In this document: positions 1 to 64,000 of the stretch, in pieces | How positions within the stretch are numbered: position 1 is the stretch's first letter | Layout of the letters: each line of letters opens with the position of its first letter | Assembly: GCA_036872755.1 (NCBI GenBank) | Contig: JAVHNS010000016.1 | Location: 1,153,249 to 1,217,248 of the forward strand | Reading direction: 5' to 3' | Origin: Orbilia blumenaviensis | Taxonomy: Eukaryota > Ascomycota > Orbiliomycetes > Orbiliales > Orbiliaceae | Length of the DNA stretch: 64,000 nucleotides | Notes under the pieces: generated by a model | The model's database searches: none | Told to the model about the DNA's origin: nothing | What the model saw: only the letters and a program-made list of their open reading frames with translations | Program-made: the position numbers and the translations under genes

Positions 1-1099
1 GAATTTATTTTAAAAAATAATATATATAATTTTATTATAATTATTATATTTAATATTATTTATAATATTATAATAAATAAATTACTTATATAAATCATAT
101 TTTAAAACTCAATTTATAATATCATTAATCTTTAATACTTATTAATAGTATTATTATTACCCAACACCTATATAGTTTATATTTGTTCATAATATATGAA
201 TATCATTATACTACAAGACCATATAGTCCTTTGTAAGAAAAAAGCATCAATACATTTAGTCTGTCAAATCATTTTGTTGTTAAGATATTCACCCGTATCC
301 ACCAGTTGATAATTATATTATTATTTGGAACCATCTCCGTTTAATTTATTAAGACCCTTCAACCAAACTACCATTACATAAACCACTCCGTCAAGACTAC
401 ATCCTGAAAGCGAGATCACCGTCCAATCAAAACCCACCACTTCTCCATCAAGCCTACATCAAGATACCTACCCAATTCATTGAAAACCTCAGAGTCTTTC
501 AGAATCGAACACTCCATCAAGGCCACCGAGACACCCGTCCAGTTCATCGAGACCCTTCAACCGTACCACCGCCTCACATACCAACCGTTTAAAACCATAC
601 GTCTCTCACCCGAAACCATAATACTTATACTTACGGCTAGCATAGTCTTTGATCCCGACCTCCTGCTATTTACCATCATTACTATTATAATAACTTTCAA
701 TTCAAATAAGTGATATCCAACCAATTAACTAATTGGTTATGTAATCAATATTTTAATTATACTAATATTTAAGTAGAAGGCCACACTCTAAATGCCCCCA
801 GCGTTCTACAACCTCCATTTTGAATAACGTTGGAATAATGGACTACAACCTCTTAAATAGGTACGACTTAGATTATATAATCACATACGATCATGTATCT
901 GACTAACGAGTATAGACTAAACTGGATTCCTTTACATTCAACTCTTTCTCCTTCTATTTCTCCTTCTGTTTCTCTCTTTCTTTCGAATGTATTATGGAAT
1001 CTTAACTAAGACCTAAGTACTTAAATTTAAAGACTCCTTAAACAGAAGACAGTGTACTCCACCAGTGAATAACATACAAGGATTTCAATATTCAGTTCT
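1..1099. other. Unique C-rich, G-poor sequence without a recognisable gene
   Basis: After about 150 bases of plain AT sequence, the plus strand becomes rich in A and C and poor in G through about 1100, unlike the surrounding A/T DNA. A 77-codon open frame lies at 480-713, but it would need a TTG start and shows no domain I recognise. Its ending is hydrophobic and isoleucine-rich, as expected from AT-rich DNA. The strand bias looks like one-strand G-to-A decay of an older, less AT-rich sequence. I cannot name that sequence. Confidence 0.4.
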
Positions 1100-1830
1100 C
1101 AAGCAACATATAAGAACATCGTTGTCTAATTTAACCTCCTCTTCAGCGACATACAAGAACATCATTGTCTACTTCTACGGTAACCTCCTCTTAGGCAACA
1201 TACAAGAACGCTGTTATCTAATCTAGCCCCCTCTCAAACGACATACGAAAACGTTATTATCTACTTACCTCTACAGTAGCCTCCTCTTAGGCGACATACG
1301 AGAACATCATTATCTACTTTAACCTCCTTAGACAACATACGAGAACATCATTGTTTAGTTTAATCTCCATCTACTTCAGTAGCCTTTTCTTAGGCCACAT
1401 ACAAGAACATTGTTATCTAGTTTAACCTCCTAGGACGTCGTTGTCTACTTTGGCCTCCTCTTCGGCGACATACAAGAACGTCATTATCTAATCTAGCCTC
1501 CTTAGGCGACATACAAGAACATCATTATCTAATTTAACCTCTTCGTAAAACGTCATTATCTAGTTTAACCTCCTCCTCCTAGAACGTCGTTATCTACTTT
1601 GACCTCCTCTTAAACAACATACAAAAACATTGTTGTCCAGTTTAATCTCCTTAAGCGACATACAAGAATATTATTGTTTAATTTAGCCTCCATCTACTTC
1701 AATAACCTTTTCTTAAGCAACATACAAGAACATCATTGTTTAATTTAGTTTTTTCTTAGAATATTGTTATTTATTAGTTTCCTCTTCGACGACATACCAA
1801 GACATCATAATCTAATTAAACTTTAGGTCC
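1100..1830. repeat. Degenerate minisatellite with about 13 CATACAAGAAC-type units
   Basis: The phrase CATACAAGAACATCATTGTC and close variants recur about 13 times. Each is followed by TAATTTAACCTCCTC-like sequence and often GGCGA before the next unit. Spacing varies from about 41 to over 100 bases because some units hold internal part-duplications. Units differ mostly by A/G and C/T changes. The plus strand keeps C and has lost much G. No open frame runs through the array. Confidence 0.75.
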
Positions 1831-2059
1831 TATCTCTAAATACTCAAGTAGCGAAGCATGGAACCAGCACTATTTCAGAAATCCAAACCCCATAAATAAC
1901 AGTTAATATCCAGCCAACAATCTGCAAACAATTCCTATACTATTATCAAAAAAAATATCATGATATTATACTAAGCCAGACATCAACATATAAATACTAA
2001 TCTATAAAAAATCTAATAAAAACGGATGATAATAAAAATCTACTATCAAAATAAAACCT
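1831..2059. other. Spacer between two tandem arrays
   Basis: A- and C-rich sequence with no repeat unit, open frame or known motif that I can support. It grades into the A-rich 80-bp satellite that follows. Confidence 0.3.
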
Positions 2060-2885
2060 ATATTAAAATTTAAACAACAATCTTCAGAATATTACAATAA
2101 AAAAAACAAACATCTGGAAAAAATGCTGTTATATCAGAGACATTTAAAATTAAAAAACAATAAATAAAATATCACAACAAAAAAAATAAACATTTAAAAA
2201 AAATACTATTATATCAAAAACATTTAAAACTAAAAAACAATAAATAAAATATCACAACAAAAAAAACAAACATCTAAAAAAGATACTATCAAATTAAAAA
2301 CATCCAAAACTAAAAAACAATTAAAAAAATATCACAAAAAAAAAAACAAAAGCCTAAAAAAAATATTACTAAATTAAAAACATTTAAAACTAAAAAACAA
2401 TTAAAAAAATATTACAAAAAAAAAAACAAAAATTTAAAAAAAATATCATTAAATTAAAAATATTTGGAATTAAAAGATAATCAAAAGAATATTACAAAAA
2501 AAAAAAACAAAAACCTGAAAAGGATATTATTAAATTAAAAACATTTAAAGTTAGAGAACAATTAAAAAAATATTATAAAAAAAAAAACAAAGACCTGAAA
2601 AAAATATCACTAAATTAAGGACATTTAAAATTAAAAAATAATCAAAAAAATATTACAACAGAAAAAATAAAAACTTAAAAAAAATATTATTAAATCAAAA
2701 ATATTTAAATTAAAAAACAATTAAAAAATTATCACAATAAAAAAAACAAACATTTAAAAAAAATACTATTATATTAAAAACATTTAATAAAAAACAACAA
2801 TCTTCAGAATATTATAACAAAAAAAACAAACATTTGGAAAAAATTTTATTAAAGCAAGGACATTTAAAACTAAAAAATAATTGAT
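2060..2885. repeat. 80-bp satellite array, about 10 units
   Basis: The landmark CATTTAAAACTAAAAAACAA and its variants occur near 2141, 2221, 2301, 2381, 2461, 2542, 2622, 2702, 2781 and 2861, a near-constant 80-base period. Each unit also carries a run of A's, ACAAACATCT-like sequence and a TACTATTA-like segment. The plus strand is very rich in A, with C retained and few T or G, so the units read as oligo-A tracts spaced at a fixed distance. Period 80 is not a multiple of three, so it is not a coding repeat. Confidence 0.85.
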
Positions 2886-3251
2886 AGATTATCAATATAC
2901 AAAAATATAAATTAATAGAAAATATGAAAAATGAAACAACATTAATATATCTTAAATAATCAAACAACAATAGATATTAGTAGACATAATAAAAGAACTG
3001 ATTTTGTTCACAAAATTACATCTGGGCCAAAAGACTATCCATCAACTATACAAAAGACAAGCAATAACAAAAGAACTATCTATAAACAACATATAAATGA
3101 TAGACATTAATTAAAATGTCAATAAATAGCAGACTATAAGCCAACTGTCTGCAGACTGTCTCTGGGGGGCCAACTATTGGGCAGATATATTGTTTTCCTC
3201 AATAGTATGTAGAGTTTTATAATTATTTTTAAAATAAAAATAAAATATTAA
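2886..3251. other. Unassigned sequence between the satellite and HEL-1
   Basis: It includes a short less-AT patch near 3020-3200 with CTGGGCC, GTCTGCAGACTGTC and a G-run. No repeat partner was found in the window and no open frame is credible. It may be the end of an element too decayed to classify. Confidence 0.3.
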
Positions 3252-3587
3252 TGCCCAACTGCAGTATTGCAGGAGGGTTAAACCAGCGCAAGGCGCGATC
3301 CATACCCTACCAAAAAATATATTGTTTTTGGCGAACTTAAAGAAAAATTTTTTGAAATTTTCCCATACAAATTTGTATGGGGATTTTCCGGTCTTGGCAC
3401 TCTTGTGGTCTCATCCTGTCAAAACTGGGTTTTTGTCTATAAACTGAGTTTCATTTATAAACTGGGTTTTATCTTTAAAATTTAAACATCTTTTGGTTAT
3501 GAGTGAATATGCGCTATTATTATTAGTGGATTCAGATATGATCTAGATGCTGCAGTCGGGTTTGAGTGCTGCGCAGCGGCCTCCTTA
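3252..3587 (+). mobile_element. HEL-1, short Helitron-like non-autonomous element
   Basis: The left end TGCCCAACTGC is followed by the CTGC-AGTATT-GCAG type hairpin and GGAGGGTTAAA. The right end carries GCAGTCGGG, then the GCTGCGCAGC palindrome and a damaged CTCCTTAA in place of CTCCTAG. Near 3363 is the palindrome CCATACAAATTTGTATGG, shared by the family. At 336 bp it belongs to the short size class, which lacks the CACGTG module of the long class. It encodes no protein. Confidence 0.75.
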
Positions 3588-6543
3588 ATAAAAACAAAGA
3601 CAATATATATTTTATAATTTAAAATTATTTTAAAAAAATTACTAATTTTTTATATAAAAAAAAAATTATTATTTTGATAATGTTTGGAAAGATTTTATTA
3701 TTTATTATAATTTAAAATTTATTTCTATATAAATAATAATCTTAATTTTTATATCAGAATGATATTTTTATATTTATAAACAATAATAGTAAATTTATTT
3801 ATTTAATTTTTAAAAAAAATAAGTGATAAAAATTTTATTAATAATAAAAAATACAACTAATATAAAAAAAATATCTTTATTAAAATTAAATAAATTAAAG
3901 TAAGCTTTTTTTGTGATTATATTTATAAATAAAAAAAAAGTAATTTTAAAGAAAATCGAAAGAAATAATAAAATAAAAAAAAAACAAAAATAAGGATTTT
4001 TTATAATCAAACAATAATAAAAAATAAAAAAATTTTTAATTTACAACTTTAACTTAAAACAAACCTCAATAATAAAAGATTAAGAAAAAAAAATAAATAA
4101 ATAAATAAATAAATAAAAAAACAATTTTATTTAAATTATGAAATAATTATATATTAAATAACATATTATTAGATTTTTTATAAATATTTTATATTTAAAA
4201 AATAAAAATTTAAAATTAAATATTTTTTTTTAATTTTATATAAATTTTTTAAAATTTAAAATTAAATATTGTATAAATAATATAATATAAAAATAAAATA
4301 TATATTTTATAATATATTAATTTTAAAATTATTAATTTTAAAATGATTATATAAATGATTTACAATATTAAAACCTTTTATTTAAGATTATATGTAATAT
4401 TTAAAAAATTAAAATTAATTTTATTAAAAAACAATTATTATATAATAAAAATTAAAAATATTGGATTTTATAAAATTATTAAAAAAATATGAATAAAAAT
4501 ATTAAATAATAAATATTATTAAATTGATTTTTATATAACTTAATTTTTAATATAAATAAAAAAATTAAAATTAATTTATTAATAATAAAATTGATTTTAA
4601 TTAAAATTTTATAAAATTTAATAAATAAAAAAATTTTAATTTTTATGGTATAAATAATTTAAATATTATAATTTTAATTAAATAAAAAGAGTTATAATTT
4701 AAACTAAAATCATAATTCAAATTAAAACAAATTTGATATATAATATATATTTTTTAATAAAAAACTAATAAAAAAAAATCAAAATTATTTAATAAAAAAC
4801 TAATATTAATTTTGATAAATTATAAAAAATTTATATTTTTTTAAAATGATAAATAAAAAATGTTAATTTAAATAAAAATACTACTAAATAATTTTTTATA
4901 ATAATAAATAATATAATTAAAATAATATTTATTAAATTGTTAAAAAGTCAAATTATATTTAAAAATTTTTTAATATCATTCTTAATTACAATAAAAAATA
5001 AATTAAAATTAAAGAATAAAATTTGTTTTATATAAAATATTAAAATTGATTTTTTTAAATATATAAAAAATATATAAATAATAAAAAATAAAAATAAGAA
5101 TATTAATTATATATATATATAAATAAAATAATATAATCAAGAAAAATATATTAAATTTCATAAAAATTAGTAAACTATATATTAATAAAATTAAATTTAT
5201 TTAAATAATTTTAAACACAAACTATAAAAATAATAATATTCGTTAATAATTGTTTTAAAATAAACTAAAAAATTAAAACTGATTTTGAAGGTAAATCTAT
5301 TAAATAAAAAATATTAGTATATAAATTATTTTATAAAAAAAGTTTAAATTTAATAAAATTTAAATTATTTAAAGATTTAATTTATATTTTAATTTTAAAA
5401 AAAGTTAAATTATAAAAAAAAAAAAATTTCTTAATATATAAAATTTAAAAAAAAAAGAATTTATATATATAAATTTCAAAAAATAATATAAAATTTAAAA
5501 TATAATTAAAAAAATATTAATTATAATTAAAAATATAATAATTATAATTAAAAATATAATAATAATAAAGACTATATTTTTTATTAAAAATAAGTTTAAT
5601 TACACTCAATTCTTTCTAAAAAAAACATAAATAAAATTATTTAAAAAGATTAATTAATTATAAACAGTTAAAAATTAATTTTAAAAAATAATTTAAAATA
5701 AATAATTAAAAAATAAATATTTAAAATAATAATTATTAATTAATTTAAATAATTAAATTTAATATTATTAAAATTTCTTTTAATTTAAAAAAGAAAAAAA
5801 TTTAATTTAATAAAAAAAAGAAATATAATATTAAAAAAATTTAAATGAAATAAAAATTTTATAATTGTTATTGAGTTTAAACTTCGATAAATTAAAAAGA
5901 ATATTAAGAAAAGGGAAAAGATATATATAAATATTAATTTAAATAATTAAATTATTTAAATTTAGGTGATTTCTTATTAAATAAAAATAATTTATATATA
6001 ATGATAGAAATAATTAAACATAATAATAATTTATATTAAAAAGACATAATAAAATAAAAATTTAATATTTAAGAACTAAACAATATTTAATTTAAAATTA
6101 ACTTAATTTTAAATAATAAAAAAGTATTAAAATACAAATAACTATTTATAATCAAAATAAATTTCAAAAAAAAAAATATTTATAAAAAAAATCAATTATC
6201 AAAAAATATAAATAATATTTTGGTTTAAATTATATAAAAACTTATATTTTATACTAAATTTTAAAATATTAAAAAGTTTTTTAATTTTAATAATTATATT
6301 CAACTAAAATATATATTAAATAAATATTAAAATAGTAAGTATTTTTAAATATAATTTTAATTAAAATTAAAAAAAATATACATAAAATTTCTTGAAAAAT
6401 ATAAATAAAAAAATAAATATTTATATATAAATAATAATATTATTATATATATAAATAATTTTTTTATCTTTTTTAAATTATTTATTTTAATTTAAATTAT
6501 AAAATAAGTTTTGGTAAAAAATATAAAATAAAGGATTTAAATA
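3588..6543. other. AT-saturated DNA, no gene seen
   Basis: Almost pure A/T with scattered C or G and no sustained open frame. The minus-strand open stretch at 3810-4010 is a phenylalanine/isoleucine run expected by chance in such DNA. Probably an old element mutated beyond recognition; I found no clear partner for it in the window. Confidence 0.35.
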
Positions 6544-6720
6544 TGTAAGGGAGATACGTAACAGGCTTATAGCCGGGTTTGTCCGTACTGCTTTATAAAT
6601 AGAATATACGATGTGTTGCTATTTACACACACAATCAATTATTAATCATATAAACATAAATTTATATATATATTAATATATATATATATATACATATAAT
6701 ATTAAATTTATATTATTATA
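6544..6720 (+). repeat. 5' LTR of element X
   Basis: Starts TGTAAGGGAGATACG and contains GGCTTATAGCCGGGTTTGTCC and a TATA-like TTTATAAATA about 55 bases in. The last 26 bases align with the left LTR of Y at the same length, differing only by C-to-T or G-to-A changes. It ends TATA where the less decayed copy has TACA. At 177 bp it is slightly longer than Y's LTRs because of an AT dinucleotide expansion. No 5-bp duplication is visible, as expected if the other end is missing. Confidence 0.8.
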
Positions 6721-6868
6721 TATTACTAATATTATTTCTAAATTATTGAAAGAATTTTTATAATATATATTATTATATGTTTTAAATTTTATTATAAATA
6801 TTAGTTTAAAACATATTTAATTTTTAAAATTTATTTTTATTTAAAAAATTCATTTGTATGTATAAATA

Positions 6869-7199
6869 CTAGGAGGCCGCTGCGCAGCACTCAAACCTGA
6901 CTGCAAGATTTTGATCATATACGAAACTTGAAAGTGATAACAGTGTAAATTCTTTTATACTAAAATGAAGATATCACAAATGAAACTCAGTTTCGATGAG
7001 ACCATAAGAGTGTTAAGACTCAAAAACAATAATATAATTTACCAAGATTTGAAAATTTCATACAAATTTGTATAGGAAAAATTTTAGAAAATTTTTTTAA
7101 GTCAGCCAAAAATAACATATTTTTTTGGGATTTCCTAGCATGGACAACGCCTCGCGCGCTGGTTCATCTTTAACCCTCCTGCATAAATGCAGTCAGGCA
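6869..7199 (-). mobile_element. HEL-2, short Helitron-like element inserted in X
   Basis: On the minus strand it runs from GCCTGACTGC with hairpin loop ATTTAT to a right end of GCTGCGCAGC plus CTCCTAG, flanked by T. Sequence of X matching Y continues on both sides, which fixes the insertion. A CCATACAAATTTG-like central palindrome is present in degraded form. 331 bp, short class. Confidence 0.8.
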
Positions 7200-7479
7200 T
7201 AAATATTTATTTCTTAAAATATAAGTTATTAATTAATAATAATAATTATTATAATTAATACAAATAAATTACATTATTCCTATATTTTTAATCAAAATAT
7301 AATTATATTTTATTAGATTTTATTATAAATATATTAATAAAACTTTTAACTAATATTTTTATAATCTTATTTTTTAATTAAAACTTTTAATTTTATTAAC
7401 TTAATATTTATAATTAAAGTTATAAATAATTATTTTTTAATTTTTATTTAAAAATATAAGATAATTAAAATTATAACTA

Positions 7480-8298
7480 CATCAGCAAAAAGATAGAGAC
7501 CTCTGGAAGCCATTATATGGAACAGTAGAAGCCAGCAGGATTCTTAGAAGCTATTTTATGGAATTCTAGAAGCACAGTGCTCTGTGCTTAACACTAACAA
7601 AGATTAAACACCACTAAATTAATATAGGAATTAATAAAATTACAAAATAATTGTGTGTATAATACCAAATAATTATAACATTAAACAAATACCCCTAAAT
7701 ATTACTTCAGCAAAATTCATGCCCCTTTTCACACAGCAAAGAAATCTGAATTCTAATCAAAATTTCTATAACTAATCCTACTTTTCTTTTTACCATTTTT
7801 TCAATTTTATCCACAAATCTATAAATTCTCTATTTACACATCTAAAAATTTACTAACTTATAATTTTTTTCATAAAAACTACATCGAAATAATATCAAAA
7901 CTAATAATTTTAAACATTCAAAAATTTATAACAACTACAAAACATCTATAACAACTACAAAACACATCTATAATAATTATAAAACATATTAATTTTATAT
8001 AAATTTACTATTATAACCACATTAATTATATAAATATTAATATTCTATATATTTATAAATAAAAATCTAAAAACAACTTTAATTTTTAAAAAAATAATCT
8101 AATAATAATTAATCAACAATCAAATATCTTTAATTTTTATTAAAAATACTAAATTATACTAAAACTATTATTAAACTACCCCTTTTTTGCATTAAATTCT
8201 CCTAATTTTTTAAACTTCTAAAAGCATTTCTAAGTTAAAAAGCTTCTGGGCTTATTGGTTTTAGAAGCCTGGGAAGCCAACACTTTTTTTTGCTGATG
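7480..8298. mobile_element. Element B, 819-bp TA-flanked inverted-repeat element (MITE-like)
   Basis: Ends are CATCAGCAAAAA on the left and its inverse TTTTTGCTGATG on the right, each flanked by TA. The related element Y lacks this insertion at the matching place near 28925-28940, and X resumes there with TATATAATAATTTAT, so the ends are well supported. Both ends carry repeated AGAAGC/GGAAGCC motifs. The interior keeps C but has little G on the plus strand. No transposase frame was found. TA duplication suggests Tc1/mariner-pogo type mobilisation; that class call is inference. Confidence 0.75.
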
Positions 8299-10272
8299 TA
8301 TATATAATAATTTATATATAAAATTATTTATTTAATAATTTTTAAATTTAAATTTATAAAAATAATATAAAATATTAAAATATATTTTAAATTTAATAAT
8401 CATATTATTATAAATATATTAAAAATATATTTTCAATATTTTTTTATCAAAATTAAAAATTCTAATATATATATAAATATATAAAAATATTTTAAAAATA
8501 TTATAAATATATAAAAAAAATATTATAAATTCATAATCAAAGAATTTAAAAATTCTACTTTTATAAATATAATATTTTATATTTTTTATATAATTTTAAA
8601 TGTAATTAGTAAATTTTTATTTGATTATTTATTAATATTATATTTTTTAATAAAAAAACAAAATAAATTTTTAATAAGTTTAAAGTTTTACTACTTTATA
8701 ATTTATTTATAAAGAAAAATATAAAAAATATTTAAAAAATACTACTAGTTAAAATAAAAAACTAATATTTAATATATTAAAAATATTAAATTTAGTAGTA
8801 ATTATAGCATTTAAAATTGAAAAAAAAAAATATAAATATACTATAAATTTAAATATATAATTAAACTTAAATTAAATAAATAAAAAAATTTATATTGATA
8901 ATAATTAATAAATTTTAAATTTTAAAAATAAATTATATTTTATTTATAATAAAATTAATTATTTAAAAAAAAATATTAAATAAAATATATATATTTAAAA
9001 TTTTAAAATTATAAAATTAAAATTAAAATTAATATTTGTTTTATTATATAAAAATTATATAATATATATATTTCCTATATAATAAATATTATAAATAAAA
9101 TAATATTATTTATTATTTTATTTATATAATATTTAAATTTAAAAATAAATAACTAATTTTGTAAAAATCTAATTTTATTTATTAAAAATATATAATTAAA
9201 AAATAATTTTATTATATTAGTTAAAAAATATAAATAAATTATAATTTCAATCTTTATTTTTATTTTAAATATATATAAAGCTTTTTATATATTTTAAATA
9301 ATATTAAATTTTATTTGATTATAGAATTAATAAATAAAAATATAAATATATAATTTAAATTTTATAAAGTTTTTATTAAAAAAAAATTATTTAATAATAA
9401 ATTTTTTTTTAATTTTAATATAAGATTTTATATATTAAAAAATATTATTAAATTTATAATAAAAAAATAAAATAATATTTTTTTTTTGAAATTTTAATTT
9501 TAATAGTAATAATAAGATTTTAAACTTTTTTGATTATTATTTTTATAATTAAAATAATAAATATATTATAATCGTATAAAGAGTTGAATTATGTAAATTA
9601 AAAAATAATATATAAAATTATAATTTGAGTTAAAATAATATTATTTAATAAATAGAATAATTTAATTTATAAAATTTAAATTTTAAGAAAAAATATTATA
9701 TATTAAATTATAAATTATATTTTTATATAAATGATATTTAGATTTTATAGAATAAATTATATAAATAAATAAAATAAATATATTTTTTTATATAAAAAAA
9801 TAAATATTAAATCTATTTTATATTATTTATTATATAAATAAAAAGAAATTTTAATTTTAATTCTAAAATTATAATTATATAAATAAATAATATAAAAAAC
9901 TTTTTGTAAACAAAAATTTAAAAACTTTACTTTAAATAATATAAAATTATAAAATATATAATTAAAATTATATAAAAATTAATATTTATTATATTTATAA
10001 AGTTAGAATTATTTAAAGTTTTTTAATTTGCAATATTTTTTATAATTTATACTATAAATAGTTAATCAATTATTTTAAAAATTACATTTTTATATAAACA
10101 ATTTATTAATTTAAAATTAAAATACAACCACTTATATTTATTTAAATATTTTATATATATTATTATATTTAAAAAATAAAGATAAAAATCTTTTAACTAG
10201 TATTATATATAAAAAAGTATTTTTTCAAATTATATAATAATTTTCAAGTAATATAAAGTTTAAAATTTATAA
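8299..10272 (+). other. Interior of element X after element B
   Basis: AT-saturated sequence aligning with the inverse of Y positions about 28930 down to 26938; for example the 10130-10260 stretch matches the segment just right of HEL-10. It would be part of the retrotransposon's internal coding region, but every frame is full of stops and I can read no reverse transcriptase, integrase or protease motif. Confidence 0.55.
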
Positions 10273-11106
10273 CTAGGAGGCTGCTGCGCAGCACTCAAAC
10301 CCGACTGCAGCATCTTGATTCTAAATCAAAATTGTATATATATTTTTTGAAATAAAAGAAAAATTAAATTATTATAATTTATAACAAAAATTATAATTAT
10401 ACTTAAATAATATAAAATAATCATTAATATAATAAAATAATTAATATAATATATTAATTAAAATAATAACTAATATAATAGTTAATATAATATAATAAGA
10501 TTTAATAATAATAATAATGGTTTTCAAGAAATTTTACATATGTTACATAATTATTTTTGATGTTAAAACTATATTTTTAATTTAATTTTTATTTATATTT
10601 AAAAGTTTTATAATGTTATTTTATATATGTCACATAATTATTTTACATATAAAAACTAAATTAAATTAAAATAAAATTAAATAAAAATTAATTAAAAATA
10701 TAGTTTTAATATTGAAAGTAGTTATGTAACTATGATTTTACTAAAAGTGACTTAATTAAAAAAAATAAAATAAATATAAAAATAATAACTAGAGAATTGT
10801 TTATTTATAGAAAGTTAGATAAAAGGTTAAAGAAGATTATATTAAAATACTAAAGTCATAAACTTAAAAATATAAAAATGATAAAAACTTTTATCAAAAT
10901 CAATTTTTAAATTTTATTAACAACTCTATGTTAAGCCCTTAAAATAATGCTAAGATTTTAAAAATCCTATATAAATTTGTATGGTAAAAATAAAATAAAA
11001 AAATCTCTAAGTTCGTCAAAAATAATATATTTTTTTGTGGAACTGGGTAGGATCGCGCCCTCGCGCTGGTTCAACTTTAACCCTCCTGCATAAATGCAGT
11101 CGGGCA
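10273..11106 (-). mobile_element. HEL-3, long Helitron-like element
   Basis: The plus strand opens CTAGGAGGCTGCTGCGCAGC and CCCGACTGCAGCATC (the right end inverted) and closes GCATAAATGCAGTCGGGCA (the left end inverted). Next to the right end is a run of 12-bp TTAATTATTATA-like repeats, then degraded CACGTG-module sequence and an ATACAAATTTGTAT-like centre. Flanks are T on both sides in element orientation. 834 bp, long class. Confidence 0.85.
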
Positions 11107-14343
<3,237 letters not shown>

Positions 14344-14702
14344 CTAAGAAACCACTGCACAACACTCAAACCCAACTACAACATCTAAATCATATCTAAA
14401 TCCACTAATAATAATAACACATATTCACTCATAACCAAAAAATATTTAAATTTTAAAAATAAAACCCAATTTATAAACAAAACTCAATTTATAAACAAAA
14501 ACCCAATCTCAACAAAACCACAAGAGTGCCAAGATTGAAAAAAATACTAAGACTTGAAAAACCCCATACAAATTTATATAGGAAAATTTTAAAAAATTTT
14601 TCTTCAAGTTTGCTAAAAACAACACATTTTTTAGCAAGTCTAATATAGATCACACCTCACACTAATTCAACTCTAATTTTCCTACAATACTGCAGTCAGG
14701 CA
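14344..14702 (-). mobile_element. HEL-4, heavily G-to-A mutated Helitron-like element
   Basis: Both ends are recognisable only after allowing transitions: CTAAGAAACCACTGCACAAC replaces CTAGGAGGCCGCTGCGCAGC, and the left end keeps CTGCAGTCAGGCA. Nearly all changes in the right-end third are G-to-A on the plus strand, in several sequence contexts. Central CATACAAATTTATAT remains. 359 bp, short class. Confidence 0.75.
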
Positions 14703-15655
14703 TATAAAAATAAATTTATTATATTTTATAATTTTTATTATAAAAACCAAAAAAATTTAATATAATTTCAATCATAAAATCTTATTTAAAATTAAGATTA
14801 AGATTTTATTAATAAAAAAATAGTATTTTTTTTATTAATTAATAATATTTAAAACCTTCTAAATATAAAAAATCTTTTTAAAATTATTATTTATATTAAC
14901 AAAAATATTATAAATATTTTTAATTTTTTAATTACTTAAAAAAAACTTAAACCACACTTTCTTAATTTTATTAAAACAATTTATAATATTTTAATAATCT
15001 TAATTATATTAATTATTTTAAAAAAAAATTTTAATTTTATTTAAAACATAATTTTCATTTAATAAACAAAATTTATTTTTTAATAAATATTTAATATCAT
15101 AATAATAAAATATTTTTTTTATTATAGTTAAAATAATAAATTTAACAATTTTAATTAAAAACAATAAAACTATATTAATATTAAATAATAAAATTTAAAT
15201 AATAATATAAAAATAAATTTTAATTTTATAATAAATAATAATAAAAATAAAAATAAATTAAAAAATATTATAATAATTATTTTTAATATATAAATATTAT
15301 TTTTAATAATAAAATAATAAATGTATAAAAATAACTTTATATAAAATAATCCTAAATATTTATATTTATTTAAATTTTATTATTTAATAATTTAATTTTT
15401 TTATTTTTAGTATTTTTAATATTTTATTTATTATAATTAATATATATATATGTTAATTAGAAAATTATTTTTTTAAAATTTTTTATATATATTTTTATAT
15501 AAATTTTCTTTAATATAAAATAAAATTTAGTTTAAAATATATTATTATTTTTTTAATTAATATAAATATTAATTTTTTAATTTTTTTAATAATTTTAAAA
15601 TAATTATAAATTTTTTTTTAATTAATAAAATTGATAAAATTTTATATAATACTTA
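14703..15655. other. AT-saturated spacer
   Basis: No gene, repeat partner or motif that I can support. Confidence 0.3.
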
Positions 15656-16462
15656 TGCCCGACTGCATTTATGCAGGAGGGTTAAAGTTGAACCAGCGCG
15701 CGAGGGCGCGATCCATACCAGATCTGACAAAAAATGTGTTGCTTTTGGCTAACTTAGAAAAAAAAAATTTTGATTTTTACCATATAAATTTATATAAAAT
15801 TTTGCAAATCTTAGCACTTTTTCCAATCTTAGTACTATTTTTCAAGTCTTAATAAAAATTGCTAAGAAATTTTAAAAATTAACTTTAATAAAAATTTTCA
15901 CCATTTTTGTTTTTTTAATTTTCCATCTCTAATATTTTAATATAACTTTTTTTAAATAATTATCTAGCTTTTCATAAGCCGCCATCTATCTATTTTCATT
16001 TTTTCTATTTTTTCTTTTTTTTTTAATTTTGTTATTTTTAGTAAAAACTAAATTATATGATTATTTTTGATATTAAAATTATTTTTCTTTGATTTTTATT
16101 TAATTTAATTTAATTTTTACATGTAAAATAGTTATGTAATATATATTAAAATAATATCATAAAATTTTTAAAATTAAATAAAAATTAAATAAAAATTGAA
16201 TAAAAATTAAACAAAAATAGTTTTAACATTGAAAATTGTCACATGATTACATATAAAAGTCATATTAAAATTATATTAATTATTATATTAATTATTATAT
16301 TAGTTATTATATTACTTTTTATATTAATTATTATATTAGTTATTATATTAAATATTATATTAATTTTTATAATAGTTATGATATTAAATATTATATTAAT
16401 TATTATTGATTTATAATCAAGATGCGGCAGTCGGGTTTGAGTGCTGCGCAGCAGCCTCCTAG
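15656..16462 (+). mobile_element. HEL-5, long Helitron-like element
   Basis: Starts TGCCCGACTGCATTTATGCA and ends with GGCAGTCGGG, the full GCTGCGCAGCAGC palindrome and CTCCTAG, followed by T. It holds the GATCCATACCAGATCTG block near the left end, a mutated CACGTG module and a 12-bp TTAATTATTATA array just before the right end. 807 bp. A 73-codon open frame overlaps its left end; it only reads through the conserved terminal sequence and recurs in other copies, so I do not call it a gene. Confidence 0.85.
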
Positions 16463-18327
16463 TTATCTTAAAATATTTTATATTTATAATAAAATTTTTT
16501 ATTTTTTTAAATTAAAATATTTTATTTATATAAATATTTATAAATTATTATTAAATTAAAATTATTTTTATAATATATTTTTTATTAATTAATTATTTTT
16601 ATATAAGTATTATAAGCTTTTTATAATATTTATTAATAAAAATAATAATAAATAAATATTAATATTTTACTTATATATTAATTTGTTTTTATTTTATATA
16701 ATTATTTTTAAAATAAATTTTTTTTTAAATATAATATTTTTAATTATAAAAAATTAAAATTTAAATTTTAGAAATAAAATTTATTATTAAATATATTTAA
16801 TATTATAAATATATTTATAAATACTATTAATTAATTTAAAAAATAATAATTAATATTTCAAATAATATAAATATTTTATAAATTTATATTAAATAATTCC
16901 TAAAAATATTTTTTATTTAATATAATTAATAAAAAAAATTTTATTTATAATTTATAATATTATATATATTATATATTTTAAAATATAATATTTTTAACAA
17001 ATCTTTATTATAATATTTTATATTTTTATAATAATTATAAATAAAAATATTTAAAATTATTATTTTAAACATTACTTTTAACAAAATAATAAACATATTA
17101 ATATATATTTATATTAATATTTTTTTAATAAAATATTTTAAAATATTATAATATTTATAAACTAAATATTAAATATAATATTAAATTATAAACTAATTTT
17201 TTAAATTTATTTAATTATTATACTAAATAAAATTAATTATAATTAATATTTAATTTATATTAAAAAATAATTTTATATATATTAAAAAAAATATTTAAAA
17301 TAAATCTAACTAAATTAATATATATATAATAAAAATTTATTATTTATAATATTAATAAAAAATATATATAAAATAATTATTAAAAATTTATAATTAGAAT
17401 TTAAAATAAAATAAAAATAATTTATAATATTAGTAATTTTTTAAATAAAATAATAAATATATTAACATATATATATATTAACAATTCTTTTAATAAAATA
17501 TTTTAAAACATTATAATAGCCTTTTAAACAATATAATATTATTATAATAAGTAAATACTTATTAATAATAATATATTTTTTTTTAATTATAGTATAATAA
17601 CAATAAAATATTATTAAACAATTTTAAAATCTTATTATAATTATTATAATAAATATTATAATACATTAATACTAATATATTATTATCCAAAACTAAATTA
17701 TAATATATAAGGTATAATTATTTACTATATTATTCCATTTTATGTCGAATACTAATGAAAATAAATAAAAAACATTTAAAATTAATTATTGTTAATAAAA
17801 ATAATTAACAATATAATAAAAAAAATACCAACAAAAATATTCAAATAAATTCTAAATTATATAAATAAAAATATATTATTAAATTTATTAATTTAAATTA
17901 AAAAAAATTTTTTTTTTTCAAAGAAAAATTAAATAACAATTATATTTCATTTATTATTAAATATATTAAAAAATGTAAAATTATTTATAAATAATTTAAA
18001 AAGGGTTTAATTTTTAAAGTAATTTAAAGCAATTAAATTATTACTATTATAAAAATATAAATATTTATTATATTTTAAAATGAGATTACTTTTAATTCAA
18101 AATTATAAAATTATAAAAAAATTATAAATTATATTAAATAAAATTATTATTCCAATATAAAATTTTTATATCAAAATAAATATTTAAAATAAAAATCTAA
18201 AATAATTTAATTTGATATTGATTTAAATATATGTTTTTTTATAATTAAATTAATAATTTTTAAATTATTCTTAACATTGGTTATTTTTAAAAATTAAAAA
18301 TTATATTAATTAAATATTAAAATTATA
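16463..18327. other. AT-saturated spacer with a short internal duplication
   Basis: Two stretches near 17075-17160 and 17449-17518 share AATAAACATATTAA-like sequence and TTAATAAAATATTTTAAAA, suggesting a local duplication or a pair of short terminal repeats. Nothing else was seen and no gene is present. Confidence 0.3.
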
Positions 18328-18436
18328 TACCCGACTGCAGTATTGCAGAAGGGTTAAAGTTGAACCAGCGCAAGGCATGATCTATATGAGATTTGCTAAA
18401 AAATGTGTTGTTTTTGGCGAACTTAGAAAATTATTT

Positions 18437-19243
18437 TGCCCGACTGCATTTATGCAGGAGGGTTAAAGATGAACCAGCGCGCGAGGCGTTGTCCATGCTA
18501 GGGGGTCCCGAAAAAATGTGTTGTTTTTAGCTGACTTAGAGATTTTTATTTTTTTTATTTTTGCCATACAAATTTGTATGGCATTTTGAAAATCTTGGCA
18601 TTACTTTCAAGTCTTGGCAAAAAATTGTCAAAAAATTTTAAAAATTTTTGAAAATTACCTCTGACAAAAGTCTTCACCGTTTTTGTATTTTTAAGTCTAT
18701 GACTCTAGAATTTTAATATACTCTTTTTTACCTATTTATCTAACTTCCTATAAGCGGACAGGTCTCTAGCTACTATTTTTATATTTCTTTTATTTTTTTT
18801 AATTAAGTCACTTTTAGCGAAAATGTCATCACGTGACTATTTTCGATGTCAAAACTATTTTTATTTAATTTTTATTTAATTTTATTTTAATTTAATTTAG
18901 TTTTTGCATGCAAAATCGTCACGTGACACAGAATAAAAATGACGTCACAAAATTTTTAAAATTAAATTAAATGAAATAAAATTAAATAAAAAATAGTTTT
19001 AACGTCGAAAATGGTCACGTGATCACACACACAAAAGTTATATTAAAATTATATTAATTATAATATTAGTTATTATATTATTTATTATATTAAGTATTAT
19101 ATTATTTATAATACTAATTATTATATTCATTATAATAATACTAATTATTATATTAGTTATTATATTAATGATTATATTGATTATTATTCATTTAAAATCA
19201 AAATGCTGCAGTCGGATTTGAGTGCTGCGCAGCAGCCTCCTAG
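18437..19243 (+). mobile_element. HEL-7, long Helitron-like element nested in HEL-6
   Basis: One of the least decayed copies. In order: left end TGCCCGACTGC and hairpin; palindrome CCATACAAATTTGTATGG near 18564; CACGTG at 18830, 18920 and 19016; GCATGC and a TGACGTCA site at 18940; a 12-bp TTAATTATTATA-type array; then GCAGTCGG, GCTGCGCAGCAGC and CTCCTAG. It sits between the two halves of HEL-6 with T on either side. No coding capacity. 807 bp. Confidence 0.9.
18825..19025. promoter_or_regulatory. Inverted-repeat module with CACGTG, TGACGTCA and GCATGC sites
   Basis: In HEL-7 the segment opens TCACGTGACTATTTTCGATG and closes with the near-inverse CGTCGAAAATGGTCACGTGA, with AT-rich arms and a central GTCACGTGAC and TGACGTCA. 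The whole segment could fold on itself. CACGTG and TGACGTCA are the classic bHLH (Cbf1/USF-like) and bZIP (CREB-like) core sites. Whether anything binds here is unknown. The module recurs in long HEL copies and, in a shorter form, in elements C1-C3. Confidence 0.5.
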
Positions 19244-20001
19244 TTTTAATTTTTATTATATAAATTTTTATGGGATTTTTTAAACCTTAGTATTATTTTC
19301 AAATTTTAATAAAAGTTATTAAAAAATTAAAAAAATTAACTTTGATAAAAGTCTTTCCCATTTTTGTTTCTGTAAGTCTACATTTCTAAAATTGTAATAT
19401 AATTTTTTTTTAATTTTTTATTTAGAATTAATTACATACACAAATTTATAATTACTTTTTTAATATTTTTTTTGTCTTTTTTTATTAAATCACTTTTAGC
19501 TAAAATTATAAATATAAAATAAATTTTTTATTTAAATTTTAAATATAATTTTAATTTAATTTAGTTTTTGCATACAAAATGGTCACGTAACACATAGAAA
19601 ATCTGACTTTAAAATTCAAAATTATTTTCAATATATTTTAATTATTGTAATTAAAATTTTTTATTTTTGCATGCAAAATGGTCATGTGAGACATACAAAA
19701 TCTCACTTACAAATTCAAAATTTATTTTCAAATTTATTTTGATTATTTTAATTATTTTAATTTAATTTTAGTGGTGGTATGCAAAATAGTCACGTGATAA
19801 ACACCAAAACTATTTATTTTTATTTTTATTTTTATTTTATTTCTATATTTATTTTTAATCATTTAATTTAATTTAATTTAATTTAATTTAATTTAATTTA
19901 TATTAATTTAATCTAATTTAATTCAATTTCAATTAATTTGATTTCTTTTAATTTAATTAAATTCATTTTGTTAATTATATATATTTTTATATATATACAA
20001 A

Positions 20002-20482
20002 CTAGGAGGCTGCTGCGCAGCACTCAAACCCGACTGCAGCATCTTGATTTTAAATCAATAATATATAATAATTAATATAATAATTAATATAATAACTAAT
20101 ATAATAATTAATATAATTTTCAAAAATAACTTCGATGTAACTTTTTTTGTATATAACCATTTTCGATGTTAAAACTATTTTTTATTTATTTTTTATTTTT
20201 TTTTTATTTAATTTTTATTTAATTTAATTTAATTTTAAAACTTTTGTAACATCATTTTGAAAATGTGTCACGTGACCATTTTCCATACAAAAACTAAATA
20301 CAATTAAAATAAAAAAATTAAAAAAAAAAATAAAAAATATAGTTTTAACATCGAAAATAATCACGTAACCTTGATTTCACTAAAAGTGACTTAATTAAAA
20401 AAAATATAAAAAATATAAAAATAATAATTATAAACCTGTTCACTTAATCAAAGTTAAATAATAGATTAAAGAAGATCATATT
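20002..20482 (-). mobile_element. HEL-8, right-end arm (interrupted by element Y)
   Basis: Opens CTAGGAGGCTGCTGCGCAGC on the plus strand, followed by the 12-bp array and the CACGTG module (CACGTGACC near 20268). It stops within GAAGATCATATT, where an intact copy such as HEL-3 continues into TAAAATACTA. That missing part is found at 29534-29807, on the far side of element Y. The last five bases, ATATT, are the target duplication. Confidence 0.85.
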
Positions 20483-20644
20483 TGTAATGATATAAGCTCA
20501 GTGCTATACGTATATATGTGTACTGGTATGTATGTAGATCTGTGTCTATATGGTTGATGATTGATTGTGTAGATAGTAATACATTGTATTTATAAAACAG
20601 TATGGACAAACCCAGTTATGAGCCTGTTATGTATATCTTTTATA
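20483..20644 (-). repeat. 3' LTR of element Y
   Basis: 162 bp. Its inner end GTATATCTTTTATA equals the right LTR's GTATATCCCTTACA with three C-to-T changes. It keeps ATTTATAAAACAG (TATA-like on the minus strand) and GGACAAACCCAG. This is the better preserved LTR of the pair in its first 100 bases. Confidence 0.85.
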
Positions 20645-23600
20645 TTTTAACTTATTATAGTGGTTATAGGTGGTGTAATATTTTGTATAATTTATGAAAT
20701 GTATAAATTAATTAATTTTATAATATAGATTTAAATCATACTAATAAAATTGAATAACTAATCTTTATTATTATAAAATATAATATTAATTTATATCTTT
20801 ATAATTTTATAACTTTTTCAAAAAAATATAAGAAAATTTATAAATAATAAAAAACTTTATTAGATTTATTAAACTTTTAAGTTTTAATTTTAATAATTTC
20901 ATACTTATACACATATATTACAAACTATAAAATATTAGATTATATATAAAAAAAATATTTTAAAATTTTAATAATTAATATAATTATAATGTTATTAACA
21001 CAAATTATATATTTATATATATAGATTTTATATATTATAATTAATATTAATTATTTATATATTATAAAAATTATATATATAAATTATTATATAAATTATT
21101 ATATAATTTTATATAATTTATAAATATTAATAATTAAAATTATACAATTTTATAATTTTTATAATTTCTGTGATATAAATTTTGTAAATATTATTTATAA
21201 TTTTAAATTATATAATTTTATAATTAATATAATATATTTTAAATTTTTATAATATATATAAAAATAAATATTTGATTAATAATTTTTATTTTTATATTTA
21301 CAAAATCTTTTTTTTTTTTTATTATTTTATATGAATATAAATTTTCTATATTTGTAATTTTAATTTTTATTAAAATAATTTTTATTTTTATTTTTTATAT
21401 TATTTAATTATTATAATTATTATTATTGATAGGTGTAGATATAATAATAATAGTGTTAATAATGTAGAAGGTGCTAGTAATGTTTTTAAAATCACAAGTA
21501 TTTTATATATTAATAATATTATAAATAGTATTAATAATGATAATATAATTATTAATATTGATATTTCTATAATTTTAATAATAATTAATAATTTAGATAA
21601 ATTAATATATTTTAATATAATTATTAATAATCTTAATTATTATAAAATTTAAGAAATATATTTATTATATAAAAATAAATATAAAATATATTTAAAATAA
21701 ATTATTATTTTTTATATTATAATTTTATAAATATAATTAATTAAATTTTATAAAATCACAATATTAAAAATTTTGTAATAAATAAAAATCTTAAATATAA
21801 TTATATAATTTATAATTTTTTTAATTTATTATTATATATAATAATATATAATATTATTAAATGATTATTTTATAAATTTATAATTATATAATTAATATAT
21901 TAACTAATATATAATATAATATAATATTTAATAATCTTTTTTTTAATAACAATTATATTATAATTAAAATTTTATAAAAATTTATTAATATTATAAATAC
22001 AATAATATTTTAAGTTTTTTATTTATTTATATATTTAAATATAATAATTTTAAATATTAATTTAATATCTACTTTTGTAATATCTACTTTTATCATTTTA
22101 TTTATAATTAAATTTTTTTTTAATTTTTATTATTATATTTATTATAATTATAATTATTTTAATTATTTTAATTATTTTTATTATTAATTAATAAATTATT
22201 AATATACTTAATATAATATAAATTTTATTAAATATAATAAATAAAAAATTAATTTTACAAAATTTGTAAAATAATATTATTTACATTTATATAAAAATCA
22301 ATATATAAATTATTTTATAATTTTATAAATAAATTATTGTTAATTATAATATATAAATTATCAAATTTTTATATTATATTTAAAATAATTTTAAATTTTA
22401 TTTAATTTTTATAAAAATTTATTTTTTATTTCATTTTTATTAATTTTATTTATTTTAAAATTTAAAAATTTTAATTTTTTTAATTTTATATATACAAAAA
22501 TAAAATTTATTTTTATTTTTTTAATTTTAAAATAGTTTTATATTACTCAATAAATAATTATATATTTATAAATATAAAAACTTTATTATAGTATTAATTA
22601 TAAAATTTTTAAATTTTAAATATATAAATTTAAAAATACATTTCTTAAATTTATTATATATTTAAAAATATTAAATATTATAATATTTAAATTGCTATTA
22701 ATTTTCATTTATAATATTTATAATTATAATTAAAATACTATTTATATATAATATTATAAAAAATAAAAATATAAATATATTAAATATAAACTATATAAAT
22801 ATAAATTTTAATAATTTTTATAATTATATATTTTTATAATTTATAAAATTTAAGATAATTATTTTAACTTTAATAAAAAATTTTATAATAAATTTTTATA
22901 ATTTGGTTAATTATAAAATAATATTATTTACTAAATAATATATATATTTTAAAATAAATTTATAAATTATTAATTCTAAATTATAAATTTATATTTAATT
23001 TATATTATTATATTTTTTAAATATTAATAATAATTATTTTTTTTTATTATTATTCTAATTATAATATAAAACATATTTATAAATTATATTTAAATATTAA
23101 TATATTTATATTATAATTTTTTAATATTTTTTAATAAATATATAAAAATATTATTTTAATTCAATTATAATATAAATTAAATTAATTTTATTATTTTAAA
23201 TAATATATATAAGAGATTCTAATATATTTTAATAAAATTATATATATATTTTTTTTAATAATGATTATTTATTATTTTTTAATAATTATATATTTAAATT
23301 TATAAAACTTAATTTTATTTTTTAATTAAATATATTAAATTAATTAAGTATATTTTTATAATATTTTTTTTAGGTAATTTATATAATTTTATTAATACAA
23401 TTACATATAATTTATAATTTTAAAAATTATTTAATTTTATTTATATTTTTAATTTTATATTATAATATAAAATTTTTTTTTATTTTACATATTATAAAAA
23501 AAATGTTTATAATTATAAAAAAATTATTAATATAAATAATAATTATTATATTATTTATAATATAAAAACATTTATTTACTAAATTTATTTTTATTTTAAA

Positions 23601-23701
23601 TAAAAAATTTTAATTTAAAAAAATATTATATAAATTATTATTTTATAAATATAAAATTTAATTTAATTTATATAAAAATTTAAATAGTAAAAATATTTTC
23701 A
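20645..23701. other. Interior of element Y, left part
   Basis: AT-saturated remains of the 3' half of the retrotransposon. No readable protein motif. A purine-rich or tRNA-complementary priming site next to the LTR cannot be recognised after the mutation load. Confidence 0.4.
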
Positions 23702-23978
23702 CTAGACGGCTGCTCCGCAGCACACAAACCCGACTGACTGCCCATCATCCACATCTATGTTGCGTGTTGTGTGTTGTGTTGATTTCGCTTTTACAGTATT
23801 GGGTGGAGCGCCGAGCGCGCCAAGACTTGAAAATCCCCATACAAATTTGTATGGGCGACACTTGTTGAAAATTTTTAAGTATGCCAAAAACAACACATTT
23901 CTTGGATTGACTTTATAGGAAAACTCCATAACCCTCGCACTCGGGAGTTCAATTTCAACCCTCCTTGTCAGTCGGGTA
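23702..23978 (-). mobile_element. HEL-9, GC-richer variant Helitron-like element nested in Y
   Basis: The plus strand starts CTAGACGGCTGCTCCGCAGC and ends CCCTCCTTGTCAGTCGGGTA. The right-end hairpin is GCTGC-TCC-GCAGC, with a different loop from the main family. It keeps CCATACAAATTTGTATGG at about 23837 and AAAACAACACATTT. It has a run of GTGTTGTGTGTTGTG-like sequence and far more G and C than its host, so it is probably a recent arrival. 277 bp. A 75-codon minus-strand frame covers most of it but shows no domain. Confidence 0.75.
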
Positions 23979-24472
23979 TTTTATTTTTAATTATATAATT
24001 TTTCAATATAATTATAATAATCTATTTTAATTTAAATAAAATAATATTAAAAAAATTTATTTTAATATTTAACTAATAAATTTTTAAATCTAAAACCATA
24101 ATTAAAATTAATAATATATATATTATACAGAAATTTATTATTAAAATATAAATATCCATATAATAAATACTAAATCTTTATTTATATTTTTTTATTATAA
24201 ACTTTATTTTACATAAAATTTTATTTTTTATACATTTATAAATAAAAATTTAATATATATTTATTAATTTTATCTTAAATAATATCTTTAAAAATTCATA
24301 TTATATTTTATTTTTATACAATAAATTAATTTTTTTATATATAATTTTATTTTATTTTTTTATTTCAATTAAAATTATAATTTTTTTATAAAATTAAAAT
24401 AAATTAAAATTAATTATTATATTATTTATTATTATAAATATAATAATTACATTTATTAAATTTTTATTATTA
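23979..24472. other. Interior of element Y between HEL-9 and C1
   Basis: AT-saturated retrotransposon remains with no readable motif. Confidence 0.4.
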
Positions 24473-24799
24473 CTCTTGAGGAAAAGTGTGCTCAAGAAAA
24501 ACCGTGAAACAACCGTTGAAACAACCAGCAAACCGTTTTTCGGTTTTCAACGGTTGGGCTACATGAATCGGCGGTGAACTAACAAACTTAATAATTTTAA
24601 ATTTATAGTTAACCAAAATTTCACCATAGAATAATTGTTGAAAACTAACTAATCAATTATTGCTACGGTTGTTATTACAATTATTGAACGATTATTGTAT
24701 GATTGTAACACAATTATTACACGATTATTCTTTATTAATAATTTTATTAATTTACGGTGATAACAACACAAAATTCACAACATTTAACTTAATAAATTA

Positions 24800-25270
24800 A
24801 TAACTAACAGTTAGTAGAACAACTAGTAGAATAATTAATAAAATAACTAGTACGACAGTTAGTACGGTAGTTAATACGGCAGTTAGCAAAGCAGCTAGTG
24901 AGGCAGTTAGTGGAGCACTTAGCAAGTTGGCAGCTAGCACGGCAGCTAGTACAGCAGCTAGTATGGTAGCGAGAAGGCAGCTAATACAGCAGTTAGCAAA
25001 GAAGCTAGTAAGGTAGACAGCTAGTGGAGCACTTAGCAAGTTGACAGCTAGCACGGCAGCTAGTATGGCAGCTAATACGGCAATTAGCAAAACAGCTAGT
25101 AAGGCAGCTAGTGGAGGACTTAGCAAGTTAGCAGCTAGCACGGTAGCTAGTAGAAGACTTAGCAAGTTAGCAGCTAGCACGGTAGCTAGTAGAGGACTTA
25201 GCAAGTTAGCAGCTAGCATGGCAGTTAGTGGAGGACTTAGCAAGTTAATAGCTATTGAGGCAGCTGGTGA
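24800..25270. repeat. GCAGCTAGTA-type tandem array in C1, with a 39-bp higher-order unit
   Basis: Repeats of AGCTAGTA with short spacers fill the region. From about 25112 to 25255 a 39-bp unit containing GACTTAGCAAGTTAGCAGCT recurs about four times. Because 39 is a multiple of three, open frames appear on both strands (24797-25243 minus, 25041-25283 plus) as repetitive leucine/alanine and alanine/serine peptides. I treat these as by-products of the repeat. Confidence 0.85.
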
Positions 25271-25491
25271 GAGAAACAGCTAGCTAATTAGTGAGGTGGT
25301 AGAATGATGCTAATTTAAAGAAAAGTTGAACGTAAAGTAATAAATTAGTTGAAAGTAATTTCGAAATAAATTTCAAAGTCATTTTTGTATGTGTCACGTG
25401 ACCAATTTGCATGCGAAAACTAAAATAAATTAAATTAAATAGAAAAAATGAATTAAATCGACGAAAATGGTCACGTGACCGACATAAAATT

Positions 25492-25672
25492 TTAATAAAA
25501 ATAATAAAAATAATAAAGATAATAAAAATAATAAAAATAATAAAAATAATAAAAATAATAAAAATAATAAAAATAATAAAAATAATAAAAATAATAAAAA
25601 TAATAAAAATAATAAAAATAATAAAAATAATAAAAATAATAAAAATAATAAAAATAATAAAAATAATAATTT
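25492..25672. repeat. 9-bp microsatellite AATAAAAAT in C1
   Basis: About 20 near-perfect copies of the 9-base unit. The tyrosine/phenylalanine-rich minus-strand frame across it is an artefact. The same unit appears in element D at 36394-36497. Confidence 0.9.
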
Positions 25673-26106
25673 AATGAAAATGACGGCAATATACCTGTCA
25701 GAAAACGATCTTCAGACAATTTGTAAATTATTAGAAAATGATTGTCACAACTGCAACATAATTGTAATGGCAACCGTCAAACAACCGTTATAAAACTGTT
25801 AAATAGTTATAATAAAAATTGATATATAACTACTATTTAGCAGATTTATCAACGGTTCTTTTATAGTTGTCAAACTATGAACTAACAGTATGACAACTAT
25901 TTTACAACTATTTTTATAACTAATTTCAATCTATTATAATAACAGTTTTTAAAACCGTTTCAAATTAATTTTCTAATAGTTATTTCATCATTAAATAACA
26001 ATTTGAATAACTAATATTACGACCGTGAGTTTATAGTAGCTGAACCAGCAGCAAACCACTTAACCGTTGTCTTCTAGTTGTCCAACCCCCAGCTTTGTCT
26101 CAAGAG

Positions 26107-26592
26107 TAAAATATTTAATTATAATTATATAAAATATATATATAATTTTAAATTTATAAAAATTTATAAATATTTTTATAATTATATTAATTTTTTATAA
26201 TTTACTACTTCTTCATAAAATAATTTATTTTTTTATAATTTTATTTATAAAAATTATAATATCATTATTATTTTCTTTAAAATTTTAAATATTAAATATA
26301 AAATTATTAATAAAAATTAAAAAATTTAACTATATAAATATAAAATATTTAATAAACAAAATACTAAAATATTTCTTTTAATTATTATATAACTTTTTTT
26401 TTTTTAAATTTTTTATTAACATCATATTTTTAAAATTTAAAAATATTAAAATTAATAAATTAATATTAATATTAAATTTTTTTTAATATATCAATAAAAT
26501 ATATATTAAAAATTTTTTTTATAAATATAAAATTTTTAATAAATATAATATTTTATATAATTAAAATTATATATTTTTATAAATTTTAAATT
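26107..26592. other. Interior of element Y between C1 and HEL-10
   Basis: AT-saturated retrotransposon remains with no readable motif. Confidence 0.4.
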
Positions 26593-26937
26593 TGCCCGAC
26601 TGCATTACAGGAGGGTTAAAATTGAACCAGCGCGCGAAAACACAATCCATACCAGATCTAGAAAAAATATATTGTTTTTAACTAACTTAAAGAAAAAAAT
26701 TTTTTTTTTTTCCTATACAAATTTATATAGAATTTTGAAAGTCTTAGCAAAAAAACAGGTCTTAACACTCTTGTAATCCCATCGAAACTGCGGGTCTATT
26801 AGTTGTCTATAAAATCTTAAATTTTTTTTTTTTCTATAAGAGAATATGCACTATTATTACTTAAGCGTACAACTCGAATCAATACTGGTCTCGAAGACGT
26901 CGCAGTCGGGTTTGAGTGCTGCGCAGCGGCCTCCTAG
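26593..26937 (+). mobile_element. HEL-10, short Helitron-like element nested in Y
   Basis: Starts TGCCCGACTGCATTACAGGA and ends GCAGTCGGG, GCTGCGCAGCGGCCTCCTAG, followed by T. The left hairpin has lost one base pair. The Y sequence to its right matches X just before HEL-3. 345 bp. HEL-10 and HEL-3 lie about 17 bases apart on the aligned retrotransposon and face the same way relative to it. Confidence 0.85.
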
Positions 26938-29370
26938 TTATATTATTTAAAAATTATTATATAATTTAAAAAAATATTTTTTTGTATATAATATTAATTA
27001 AAAAATTTTTACTTTTATTTTTTAAATATAATAATATATATAAGATATTTAAATAAATATAAATAATTATATTTTATTTCTAAATTAATAAAATATAAAT
27101 TTTAAAATAATTAATTAATTATTTATAGTATAAATTATAAAAAGTATTTTAAATTAAAAAATTTTAAATAATTTTAATTTTATAAATGTAATAAATATTA
27201 ATTTTTATATAATTCTAATTATATATTTTATAATTTTATTTTATTTATATATAAAATAAAAGTTTTAATTTTTATATTACATTTAAAATAAAATTTCTAA
27301 ATTTTTATTTATAAAAATTTTTTTATATTATTTATTTATATAATTATAACTTTAAAATTAAAATTAAGTTTTTTTTTTTATTTATATAATAAATTATATA
27401 AAACAAATTTGATATTTATTCTTTTATATAAAAAAATATACTCATTTCATTTTAATAATTTTATTTATAATTATAAATATATAGTATTTTTTTTAAAATA
27501 TAGAATTTATAAATTAAATTACTTTATTTATTAAATAATAGTATTATTTTAATTTAAATTATAACCTTATATACTATTTTTTAATTTATATAATTTAAAT
27601 TTTTATATTATTATAATATATTTATTATTTTAATTATAAAAATAATAATTAAAAAATTCTAAAATTTTAATATTACTATCAAAATTAAAAATTTAACAAG
27701 AAAAATATTATTTTATTTTTCTATTATAAATTTAATAATATTTTTTAATATATAAAATTTTATATTAAAATCAAAAAAAATTTTTATTATTAAATAATTT
27801 TCTTTTTTAATAAAAATTTATAAAATTTAAATTATATATTTATATTTTTATCTATCAATTTTATAATAAAGTAAAAATTTAATATTATTTAAAATATATA
27901 AAAAATTTTATATATATTTAAAATAAAAATAAAAATTAAAATTATAATTTATTTATATTTTTTAATTAATATAATAAAATTATTTTTTAATTATATATTT
28001 TTAATAAATAAAATTAAATTCTTACAAAATTAATCATTTATTTTCAAATTCAAATATTATATAAATAAAACAATATTATTTATTATTTTATTTATAATTT
28101 GCAATATAAAAAATATATATATTATATAATTTTTATATAATAAAACAAATATTAATTTTAATTTTAATTTTATAATTTTAAAATTTTAAATATATATATT
28201 TTATTTAATACTTTTTTTTTAAATAATTAATTTTATTATAGATAAAATATAAAAAATATATAATTTTTTTTTATTTAAATTTAGAATATAGTTTATTTTT
28301 AAAATTTAAAATTTATTAATTACTATTAGTATAAATTTTTTTATTTATTTAATTTAAGTTTAATTATATATTTAAATTTATAATACATTTATATTTTTTC
28401 TTTTTTTTAATATTAAATACCACAGTTATTATTAGGTTTAATATTTTTAATATATTTTAAAAAATACTAACTTTCTCTTTTAATTTAATAATATTTTTTT
28501 TAAATATTTTTTATATTTTTTTTATAAATAAATTATAAAGTAGTAAAATTTTGAAATTATTAAAAATTTATTTTATTTTTTTATTAAAAAGTATAATATT
28601 AATAAATAATCAAATAAAAAATTTAATAATTATATTTAAAATTATATAAAAAATATTAAATATTACATTTATAAAAATAAAATTTTTAAACTTTCTAATT
28701 ACAAATTTATAATATTTTTTTTATATATTTATAATATTTTCAAAATATTTTTATATATTTATATATATATCAAAATTTTTAATTTTAATAGAAAAATATT
28801 AAAAATATATTTCTAATATATTTATAATAATATAATTATTAAATTTAAAATATATTTTAATATTTTACATTATCTTTATAAATTTAAGTTTAAAAATTAT
28901 TAAATAAATAATTTTACATATAAATTATTATATATATTAATTAATTATAATTTTAATTATTTTATATTTTTTAATAAAAATTAAAAAATAATTATTTACA
29001 ATTTTAACTATAAAAATTAAATTAATAAACTTAAAAGTTTTAGTTAAAAATAAAATTATAAAAATATTAACCAAAAATTCTATAAATATATTTATAATAA
29101 AATTTGATAGAATATAATTATATTTTAATTAAAAATATAAAAATAATATAATTTATGTATATTAATTATAATAATTATTATTATTAAATAATAATTTATA
29201 TTTTAAAAAATAAATATTTATATTTATATATATGTAAATAAATTTTTTAAATAAAAGTAAATCTTAAAAATTAAACACATTTTAAATTAATATTTGTAGT
29301 AAAATATAAAATATATAATAATATATATTATAAAAATTTTTCCAATAATTTAAAAATAATATTAATAATA
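26938..29370 (-). other. Interior of element Y, 5' part, shared with X
   Basis: Aligns inverted with X 6721-10272 after removal of HEL-2 and element B. This is where leader and gag-like sequence would be expected, but all frames are closed. Comparing the two copies column by column would recover part of the pre-mutation state. Confidence 0.55.
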
Positions 29371-29533
29371 TATAATAATATAAATTTAGTATTATATATA
29401 TTAATATATATATAAATCTATATTTATATAATTAATAATTAATTATATATGTAAATAACAATATATTATATTCTTTATTTATAAAACAGTATGGACAAAC
29501 CCGGCTATAAGCCTATTACGTATATCCCTTACA
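29371..29533 (-). repeat. 5' LTR of element Y
   Basis: 163 bp, ends ATATCCCTTACA on the plus strand. It keeps TTTATAAAACAGTATGGAC and AAACCCGGCTATAAGCC, better than the left LTR in this part, but its inner two thirds are more AT-rich than those of the left LTR. The inner boundary is set by alignment with the X LTR. Confidence 0.8.
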
Positions 29534-29807
29534 ATATTAAAATACTAGAGTCATAGACTAAAAAATACAAAAACAGTGAAGACTTTTGTCAGAGGCAATT
29601 TTCAAAATTTTTCAAAATTTCTTAACAATTTTTCACTAAAACCTAAAAATAATACCAAGACTTAAAAAAACCCATACGAATTTATATGATAAAAATCAAA
29701 AAAGAAAATCTCTAAGTTCGCCAAAAACAACACATTTTTTGGCAGGTCTGGGTAGGATCGCGCCCCGCGCTGGTTCAACTTTAACCCTCCTGCAAAGCAG
29801 TCGGGCA
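29534..29807 (-). mobile_element. HEL-8, left-end arm (continuation across element Y)
   Basis: Begins with the duplicated ATATT, continues AAAATACTAGAGTCATAGAC exactly where HEL-8 stopped at 20482, and ends GCAAAGCAGTCGGGCA. The left hairpin here is CTGC-TTT-GCAG. Together the arms total about 750 bp, close to other long-class members. Confidence 0.85.
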
Positions 29808-30365
29808 TTGAATAAAAATAAAATTAATTAAAATATTTTTCATAATTACTTTAATTATTAATTTAATTATCAATGATTATTATATCATTTTAATTATTAA
29901 TGATTATTATATCATTTTAATTATTATAATTATTATATTAATAATTATATTAATTATATATTTTAATTTTAATATTATATTAATAACTATATTAAGTATA
30001 TTTATTACTTTTAATATCAATTATTATAATTAGTATTTAATTGATATTGTAAATAAATATATAGACTATTTTAATTATATATCAATGATTTAATTTATTA
30101 TTATATAAATTATAAGAACAAAAATTATTATTTTAATTATTGTATATTATATTAATTAATATAATAATTATGTATCTTTAAAACAAAATTCAATAGGAAA
30201 TAAATACTAATTATAAATACTAATTTAAATCTTATAAATTTATATAATTGTTTTTTAATAAATAATTCAATAATATTTTTATATTAATTAAATTATAAAC
30301 TTATAAATATTTATTATATAAATACTTTTAAAATAATTTTAAATCAATTTACAAATAATTAATTA
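29808..30365. other. AT-rich DNA between HEL-8 and G1
   Basis: Contains repeated ATTATTATATCATTTTAATT phrases and TTAATTATTATA-like units similar to the 12-bp array of HEL elements. It could be the missing right part of HEL-6 if HEL-8 inserted into it, but I cannot show that. No gene seen. Confidence 0.3.
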
Positions 30366-33300
30366 ATTATTATTATTATTTTTAAATATTTATTTATAAA
30401 AAATATAAAAATAATTTTATAAATAATTATTTTAAAAAAATTATTATTAAAAATAATAATATATATTTTTTAAAATTTTTAAATGTAAAATAATTTAAAT
30501 TTTTTAATAATTTTAAAATAAATAAATAAATTTTTTATTTTATAATTAAATAAAAATATATTAAAATTTTTATTAATATTAATTAATAAAAAAAAATAAT
30601 TTTTAATTAATCATAAAAAAAATTATTTAAATAATTTATTTTTAATAATATATAATTTAAATTTTTTAAATAATATTAAATTTTAAAATCTATTTAATTT
30701 TTTTTTATATATTTATTCTTTTATAAATATAAATAAATTTAATTTTATTAATATAAAAAAATTTATTAAATTTTTGTTTAAAATGTTTTTATTTGAAATT
30801 AATAATTTTAAATTAATAATAAAATAAAATAAGATTATTTTATTTATAATTAAAATAATTATTTTAAAAATAATATCTAAAATTAAATTAAATATTAAAA
30901 ATAAAATTTTAATAATACATATATTATTATTTTATATTTTAAATATTTAATTTAATTTTTAAAATATAAAAATTTTTAATAAAAATAATGTATTTTTAAA
31001 TATAATTAATATAAAAATTAATTTTTTATAAAATAAATAAATAATTGGTTTTTTATAGAACTAATATTAATAATTTTTCTTTTTAATTAAATTATATTTA
31101 ATAATATATTTAGTATTGATTATATAATAATATTTATTTTTTTTATAATATTTTATAATTTTTTTTTTATAATTAATATTAAATTAAATAATGTAAATAT
31201 TTTAATAAATTAAAAATTAAATAATAGTTTGAAAAAAATATTAATAAAAATATTTTTTATAATTAAAAAAAGTATTAAAATTATAAAAAATAAATTAAAT
31301 AAAATTAAAATGTTTAATATATAAATTTTATTTATTATAATAAAAATTATAAAAATAAAAAGTATAATTATAAAGTTTTATATTTAAAAATTAATTTTCA
31401 CACAAATAATAATTAAAAATAACTTTTTAATATTTTAAAATAATATATTTAATTTTATTAATTTATTCATAAGTAAGAAAAAAATCAATATTTTTAATTT
31501 TTTTATAATAAATTTTTTAATTTTTTATAAAATTAATTTTATAAAAATTATTATTAACATAAAAAAAAATATTTTAATATTTTTTAAAAAAAAATCATTT
31601 TTAATTTTTAACATATTTATATCTAATATATCTAATAATAAAAATAATATAATAATTTAAATATTTAAAATCTAATTAACTTTAAATTATATAATTATAA
31701 TTATTATATTAATTATAGATTTTTTTTTAATAATTTATATATTAGATTTATTTTTTTTCAAATTTTATAAGAATTATATTATTAATGTAAATCTCAAAAA
31801 TAAAAACTTTATTATTATTTTAATTTTTATAAAATATAATTAAAAAACTAAAAAAATTTTTTTTATAACCTTTTTTTTTATTATTTAAATATTTTATAAA
31901 AAAAATTTTTTATTTATAAAAAATTTAATTATAAATAAATAATAAATCTATTTTAATAAAAAAATTTTTTATTATATTAATAAATTATAAATAAACTTTA
32001 AAATTTCATAATATAAAATTAATATAAACTAAATGGGTATAATAAATTTTTTTAAATATATACTTCTAAAAAAATTCTTTATTAAAATGTTTTTTATAAT
32101 TTAAATAAATTTTAAATATTAGATTATTTTAAAGTTAATAATATTTTTAAAAATTTAAATTATAAGTAATTAAAATAATTTTAAATTTAATTTTTTTTTT
32201 TTAAATAATAAATTCAGAAATATTTATAAATTAATTAAAAATAATTAAATAGTTTAAAATTTACTTAAAGATTTATTATTAAAATTGTTTAATTTTTTAA
32301 AAAATAAATTAATATATTATTTAAAATTTTTTTATAGTAGATAATAATAAAAAATTAATATTCACAAATTTAATATTTCTATATTATTAAAATATATTAT
32401 TTTATCATAACTCTTTATAATTTCTAATAATATATTTAAATTTATTATAATTATAATAAATAAAATTATTAAATTTTAATTTTTTAAATTTTTTATTATA
32501 TAAATAATTATATTAAATTATATTAAAATTTATAAAAATTAAATTAAAAATTTTATTTAAAATAAAATTTTTATTTTTATTTTTATATTAATTTTTATTT
32601 TTTTTATAGTTATGATTTTTATTTTAAATAAAGTTTTTTTTTTTGTTTTTAAATTTTAATTTATTATAATAATAATTAAATTTTTTTTTATTTTTGTTTT
32701 TTTATATGATGTTATTGATTTTGATAATTATTTTTTATATATTTATACAACTCATAAATCCATATTATTATTTTTTAAATAAAATTTAAAATTTAAAATC
32801 GTGTTTGAGTTTTTTTTTAATTTTATAATAAATATTAAATTTATTTTATTTTATAAAAAATATAATTTAATTAAATTTATTAAAATATCTTTGTATTAAA
32901 TTAATTTATTTTATATTATTAAGTTTTTTTCTTATTTAATTAATTTTATTATTCTATTTATATTATTATTAAAAAAAAATAGTAAAGATTTTAAAATTAA
33001 TTATTAATTTCTTAATAATTAAATTAAATTTATTTTTATATTTTAAATAATAAATATTATAATTAATAAATATTTAAAAAATTAAATTTTTTAAATATAT
33101 TTTAACAAAAATAACTTTATAATAATCATTAAAAAATCTATCAATTTAAATTTTAAAATAAATAAAAAATTAATAAAAAAAATAATTAAATTTTTTTAAT
33201 TTATTAAAATATTTTATTAAATCTTTAATTTATAATACTTTATTAATACCAGTTTTAAATTTTTTTTTATTAAATTTAATCTTTACATTTTTAAAATTTT

Positions 33301-34258
33301 ATTTTTTTTTATTAAATTCTATTTATTTTTTATTATATTTTTTTATAAATTTTTTTTTTAAAACTTTTAATTTTTTTTAAAAATCTACAATAATTTATTT
33401 TAATATAGATTTTATATTTTTTTTTTTAATTTTATTTTTAAATTAAAATTATTCTTAAATATTGATTATTATATTCAAGAAATTTATAATTTTGTTAAAT
33501 ATTTATTTATATTTTATAAAAAAATTAATTATTAATTTTATATTAATTATAATATTAATATATTTAATATTTTTTTATTTAAATAAATTATTAATTTATA
33601 TAATTTATATTTATTTTATATTAAAAATTAATTTAATTAAAATAAAATAATTTATTTTAAAATTGTCTTATTAATTTATATTTCTTTTTCTATTAATATT
33701 ACAACTAAAAAATTAATTTCTATATTAAATAAATTTAAATTTTATAATTTATAAATAATACTAAAAGTTTTTTATATATTATAAAAATTATTTTTATTAA
33801 TATTTAACATATAATTTTTATTTTATTGTTAAAAATTAAATTAATTAAAATATTATATTTATTTTAAATATTTTTTAAATAAGAAATTTTTAAAATATAT
33901 TAAATATTAATAAATTAATTAATAAAATTTAAAAAAAAATCTTAAAACTACCATTATTTAAAAATTTTTATATACATAAATATTTTTTATATAAAAATAA
34001 ATTACTTATAAATTTAAATATTATGTATTTAAAAAAATATTATATGTATATAATGTGTTAAATTATATATAATATTTTTTATATAATTTGTTTTAAAAAT
34101 TGTGTTCCTGATACAACACAATTTAATTTATTTTTTTTTAATATAGTTTTTTTTTGTTAAATATTTATAATAAAAATTATTTTGGTGAGAGAAATAGCTT
34201 GTGAAAATGGACTTATGTTTGATATGCCAAAATATACCTAGTATGGCTGGTTGTGATA
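30366..34258 (+). mobile_element. G1, 5'-truncated copy of the G2-type LTR retrotransposon
   Basis: From about 30366 the sequence follows G2 52665-56916 nearly base for base, through a 3' LTR. It lacks HEL-16, so it shows the unoccupied HEL-16 target near 30543. The 5' boundary is approximate; weak similarity may extend further left. All frames are broken. Differences from G2 are chiefly C/T and G/A; near the 3' LTR end G1 has lost C's where G2 has lost G's. Confidence 0.8.
33851..34258 (+). repeat. 3' LTR of G1, with an internal deletion
   Basis: Starts TATTATATTTATTTTAAATA like the G2 3' LTR and ends GGCTGGTTGTGATA where G2 has GGTTGGCCATAACA. About 150 bases present in G2 after CCTAAAA are missing here. 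The segment at 34180-34258 keeps G-rich sequence such as GTGAGAGAAATAGCTTGTG. Confidence 0.8.
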
Positions 34259-36059
34259 TTTATATAAAATTTTTTTTATATATTATATAAATTTTGATTT
34301 TTTTATTAAATTATATGTTAATTATATTCTAATTTATAAATATAAAGTTAATTATAAATTTAAAAATAAATTATTTTAAAATTTTTATTTTATAAATTAA
34401 AATTAGTAAATTAAAATTATAAATATTTTTTAATTATTTCAAAATAATAATATATATATACTATTTGAAAAAATATAAATTATATTTTAATTTTATATTA
34501 TTTAATATTTTAAATAATATTTTAAAAATTTAAAATTTATCTTTATTTATTTTATTATTTATAATCTATTTTGTAAGAATTAATTTATTATAAAATACTA
34601 CTTACTATAATTTATACTATTTTTATTTAAAATAATTCTAAAAATCTAAATTTTACTAATATAATAAATATTTTATATTATATAATTTAAATAATTTTTT
34701 TTATTATATTATTTTATTTTAAATTATATAATATAGATAATTTTTTTTTTTTTTTATATAATATTTTTATATTTATTATATTATAAATTTTCTTATATTA
34801 TTTAATTTAATTCTATAAACTTTTTTTTTAAAAAGTTAACTTTTGAATTTAATAATAATTGATTTAAATTGAATTTTAAAATTTTTTTTATTTTTTAAAA
34901 AATTAATTTAAATATATTTATTAAAATTATAAATAAAATAAACTACATATTATAAAAATTATTCAATAAAATTAATTATATTAATAAATTTTTTATATAA
35001 TAATAAAATATTTTACAATTTATTAAAATTTATATGTATAAATTTAATTATATTAATAATATATTATATAAAAATATTTTATCATATAATTAGATTATTT
35101 TTACTATTAAATATGTTTTACTTATCAAATTAATAAATTATCATTTAAAATTTTAATTTTTTATAATCTGTTTAATAATTTAAAAATTCAGATAATTTAA
35201 TTTACAATATTAGATAAAGAAGAAAAAATTATAATCATCTTCAATTATTTATCTTTTAATTATTATAATTATGATAAATATTATAATAAAGTTAAAATTT
35301 ATATTTTTAATTTAATTTTTTACTTTCTAAAAAGTTAGTAAATTATAATTAATATTTTAAAAAATTAATTTAATTTATTTATTATTTTTTTTAAAAATTA
35401 TATATTTTTTTTTATAAATTATAATTTATTTATTTTTGTTTATAATTTAATTTATAAAGATTAAGTTAATTCTTATTTTTAAAACATATAACACATTTTT
35501 TATTATTATATATATAAATAAAATATTTATAATTATAATTTTTAATTTTTTAATTAATATTATAAAATTATTTATTAATATAATATTCTTTAATTTAGAT
35601 AAATTAAATTATAATTCATAAAATTTAAATTTTTTAAAATTAATCTATTTTATAGTTTTTAAATTAATATATTAAAAATTATATTTTAATTTTTATCAAC
35701 TACTATATTATATAATTTTATAAATTTTGATAATATATTTTATATTATTTAATATATATTTATTAATTTTTTTAATTTACACTTACCATTTTATATTCTA
35801 TTTTAATTTTTTATTTACAAAAAAATTTTAATTATTATTAATTTAAAATATTTTATAATCTTTCATATTATAAATAAGTATTGTTATTATAATAAATATA
35901 TTATTTAAATTCTAAATTATTTTGTTATTTAAGATTTTTTTTTGATTTCTTTTTAATTAGCTATTTTATTATATTTAATTTAATTTTTATTAAAAAATAT
36001 TTATGTTTTATAAATTGTTAAATAATTAAAAAATTAATATAAATTATTAATAAAATATT
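34259..36059. other. AT-rich DNA including a repeat shared with 42480-42563 and 57810-57950
   Basis: The part at 34265-34350 matches 42480-42563, and 34430-34567 matches 57810-57950 closely, up to the point where an LTR-like end starts in the latter. This is therefore another dispersed, unnamed repeat (called E here). The remainder up to 36059 is AT-saturated without a visible gene. Confidence 0.45.
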
Positions 36060-36965
36060 CATCAGGAAAAAAACACAGTTCCATCGCGCTCCATCCTGCC
36101 CATCCTAAAGCACTTAAGGTACTTTGGAGCTTAAAAAACATTGCCTTCTAGATGGAGGCTGTTTTGTAGGATAGAGACTGTTTTGTAGGATGGAGGTTGC
36201 TTTGTAGGATGGAAGTCTTGGCATTTTTTTTTTGTAATAGTTTTTCATTTTAATATTAAATTTAAAAAAAAAAATTTATTTTTAAACACACTAATTAATA
36301 CAATTATTATTTAAATTTATTAATTTTAATATATAGTGGAAAATTTATAATATATATTATTATTTTTATTATTTTTATTTTAATGTTGAATTAATAATAA
36401 AAATAATAAAAATAATAAAAATAATAAAAATAATAAAAATAATAAAAATAATAAAAATAATAAAAATAATAAAAATAATAAAAATAATAAAAATAATATA
36501 TATATAAAAAAAAAAAAAAAAAAAAAAAAAAGCCTAAGTTATTTTTCTATTTAATCTTTTTTTTTTTTTTTTTTTATTATTAAAAAAAATTTTTTTTTTT
36601 TTTCAACGTTGGTTTTTCTATGGCAATTTTTTTTTTTTTTTTTTTTTTTAATTATTTTTTTTTTATGGTGGTAGTGGAAGTGAAGACAAAAGAATTAAGT
36701 TTTTTTTTAAAAAACAAAACAAAAAAAAAGTATTTATACTTTTATTTTTTATTTACATTTTTCTACCATTTTTAGAAATTAAAATGACAAATAATGATAA
36801 ACAAAAAATTAATATAATTGCAACATAGTAACACAAAAAATAAAAAAATTTTTGGTGTGGTATTTATCATGCAATGGGCCATGATGGGCTGTGATAGGCC
36901 GCGATGGAGCGTGATGGAGAGCCCTCCATCGGATGGTATTAAGGACATGTGTTTTTTTCCTGATG
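36060..36965. mobile_element. Element D, 906 bp with an 18-bp perfect terminal inverted repeat
   Basis: Left end CATCAGGAAAAAAACACA, right end its exact inverse. Near the left end are three copies of a 19-bp unit CTGTTTTGTAGGATGGAGG. Near both ends GATGGAG/CTCCATC motifs recur. The middle has a 9-bp AT microsatellite (36394-36497) and several long A or T tracts. No transposase frame. The target duplication is unclear: only TT is shared by the flanks. The first six bases, CATCAG, are the same as in element B, so the two may be related. Confidence 0.8.
36394..36497. repeat. 9-bp microsatellite AATAAAAAT in element D
   Basis: About 11 copies of the same unit seen in C1, followed by a 24-base A tract at about 36508-36531 and T tracts at 36555-36660. 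Confidence 0.9.
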
Positions 36966-37750
36966 TTAAATAATTGGTTATAATTTATTTATTAATTTTC
37001 TTTATATAAATATAAAGTATTTAATTTATTTTTTATTAATAATAAAATATTTTTGAATATTTAATAATAATTAATATATATATATTTTTTTTATTATTAA
37101 TATTTATTATTTTAAATATATTAATAAATTATAAGATTTTTTTATTATTTATATTTTAAAATATTATAAAAATAAAATATAATAAATTTTTATTTTTAAA
37201 TAATAATATGGAGTTTATATTGGTATATTTATTTATTAAATTTTTTATTTTATTAAAATAATTAATAACTATATAATATATTAATTTTTTATATTTTATT
37301 TTAAAATTCTATAATTTATTTTAAAAATTAATAAATATGAAATAAATAAATAGTTAATATTTTTATATTATTTATAAAAATATTTAATAACTTTAAATAT
37401 ATATTATTTTATAAATTTTTTAATATATAATTTTATTATTTTAAATTAAATTATTAAATTTTTTTTAATATTTTTTAAAAAAAATATTTTTATAATTTAA
37501 ATTCTTTTTTTTATATTATGTTTTATATTGTTTTTGATTATAAAAGTTAATAATATATTTTAAAATATTAATTATTTTATTATATTATAAATATTTATTT
37601 ATCTTTTAATTTATTAATTTAATTCAAATTTAATTTATAAATTTTTATCTATAATTTAGATTATTAAAGTTTTTTTAATTAAATATATATAAAAAATATT
37701 TTAATAAAATTAAAAAATTAATAACTATTTTAAATATATATTTTAAGATA
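36966..37750. other. AT-saturated spacer between D and C2
   Basis: No gene, element end or tandem repeat that I can support. Confidence 0.3.
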
Positions 37751-38999
37751 CTCTTGAGGAAAAGCATGTTCTAGCAAGACGGTTGCAAAATGGTCAGAAA
37801 ACCGGCAAATGGTTTCGTGGTTGCAAGACAGTGATATGGCGGTTATATAACAATTATATGATGGTTATACAGCAGTTATATGATAATTGTATGATGGCTG
37901 TATGGCGGCTATATGATGGCTGTATGACAGCTATATTACGGTGGCATAACAGTGGCGCAATTGTTATATTATTTAAAAACAATGGACAAACAATTTTCTT
38001 AATAATTTTCTGACAATTTTTAACAGTTTTCTAATAGTTTTTTAACGGTTTTATTGTGGTTTTATTAATTTACGCTGATCACAACACAAAATTCACAGCA
38101 GATTACTTAATAGATTAAGAGCTAACTATATAAGTGATGCAATTAATAGAACAACTAGTAGAATAGCTAGTAGAACAGCTAGTAGAACAGCTAGTAGAAC
38201 AGCTAGTAGAACAGCTAGTAGAACAGCTAGTACGGCAGCTAGGGAGACAGCTAGTGAGACAGCTAGTGAGACAGCTAATACGGCAGCTAATACAACAGTT
38301 AGCAAAGCAGCTAGTGAGGCAGCTAGTGGAGTACTCAGCAAGTTGGCAGCTAGCACAGCAGCTAGCACAGCAGCTAGCACAGCAGCTAGTGAGGCAGTTA
38401 GCTAGTGAGATGGTAGAATGATAGATTAAAAGAGAAGTTGAATGTAAAATAATCAATTAGTTAAAAGTAATTTCAAAAAAATTTTCAAAGTCATTTTTTG
38501 TATGTGTCATGTGACCAATTTGCATGTGAAAACAAAATTAAATTCAAATTAAATAGAAAAGAAAGTTAAGGTGGCGAAAATGGTCACGTGACCATTGTTT
38601 TAATCTATTTAATTTATTTAATTTATTTAATTTATTTAATTTAATTAGTTATTAAGATTATAGTAATGTGATTGTTGTGAAAATGATTCGTAAACTATTA
38701 TAAAATGATTTGCAAATTATTATTAAAACGATTGTTGAAACTGTAACAAAACTGTAACAAAACTGCTAGAAAATTGTTAAAAAATTGGTAGAAAATTGTT
38801 ATAAAAACAGTTTTTTTATTATTTGAAAAACGGTTTTGAGAATAGTAAAAAAATTATGAAAAAACTAGCAAATCGTTGCCAAACTGTTTGTAAAATAGTG
38901 AAAAAATTGAAAAACGGTTTTGAAAACGGTGTGGCAACCCGCAAACCGTTTTCACCCCGTTTGCCGCCGGTCTTGCAACCCCACCCTTTGTCTCAAGAG
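37751..38999. mobile_element. Element C2, TA-flanked inverted-repeat element
   Basis: Ends CTCTTGAGGAAAAG and CTTTGTCTCAAGAG with TA on both flanks. Near the left end is a run of GGTTATATGATGGCTGT-like repeats (about 37840-37940). Both ends have AACGGTTTT-type motifs. The middle has the GCTAGTA array and one CATGTG plus one CACGTG site. 1249 bp. Open frames inside (37783-38013, 38823-39050 and two on the minus strand over the array) show no domain. Confidence 0.85.
38130..38405. repeat. 12-bp tandem array AGCTAGTAGAAC in C2
   Basis: About seven consecutive near-identical 12-base units, then diverged ones (GGCAGCTAGTGAG type). Period 12 keeps frames open on the minus strand, giving serine/cysteine and valine/leucine peptides that I regard as artefacts. 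Confidence 0.85.
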
Positions 39000-39224
39000 T
39001 ATTTTAATTTTTTATTTTTATATAATATAATTTGCTTTATTATTTGTTAATTCAAATATTTTTAAATAAATAATTAATTTAAATTATTCTATTATTTTAA
39101 CAATATAAATAATATATTGAATAAAAATTAAAATAATAATTTATAATTTATAAACTATAATTATTTTATTTAAATAATTTGCAAATATTTAAATAATTCT
39201 TTTAGAAATTTGGTGTTAATAATA
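39000..39224. other. AT-rich spacer
   Basis: Short interval between C2 and the left Z repeat; nothing recognisable. Confidence 0.3.
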
Positions 39225-39409
39225 TTTTAAAATAATATATACATTATAAATTATATATTATATACAAAATACATATTCTATATTTATAAAATAATAACCT
39301 TTATTTAACTAGGTAGTGAATAAAGAGCTTAATATAGGCCAAGTTCTGCCATATACAGACTACAAACTGTTCTCTATGTGTGGCATTGTTTTGTTCTGTA
39401 CATCTGACA
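39225..39409 (+). repeat. LTR-like repeat Z, left copy
   Basis: 185 bp, aligning with 40639-40822 (184 bp) at almost the same length with mostly C/T and G/A differences. It ends CATCTGACA and contains a TATA-like TTTATAAAATAATA and GAATAAAGAGCTT, as in an LTR. The 5' half is more decayed and the 3' half better preserved than in the right copy. No matching 5-bp flank was found. Confidence 0.6.
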
Positions 39410-39588
39410 ATAACTATATTAATTATTATATTAATTATTATATTGATTATTATATTAATAACTATGTTAATTATTATATTAGTTATTATATTAATGACTA
39501 TATTAATTATTATATTAATTATTATATATTATTCATTTAAAATCAAGATGCTGCAGTCGGCTTTGAGTGCTGCGCAGCGGCCTCCTAG
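39410..39588 (+). mobile_element. HEL-11, 3'-end fragment of a Helitron-like element
   Basis: Only the 12-bp array (TTAATTATTATA type) and the right end GATGCTGCAGTCGG, GCTGCGCAGCGGCCTCCTAG are present on the plus strand. It directly follows the left Z repeat and directly abuts HEL-12 in the opposite orientation. Confidence 0.7.
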
Positions 39589-40315
39589 TATATAATAATC
39601 AATATAATCATTAAAATAATAACTAATATAATAATTGATGTAAGAACTAAGATAATAACTAATATAATAAATAATATAATAATTAACATAATAATTAATA
39701 TAATAACAATCAATATAATAATAAATATAATAATTAATATAATTTTAATACAACTTTTGTATGTGATCACATAACTATTTTCAACGTCAAAACTACTTTT
39801 TATTTAATTTTATTTAATTTTATTTAATTTTAATTTAATTTGATTTGAAAAAACCTGTGACGTCATTTTAATTTATGTGATCACGTGACCATTTTGCATG
39901 CAAAAACTAAATTACATTAAAATAAAATTAAATAAAAATTAAATAAAAAGTGGTTTTGAAGCTGAAATTGTCACGTGATCTGATTTTCACTCAAAGTGAC
40001 AAAATAAAAAAAAGGATTTTATAGACAGGGCGGCTCGTAAAGAGCTAGGTAAATACTTAAAGAAAATCATACAAAAATACTAGAGACACAGACTCAAAAA
40101 AAGAAAAACGGTGAAGGTTTTTGTCAGAGGTAATTTTAGAAATTTATTAGCAATTTTTTGCCAAGACTTCAAAAATCCCATACAAATTTATATGGCAAAA
40201 ATCAAAAGTTTTTTCTCTAAGTTGGCCAAAAACAACACATTTTTTTCCAGATCTGGTATGGATCGCGCCCTCGCGCGCTGGTCCAACTTTAACCCTCCTG
40301 CAACGCAGTCGGGCA
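39589..40315 (-). mobile_element. HEL-12, long Helitron-like element lacking its 3' terminus
   Basis: The minus strand begins TGCCCGACTGCGTTGCAGGA (plus strand 40296-40315 inverted), with GAGCGCGCGAGGGCGCG-like sequence, the CATACAAATTTATATGG centre, CACGTG sites (about 39874 and 39973), a GTGACGTCA site and the 12-bp array. Where the inverted CTAGGAGG right end should lie, the plus-strand end of HEL-11 is found instead. The pair thus forms a tail-to-tail junction. Confidence 0.75.
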
Positions 40316-40638
40316 AAAAAAAAAAAAAAAAAAAAAAATTTTATAATTCTAATAACTTTAATAATTCTAATAGTTCTAATAATTCTAGTGATTTTAATGA
40401 TTTTAACAATTTTAATAATTCTAATAATTTCAATAATTCTAATAATTATAATGATTTTAACAATTTTAATAATTTTAATAATTTTAACTTTAATTAAAAA
40501 GTATTTAAAAAAATATTTAATAAAAATAATAATAAAAATAAAATAAGTAAAAATAATATAAAAATTACAAAAACTAATAAAAATAATTAAAATTTTTTTT
40601 TAAAAATTTTATTAAAATCAATGACTTCTAATTAAAAG
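40316..40638. repeat. A-tract and TTTAATAATTCTAATAA-type simple repeat
   Basis: A 22-base A run directly after HEL-12 is followed by degenerate 9- to 12-base units of AATAATTCTAAT/TTTAATAATTT, then plain AT DNA. The asparagine/serine-rich frame across it is an artefact. Confidence 0.7.
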
Positions 40639-40822
40639 TGTCAAAGTAGTATGTACATCGTAGGCTGTATGTTATATGCAGAACGCATACTCCATACTGC
40701 CTATAAAATAATAGTTTCTATTTAATTAAATAATGAATAGGGGGTTTAATATAGACTAAACTTTACCATAAACTACAAATTGTTCTTTATATATAATATT
40801 ATTTTGTTTTATATATTTAATA
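40639..40822 (+). repeat. LTR-like repeat Z, right copy
   Basis: Starts TGTCAAAGTAGTATGTAC and contains CTGCCTATAAAATAATAG (TATA-like). Its second half corresponds to the left copy after C-to-T/G-to-A changes and ends TTTAATA where the left copy has TCTGACA. With the left copy it could bound a 1.6-kb element or be an independent solo LTR. Confidence 0.6.
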
Positions 40823-41529
40823 TTTTAACTCAATTTCTAACTTTTAAATACAAAATATTTAATAATTAAATTTTTAAAAATATTCAAATTATTTGTAATT
40901 TATAAAATTTATTTTAATATATTAATTAAATATTTATTTTTAAAATGATTTATAATTTATATAATTTATTATTATATTTTTAATAGAATTTGATTTAATA
41001 TATATTATAATTTATTAATTTAATTTGAGATTTAGATTTTAATTGATAAATTATTATATATATTAAATATATATTTTATGTTTTGATATATTTTATTAAA
41101 TTATATTACTTTATTATAATTCATATAATATATTTTATATATTAATCTAAAAAAAAAAAATTTTTTTTATTTAATATATTATTTCTTAATAAATAATTAA
41201 TTTATAAAAATTTAATTTTTTGTTTAATTTATTATAAAAATTTTTATTTATTTTTTTTATTATTTTGGTTATTATAAATTAATTACCATCTTTTATTCTA
41301 TAAAATAATTATATAATTAATAATATAAAATTCTTTATTTTCCTAAATATAAAATATATTACTATAAATATAATAATATATTTTTGTAAAATATTATTTT
41401 ATTTTATTTTATTTATTTTTTTTTTTTTATTTTATTTTATTTTATTTTTTTATTTTATAATTTATTATTTTATAAAATATATTTTAATAAAAATATTTTT
41501 TTTTTATTTTTTTATAAATAAAATAATTA
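40823..41529. other. AT-saturated spacer
   Basis: Includes a TTTTATTTTA-type simple run near 41398-41455. No gene seen. Confidence 0.3.
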
Positions 41530-42314
41530 TGCCCGACTGCGTTGCAGGAGGGTTAAAGTTGAACCAGTGCGCGAGGGCGTGATCCATACCAGATCTGATA
41601 AAAAATGTGTTGTTTTTGGTTGATTTAGAGAAAAATATTTTTTTATTTTTGTTATACAAATTTGTATGGGATTTTTGAAGTTTTGGTACTATTTTCAAGT
41701 TTTGGCAAAAAATTGCTAAGAAATTTCTAAAATTATGTCTGATGAAAGTGTTTATCGTTTTTGTTTTTTTAATTTTATATCTTTAGTATTTTTATATGAT
41801 TTTTTTTAATTATTTATCTAGCTTTTTATGAGCTGCCTTGTTTATAAACCTCTTTTTTTTTTTTTTTTTATTTTTTTTTATTTTTGTTATTTTTGGTGAA
41901 AATTAGGTCACGTGATTATTTTCGACCTTAAAACTATTTTTTTTAAATTTTTTATTTAGTTTTATTTTAATTTAATTTAGTTTTTGTATGCAAAATGGTT
42001 ACGTGACACACATTAAAATGACGTTACAAAAATTTCAAAATTAAATTAAATTAAAATAAAATTAAATAAAAAATTAAATAAAAATAGTTTTGACGTGGAA
42101 AATTGTCACGTGATCACATACAAAAGTCACATCAAAATTATATTAATTATTATATTAATTATTATATTAGTTATTATATTAAGTATTTGATTAATTGTTA
42201 TAATTATGATATTAGTTATTATATTAAATAATATAGTAATTATTATATTAGTTATTATTGATTTATAATCAAGATGCGGCAGTCGGGTTTGAGTGCTGCG
42301 CAGCAGCCTCCTAG
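41530..42314 (+). mobile_element. HEL-13, long Helitron-like element (left arm of an inverted pair)
   Basis: Starts TGCCCGACTGC with hairpin CTGC-GTT-GCAG and ends GGCAGTCGGG, GCTGCGCAGCAGCCTCCTAG, then T. It holds the CACGTG module (near 41908 and 42107) and the 12-bp array. Many C's of the plus strand are replaced by T. Both strands show open stretches over the left end without a domain. 785 bp. Confidence 0.88.
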
Positions 42315-42563
42315 TTTTTAATTATGTTATTTATTTAATCATTTTATTTATTAATTTTTTTAATATTTAAATTAATATAATTTAAAATTATAATTATAAT
42401 AATAATATAATTTTTTAATTTTTATATACTAATTTAAAAATTTATATTACTACTTTATTTTATATAAAATATAAAATATAAATTTTTTTTATATATATTG
42501 TATAAATTTTTATTTTTTTATTAAATTATACATTAATTATATCTTAATTTATAAATATTTTAA
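42315..42563. other. 249-bp spacer between inverted HEL copies, part of repeat E
   Basis: The 42480-42563 part matches 34265-34350, so the spacer is a piece of an older dispersed repeat into which both HEL elements probably inserted. Confidence 0.5.
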
Positions 42564-43370
42564 CTAGGAGGCTGCTGCGCAGCACTCAAACCCGACTGCC
42601 GCATCTTGATTATAAATCAATAATAATTAATATAATATTTAATATAATAACTAATATTATAATTATAACAATTAATCAAATACTTAATATAATAACTAAT
42701 ATAATAATTAATATAAAAAGTAATATAATAACTAATATAATAATTAATATAATAATTAATATAATTTTAATATGACTTTTGTATGTGATCACATGACAAT
42801 TTTCAACATCAAAACTATTTTTATTTAATTTTTATTTAATTTTTTTTAATTTTAAAAATTTTGTAACGTCATTTTAATGTGTGTCACATAACCATTTTGC
42901 ATGCAAAAACTAAATTAAATTAAATAAAAATTAAATAAAAATTAAAGAAAAATAGTTTTAACATCAAAAATAATCACATGACCTAATTTTCACTAAAAGT
43001 GATAAAATTAAAAAAAATAAAAAAAATAGAAAAAATGAAAATAAACAGACGACAACTCATAAAAAGCTAGATAATTACTTAAAGAAAGTTATATTAAAAT
43101 ACTAAAAACAGAGAATCAAAAAAACAAAAACGGTGAAAACTTTTGTCAAAATCAATTTTCAAAATTTCTTAGCAATTTTTTATTAAGACTTGAAAATAGT
43201 GCCAAGACCCGCCAAAATTTGTAAAATCCCATATAAATTTATATAACAAAAATCAAAAATTTTTTTCTCTAAGTCAGCCAAAAACAACACATTTTTTGTC
43301 AGATCTGGTATGGATCGCGCCCTCGCGCGCTGGTTCAACTTTAACCCTCCTGCATAAATGCAGTCGGGCA
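42564..43370 (-). mobile_element. HEL-14, long Helitron-like element (right arm of an inverted pair)
   Basis: The plus strand starts CTAGGAGGCTGCTGCGCAGC and ends GCATAAATGCAGTCGGGCA. Array, CACGTG-module remnants and palindrome are in the usual order, read on the minus strand. G's on the plus strand are preferentially lost. 807 bp, exactly the length of HEL-5 and HEL-7. Confidence 0.88.
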
Positions 43371-44880
43371 TTAAAAATTTTAATACTAAATTTTTTTTAT
43401 TATTTTTAAATTTTTTAAAAATTTATAAATTAAAATTTTAAAAATGTTTTTAAAATTAATTTTTTATAATTTATAAATTATAATTTTAATTTTAATTTTT
43501 ATAATTTTTTTTTTTAATTTCCCAAATATGAAAATTATTTTTTTTTTTTATATTTTATTAATTATAATTATAATTATAATTATTTTATTATTATTTTTTA
43601 TAATTATTTTATTATTATTATTTATAATTATTTTATTATTATTATTTATAATTATTTTATTATTATTATTTATAATTTTTTTTTATTATTTTATTTGTTC
43701 TTATTTTAATGTAATTTATTAATACTTAAGTATAATTGTTATGGTGGTTAATATAAATATTATTATAAATAATTTAAATATTATTATAATTAATTTAAAT
43801 ATTATTTTTATAATTATAAATAGTTATATTAATATAAATTAAATATATTATTTAAATTATATTTATAATATTAAAAAAATTTATTATGATTAATAGGATT
43901 ATAAATATATTTTGTAAAATTTTATTAATTTAAAATTTTATTAATTTAAAATTAATTTAATTTATAATAAATAAAAAAGTTAAAAAAATTTTATAAGTTT
44001 TTATTTTATAATTTTTAATTTTTATATTTATGTTTTTTTTTTTAAAGATTAAATATATTTATAATTTTTTTTTTTATTTTGTTTCTATATATTTTATATT
44101 TTAAATTATTTTTAATTTAAATTTTTTTTTTTTAATTTATAATTTAAATTTTTGTTTTATTTTTTGTAATTTAATTTATAATTATAATATGTTTTATTAA
44201 TAATAAATATAATAATAATTTAATAAATATATTTATAATTATTTTAATTATAAATTTATAAATTAAATTAAATTTTTATTTATTTATTTATTTTTTTATT
44301 TAAAAATATTAAATATCAAAATATTTAATATATTATTGATTATTAAAATTTTTGTATATTTTGATAATTTTTTAATTATTATAATATAAAAACATAATTT
44401 TAATTAGTATAAGTAATTTTAGTTTATTAATTATTCTATAAAATAATATTATAAATAAAAATAGTTTATATTTTAATTTTCTTAACCAAATTATTTTTTT
44501 ATTTATATAATTTATAATAATAATTTTAATTTTTATACTAAATTTTACAACAATATTTTATAATTTATTAAACTACAACATTACTCCATTTACAAATAAA
44601 AATATATATTCTAAAATTAATTTTTTTATTATTTCTTAATTTATTATATTTTATACCCAATTTAAATTTATATAACTTTTTATTATTTATTTTAAATTTT
44701 TATATTTTATATTCAATTTATAAATTCTAACAAAGTATTTATAAAAATAATTTCTAATATTTTATTATTAAAATGTTAAACAGCTTATAAATTAACTTAA
44801 TTTAAAATAAGTATATATAATATCTAATTTTATATTTTATATTAAATAAATTATACTTTTTAATATATTTTAATATAATA
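43371..44880. other. AT-saturated DNA with a 21-bp minisatellite
   Basis: About four copies of ATAATTATTTTATTATTATTT lie at roughly 43590-43680; the isoleucine/leucine frame over them is not a gene. The remainder is plain AT DNA. Confidence 0.5.
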
Positions 44881-46192
44881 CTCTTAAGGAAAAGAGTGGT
44901 GCAGGGCAACCGTAAAACAGCCGTTGCAAAACCAGCAAACCATTTTTCGGTTTTCAGCGGTTATATGATAGTTAATCTTTTGTAAGTTAATCAATTTTAA
45001 CTGTTATTTAATAGTTAAATAACTAGATTATATTGTTGAATAACTATTGTAAATTATTGGCAAATTATCAAATTAATTACTGTTATAATTATTGAACAAT
45101 TGTTATATAATTATAGTATTATATAATTGTTATACTATTATTATACAATTTTATTAATTTATGGTAATTACAATACAAAATTTACAACAGATCACTTAAT
45201 AGATTAATAATAAAATAATTAATAAAATAATTAATAGAACAGTTAATAAAATAGCTAATAGAATAGTTAATAAAATAGTTAATAAAACAACTAATATGGC
45301 AACTAGTATGGTAGCTAAGATAGTAATTAGTAAAACAATTAGAAAGGTAGCTCATAAAGAATTTAGCATATTAGTAGTTAGTATGGCAATTAGTACGGTA
45401 GTTATTATGGCAGCTAGCATGGTAGTTAGCAAAATATTAGTAAGGTAGTTAGTGGAGGACTTAGTAAGTTAGTAACTAGCATGGCAGCTAGTAAAGCGAC
45501 TAGTGGAGTACTTAGTAAGTTAGTAGGTAGCATGGCAGTTAGTTAGTGAGGTAGCTGGTTTGTGAAATAGTAGAATAATGATAGATTAAAAGAGAAGTTG
45601 AAGGTTAAGTAATAAATTAATTAAAAATAATTTCAAAAATAAATTTCAAAATTATTTTTTTATATATATTATGTGATTAATTTATATGCGAAAATTAAAT
45701 TAAATTGAAATTAAATAAAAAAAAAGAATTTTATTATCGAAAATAATCACATGATTGGTTAATAAAATTTATAATTAAAAAAATTAAAAGAATTAAAAAA
45801 ATTAAAAAAATTAAAAAAATTAAAATAATTAAAATAATATAAAAAACTGTTTTAAGAACCGTAGCAGCAACCATTAGAAAATTATAATTTTATAATAACA
45901 AAAATTAATAAAAATTAATAATTAAAATTGTTATATAATTATTGTAAAACAATTGTTAAACTAACAAAAAATAATTGAAAAAATGGTTTTTTTAATAGAT
46001 TGTTATCAATTATTAATATAGTTTTTAAATAATTTTCATATTATGAATTCATAATTTGATAATTATTATAAAATTATTAATAAATTTGCTACATAGCAAT
46101 TATCACAACCATAAATTCACAATAGCTAAACTAACAATAAACCACCCAACCGTTATCTATTAGTTGTTTAACCTCCAACTCTGTCTTAAGAG
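44881..46192. mobile_element. Element C3, TA-flanked inverted-repeat element
   Basis: Ends CTCTTAAGGAAAAG and CTCTGTCTTAAGAG, each with one G/A or C/T change from C1, flanked by TA. The left part keeps CAACCGTAAAACAGCCGTTG, and the middle has a decayed GCTAGTA array (45210-45545). The CACGTG positions read ATGTGATT and CACATGATT, so the module is degraded. 1312 bp. It is the most decayed of the three C copies. Confidence 0.8.
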
Positions 46193-46333
46193 TACTATAT
46201 TTTTAAATTATTTAATATAATTATCATTTTTTTATATTTAAAAGTTTATTATTATAAATATAGATCATAATTTATAATTAATATATTTAAATTTTTTTAA
46301 AATCATTCTGCAATATTTAATTTAATTAATAAA
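46193..46333. other. Short AT spacer
   Basis: Nothing recognisable between C3 and HEL-15. Confidence 0.3.
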
Positions 46334-46995
46334 TGCCCGACTGCATTTATGCAGGAGGGTTAAAGTTGAACCAGCGCGAGGGCGCGATCCTACCCAGACT
46401 TGTTAAAAAATGTGTTGTTTTTGGCGAATTTAAACAAAAAATTTTTCAAATTTTTCTATACAAATTTATATAAGATTTTTGAAGTCTTGGTATTATTTTC
46501 AGGTTTTGGTAAGAATTTGCTAAAAAATTTTCAAAAAATTTGAAAATTACTTTTAATAAAAGTTTTTATTGTTTTTGCATTTTTAAGTTTATGACTCTGG
46601 TCTTTTAATATGATTTTTTTTAACTTTTTGTCTAACTTTTTATAAGTGAACAGGTTTTTAGTTACTATTTTTATATTTTTTTTAATTTTTTTAATTAAGT
46701 TATTTTTAGCGAAAATGCAATTATGTGACCATTTTCGATGTCAAAACTAATTTTTATTTAATTTTATTTTAATTTAATTTAGTTTTGGCATGCAAAATGG
46801 TTACGTGATATATATAAAAAATAACTTGAAAATTTTAAAAAATTGAAATTAAATTAAAATAAAAATTAATAAAAAATATAGTTTTAACGTTGAAAATAGT
46901 TATGTGATATATATAAAATCTTATTATACACAATATTATTGATTTTTAATTAAGATGCGGCAGTCGGGTTTGAGTGCTGCGCAGCAGCCTCCTAG
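46334..46995 (+). mobile_element. HEL-15, Helitron-like element with a shortened 3' array
   Basis: Starts TGCCCGACTGCATTTATGCA and ends GGCAGTCGGG, GCTGCGCAGCAGCCTCCTAG, then T. It has the usual order, but the 12-bp array before the right end is almost absent, which accounts for its 662-bp length. Confidence 0.85.
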
Positions 46996-47482
46996 TAAAA
47001 TGTTTTAAATTTTATTCTTAATTATATGTATGTTTAAGAATCTTTTGATTAATTTAAAATTTATAATAATATAAAATAAAGTAAAAAATTATTTAGTTTT
47101 ATTAATAATTGAAATTTTTTTAATAAAGTATAAAATATTATTTATATAAATTAATATTATTATTTTTTTTTAATAAAAAAATATTTATTTATAAAAAATT
47201 AAATTAATTTAAAAAGGAATTTTTTGTTTAGCAATTTATTTTTAAAATTCTTGTTTTATAAACTAAAAGTTTGTTTCAAATTATAAAAAAAAAAAATTTA
47301 ATTTGAAAATTATAATCTTATTTTTATTACTTTATTTTTTATATTTTATAAAAAATTTTATAAATATTTTTTTTTAAATAATATTATATTAAAAAATGTG
47401 ATCTTAATATTTATTTAATATATTTATATTTCTAAATTAAAAAATATAATATAAATTATTAGTATATAAACTATTTTGAAAC
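46996..47482. other. AT-rich flank of G2
   Basis: Ends with GAAAC at 47478-47482, the left copy of the G2 target duplication. No gene seen. Confidence 0.5.
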
Positions 47483-48040
47483 TGTTACACCTATCCCAGG
47501 TATTTCCTAAATAAGAAATTCCTAAAATAACCTAATATTCTTTAATTAATTATATTCTTAATTTAAAATATTCAAATTATTTTTTTAAAATAAATTAAAT
47601 TAAATATAAAAATATTAAATAATATAATTTTTAATATAAAAATATTAAATTTAATAAATAAAAATAATAAATAAAATATATTAAATATTAATAAATTAAT
47701 TAATAGAGTTTAAAAAAAAATCCTAAAATTATTATTATTTAAAAATCCTTATATACATAAATATTATTTATATAAATATAAATTATTTATAAATTTAAAT
47801 ATTATATATTTTAAAAAATATTATATACATATAATATATTAAATTATATATAATATTTTTTATATAATTTATTTTAAAAAATTATATTATTAGTATAATA
47901 TAATTTAATTTATTTTTTTTTAATATAATTTTTTTTTACTAAATATTTATAATAAAAATCATTTTAATATAAAAAATAGTTTGTGAAAATAAATTTATAT
48001 TTAATATATTAAAACATATTTAATATAACTAACCATAATA
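47483..48040 (+). repeat. Left LTR of G2
   Basis: Opens TGTTACACCTATCCCAGG with TTTCCTAAATAAG, the best preserved start among copies. It closes AACCATAATA where the inferred original is GGCCGTGACA, so both strands were hit here. Confidence 0.88.
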
Positions 48041-51000
48041 TTATCTTTTTTTTTAAAAAAAATTCCTAAAAAAAAAATTTTTATATAAAATTTTCTTATA
48101 CATAAAAAATATAAAAAAATTAAATAAAAAATTTTTATATAAAATTTGTTTATAAAATTTTATTGTATAAAAAAATTGTTTAAAAAAAATTTATATATAA
48201 AAATTTTTATATTTAAAAATTTAATTTTTATAATTATATTATATAATTATATAATTAAAATTAAATATAAATAATTATAATTTATATTATAATTAAATTT
48301 TAAAATTTAAATTATAAAATATTTTTTTATATATATAAATAAATATTAAATCTTTTATTTTAATTATATAACGAAATATAATTTAAAAATTTAAAAAAAA
48401 ATTAAAAAATTATATTTAAATAAAATAAAAAAAGGTTATTTTTTTTAAGTAATTTAAATTAAAAAATTTAAAAATTACAATTTTATATTTTTATTATATT
48501 ATAAATAATTATTTTTGTATTATATTAAAAAAAAATATTAAATATAAAGTTTATTATAAATAAAATAAAATAAAAAAAATATAATATAATTTTTTATAAA
48601 TAATTTTTTTTTTATTTTTTTTATTTTATAAAATATTTTTAATTTAAAATTTTTAATAAATTATATTGTAGAAATTTAAAATAAAAAATTTAAAAAATTA
48701 AAAAAAACTTTTATTTAATATAAAATAGTATATCAAAAAATTATTAAAAATTAAATAAAATTTATAAAATTTTTAATTAAATTTAATATTATTATAATTA
48801 AATTAAAATAATAATTTATTAAAATTTTAATAATTATATAAAAATATTGAAAATTTTTTTTTTATAAAAAATAAAAAATTATAAAAAATAATATAATATT
48901 TAAAAATAATTTAATTATTAAAAAAAAAATTAATAAAAATTTATTAATATTTAATAAAATATTTAATTTTTTTTATAATATTTTAGTAAATACAATAAAT
49001 TTTTTTATTAAATAAAATAAAAATTATTTTATATTTTCCATAAAAAATTTTCTTTAAAATATTATTTAAAATTTTAATTAATTTTTTATTATATATTCAT
49101 AATTTTTTATTTTTAAATTAAATCATATTTTATTATTTTATTATAATTTATATTAAATTATTAATTTTAATAATTCATAATATTACTTTATCAATATAAT
49201 TTTTACACAATTATTTATTAACATTATTAAAATATAAAATTTTATTAATTAAAAAAATAAAATATCTAAAAAAAATTAAAAAATAATTAAATAAATAATA
49301 TTATAAATATTTATTTAAATTATATATCTATAAAAATAAATATTTATAAAAAATTCATAAATATAAAAATTAATTAAAGAAAAAAATTATATTTTTATAA
49401 ATTAAAAATTTATAAAATATATTAATTTTAATTTTTTTTAAATTTTTTTTATTTTTATTTAAATACAAGAATATTAAATTAATAAAATAAATTTTTATTT
49501 TTAAAATAATTCTATATAATTTATAATAAAATATTTTTTTTTAATTATTAAAAATTGTTTTTTAAATTATAAAAAACAATTTAACAAATAAAATATTTAT
49601 TATTATTATTAAATTTATTAAAAGTTTTTTTAATTTTATATTTTATATAATTATTATATTTAATTTTAATTTTATTTAAATTTTTTTTAAATTTTAAAAA
49701 AACTTTTTCTAAAATTAAAATATAAAATATTTTATATATTTATATTAATTTAAATATATTAAATTTAAAATAATATTTTTTAAATTTTTTTTTAATTATA
49801 TATAAATTAAATTTTTAAAAATTAAATTTTTTATTAAAATATTTAATTTTTAAATTTTATATAAACAAATATATTTTATTTTTTTTTTTAAAATTTAAAA
49901 TTTTTTTTTATTATTTATTATAATAATAATTTATTTTTTTTTATAAAAATTAAAAATTTTTTACAAAAATATTATAAATATTTTTTATTAATTTTATATA
50001 TTTTTTAATTTTAAAAACAATTTTTTTTAACATAAAAAAAAAAAAATAATTTTAAATATTTATTTTTTTAATATTTTATATAAAATATATTTAATAATTA
50101 AATATTAAAAAATATTATAAATAAATTTTATTATAAATAAAAAAAATATTTAATTATTTTAAATATAATTAAAAAAATTTTAAAAATAAATTTCAAAAAT
50201 TTAAATAAATTTTTTAAAAATTTTATTTATTTAAATATAATTTTTAATTATAATATTTAATTTAATATTAATTTAATTTATAATTAATTATTAATATTTA
50301 TTTATAAAAAAAAATTATAATTAAAAATATTTTTTTATTAAATTTTATATTTAAAAAAAACATAATTATAATAAATTTATTATAATTTTTTAATTTTTTA
50401 TTAATTATTTTATAAAATAAAAATAATAATTTTTATTAATTTATTTATAATAATTAATATTTTATTATATAATTTATTAATAAAAAAATTTTATATTAAA
50501 AATATTTTTTATATAAAATTATAAATAATAATTTTAAAAAATATATTTAATATATTATATAATTAAAAAATTTTATAAAATTTATATTAATTAAACTTAT
50601 TTTTATAATAAAAATTATAAATTTTAATATATTTTTTAATTTATTTTTTTATTTAAAATTAAAAATAAATTTTTATAATAAATTTTTAAATATAATCAAT
50701 TTTAAAATAATTATAAATTAAATAATTATAATATAAAAAAATAATTTTTTTTTAAAATTTTTTAATTAAAATATAAAATAAATTTTAAAATATAATAATT
50801 TTATTAATTAATTTAAAATAAAATAATATATTTTTTTTTTTTAAAATTTATTATATAATAAAATTTTATTTATAAATTTTAAAAATTTTTTATTAAAAAT
50901 TATTTTTAATATTATATTTTATTAAATTTAAAAATTTATTAATAAAAATCTAATTTTTAATATTATTATATTTAAAAATTATTTTTTTATTAAATTTAAT

Positions 51001-52854
51001 ATTTTTAATAAAATTTAATTTTTTATTTATTATATTTATAAAAATATTTTTTTTTTTTTTAAAATATATTATTTTTATATTATATTTATTAAAAAATTTT
51101 TATTATTAAATTTATTATTTATTAAATTTTTTTATAATTAAAAAATAAATAAAATTTTTATAATTAAATAAAATTATAAAAAATTTTTTATTTTAAAAAT
51201 AAATATATTATTTTTAATATATTTTTATAATAATTATTAATTTTTTATTATAAATAATATATTACAATTATATTATATTAAATTTATAAAAAATATAGGT
51301 AATGGGGTATTATTATTTATTTTTATAAAATTAAAATAAATAAATTTTTAACATTATTATAAAAATATTAATTTTAATTTTAATAAATAATTTTAAATTA
51401 TAAAATTTAAAAATAAAAATAAAAATAAAAAATTTTTTAAAAATTTTAAAAATTTAAATTTTTTTAAATATTATTTTAAATTTTAATTATTTTTTAATAA
51501 ATTTAAAAAATATTATTAATATGAAATTATATTTTTAAATAAATTATTAATAATAATTATAAAATTTAAAAAATAATTATATTTTTTTAATATTTTTAAA
51601 AAAAAATTAATTTTAAATAATTTAAATTTTTTTTAAATTTATTTTAATTTTATTTAAAGTAATTATAATTTTTAAAAATTTATATTTAATAATAATAAAT
51701 TTTAATTTATTTAATATTATATATAAATTATAATCCCAAAAAAATTTTAATATTATATTAATATTTTTTTTATATTTTTTTAATATTTTATTAAAAATTA
51801 AAATATTATTTAAATAAATAATATAAATAATATTTATATATTTTTAAAATATATAATTTATAAAAATTTAAAAAAAAATTAATATATTAATTAATTTAAA
51901 TAATATAATTAAATATTTAAATAAATTATAATAATATTAAAAAACTATTTTTTATTTTTTTTTTAAATTTATTTTAATATTATAATAAATATTAATAATA
52001 TTTAATTTAATAAAATAATTTATTTTTATTAAATAATTAAAAAATTTATTTATTAATAATAAAAATCTAATATTTTTAATTATAATATTATTTAAATTTT
52101 TATAATTAATATATATTTATAATTTTTTATTAAATTTTAATATAAATAATATAAAATATTTTATAAGTAAATTAGAAGGTTATATAAATTTATTATAAAA
52201 ATTTTTATTAATATATTTATATAAAGTTATAATTTTTTTTTTTATATATATATATATAAATAAAAATTTTAATTAAATTTTTTTTTTTAAAAAAATATAA
52301 TATATAAATTAATTAATTTTTAATAAAAAATTTTTTTTATTTAAAAATTAAAAAATTAATTTATTATTTTTAAAAATTTAATTTAAAATTTTTTTTTTTT
52401 TTTTATTAATTTTTTATATTTTAAAAAAAATATGTTTTATGGAATGGGGTTTATTTTAAAAACAATTATTAATTTCTTTTTATAATATATATTAAATAAA
52501 TTAATAATGAATTTCTTTTAAAAATTAATTATTTAATTAAATCTTAAAATAAATTTTTTTATAATTATATTTTAAAAATTTAAAATATTAAATTTTTTAA
52601 TTAATATTTAAATTATATTTTTTTAATTAAAAAAATTTAAAAATTAATTTATAAAAAATTTTTAAAATATTTATTATAATTATTTCCAAATATTTATTTA
52701 TAAAAAATATAAAAATAATTTTATAAATAATTATTCTAAAAAAATTATTATTAAAAACAATAATATATATTTTTTAAAATTTTTAAATATAAAATAATTT
52801 AAATTATTTAATAATTTTAAAATAAATAAATAAATTTTTTATTTTATAATTTAA
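48041..52854. other. Interior of G2, first part, nearly free of G and C
   Basis: Thousands of bases almost without G or C. The part 48500-49470 corresponds, inverted, to 63022-64000 at the window's right end, where more G's survive. No frame is open. It would have carried gag and part of pol in a normal LTR element. Confidence 0.5.
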
Positions 52855-53191
52855 TGCCCGACTGCGTTGCAGGAGGGTTAAAGTTAAACCTCCGCACGAA
52901 AGCGCGATCCATATTAAATCTGGCAAAAAATGTGTTGTTTTTAGTTGATTTAGAGAAAAAAAAAAAAATTTTTTCTCATACAAATTTGTATGGGATTTTG
53001 AAAGTTTTGGTAAAAAAACTGGTCTTGGCACTCTTGTGGTCCTGTTGAGACTGGAACTAAATCTGTTGGTTTTGTATATAAAATTTTAATTTTTTAAATC
53101 TTTAAGAGAATATGTGTTATTATTATTTTGGTGTGTAATTTGATTTGATAGTGTTGTAGTTGGGTTTGAGTGTTGTGTAGCAGCCTTCTAG
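52855..53191 (+). mobile_element. HEL-16, short Helitron-like element nested in G2
   Basis: Starts TGCCCGACTGC with loop GTT and ends TTGGGTTTGAGTGTTGTGTA, CAGCCTTCTAG, then T, with C-to-T decay of the palindrome. It keeps CATACAAATTTGTATGG at about 52978. G1 has the same surroundings without it: TATAATTAAATAAAAATATA near 30543. The difference is the element plus nothing more than one shared T. 337 bp. Confidence 0.9.
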
Positions 53192-56100
53192 TAAAAATAT
53201 ACTAAAATTTTTATTAATATTAATTAATAAAAAAAAATAATTTTTAATTAATTATAAAAAAAATTATTTAAATAATTTATTTTTAATAATATATAATTTA
53301 AATTTTTTAAATAATATTAAATTTTAAAATTTTTTTAATTTTTTTTTTTTATATTTATTTTTCTATAAATATTAATAAATTTAATTTTATTAATATAAAA
53401 AAATTTATTAAATTTTAATTTAAAATAATCTTATTTAAAATTAATAATTTTAAATTAATAATAAAATAAAATAAAATTATTTTATTTATAATTAAAATAA
53501 TTATTTTAAAAATAATATTTAAAATTAAATTAAATATTAAAAATAAAATTTTAATAATATATATATTATTATTTTATATTTTAAATATTTAATTTAATTT
53601 TTAAAATATAAAAATTTTTAATAAAAATAATATATTTTTAAATATAATTAATATAAAAATTATATTTTTTATAAAATAAATAAATAATTAATTTTTTATA
53701 AAATTAATATTAATAATTTTTTTTTTTATTAAATTATATTTAATAATATATTTAATATTAATTATATAATAATATTTATTTTTTTAATAATATTTTATAA
53801 TTTTTTTTTTATAATTAATATTAAATTAAATAATATAAATATTTTAATAAATTAAAAATTAAATAATAATTTAAAAAAAATATTAATAAAAATATTTTTT
53901 ATAATTAAAAAAAATATTAAAATTATAAAAAATAAATTAAATAAAATTAAAATATTTAATATATAAACTTTATTTATTATAATAAAAATTGTAAAAATAA
54001 AAAGTGTGGTTGTAAAATTTTATATTTAAAAATTAATTTTTGTATAAATAATAATTAAAAACAATTTTTTAATATTTTAAAATAATATATTTAATTTTAT
54101 TAATTTATTTATAAATAAAAAAAAAATTAATATTTTTAATTTTTTTATAATAAATTTCCCAATTTTTTATAAAATTGATTTTATAAAAATTATTATTAAT
54201 ATAAAAAAAAATATTTTAATATTTTTTAAAAAAAAATTATTTTTAATTTTCAATATATTTAATAATAAAAATAATATAATAATTTAAATATTTATAATTT
54301 ACTTAATTTTAAATTATATAATTATAATTTTTATATTAATTATAAATTTTTTTTTGATAATTTATACATTAAATTTATTTTTTTTTAAATTTTATAAAAA
54401 TTATATTATTAATGTAAATTTTAAAAATAAAAATTTTATTATTATTTTAATTTTTATAAAATATAATTAAAAAGTTAAAAAAAATTTTTTTATAAATTTT
54501 TTTTTTATTATTTAAATATTTTATAAAAAATTTAATTATAAGTAAATAATAAATTTATTTTAATAAAAAAATTTTTTATTATATTAATGGATTATAAATA
54601 AATTTTAAAATTTCATAATATAAAATCAATATGAATTAAACGGGTATAATAAATTTTTTTAAATATATATTTTTAAAAAAATTTTTTATTAAAATATTTT
54701 TTATAATTTAAATAAATTTTAAATATTAAATTATTTTAAAATTAATAATATTTTTAAAAAATTAAATTATAAATAATTAAAATAATTTTAAATCCAATTT
54801 TTTTTTTTTAAATAATAAATTCAGAGATGTTTATAAATTAATTAAAAATAATTAAATAATTTAAAATTTATTTAAAAATTTATTATCAAAATTATTTAAT
54901 TTTTTAAAAAATAAATTACTATATTATTTAAATTTTTTTTATAATAAATAATAATAAAAAATTAATATTTATAAATTTAATATTTTTATATTATTAAAAT
55001 ATATTATTTTATCATAACTTATTACAATTTTTAATAATATATTTAAATTTATTATAATTATAATAAATAAAATTATTAAATTTTAATTTTTTAAATTTTT
55101 TATTATATAAATAATTATATTAAATTATATTAAAATCCATAAAAACTAAATTAAAAATTTTATTTAAAATAAAATTTCTATTTTTATTTTTATATTAATT
55201 TTTATTTTTTTTATTATTTTAATTTTAAAATATTTTTTTTTTATTCTTATCCTTCTTAAAACCATAATCATAAAAATTCTTCTTTTCTTAATTATACTTA
55301 TTTTATTAATAAATATTATTAATTTTAATAATCATTTTTTATATTTTTATATATTTAAAAAATTTTCCAAATTATTATTTTTTAAAAAAAACTTGAATTT
55401 TTAATTTTAATTTTAATTTTTTTTAAATTTGATAAATAATATTAAATTTATTTTATTTAATAAAAAAAACAATTTAATTAAATTTATAAAAATATTTATA
55501 AATTAAGTTAATCTATTTAAATTTTTTAAAATCTTTATAAACCTTATTAACTTTATCATTTTTTTTATATTATTATTTAAAAAACATAATAAATTCCTTA
55601 AAATTCATCATAATTTTAAAAATATAAATATTAAAAACAATTTCATTTTTAATATAATAATTATTATAATTAATAAATATTTAAAAAATTAAATTTTTTA
55701 AATACATTTTTACAAAAATAATTTTAAATTTATTATTTGGAAATTTATTATTTTATATTTTAAAATAAATTAAAAATTAATAAAAAAAGTGATTAATTTT
55801 CTCAGGTTTACCAAAGTACTTTATTAAATCTTTAATTTTAAATACCTTATTAATACCAATTTTAATTTTTTTTTTATCATAATCCATTTTAAAAAAATTA
55901 TATTTTAATTGTTTTTATATAAATATATTTTTTTTATTTATAATGTTTTATCTATATTTGTTTTTTAAAATAACAAGTTTTTTTGTGAATTTTTTTATAA
56001 TAAATAATAAAATTTATTTTTCTAAAAATCTTCTTATATTAATCATTATGTTTTCAAATTATTTTTTTTTCATACTATTTTTAATTGTTAATTAATTAGT

Positions 56101-56359
56101 AATCACAACATCAATATTTTTAATACTTTTTAATCCAAATAAACCATTAACTACATATTCCTAATTTCCTAAACCTAAAATTAATTTTTTTTATAAAAAA
56201 TTTTCTTACTTTATTTCTGTTGTAATTATATCTTTTTTTTTTAAAAACTTTTTTTTTCCTACTCTATATAATATTTTGTAAAAATCATAATATTCAACAT
56301 TGTTATTATTATTTAATATACAATTTTTGTTTTATTATTAAAAATCAAATTAATTAAAA
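53192..56359 (+). other. Interior of G2, second part, shared with G1
   Basis: Aligns with G1 from about 30555 to 33850. The stretch from about 55230 to 56350 has C retained and G lost on the plus strand, in contrast to the G1 counterpart. Broken in all frames. Confidence 0.6.
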
Positions 56360-56916
56360 TATTATATTTATTTCAAATATTTTCTAAATAAAAAATTCCT
56401 AAAACAACCTAATATTCTTTAACTAATCATATTCTCAATTTAAAATATTTAAATTATTTTTTTAAAATAAATTAAATTAAATATAAAAATATTAAATAAT
56501 ATAATTCCTAATACAAAAATATTAAATTTAATAAATAAAAATAATAAACAAAATATATTAAATATTAATAAATTAATCAATAAAATCTAAAAAAAAATCT
56601 TAAAACTACCATTATTTAAAAATTTTTATATATATAAACATTATTTATATAAATATAAATTATTTATAAACTTAAGTGTTATATGCTTTAAAAAATTTTA
56701 TGTATATATAACATACCAAACTATATATAACACTTTCTACATAGTTTATTTTGGGAATTGTATTATCAACATAATATAGTCTAACCCATCTCTTTCTGGT
56801 ATGATTTTCTTCTATTAAATATTTATAATAAAAATTATTTTAGTATAAGAAACAGCCTGTAAAAATAGATTTATGTTTGACACACCAAGATATACCTAGT
56901 ATGGTTGGCCATAACA
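56360..56916 (+). repeat. Right LTR of G2
   Basis: Starts TATTATATTTATTTCAAATA (inferred original TGTTACACCTATCCCAGGTA) and ends TATGGTTGGCCATAACA. Its last 250 bases keep C and have lost G. Confidence 0.88.
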
Positions 56917-57950
56917 GAAACTTATTATTAAAATATATATTTCAAGAAAATATATTTTATATCTTTATTTATATTTTTTAATAATTAATTTTATTTTATA
57001 TTACAGTATATTATTTGTTGTAGTTTTATATTTAAATATGTATCATATACTTATTATTTTTATATTTAATAAAATTATATATATTTTATTTTAGATTTAA
57101 TTGATTTTAAAAAGTTTTAATTTATTTAATATAATTTTTAATTAATTGACATTATTTAATAATTTAAAATTTTTTTTTAAAATTCTAAATTTTATAAAAA
57201 TATAAATATTTTAATTTTTTATAATATATATTGTTAATTAAAATAAAATAATTTTAATTTTACTTTTTTATTTAATAATTTTTTTAAAATATCTAAAATT
57301 AAGTTTATTATTTTAATCTAATTTTAAAATAATATAAAATAATTTATCAATATTTAAATTACTTAATAATATTTATAATTTATTTAACGTTTATAAATTA
57401 AATTAAGAAATATATAATATAATTTGTAAATTTTTTTTTTTTATTATTATTTAATATATTTTTTATTTTAATTTAAGTTGTAGTAATTTTTTATTTTATA
57501 TTTTAATCTATAATAATAATTTAAATAAAATTTTTTTTATTAAAGATTTTTATTTTTAATTGATTTTTTAATTTAATTTTTAATTTTAATTAAGTTTTTG
57601 TAATATTTATAAATTAAAATATAATAAATATTATTTAATTTAAAAAATATTTTATAAAGTTTTTTTATATAAAAAACAAATTTTTAAATATTTTAATATT
57701 ATAAATTATAAATATTTATTTTTTATTTAAATTTTAAATTTTAGTTTATTTTATAATTTAAATATAATTAATAAATATTTTTTTAAACTTTTAATTATAA
57801 AAATCTTTTATTTTTATATTATTTTAAAATAATAATATATATATAATATTTAAAAAAATATGAAGTATATTTTAATTTTATATTATTTAATATTTTAAAT
57901 AATATTTTAAAAATTTATAATTTATTTTTATTTATTTTATTATTTATAAT
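56917..57950. other. AT-rich DNA right of G2, ending in repeat E
   Basis: The first five bases are the right GAAAC duplication. The segment 57810-57950 matches 34430-34567. No gene seen. Confidence 0.45.
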
Positions 57951-58100
57951 TGTCACGGCCAGCTATACTAGGTATGTCTTGGTATGTCAAACATAAACCT
58001 GTTTAACTCTGGGTTCAGCTTACAAATCAGATTTATAGTATAAATATTCAGATAACAAATTTAAAAGCAAACTAAGTTAAAACCAGATTGTTTGCAGATA
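57951..58100 (-). repeat. LTR-like terminus related to the G-type LTR, well preserved
   Basis: Starts TGTCACGGCCAGCTATACTA. Its first about 53 bases are the inverse of the G2/G1 LTR end, but with both C's and G's intact. After that it departs from G2, so it is either a related LTR family or a rearranged copy. It interrupts repeat E directly after TTTATAAT and is itself interrupted by HEL-17. The rest of the element was not found. Confidence 0.6.
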
Positions 58101-58900
58101 TGCCCGACTGCAGTATTGCAGGAGGGTTAGAGTTGAACCAGCGCGAGGGCGCGATCCATACCAGATCTGCAAAAAAATGTGTTGTTTTTGGCGAACTTCC
58201 AGATTTTTTTTTTTTGATTTTGCCATATAAATTTGTATGGGATTTTTCAAGTCTTGGCACTATTTTCAAGTTTTGGCAAAAAGTTGCTAAGAAATTTTGA
58301 AAATTGACTTTGACAAAAGTCTTTCCTATTTTTGTTTCTTTAAGTCTATGTCTCTAAAATTTTAATATAGTCTTTTTTGACTTTTTATCTAGATTTGATT
58401 AAGCACACAGGTCTATAAATACATTTTTTTTATTTTTTTTATTTTTTTTTTTTAAGTTACTTTTGGCGAAAATCATAGGTATAAAATATTTATATTTTAA
58501 TTTATTTAGTTTTTGCTTGCAAAATGGTTATGTGATATATATAAAATCTGACTTGAAAATTTAAAATTTATTTTTATTAAATTTTTAGTTTTTGTATGCA
58601 AAATGGTCACGTGACACATACAAAATCTGACTTCAAAATTCGAAAATTATTTTTTACTTTATTTTAATTTTTTAATTATTTTTATTAAATTTTTAGTTTT
58701 TGCATGCAAAATGGTCACGTGATACACACAAAAACTATTTGTATATATATTATTTTTATTTTTATTTTTATTTTTATTTTTATTTTTATTTTTGATTCAT
58801 TAATTTAGTTTAATATTGTTTAATCTAATTTAATTTCAATTCAATTCCAACTCAATTTTATAATTAACTATATTTTTATATCTATCATTAAATATATAAT
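58101..58900 (+). mobile_element. HEL-17, Helitron-like element of the HEL-6 subfamily
   Basis: Starts TGCCCGACTGCAGTATTGCA and keeps GAACCAGCGCGAGGGCGCG, GATCCATACCAGATCTGC and a CATATAAATTTGTATGG centre. It then carries three spaced units of TTTTTGCATGCAAAATGGTC type at about 58502, 58587 and 58696, the latter two with CACGTGA, and a TTTTTA hexamer run at 58748-58790. No right-end CTAG was found; the end near 58900 is an estimate from HEL-6. Open frames on both strands over the left end show no domain. Confidence 0.7.
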
Positions 58901-59017
58901 TAAAACAAAATTGATTATTTTATTTCAAATTATAATAGAACTATTTTTATTTAAAAATTGAATTTTATATTTAAAATTATTTAAATTTTAATTTAGTTGT
59001 ATAATTCTAAAATGACA

Positions 59018-59137
<120 letters not shown>

Positions 59138-59146
59138 TAGATTCCG

Positions 59147-59363
59147 TAACTCCAGGCAGCTGTTCTCAGCCAAAAAAGGCCAGAACTTCTATATAAAAAC
59201 ACATATTCCCCTCTAAAGAGTTATACTAACAACAAAACTTATTCTTTTTAAAAATATAAAAAATTATAAAAATTTTATAAAATACACTTCAAATTCATTA
59301 TTTTTATTCTTTTTTATAAAATCCTTTTCCTTACTATACTTTACTTCACTTAAAAAAAATCCA
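59147..59363 (+). repeat. LTR-like repeat W, left copy
   Basis: 217 bp matching 62805-63021, also 217 bp. It has GGCAGCTGTTCTCAGCC, then TTCTATATAAAAACACATA (TATA-like), and ends AAAAAAAATCCA. It has lost G in the last 60 bases, where the right copy keeps G. The true left boundary may lie further left, in or before the TAA run. Confidence 0.65.
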
Positions 59364-62300
59364 ATTTTTTATAAAAAAAATTTATTTATTTTATATATTT
59401 TCATATTTAATCATATTTAGAACCATTATTTCCATTTTTTCTTCATCCATTTTAATAATTATATTCATTATTAATATTAAAAATATAAAACAATATATTT
59501 TTTTATTCACACAACTTGAAATTTTTAAAAATTATATTAATACAATTTTTAAATTATATAAAATTAAAATTAAATTTATTTTTATTAATTTAATAAACCA
59601 TATCTAATATATATATAAACTAATCAAAATAATTAAAATTCTTAAATATTATATTTTATAAAATATTTTTTTTTTTTAATTTAAAACAATCTATTAATTT
59701 ATCTTTTAAATAATTAAATAATTTTAAAAAAATAAAAAACTAAATAATATCACTATTACTCTTATTAATTTATTTTTTCTTTAATCTACCTTTAAAAAAG
59801 ATTATCTCACAAAAATCTTTACTATTAAAATTAAAAAACAAAATTTTTTTAACATATTTATTTTTTCTATTTTTTATAAAAAAAAAAAAAATTTTACTTT
59901 AATAAATAATTATATTATTTTAAACTAATTTTTTATACTAAATTAAATTATAAATCTTAATTTTTTTTCTTAAAAATCTAAAATTAATATTTTTAAAAAA
60001 TTATATAATATTAAAAATTTTAACTACACTAATTTTTTTAAATCAAAAATTAATATAAAAATCAAATATGAAAAATTTATTAACATATTATTTAATAAAA
60101 AAATTTATATATATAAAAATAATACTTTTGTTATAACCACCTACATTATCTATATTATTATAAATAAAAAAATGTGGGAGATAAAAAAAGTTTTAGAGAA
60201 ATTTAAACTCCAAAAATAAAATATTATAGAAATAAATTTTAATTTATTATCTATTAAAATTTTAATTATAATATAAATTTTTTATAAAAATTTGAAATTT
60301 AATATGTCCAACCCTATAAACCCTAGCACTTATATATTTAATAATAAAATTAAAGAAAAAGAATTTCAAAAAAACCAAAAAAACAATAAAAAACAGAATT
60401 ATCACCAAACCTCCTTTTAAAAAAAAGAAAGGTAAGAATTTAAGAAAAAAAAGACAGATTTAATAAAAAAAAAAATCATTTTTTAATATAAAACTAAAAA
60501 ATAAAAATTAATTTTATCTAATTTTAATTTAATTTATTTAATTAAACTATATAATATTTATATATTAATTAATTATTATTTTTTTAATATTAAAAAAAAA
60601 AATAATATTATATATATATTAAAAAATCTAAAAATTTTAATAAATTTCCAAATAAAATTATTTTTAAATTTAAATTTTATATATTTTTTAAAATATAATA
60701 AATTTCTAATTAATAAAATATAAAACAATTTTATTAAATTAATTAAATAAAAATATTATTTTTAAAACATAATAAAAAAACTATTTAATTTAAATTATTA
60801 TATTAAAATATATAATATAATATTTAAAATTTTAGATTATATTAAAATAAAATTATAATAAAAAAAATTTTGTTTTTTAAAAATAATTAAATTATTTTAA
60901 TTTAAATTATTAATATTATATAATGAAGTTTTTTAATTATTTATTAAAAATATTTTTATTAAAAAAAAGTAATTAATGTTTATAATAAATAAAAATTTTA
61001 ATATATTTATTATTATTTAAAAATAATATAATAATAATTATCTAAATTTTTTAAAAAATAATTTAAACATTATTTTTATTAATAAAAATAATATTATTAA
61101 TATTTAAAATTTTTGTTTAAAATATATTGATAAGATAATCAATAATTTTTTTTATAAAAAGTTTTTTATTTATTTTATTAATTATATTTAAAAAAAATTT
61201 TTTATTTAATATAAAAATATATATTTATATTTTAAATTTAAAAAATTATTTAAAATATATAAATTATTTTAGAAAATTTATTTTATTATTTTTTATCATA
61301 ATATAATTTTTAAGTTTATAATTATTATATTATTTTAATTATTTAAATTAATTATAACTAATTTACCATTTTTATATACTAACAATAAACAAATAATTAA
61401 AAAAATTAATAAATTATTTAAATTTTTAATAAATAGTTAATTAAGAATATAATTTATTATTATTAATATAATTATTTATTATCCAAATATTTTAATTATA
61501 TTATTACTTAAAATAATAATAAAAAATATTATTAAATATATACTTATATTTGCAAATATTGTACTTATTAAAGTTTACCTTATATTAAAACTTTGTAAAA
61601 TAATTAATAATTATATGGTTTTTAAATTTAAAAATTTTAATAATAAAATTTTATTTTTTAAATAAATTTTTAAATTAATTATAAAAATAATTATAATATT
61701 TAACTTAATTAATATTTATATATTTTAAATTAAAAATTTTGAATTAGATAATAAACTTATTTTATATAAAAGATATATAGATAATATTTAGATTATTGTT
61801 ATAATATTTAATTTTAAAATTGTTAATATTATTATTAAAAAAAAAATTTAATCTTTTTTCAAAATAATTTATATATATAATTTTTTTAATTAAAAAATTA
61901 TATTTCTTAATATTGATTTTAAAATTAAAAATAATAAAATAATATATTATTTTTATAGAAAACTTTTAAATTATTTTAAATAATTTTATTTTAAATTTTA
62001 ATATTTTTTATATATAAAAAAAAACATTTTTATTAAAGAATTTTCTCAACTCACTACACTATTTTTTAATAAGAAAATCTACATTAAAAAAGTTGAATTT
62101 TATAGTTTTATTTATAATATATTTTTTTAAAATTCTAAATTTATAAATTAAAAAATATATAATTAAATAATAAAATCAAAAAACTAATATTAAAAATGTT
62201 AAAACAGATGAGGATTTTATTAATACCTAATTTTTAATTTTTATAATTAATTAAGTTTAAAATAATGTTAAATTAGAAAATATTTAGAAAAAAATTAAAG

Positions 62301-62804
62301 AAATTTGAACTATATATTATTATTTAATTAATATGAATATTAATATTTTTATACCAGATTTTTTTTTTTTATAGTATTTTTAAGCTTTTATTAAAGAAAT
62401 TTTTTATAATAAGAAATTTTTTTAACAAAAATTTTAGGTAATTCTTTATTAACATAATAAAATAATTAAAAAATCCTTCTAGTATTTATTTTATAACATA
62501 AAACAATTTATTACTTTATTAATAAAAGAAATTAATTTAATTCCTTCTGTTTTCTATCTTTTTAAAAGAATTTTTAAATAAGATTACAACTTAATTATTT
62601 ATTAAATTTTTTAAAAAAAAAAAAATTAATATAATATTTATTATATATATTAAAAAATTAATTATATAATATATATATATATTTTATTTTTTAATTTATA
62701 TAGGTTATTAATTTTTTAAAAAAAATAATATAATAAAAATAGATTTCATAATAATAAAATCTTAATATTATTTTCAAAAAAATAAAGTTAATTATTTGCC
62801 TAAA
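59364..62804. other. Region between W repeats, possible retrotransposon interior
   Basis: About 3.4 kb of AT-rich DNA. The first 1.1 kb keeps some C, including TGTCCAACCCTATAAACC near 60306, and GGTAAG-like sequence follows. All frames are broken and no protein motif can be read. If the W copies are LTRs, this is the interior of a small or deleted element. Confidence 0.35.
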
Positions 62805-63021
62805 TAACTTTAAGTAATTGTTCTCAATCAAAAAAGGTTAGGACTTTTATATAAAGGCATATATTTCCCTTTGAAAAATTATATTAACAATAAAATTTAT
62901 TTTTTTTAGAAATACAAAAAATTGTAAGAATTTTATAGAATACACTTCAGATTCATTATTTTTATTCTTTTTTATAAAGTCCTCTTCCTCGCTACGCTTC
63001 GCTTCGCTTAGGAAGAGTCCA
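62805..63021 (+). repeat. LTR-like repeat W, right copy
   Basis: Contains TTTATATAAAGGCATATA (TATA-like) and ends with CTCTTCCTCGCTACGCTTCG and AGGAAGAGTCCA, where CTCTTCCT and AGGAAGAG can pair as a hairpin. The hairpin segment is well preserved compared with the left copy. Sequence of G3 starts directly after it. Confidence 0.65.
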
Positions 63022-64000
63022 AATTATTTTAAAAATAAAAATTTATTTTATTAACTTAATATTTTTACATTTAAATAAAAATAAAGAAAATTTAAAAAAA
63101 ATAAAAATTAATATATTTTATAAATTTTTAATTTATAAAAATATAATTTTTATATTTAATTAATTTTTATATTTATAAAATTTTTTTTATAAATATTTAT
63201 TTTTATAGATATATAATTTAAATAAACATTTATAATATTGTTTATTTAATTATTTTTTAATTTTTTTTAAATATTTTATTTTTTTAATTAATAAATTTTT
63301 ATATTTTAATAACATTAATAAATAATTACATAGAAATTATATTAAAAAAGTAATATTATGAATTATAAAAATTAATAATTTAATATAAATTATAACACAA
63401 TAATAAAATATAATTTAATTTAAAAATAAAAAGTTATAAATATATGATAGGAAATTAATTAAATTTTAAACAATACTTTGAATAAAATTTTTTATAAAAA
63501 ATATAAAATAATTTTTATTTTATTTAATAAAAAAATTAATAATATTTATTGGAATATTATAGAAAAAATTAATTATTTTATTAAATATTAATAAACTTTT
63601 ACTAATTTTTTTTTTAATAATTGGATTATTTTTAAATAATATATTATTTTTAATAATTTTCTATTTTTTATAAGAAAAAAATTTACAATATTTATGTATA
63701 ATTATTGATGTTTTAATTGATTGATGTTTAAATTTAATTGTAATTATATTAAATTTAGTTAGGAGTTTTAAGAGTTTTGCTTAACTTTTCATAATTTTTT
63801 GATGTGCTATTTTATAATAAGTAGAAGTTTTTTTTAATTTTTTAAATTTCTTATCCTAGATTTTTATAATATAATTTATTAAAGATTTTAGATTAGAATT
63901 TATATAACATGAAAAAAAACAAAAATTACTTATATAAAATTATATTACATTTTCTTATTTAATTTTGTTGATAATAGATTTTATATTTAATAATATTTTT
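63022..64000 (-). mobile_element. G3, inverted partial copy of the G2 interior
   Basis: The segment aligns, inverted, with G2 from about 49475 down to about 48500, continuing to the window edge. It keeps more G than G2 in 63700-63900, for example TTTAGTTAGGAGTTTTAAG, so it would help recover the original sequence of the element's 5' part. The start coincides with the end of W, suggesting that W inserted into, or recombined with, G3. The copy continues past the window. Confidence 0.75.

Follow-up and report, generated by a model that had tools for sequence, protein, structure and literature searches.

The window analysed here, a 64-kb stretch of the Orbilia blumenaviensis TWF730 genome, to which a protein match of 100% assigns it, is a very AT-rich block (GC 11.5%) that holds 17 members of a repeat family, HEL: 12 two-ended copies of 277-834 bp, two copies split by later insertions and three single ends. 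This count, together with the enrichment of both ends over shuffled sequence or reversed patterns, confirmed an earlier note on this DNA, which had proposed a dispersed family of about 17 copies. With at most one mismatch, the left end TGCCCGACTGC matched 15 times in the window against 0.00 expected from 100 shuffles; in exact form it matched 94+62 times on the two strands of the whole genome, and the reversed pattern 6+4 times. The right end GCAGTCGGGTTTGAGTGCTGCGCAG, with at most two mismatches, gave 78+58 genome-wide matches (at least 136 right ends), and its reversed pattern 0+0. An Rfam scan of the window returned no match.

On the plus strand, two-ended copies lie at 3252..3587 (336 bp; 3' end decayed to CTTA, next base A), 15656..16462 and 18437..19243 (807 bp each, the latter inserted in an older HEL), 26593..26937 (345 bp), 41530..42314 (785 bp), 46334..46995 (662 bp) and 52855..53191 (337 bp). 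Those on the minus strand occupy 6869..7199 (331 bp), 10273..11106 (834 bp), 14344..14702 (359 bp, decayed), 23702..23978 (277 bp, second subfamily) and 42564..43370 (807 bp). Empty sister sites were found on C1 for the 331-bp copy, on C6 for the 277-bp and 345-bp copies, and within the window itself, at ~30401-30700 (97%), for the 337-bp copy. The single ends are a right end at 39529..39588 (plus strand), for which no left end was found, a left end at 40157..40315 (minus strand, end at 40315), to which no right end was assigned, and a left end at 58101..58279 (plus strand), for which no right end was found.

Nested insertions account for the split copies

A minus-strand pair of ends 9.8 kb apart (29807 to 20002) was considered as a candidate full-length element and rejected. 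It is a ~750-bp HEL in two parts, the 5' one at 29534..29807 and the 3' one at 20002..20482, separated by a 9051-bp LTR-type insertion that shows a 5-bp target duplication and itself holds two younger HEL copies. A Pfam scan of the pair (three pieces, three minus-strand frames, stops read through) gave no match. The split HEL and its insertion together sit inside an older plus-strand HEL of the 2-kb class. The first piece of this older element (18328..18436) carries its 5' end and is interrupted by the copy at 18437-19243; in the second (19244..20001), 631 of 733 aligned bases are identical to a copy at C6:2426725; the third (29808..30879) follows the 9.8-kb interruption with 838 of 958 aligned bases identical, and its right end was not found.

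Double 5' ends are known from the FoHelis. The two left ends 109 bp apart at 18328 and 18437 were rejected as an arrangement of this kind, since a younger HEL has inserted into an older one there; a genuine case may be present within C7:2394580-2395195, which has a second left end. A possible tandem array on C23, with right ends ~7 kb apart, was likewise rejected: the one 8-kb stretch examined gave an ordinary HEL, with neighbours 68% similar over 335 bp. Alignments at ~63-70% identity in such AT-rich DNA were treated as noise and not used, random flank pairs already having a median identity of 78% over 100 bp.

HEL ends carry an asymmetric inverted repeat and hairpin-forming sequences

End and junction statistics were drawn from 61 two-ended copies in 257 kb of sequence. 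These elements are short and gene-less, and their interiors vary while their ends stay common. By size, 18 pairs measure 277-362 bp, 32 measure 616-1128 bp and 11 measure 1.27-7.7 kb, so that the two size classes proposed earlier are real but do not cover the whole range. All but one of the 61 are shorter than 2.7 kb; the longest, a 7.7-kb pair on C7, contains a HEL on the opposite strand and other repeats nested inside it.

The common plan of the 61 copies reads TG-CCCGACTGC ... GCAGTCGGG-27 nt-end. The first base is T in every copy; the start is TG, replaced by TA in 2/61, and extends to TGCCC, with TGCCT in 3/61. The 3' terminus is CTAG in 58/61, in keeping with the CTRR end that the earlier note had recognised. 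Its observation that the left end is mirrored some 28 bases inside the right end also stood, with GCAGTCGGG placed 27 nt from the right end. The resulting asymmetric inverted repeat (ATIR) is 9 nt long and lies 2 nt from the 5' end and 27 nt from the 3' end; in 44/61 copies the element's own two halves pair at all nine positions. The repeat and the 5' hairpin are kept in two HEL subfamilies. Strict compensation within the repeat was weakened as a proposal, since the right-hand half still reads GCAG in 2/8 complete copies of the second subfamily. Among right-end changes in 58 copies, 52/66 are GC to AT, and these are not confined to CpA, which led us to reject RIP as the sole cause of decay.

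Hairpin-forming sequence is present at each end, as had been claimed, but folding is not uniformly better than in shuffled sequence. A left-end hairpin that includes the 5' ATIR was predicted in all three left ends folded, with interchangeable loops; relative to shuffles, z was -2.34 and -1.56 for two main-type variants and +0.26 for the second subfamily. At the right end, a 5-bp stem with a GNA loop is present in the sequence and in both second-subfamily folds, whereas the minimum-energy fold of the main-type right end differs from it (z -0.27, -0.55 and -0.15 for right ends). The right stem is kept while the loop changes between GCA, GAA and GGA in the subfamilies. A literature search on the GNA loop found nothing.

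HEL inserts before T without target duplication

Insertions follow A in 51/61 copies and T in 10/61, and the base after the element is T in 60/61, against a background of 0.475. Uninterrupted sister sites were recovered for 24 of the 61 copies; with right flanks shuffled, the corresponding numbers were 0, 4, 4 and 2 of 61. At 22 of the 24 sites the junction is gap-free, placing the insertion before T, mostly at A^T, with neither duplication nor loss of target. No target duplication beyond the level of shuffled flanks was detected in the 61 copies, and the longer duplications at intact copies that had been named beforehand as counter-evidence were thus looked for with a negative result. The earlier suggestion of no duplication beyond a T therefore held except for the T itself, which is not duplicated: one T is the first base of the element and the other belongs to the target.

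Insertion at TT, as in Helentrons, is not the rule, T standing on both sides only among the 10/61 copies with T before. Nor do the 61 copies, mostly at A^T, show the TTTT^T/C target of Helitron2, which is a property of the described members and not of the definition. The A^T target and the CTRR-type end are Helitron1 features; the 5' TC and the lack of an inverted repeat and of a 5' hairpin, also expected of Helitron1, are not seen in HEL.

HEL very probably belongs with non-autonomous Helitron2-type elements

To our knowledge, only some filamentous fungi have so far been reported to carry Helitrons with ends of the Helitron2 type. We consider HEL very probably a family of non-autonomous Helitron2-type rolling-circle transposons, and its end sequences support the Helitron2-type interpretation of the earlier note. 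Excerpts of PMC3627910 describe Helitron2 ends as having a 5' T, a 5' ATIR 0-2 nt from the end that forms part of a 5' hairpin, a 3' ATIR that lies 20-30 nt before the 3' end and is closely followed by a hairpin, and mostly no target duplication at non-autonomous copies. The inverted repeat of Helitron2 is short (8-15 bp), a range that includes the 9 nt of HEL. The kinship proposed with Helentrons/Helitron2 stands for the ends, which match the Helitron2 description. Naming HEL a Helentron in particular, a group whose partner carries a fused AP endonuclease, goes further than the data, no partner having been found, and the Helentron TT target is not the rule, A preceding 51/61 insertions.

Among known systems, non-autonomous Helitron2 of Chlamydomonas (Helitron-1N1_CRe; excerpts of PMC3627910) resembles HEL in its 5' T, ATIR positions, 5' hairpin, 3' hairpin (putative in HEL) and general lack of duplication, and also in copies near 650 bp with a long common 5' part and a short common 3' part. 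It differs from HEL, mostly at A^T with a CTAG end and no Rep-helicase found, in the TTTT^T/C target described there. FoHeli3-5 of Fusarium oxysporum, compared through partial FoHeli ends (excerpts of PMC5148889), start with TGCCT (HEL, TGCCC) and end with CTCCTGT (HEL, CTCCTAG then T), and have a 5' hairpin and an inverted repeat whose 3' copy lies some way inside the terminus. Unlike HEL, they are 9-11 kb long with a Rep-helicase and a repeat of 13-16 bp; the excerpts report no 3' hairpin and establish no target. Helentrons and HINE/DINE-1 (excerpts of PMC4067079) share subterminal inverted repeats, a palindrome near the 3' end and short non-autonomous forms, but use a TT or T-rich target, have repeats of 12-15 bp in mite HINEs and an autonomous partner with an endonuclease. 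HELPO1/2 of Pleurotus ostreatus (excerpts of PMC4289320) share a T[C/G] start, a CTRR-type end, AT insertion, a subterminal 3' hairpin (putative in HEL) and the lack of duplication, but carry a Rep-helicase, and the excerpts mention neither ATIR nor 5' hairpin.

Short, gene-less and numerous elements with a 9-nt inverted repeat could also be MITE-type elements moved by cut-and-paste with a DDE transposase. The repeat is however asymmetric, set in by 2 nt at the 5' side and by 27 nt at the 3' side, and the fixed-length duplication expected of such elements is lacking: none exceeds shuffled flanks in 61 copies and 22/24 junctions are gap-free, whereas a 5-bp duplication does accompany the LTR-type insertion of this window. 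We regard a MITE origin as very unlikely. Movement as single strands by another enzyme, be it a Y1 HUH protein (IS200/IS605), a serine or tyrosine recombinase (IS607, Cryptons) or an unknown one, would agree with stem-loop sequences at both ends, the absence of duplication and the failure to detect a Rep-helicase; the end details nevertheless fit Helitron2, and we regard such an enzyme as a candidate of low probability.

Canonical non-autonomous Helitron1 elements, with the inverted repeat and 5' hairpin as a family peculiarity, would explain the CTAG end, the A^T target and the putative 3' hairpin, and a TG start is known in Pleurotus HELPO (excerpts of PMC4289320). We hold this unlikely, the inverted repeat and 5' hairpin being kept in two subfamilies and listed in excerpts of PMC3627910 as Helitron2 features that Helitron1 lacks. 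HEL does mix end features, its A^T insertion and CTAG end recalling Helitron1, its inverted repeat and hairpin-forming ends Helitron2.

HEL appears to have moved recently

HEL copies on different contigs can be nearly identical, with 99.8% identity in one pair (4/1937 bases differ) and 99.7% in another (1/355). Such pairs point to recent movement. Beyond two helicase genes, which we read as host helicases, no Rep/helicase partner was detected in this genome in searches that, for Rep, had no positive control. Under the Helitron2-type reading, the Rep-helicase would come from another source: its locus may be missing from the assembly or collapsed in it, the copy that carried it may have been lost or have decayed, or it may be of a type that the models miss. 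It would nick at the 5' T of HEL and peel off one strand, the putative 3' hairpin together with CTAG would halt the peeling, and the freed strand or circle would be inserted between A and T at the target. Pairing of the 5' inverted repeat with its 3' copy may set the end point, as proposed for Helitron2 (excerpts of PMC3627910).

The 61 two-ended copies, of which 24 have an empty sister site, make up a large set of exact HEL junctions, and these therefore suggest A^T as the target of TGCC...CTCCT-type ends, for which the excerpted Fusarium study (PMC5148889) established none. A bolder and rather doubtful proposal is that HEL forms a separate fungal Helitron lineage, combining Helitron2 ends (two hairpins and the asymmetric inverted repeat) with a Helitron1 target (A^T, CTAG), moved very recently by a Rep-helicase either absent from the assembly or missed by standard models, and re-amplifying almost pure-AT DNA, thereby feeding the growth of AT-rich, possibly centromeric blocks. 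Although GC is at 5-8% in most of their interior, the copies in question match at 99.8%, evidence that DNA already degraded towards AT is itself open to copying and movement. Such copying of AT-degraded HEL DNA bears on the growth of AT-rich blocks in fungal genomes.

Copies and genomic setting of the family

The window (bases 1,153,249-1,217,248 of contig C16; the 42.46-Mb genome comprises 23 contigs, C1-C23) has a GC content of 11.5%. The left end of HEL, the dispersed repeat family proposed here, matched it 15 times at ≤1 mismatch (0.00 expected). Genome-wide counts, which are lower bounds, gave at least 156 exact matches to the left end (reversed pattern, at least 10) and at least 136 to the right end at ≤2 mismatches (reversed pattern, 0). 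Profiles of both ends returned 77 left and 73 right matches in 257,030 bases. After exclusion of 9 left-end matches without the 5′ tip, pairing of each left end with the next same-strand right end ≤12 kb away yielded 61 two-ended copies, 7 lone left ends and 12 lone right ends, some lone ends being owed to the edge of the scanned stretch. The 12 two-ended copies, 2 interrupted copies and 3 single ends in the window bear out the dispersed family of about 17 copies proposed in the earlier note.

GC content was 6.7-23.4% in 28 stretches around HEL matches and 6.7-16.9% in ten further stretches around ends of a second subfamily, in contrast to 43.5-50.8% at nine loci from the helicase search. The AT-rich blocks may be centromeres.

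Anatomy of the ends

The left half of the inverted repeat, CCCGACTGC, begins 2 nt from the left end, and its reverse complement, GCAGTCGGG, stops 27 nt (rather than about 28, as first estimated) before the right end. In 44/61 copies the two halves carried by one element are complementary at all nine positions, confirming an asymmetric terminal inverted repeat. The right tip reads GCTGC-GCA-GCAGC, then CTCCTAG, in agreement with the palindrome and CTAG end described previously. A possible fold of the left tip is CCC..CTGC-loop-GCAG..GGG, whose loop is ATTTAT, AGTATT, GTT or TTT in common variants; as read from the sequence, its two short stems are separated by tandem G.A mismatches. Stem-loop sequences are thus present at each end, as had been claimed, but predicted folding energies were mixed relative to shuffles (left end, z -2.34 and -1.56, second subfamily +0.26; right end, -0.27, -0.55 and -0.15), and the minimum-energy fold of the main-type right end differs from the GCTGC-GCA-GCAGC stem. 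G-N-A triloops form unusually stable DNA hairpins.

In the second subfamily, CCCGACTGA on the left faces mostly TCAGTCGGG on the right, and the right loop is GAA or GGA, which breaks self-complementarity while retaining the stem. Twelve right ends fitted this pattern without mismatch and 6 more with one. The paired repeat change is present in 6/8 complete copies; in the exceptions, L062 and L064, the right half remains GCAGTCGGG. About 295 bp into one second-subfamily copy (C7:2394580-2395195) lies another left end, which is decayed, possibly giving this copy a double 5′ terminus like those described in FoHelis.

Insertion without target duplication

The first base of the element is T in 61/61 copies, the base directly 3′ of it is T in 60/61 (background 0.475), and the preceding base is either A (51 copies) or T (10 copies). 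With element bounds set as T...CTAG, sister sites (another copy of the target, uninterrupted, at ≥85% identity with ≥60 bases each side) were found for 24/61 copies, against 0, 4, 4 and 2 of 61 with shuffled right flanks. Alignments were gap-free within 12 bases of the junction in 22/24; the other two each had a gap (1 and 3 bases) within an A or T run. The two Ts around the element, previously read as a duplicated T, are therefore real but no duplication, since HEL brings its own T and the empty site has one. Equal flank-to-flank stretches of ≥4 bases occurred in 7/61 copies versus about 5 expected from shuffled flanks. Hence the 61 two-ended copies have no target duplication beyond the shuffled-flank level, as the gap-free junctions also indicate and as had been proposed.

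In contrast, an LTR-type transposon of 9051 bp in the window (20483-29533, minus strand) is accompanied by a 5-bp duplication, AATAT. It starts with TGTAAGGG and ends with TTACA, and its second LTR copy lies at about 20483-20644. Two HEL copies are nested in it. Its start has seven other matches in 257 kb; related starts lie at window 6544 (plus strand) and on C1, C4, C5 and C6.

Interior, age and associated repeats

The stretch shared by most full left ends spans 150-179 positions, that of right ends about 60; interiors and sizes vary. The two size classes with shared ends and different interiors proposed earlier are real (18 copies at 277-362 bp, 32 at 616-1128 bp), but 11/61 are longer.

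A pair of 1937-bp copies, one on C4 and one on C6, shows 4 base differences; a 355-bp pair, located on C2 and C6, shows 1. Such pairs could lie in duplicated segments. However, their flanks share 78-84% identity over 100 bp, within the range for flanks paired at random (median 78%, 95th percentile 87%), and in each pair an empty sister site for one of the two copies exists elsewhere. This rules out segment duplication and identifies the near-identical copies as insertions, whose sequences point to recent HEL movement. GC content was 5-8% in six of ten interior tenths (mean of eight 2-kb-class copies), indicating that copying took place after the interior had become AT-rich. In older copies, GC-to-AT decay accounts for 52/66 right-end changes (58 copies).

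A minisatellite richer in GC, built of CAGCTAG-type units with a 39-bp period, occupies window 24794-25287, 38138-38448 and 45238-45562; a related array lies within a 2638-bp HEL copy (C7:2390482-2393119), which may have captured it. Modules of 79-108 bp that contain TGCATGCAAAATGGTCACGTGAC stand in tandem at window 58497-58793 and 19560-19754 and are also present within other HEL copies. The window further contains a tandem array of about 10 copies of an 80-bp unit (1936-2966) and, in pieces, a long inverted repeat (48610-49511 and 63022-63925) with arms 84-94% complementary and 13.5-14.4 kb apart.

Search for an autonomous partner

The Helitron_like_N profile (PF14214) gave no candidate in the genome, and no match in control genomes either. 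The PIF1 (PF05970) and Pif1_2B (PF21530) profiles each detected two genes above cut-off, read as host helicases; one PIF1 reading frame (935 aa, C7) is 100% identical to Orbilia blumenaviensis TWF730_011372 over the aligned 97%. The search was therefore able to detect such a helicase in this genome. Neither a hand-written Rep motif genome-wide nor three hand-written Rep blocks in 257 kb gave a match, both searches being without positive control; heavy GC-to-AT decay could mask an old partner copy from them. HEL matches lie near the ends of several contigs (C1, C2, C6 and C7), so a partner may sit in unassembled sequence. A candidate full-length element, a 9.8-kb pair of minus-strand ends (29807 to 20002), proved to be a short HEL widened by the LTR-type insertion.

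Relationship to known Helitrons

HEL resembles Helitron2 (PMC3627910) in end plan, 5′ T and missing target duplication. Nearest by end sequence are FoHeli3-5, which start with TGCCT, end with CTCCTGT and encode a Rep-helicase; their authors were unable to establish the target (PMC5148889). HINE/DINE-1 elements (PMC4067079) have a common plan with HEL, yet their target is another one and their repeats are of another length. Insertion between A and T (A^T) and the CTAG end are otherwise Helitron1 traits; Pleurotus HELPO (PMC4289320) shares the A^T site and a CTRR-type end, with T[C/G] starts. No paper was listed for Orbilia blumenaviensis, and among those listed for Orbilia/Arthrobotrys transposable elements, Helitron and centromere, in a collection with few subscription papers and preprints, none describes HEL by its listing. 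HEL is very probably a non-autonomous family of Helitron2 type. The family is real and sizeable, and its ends combine a mixed set of features.
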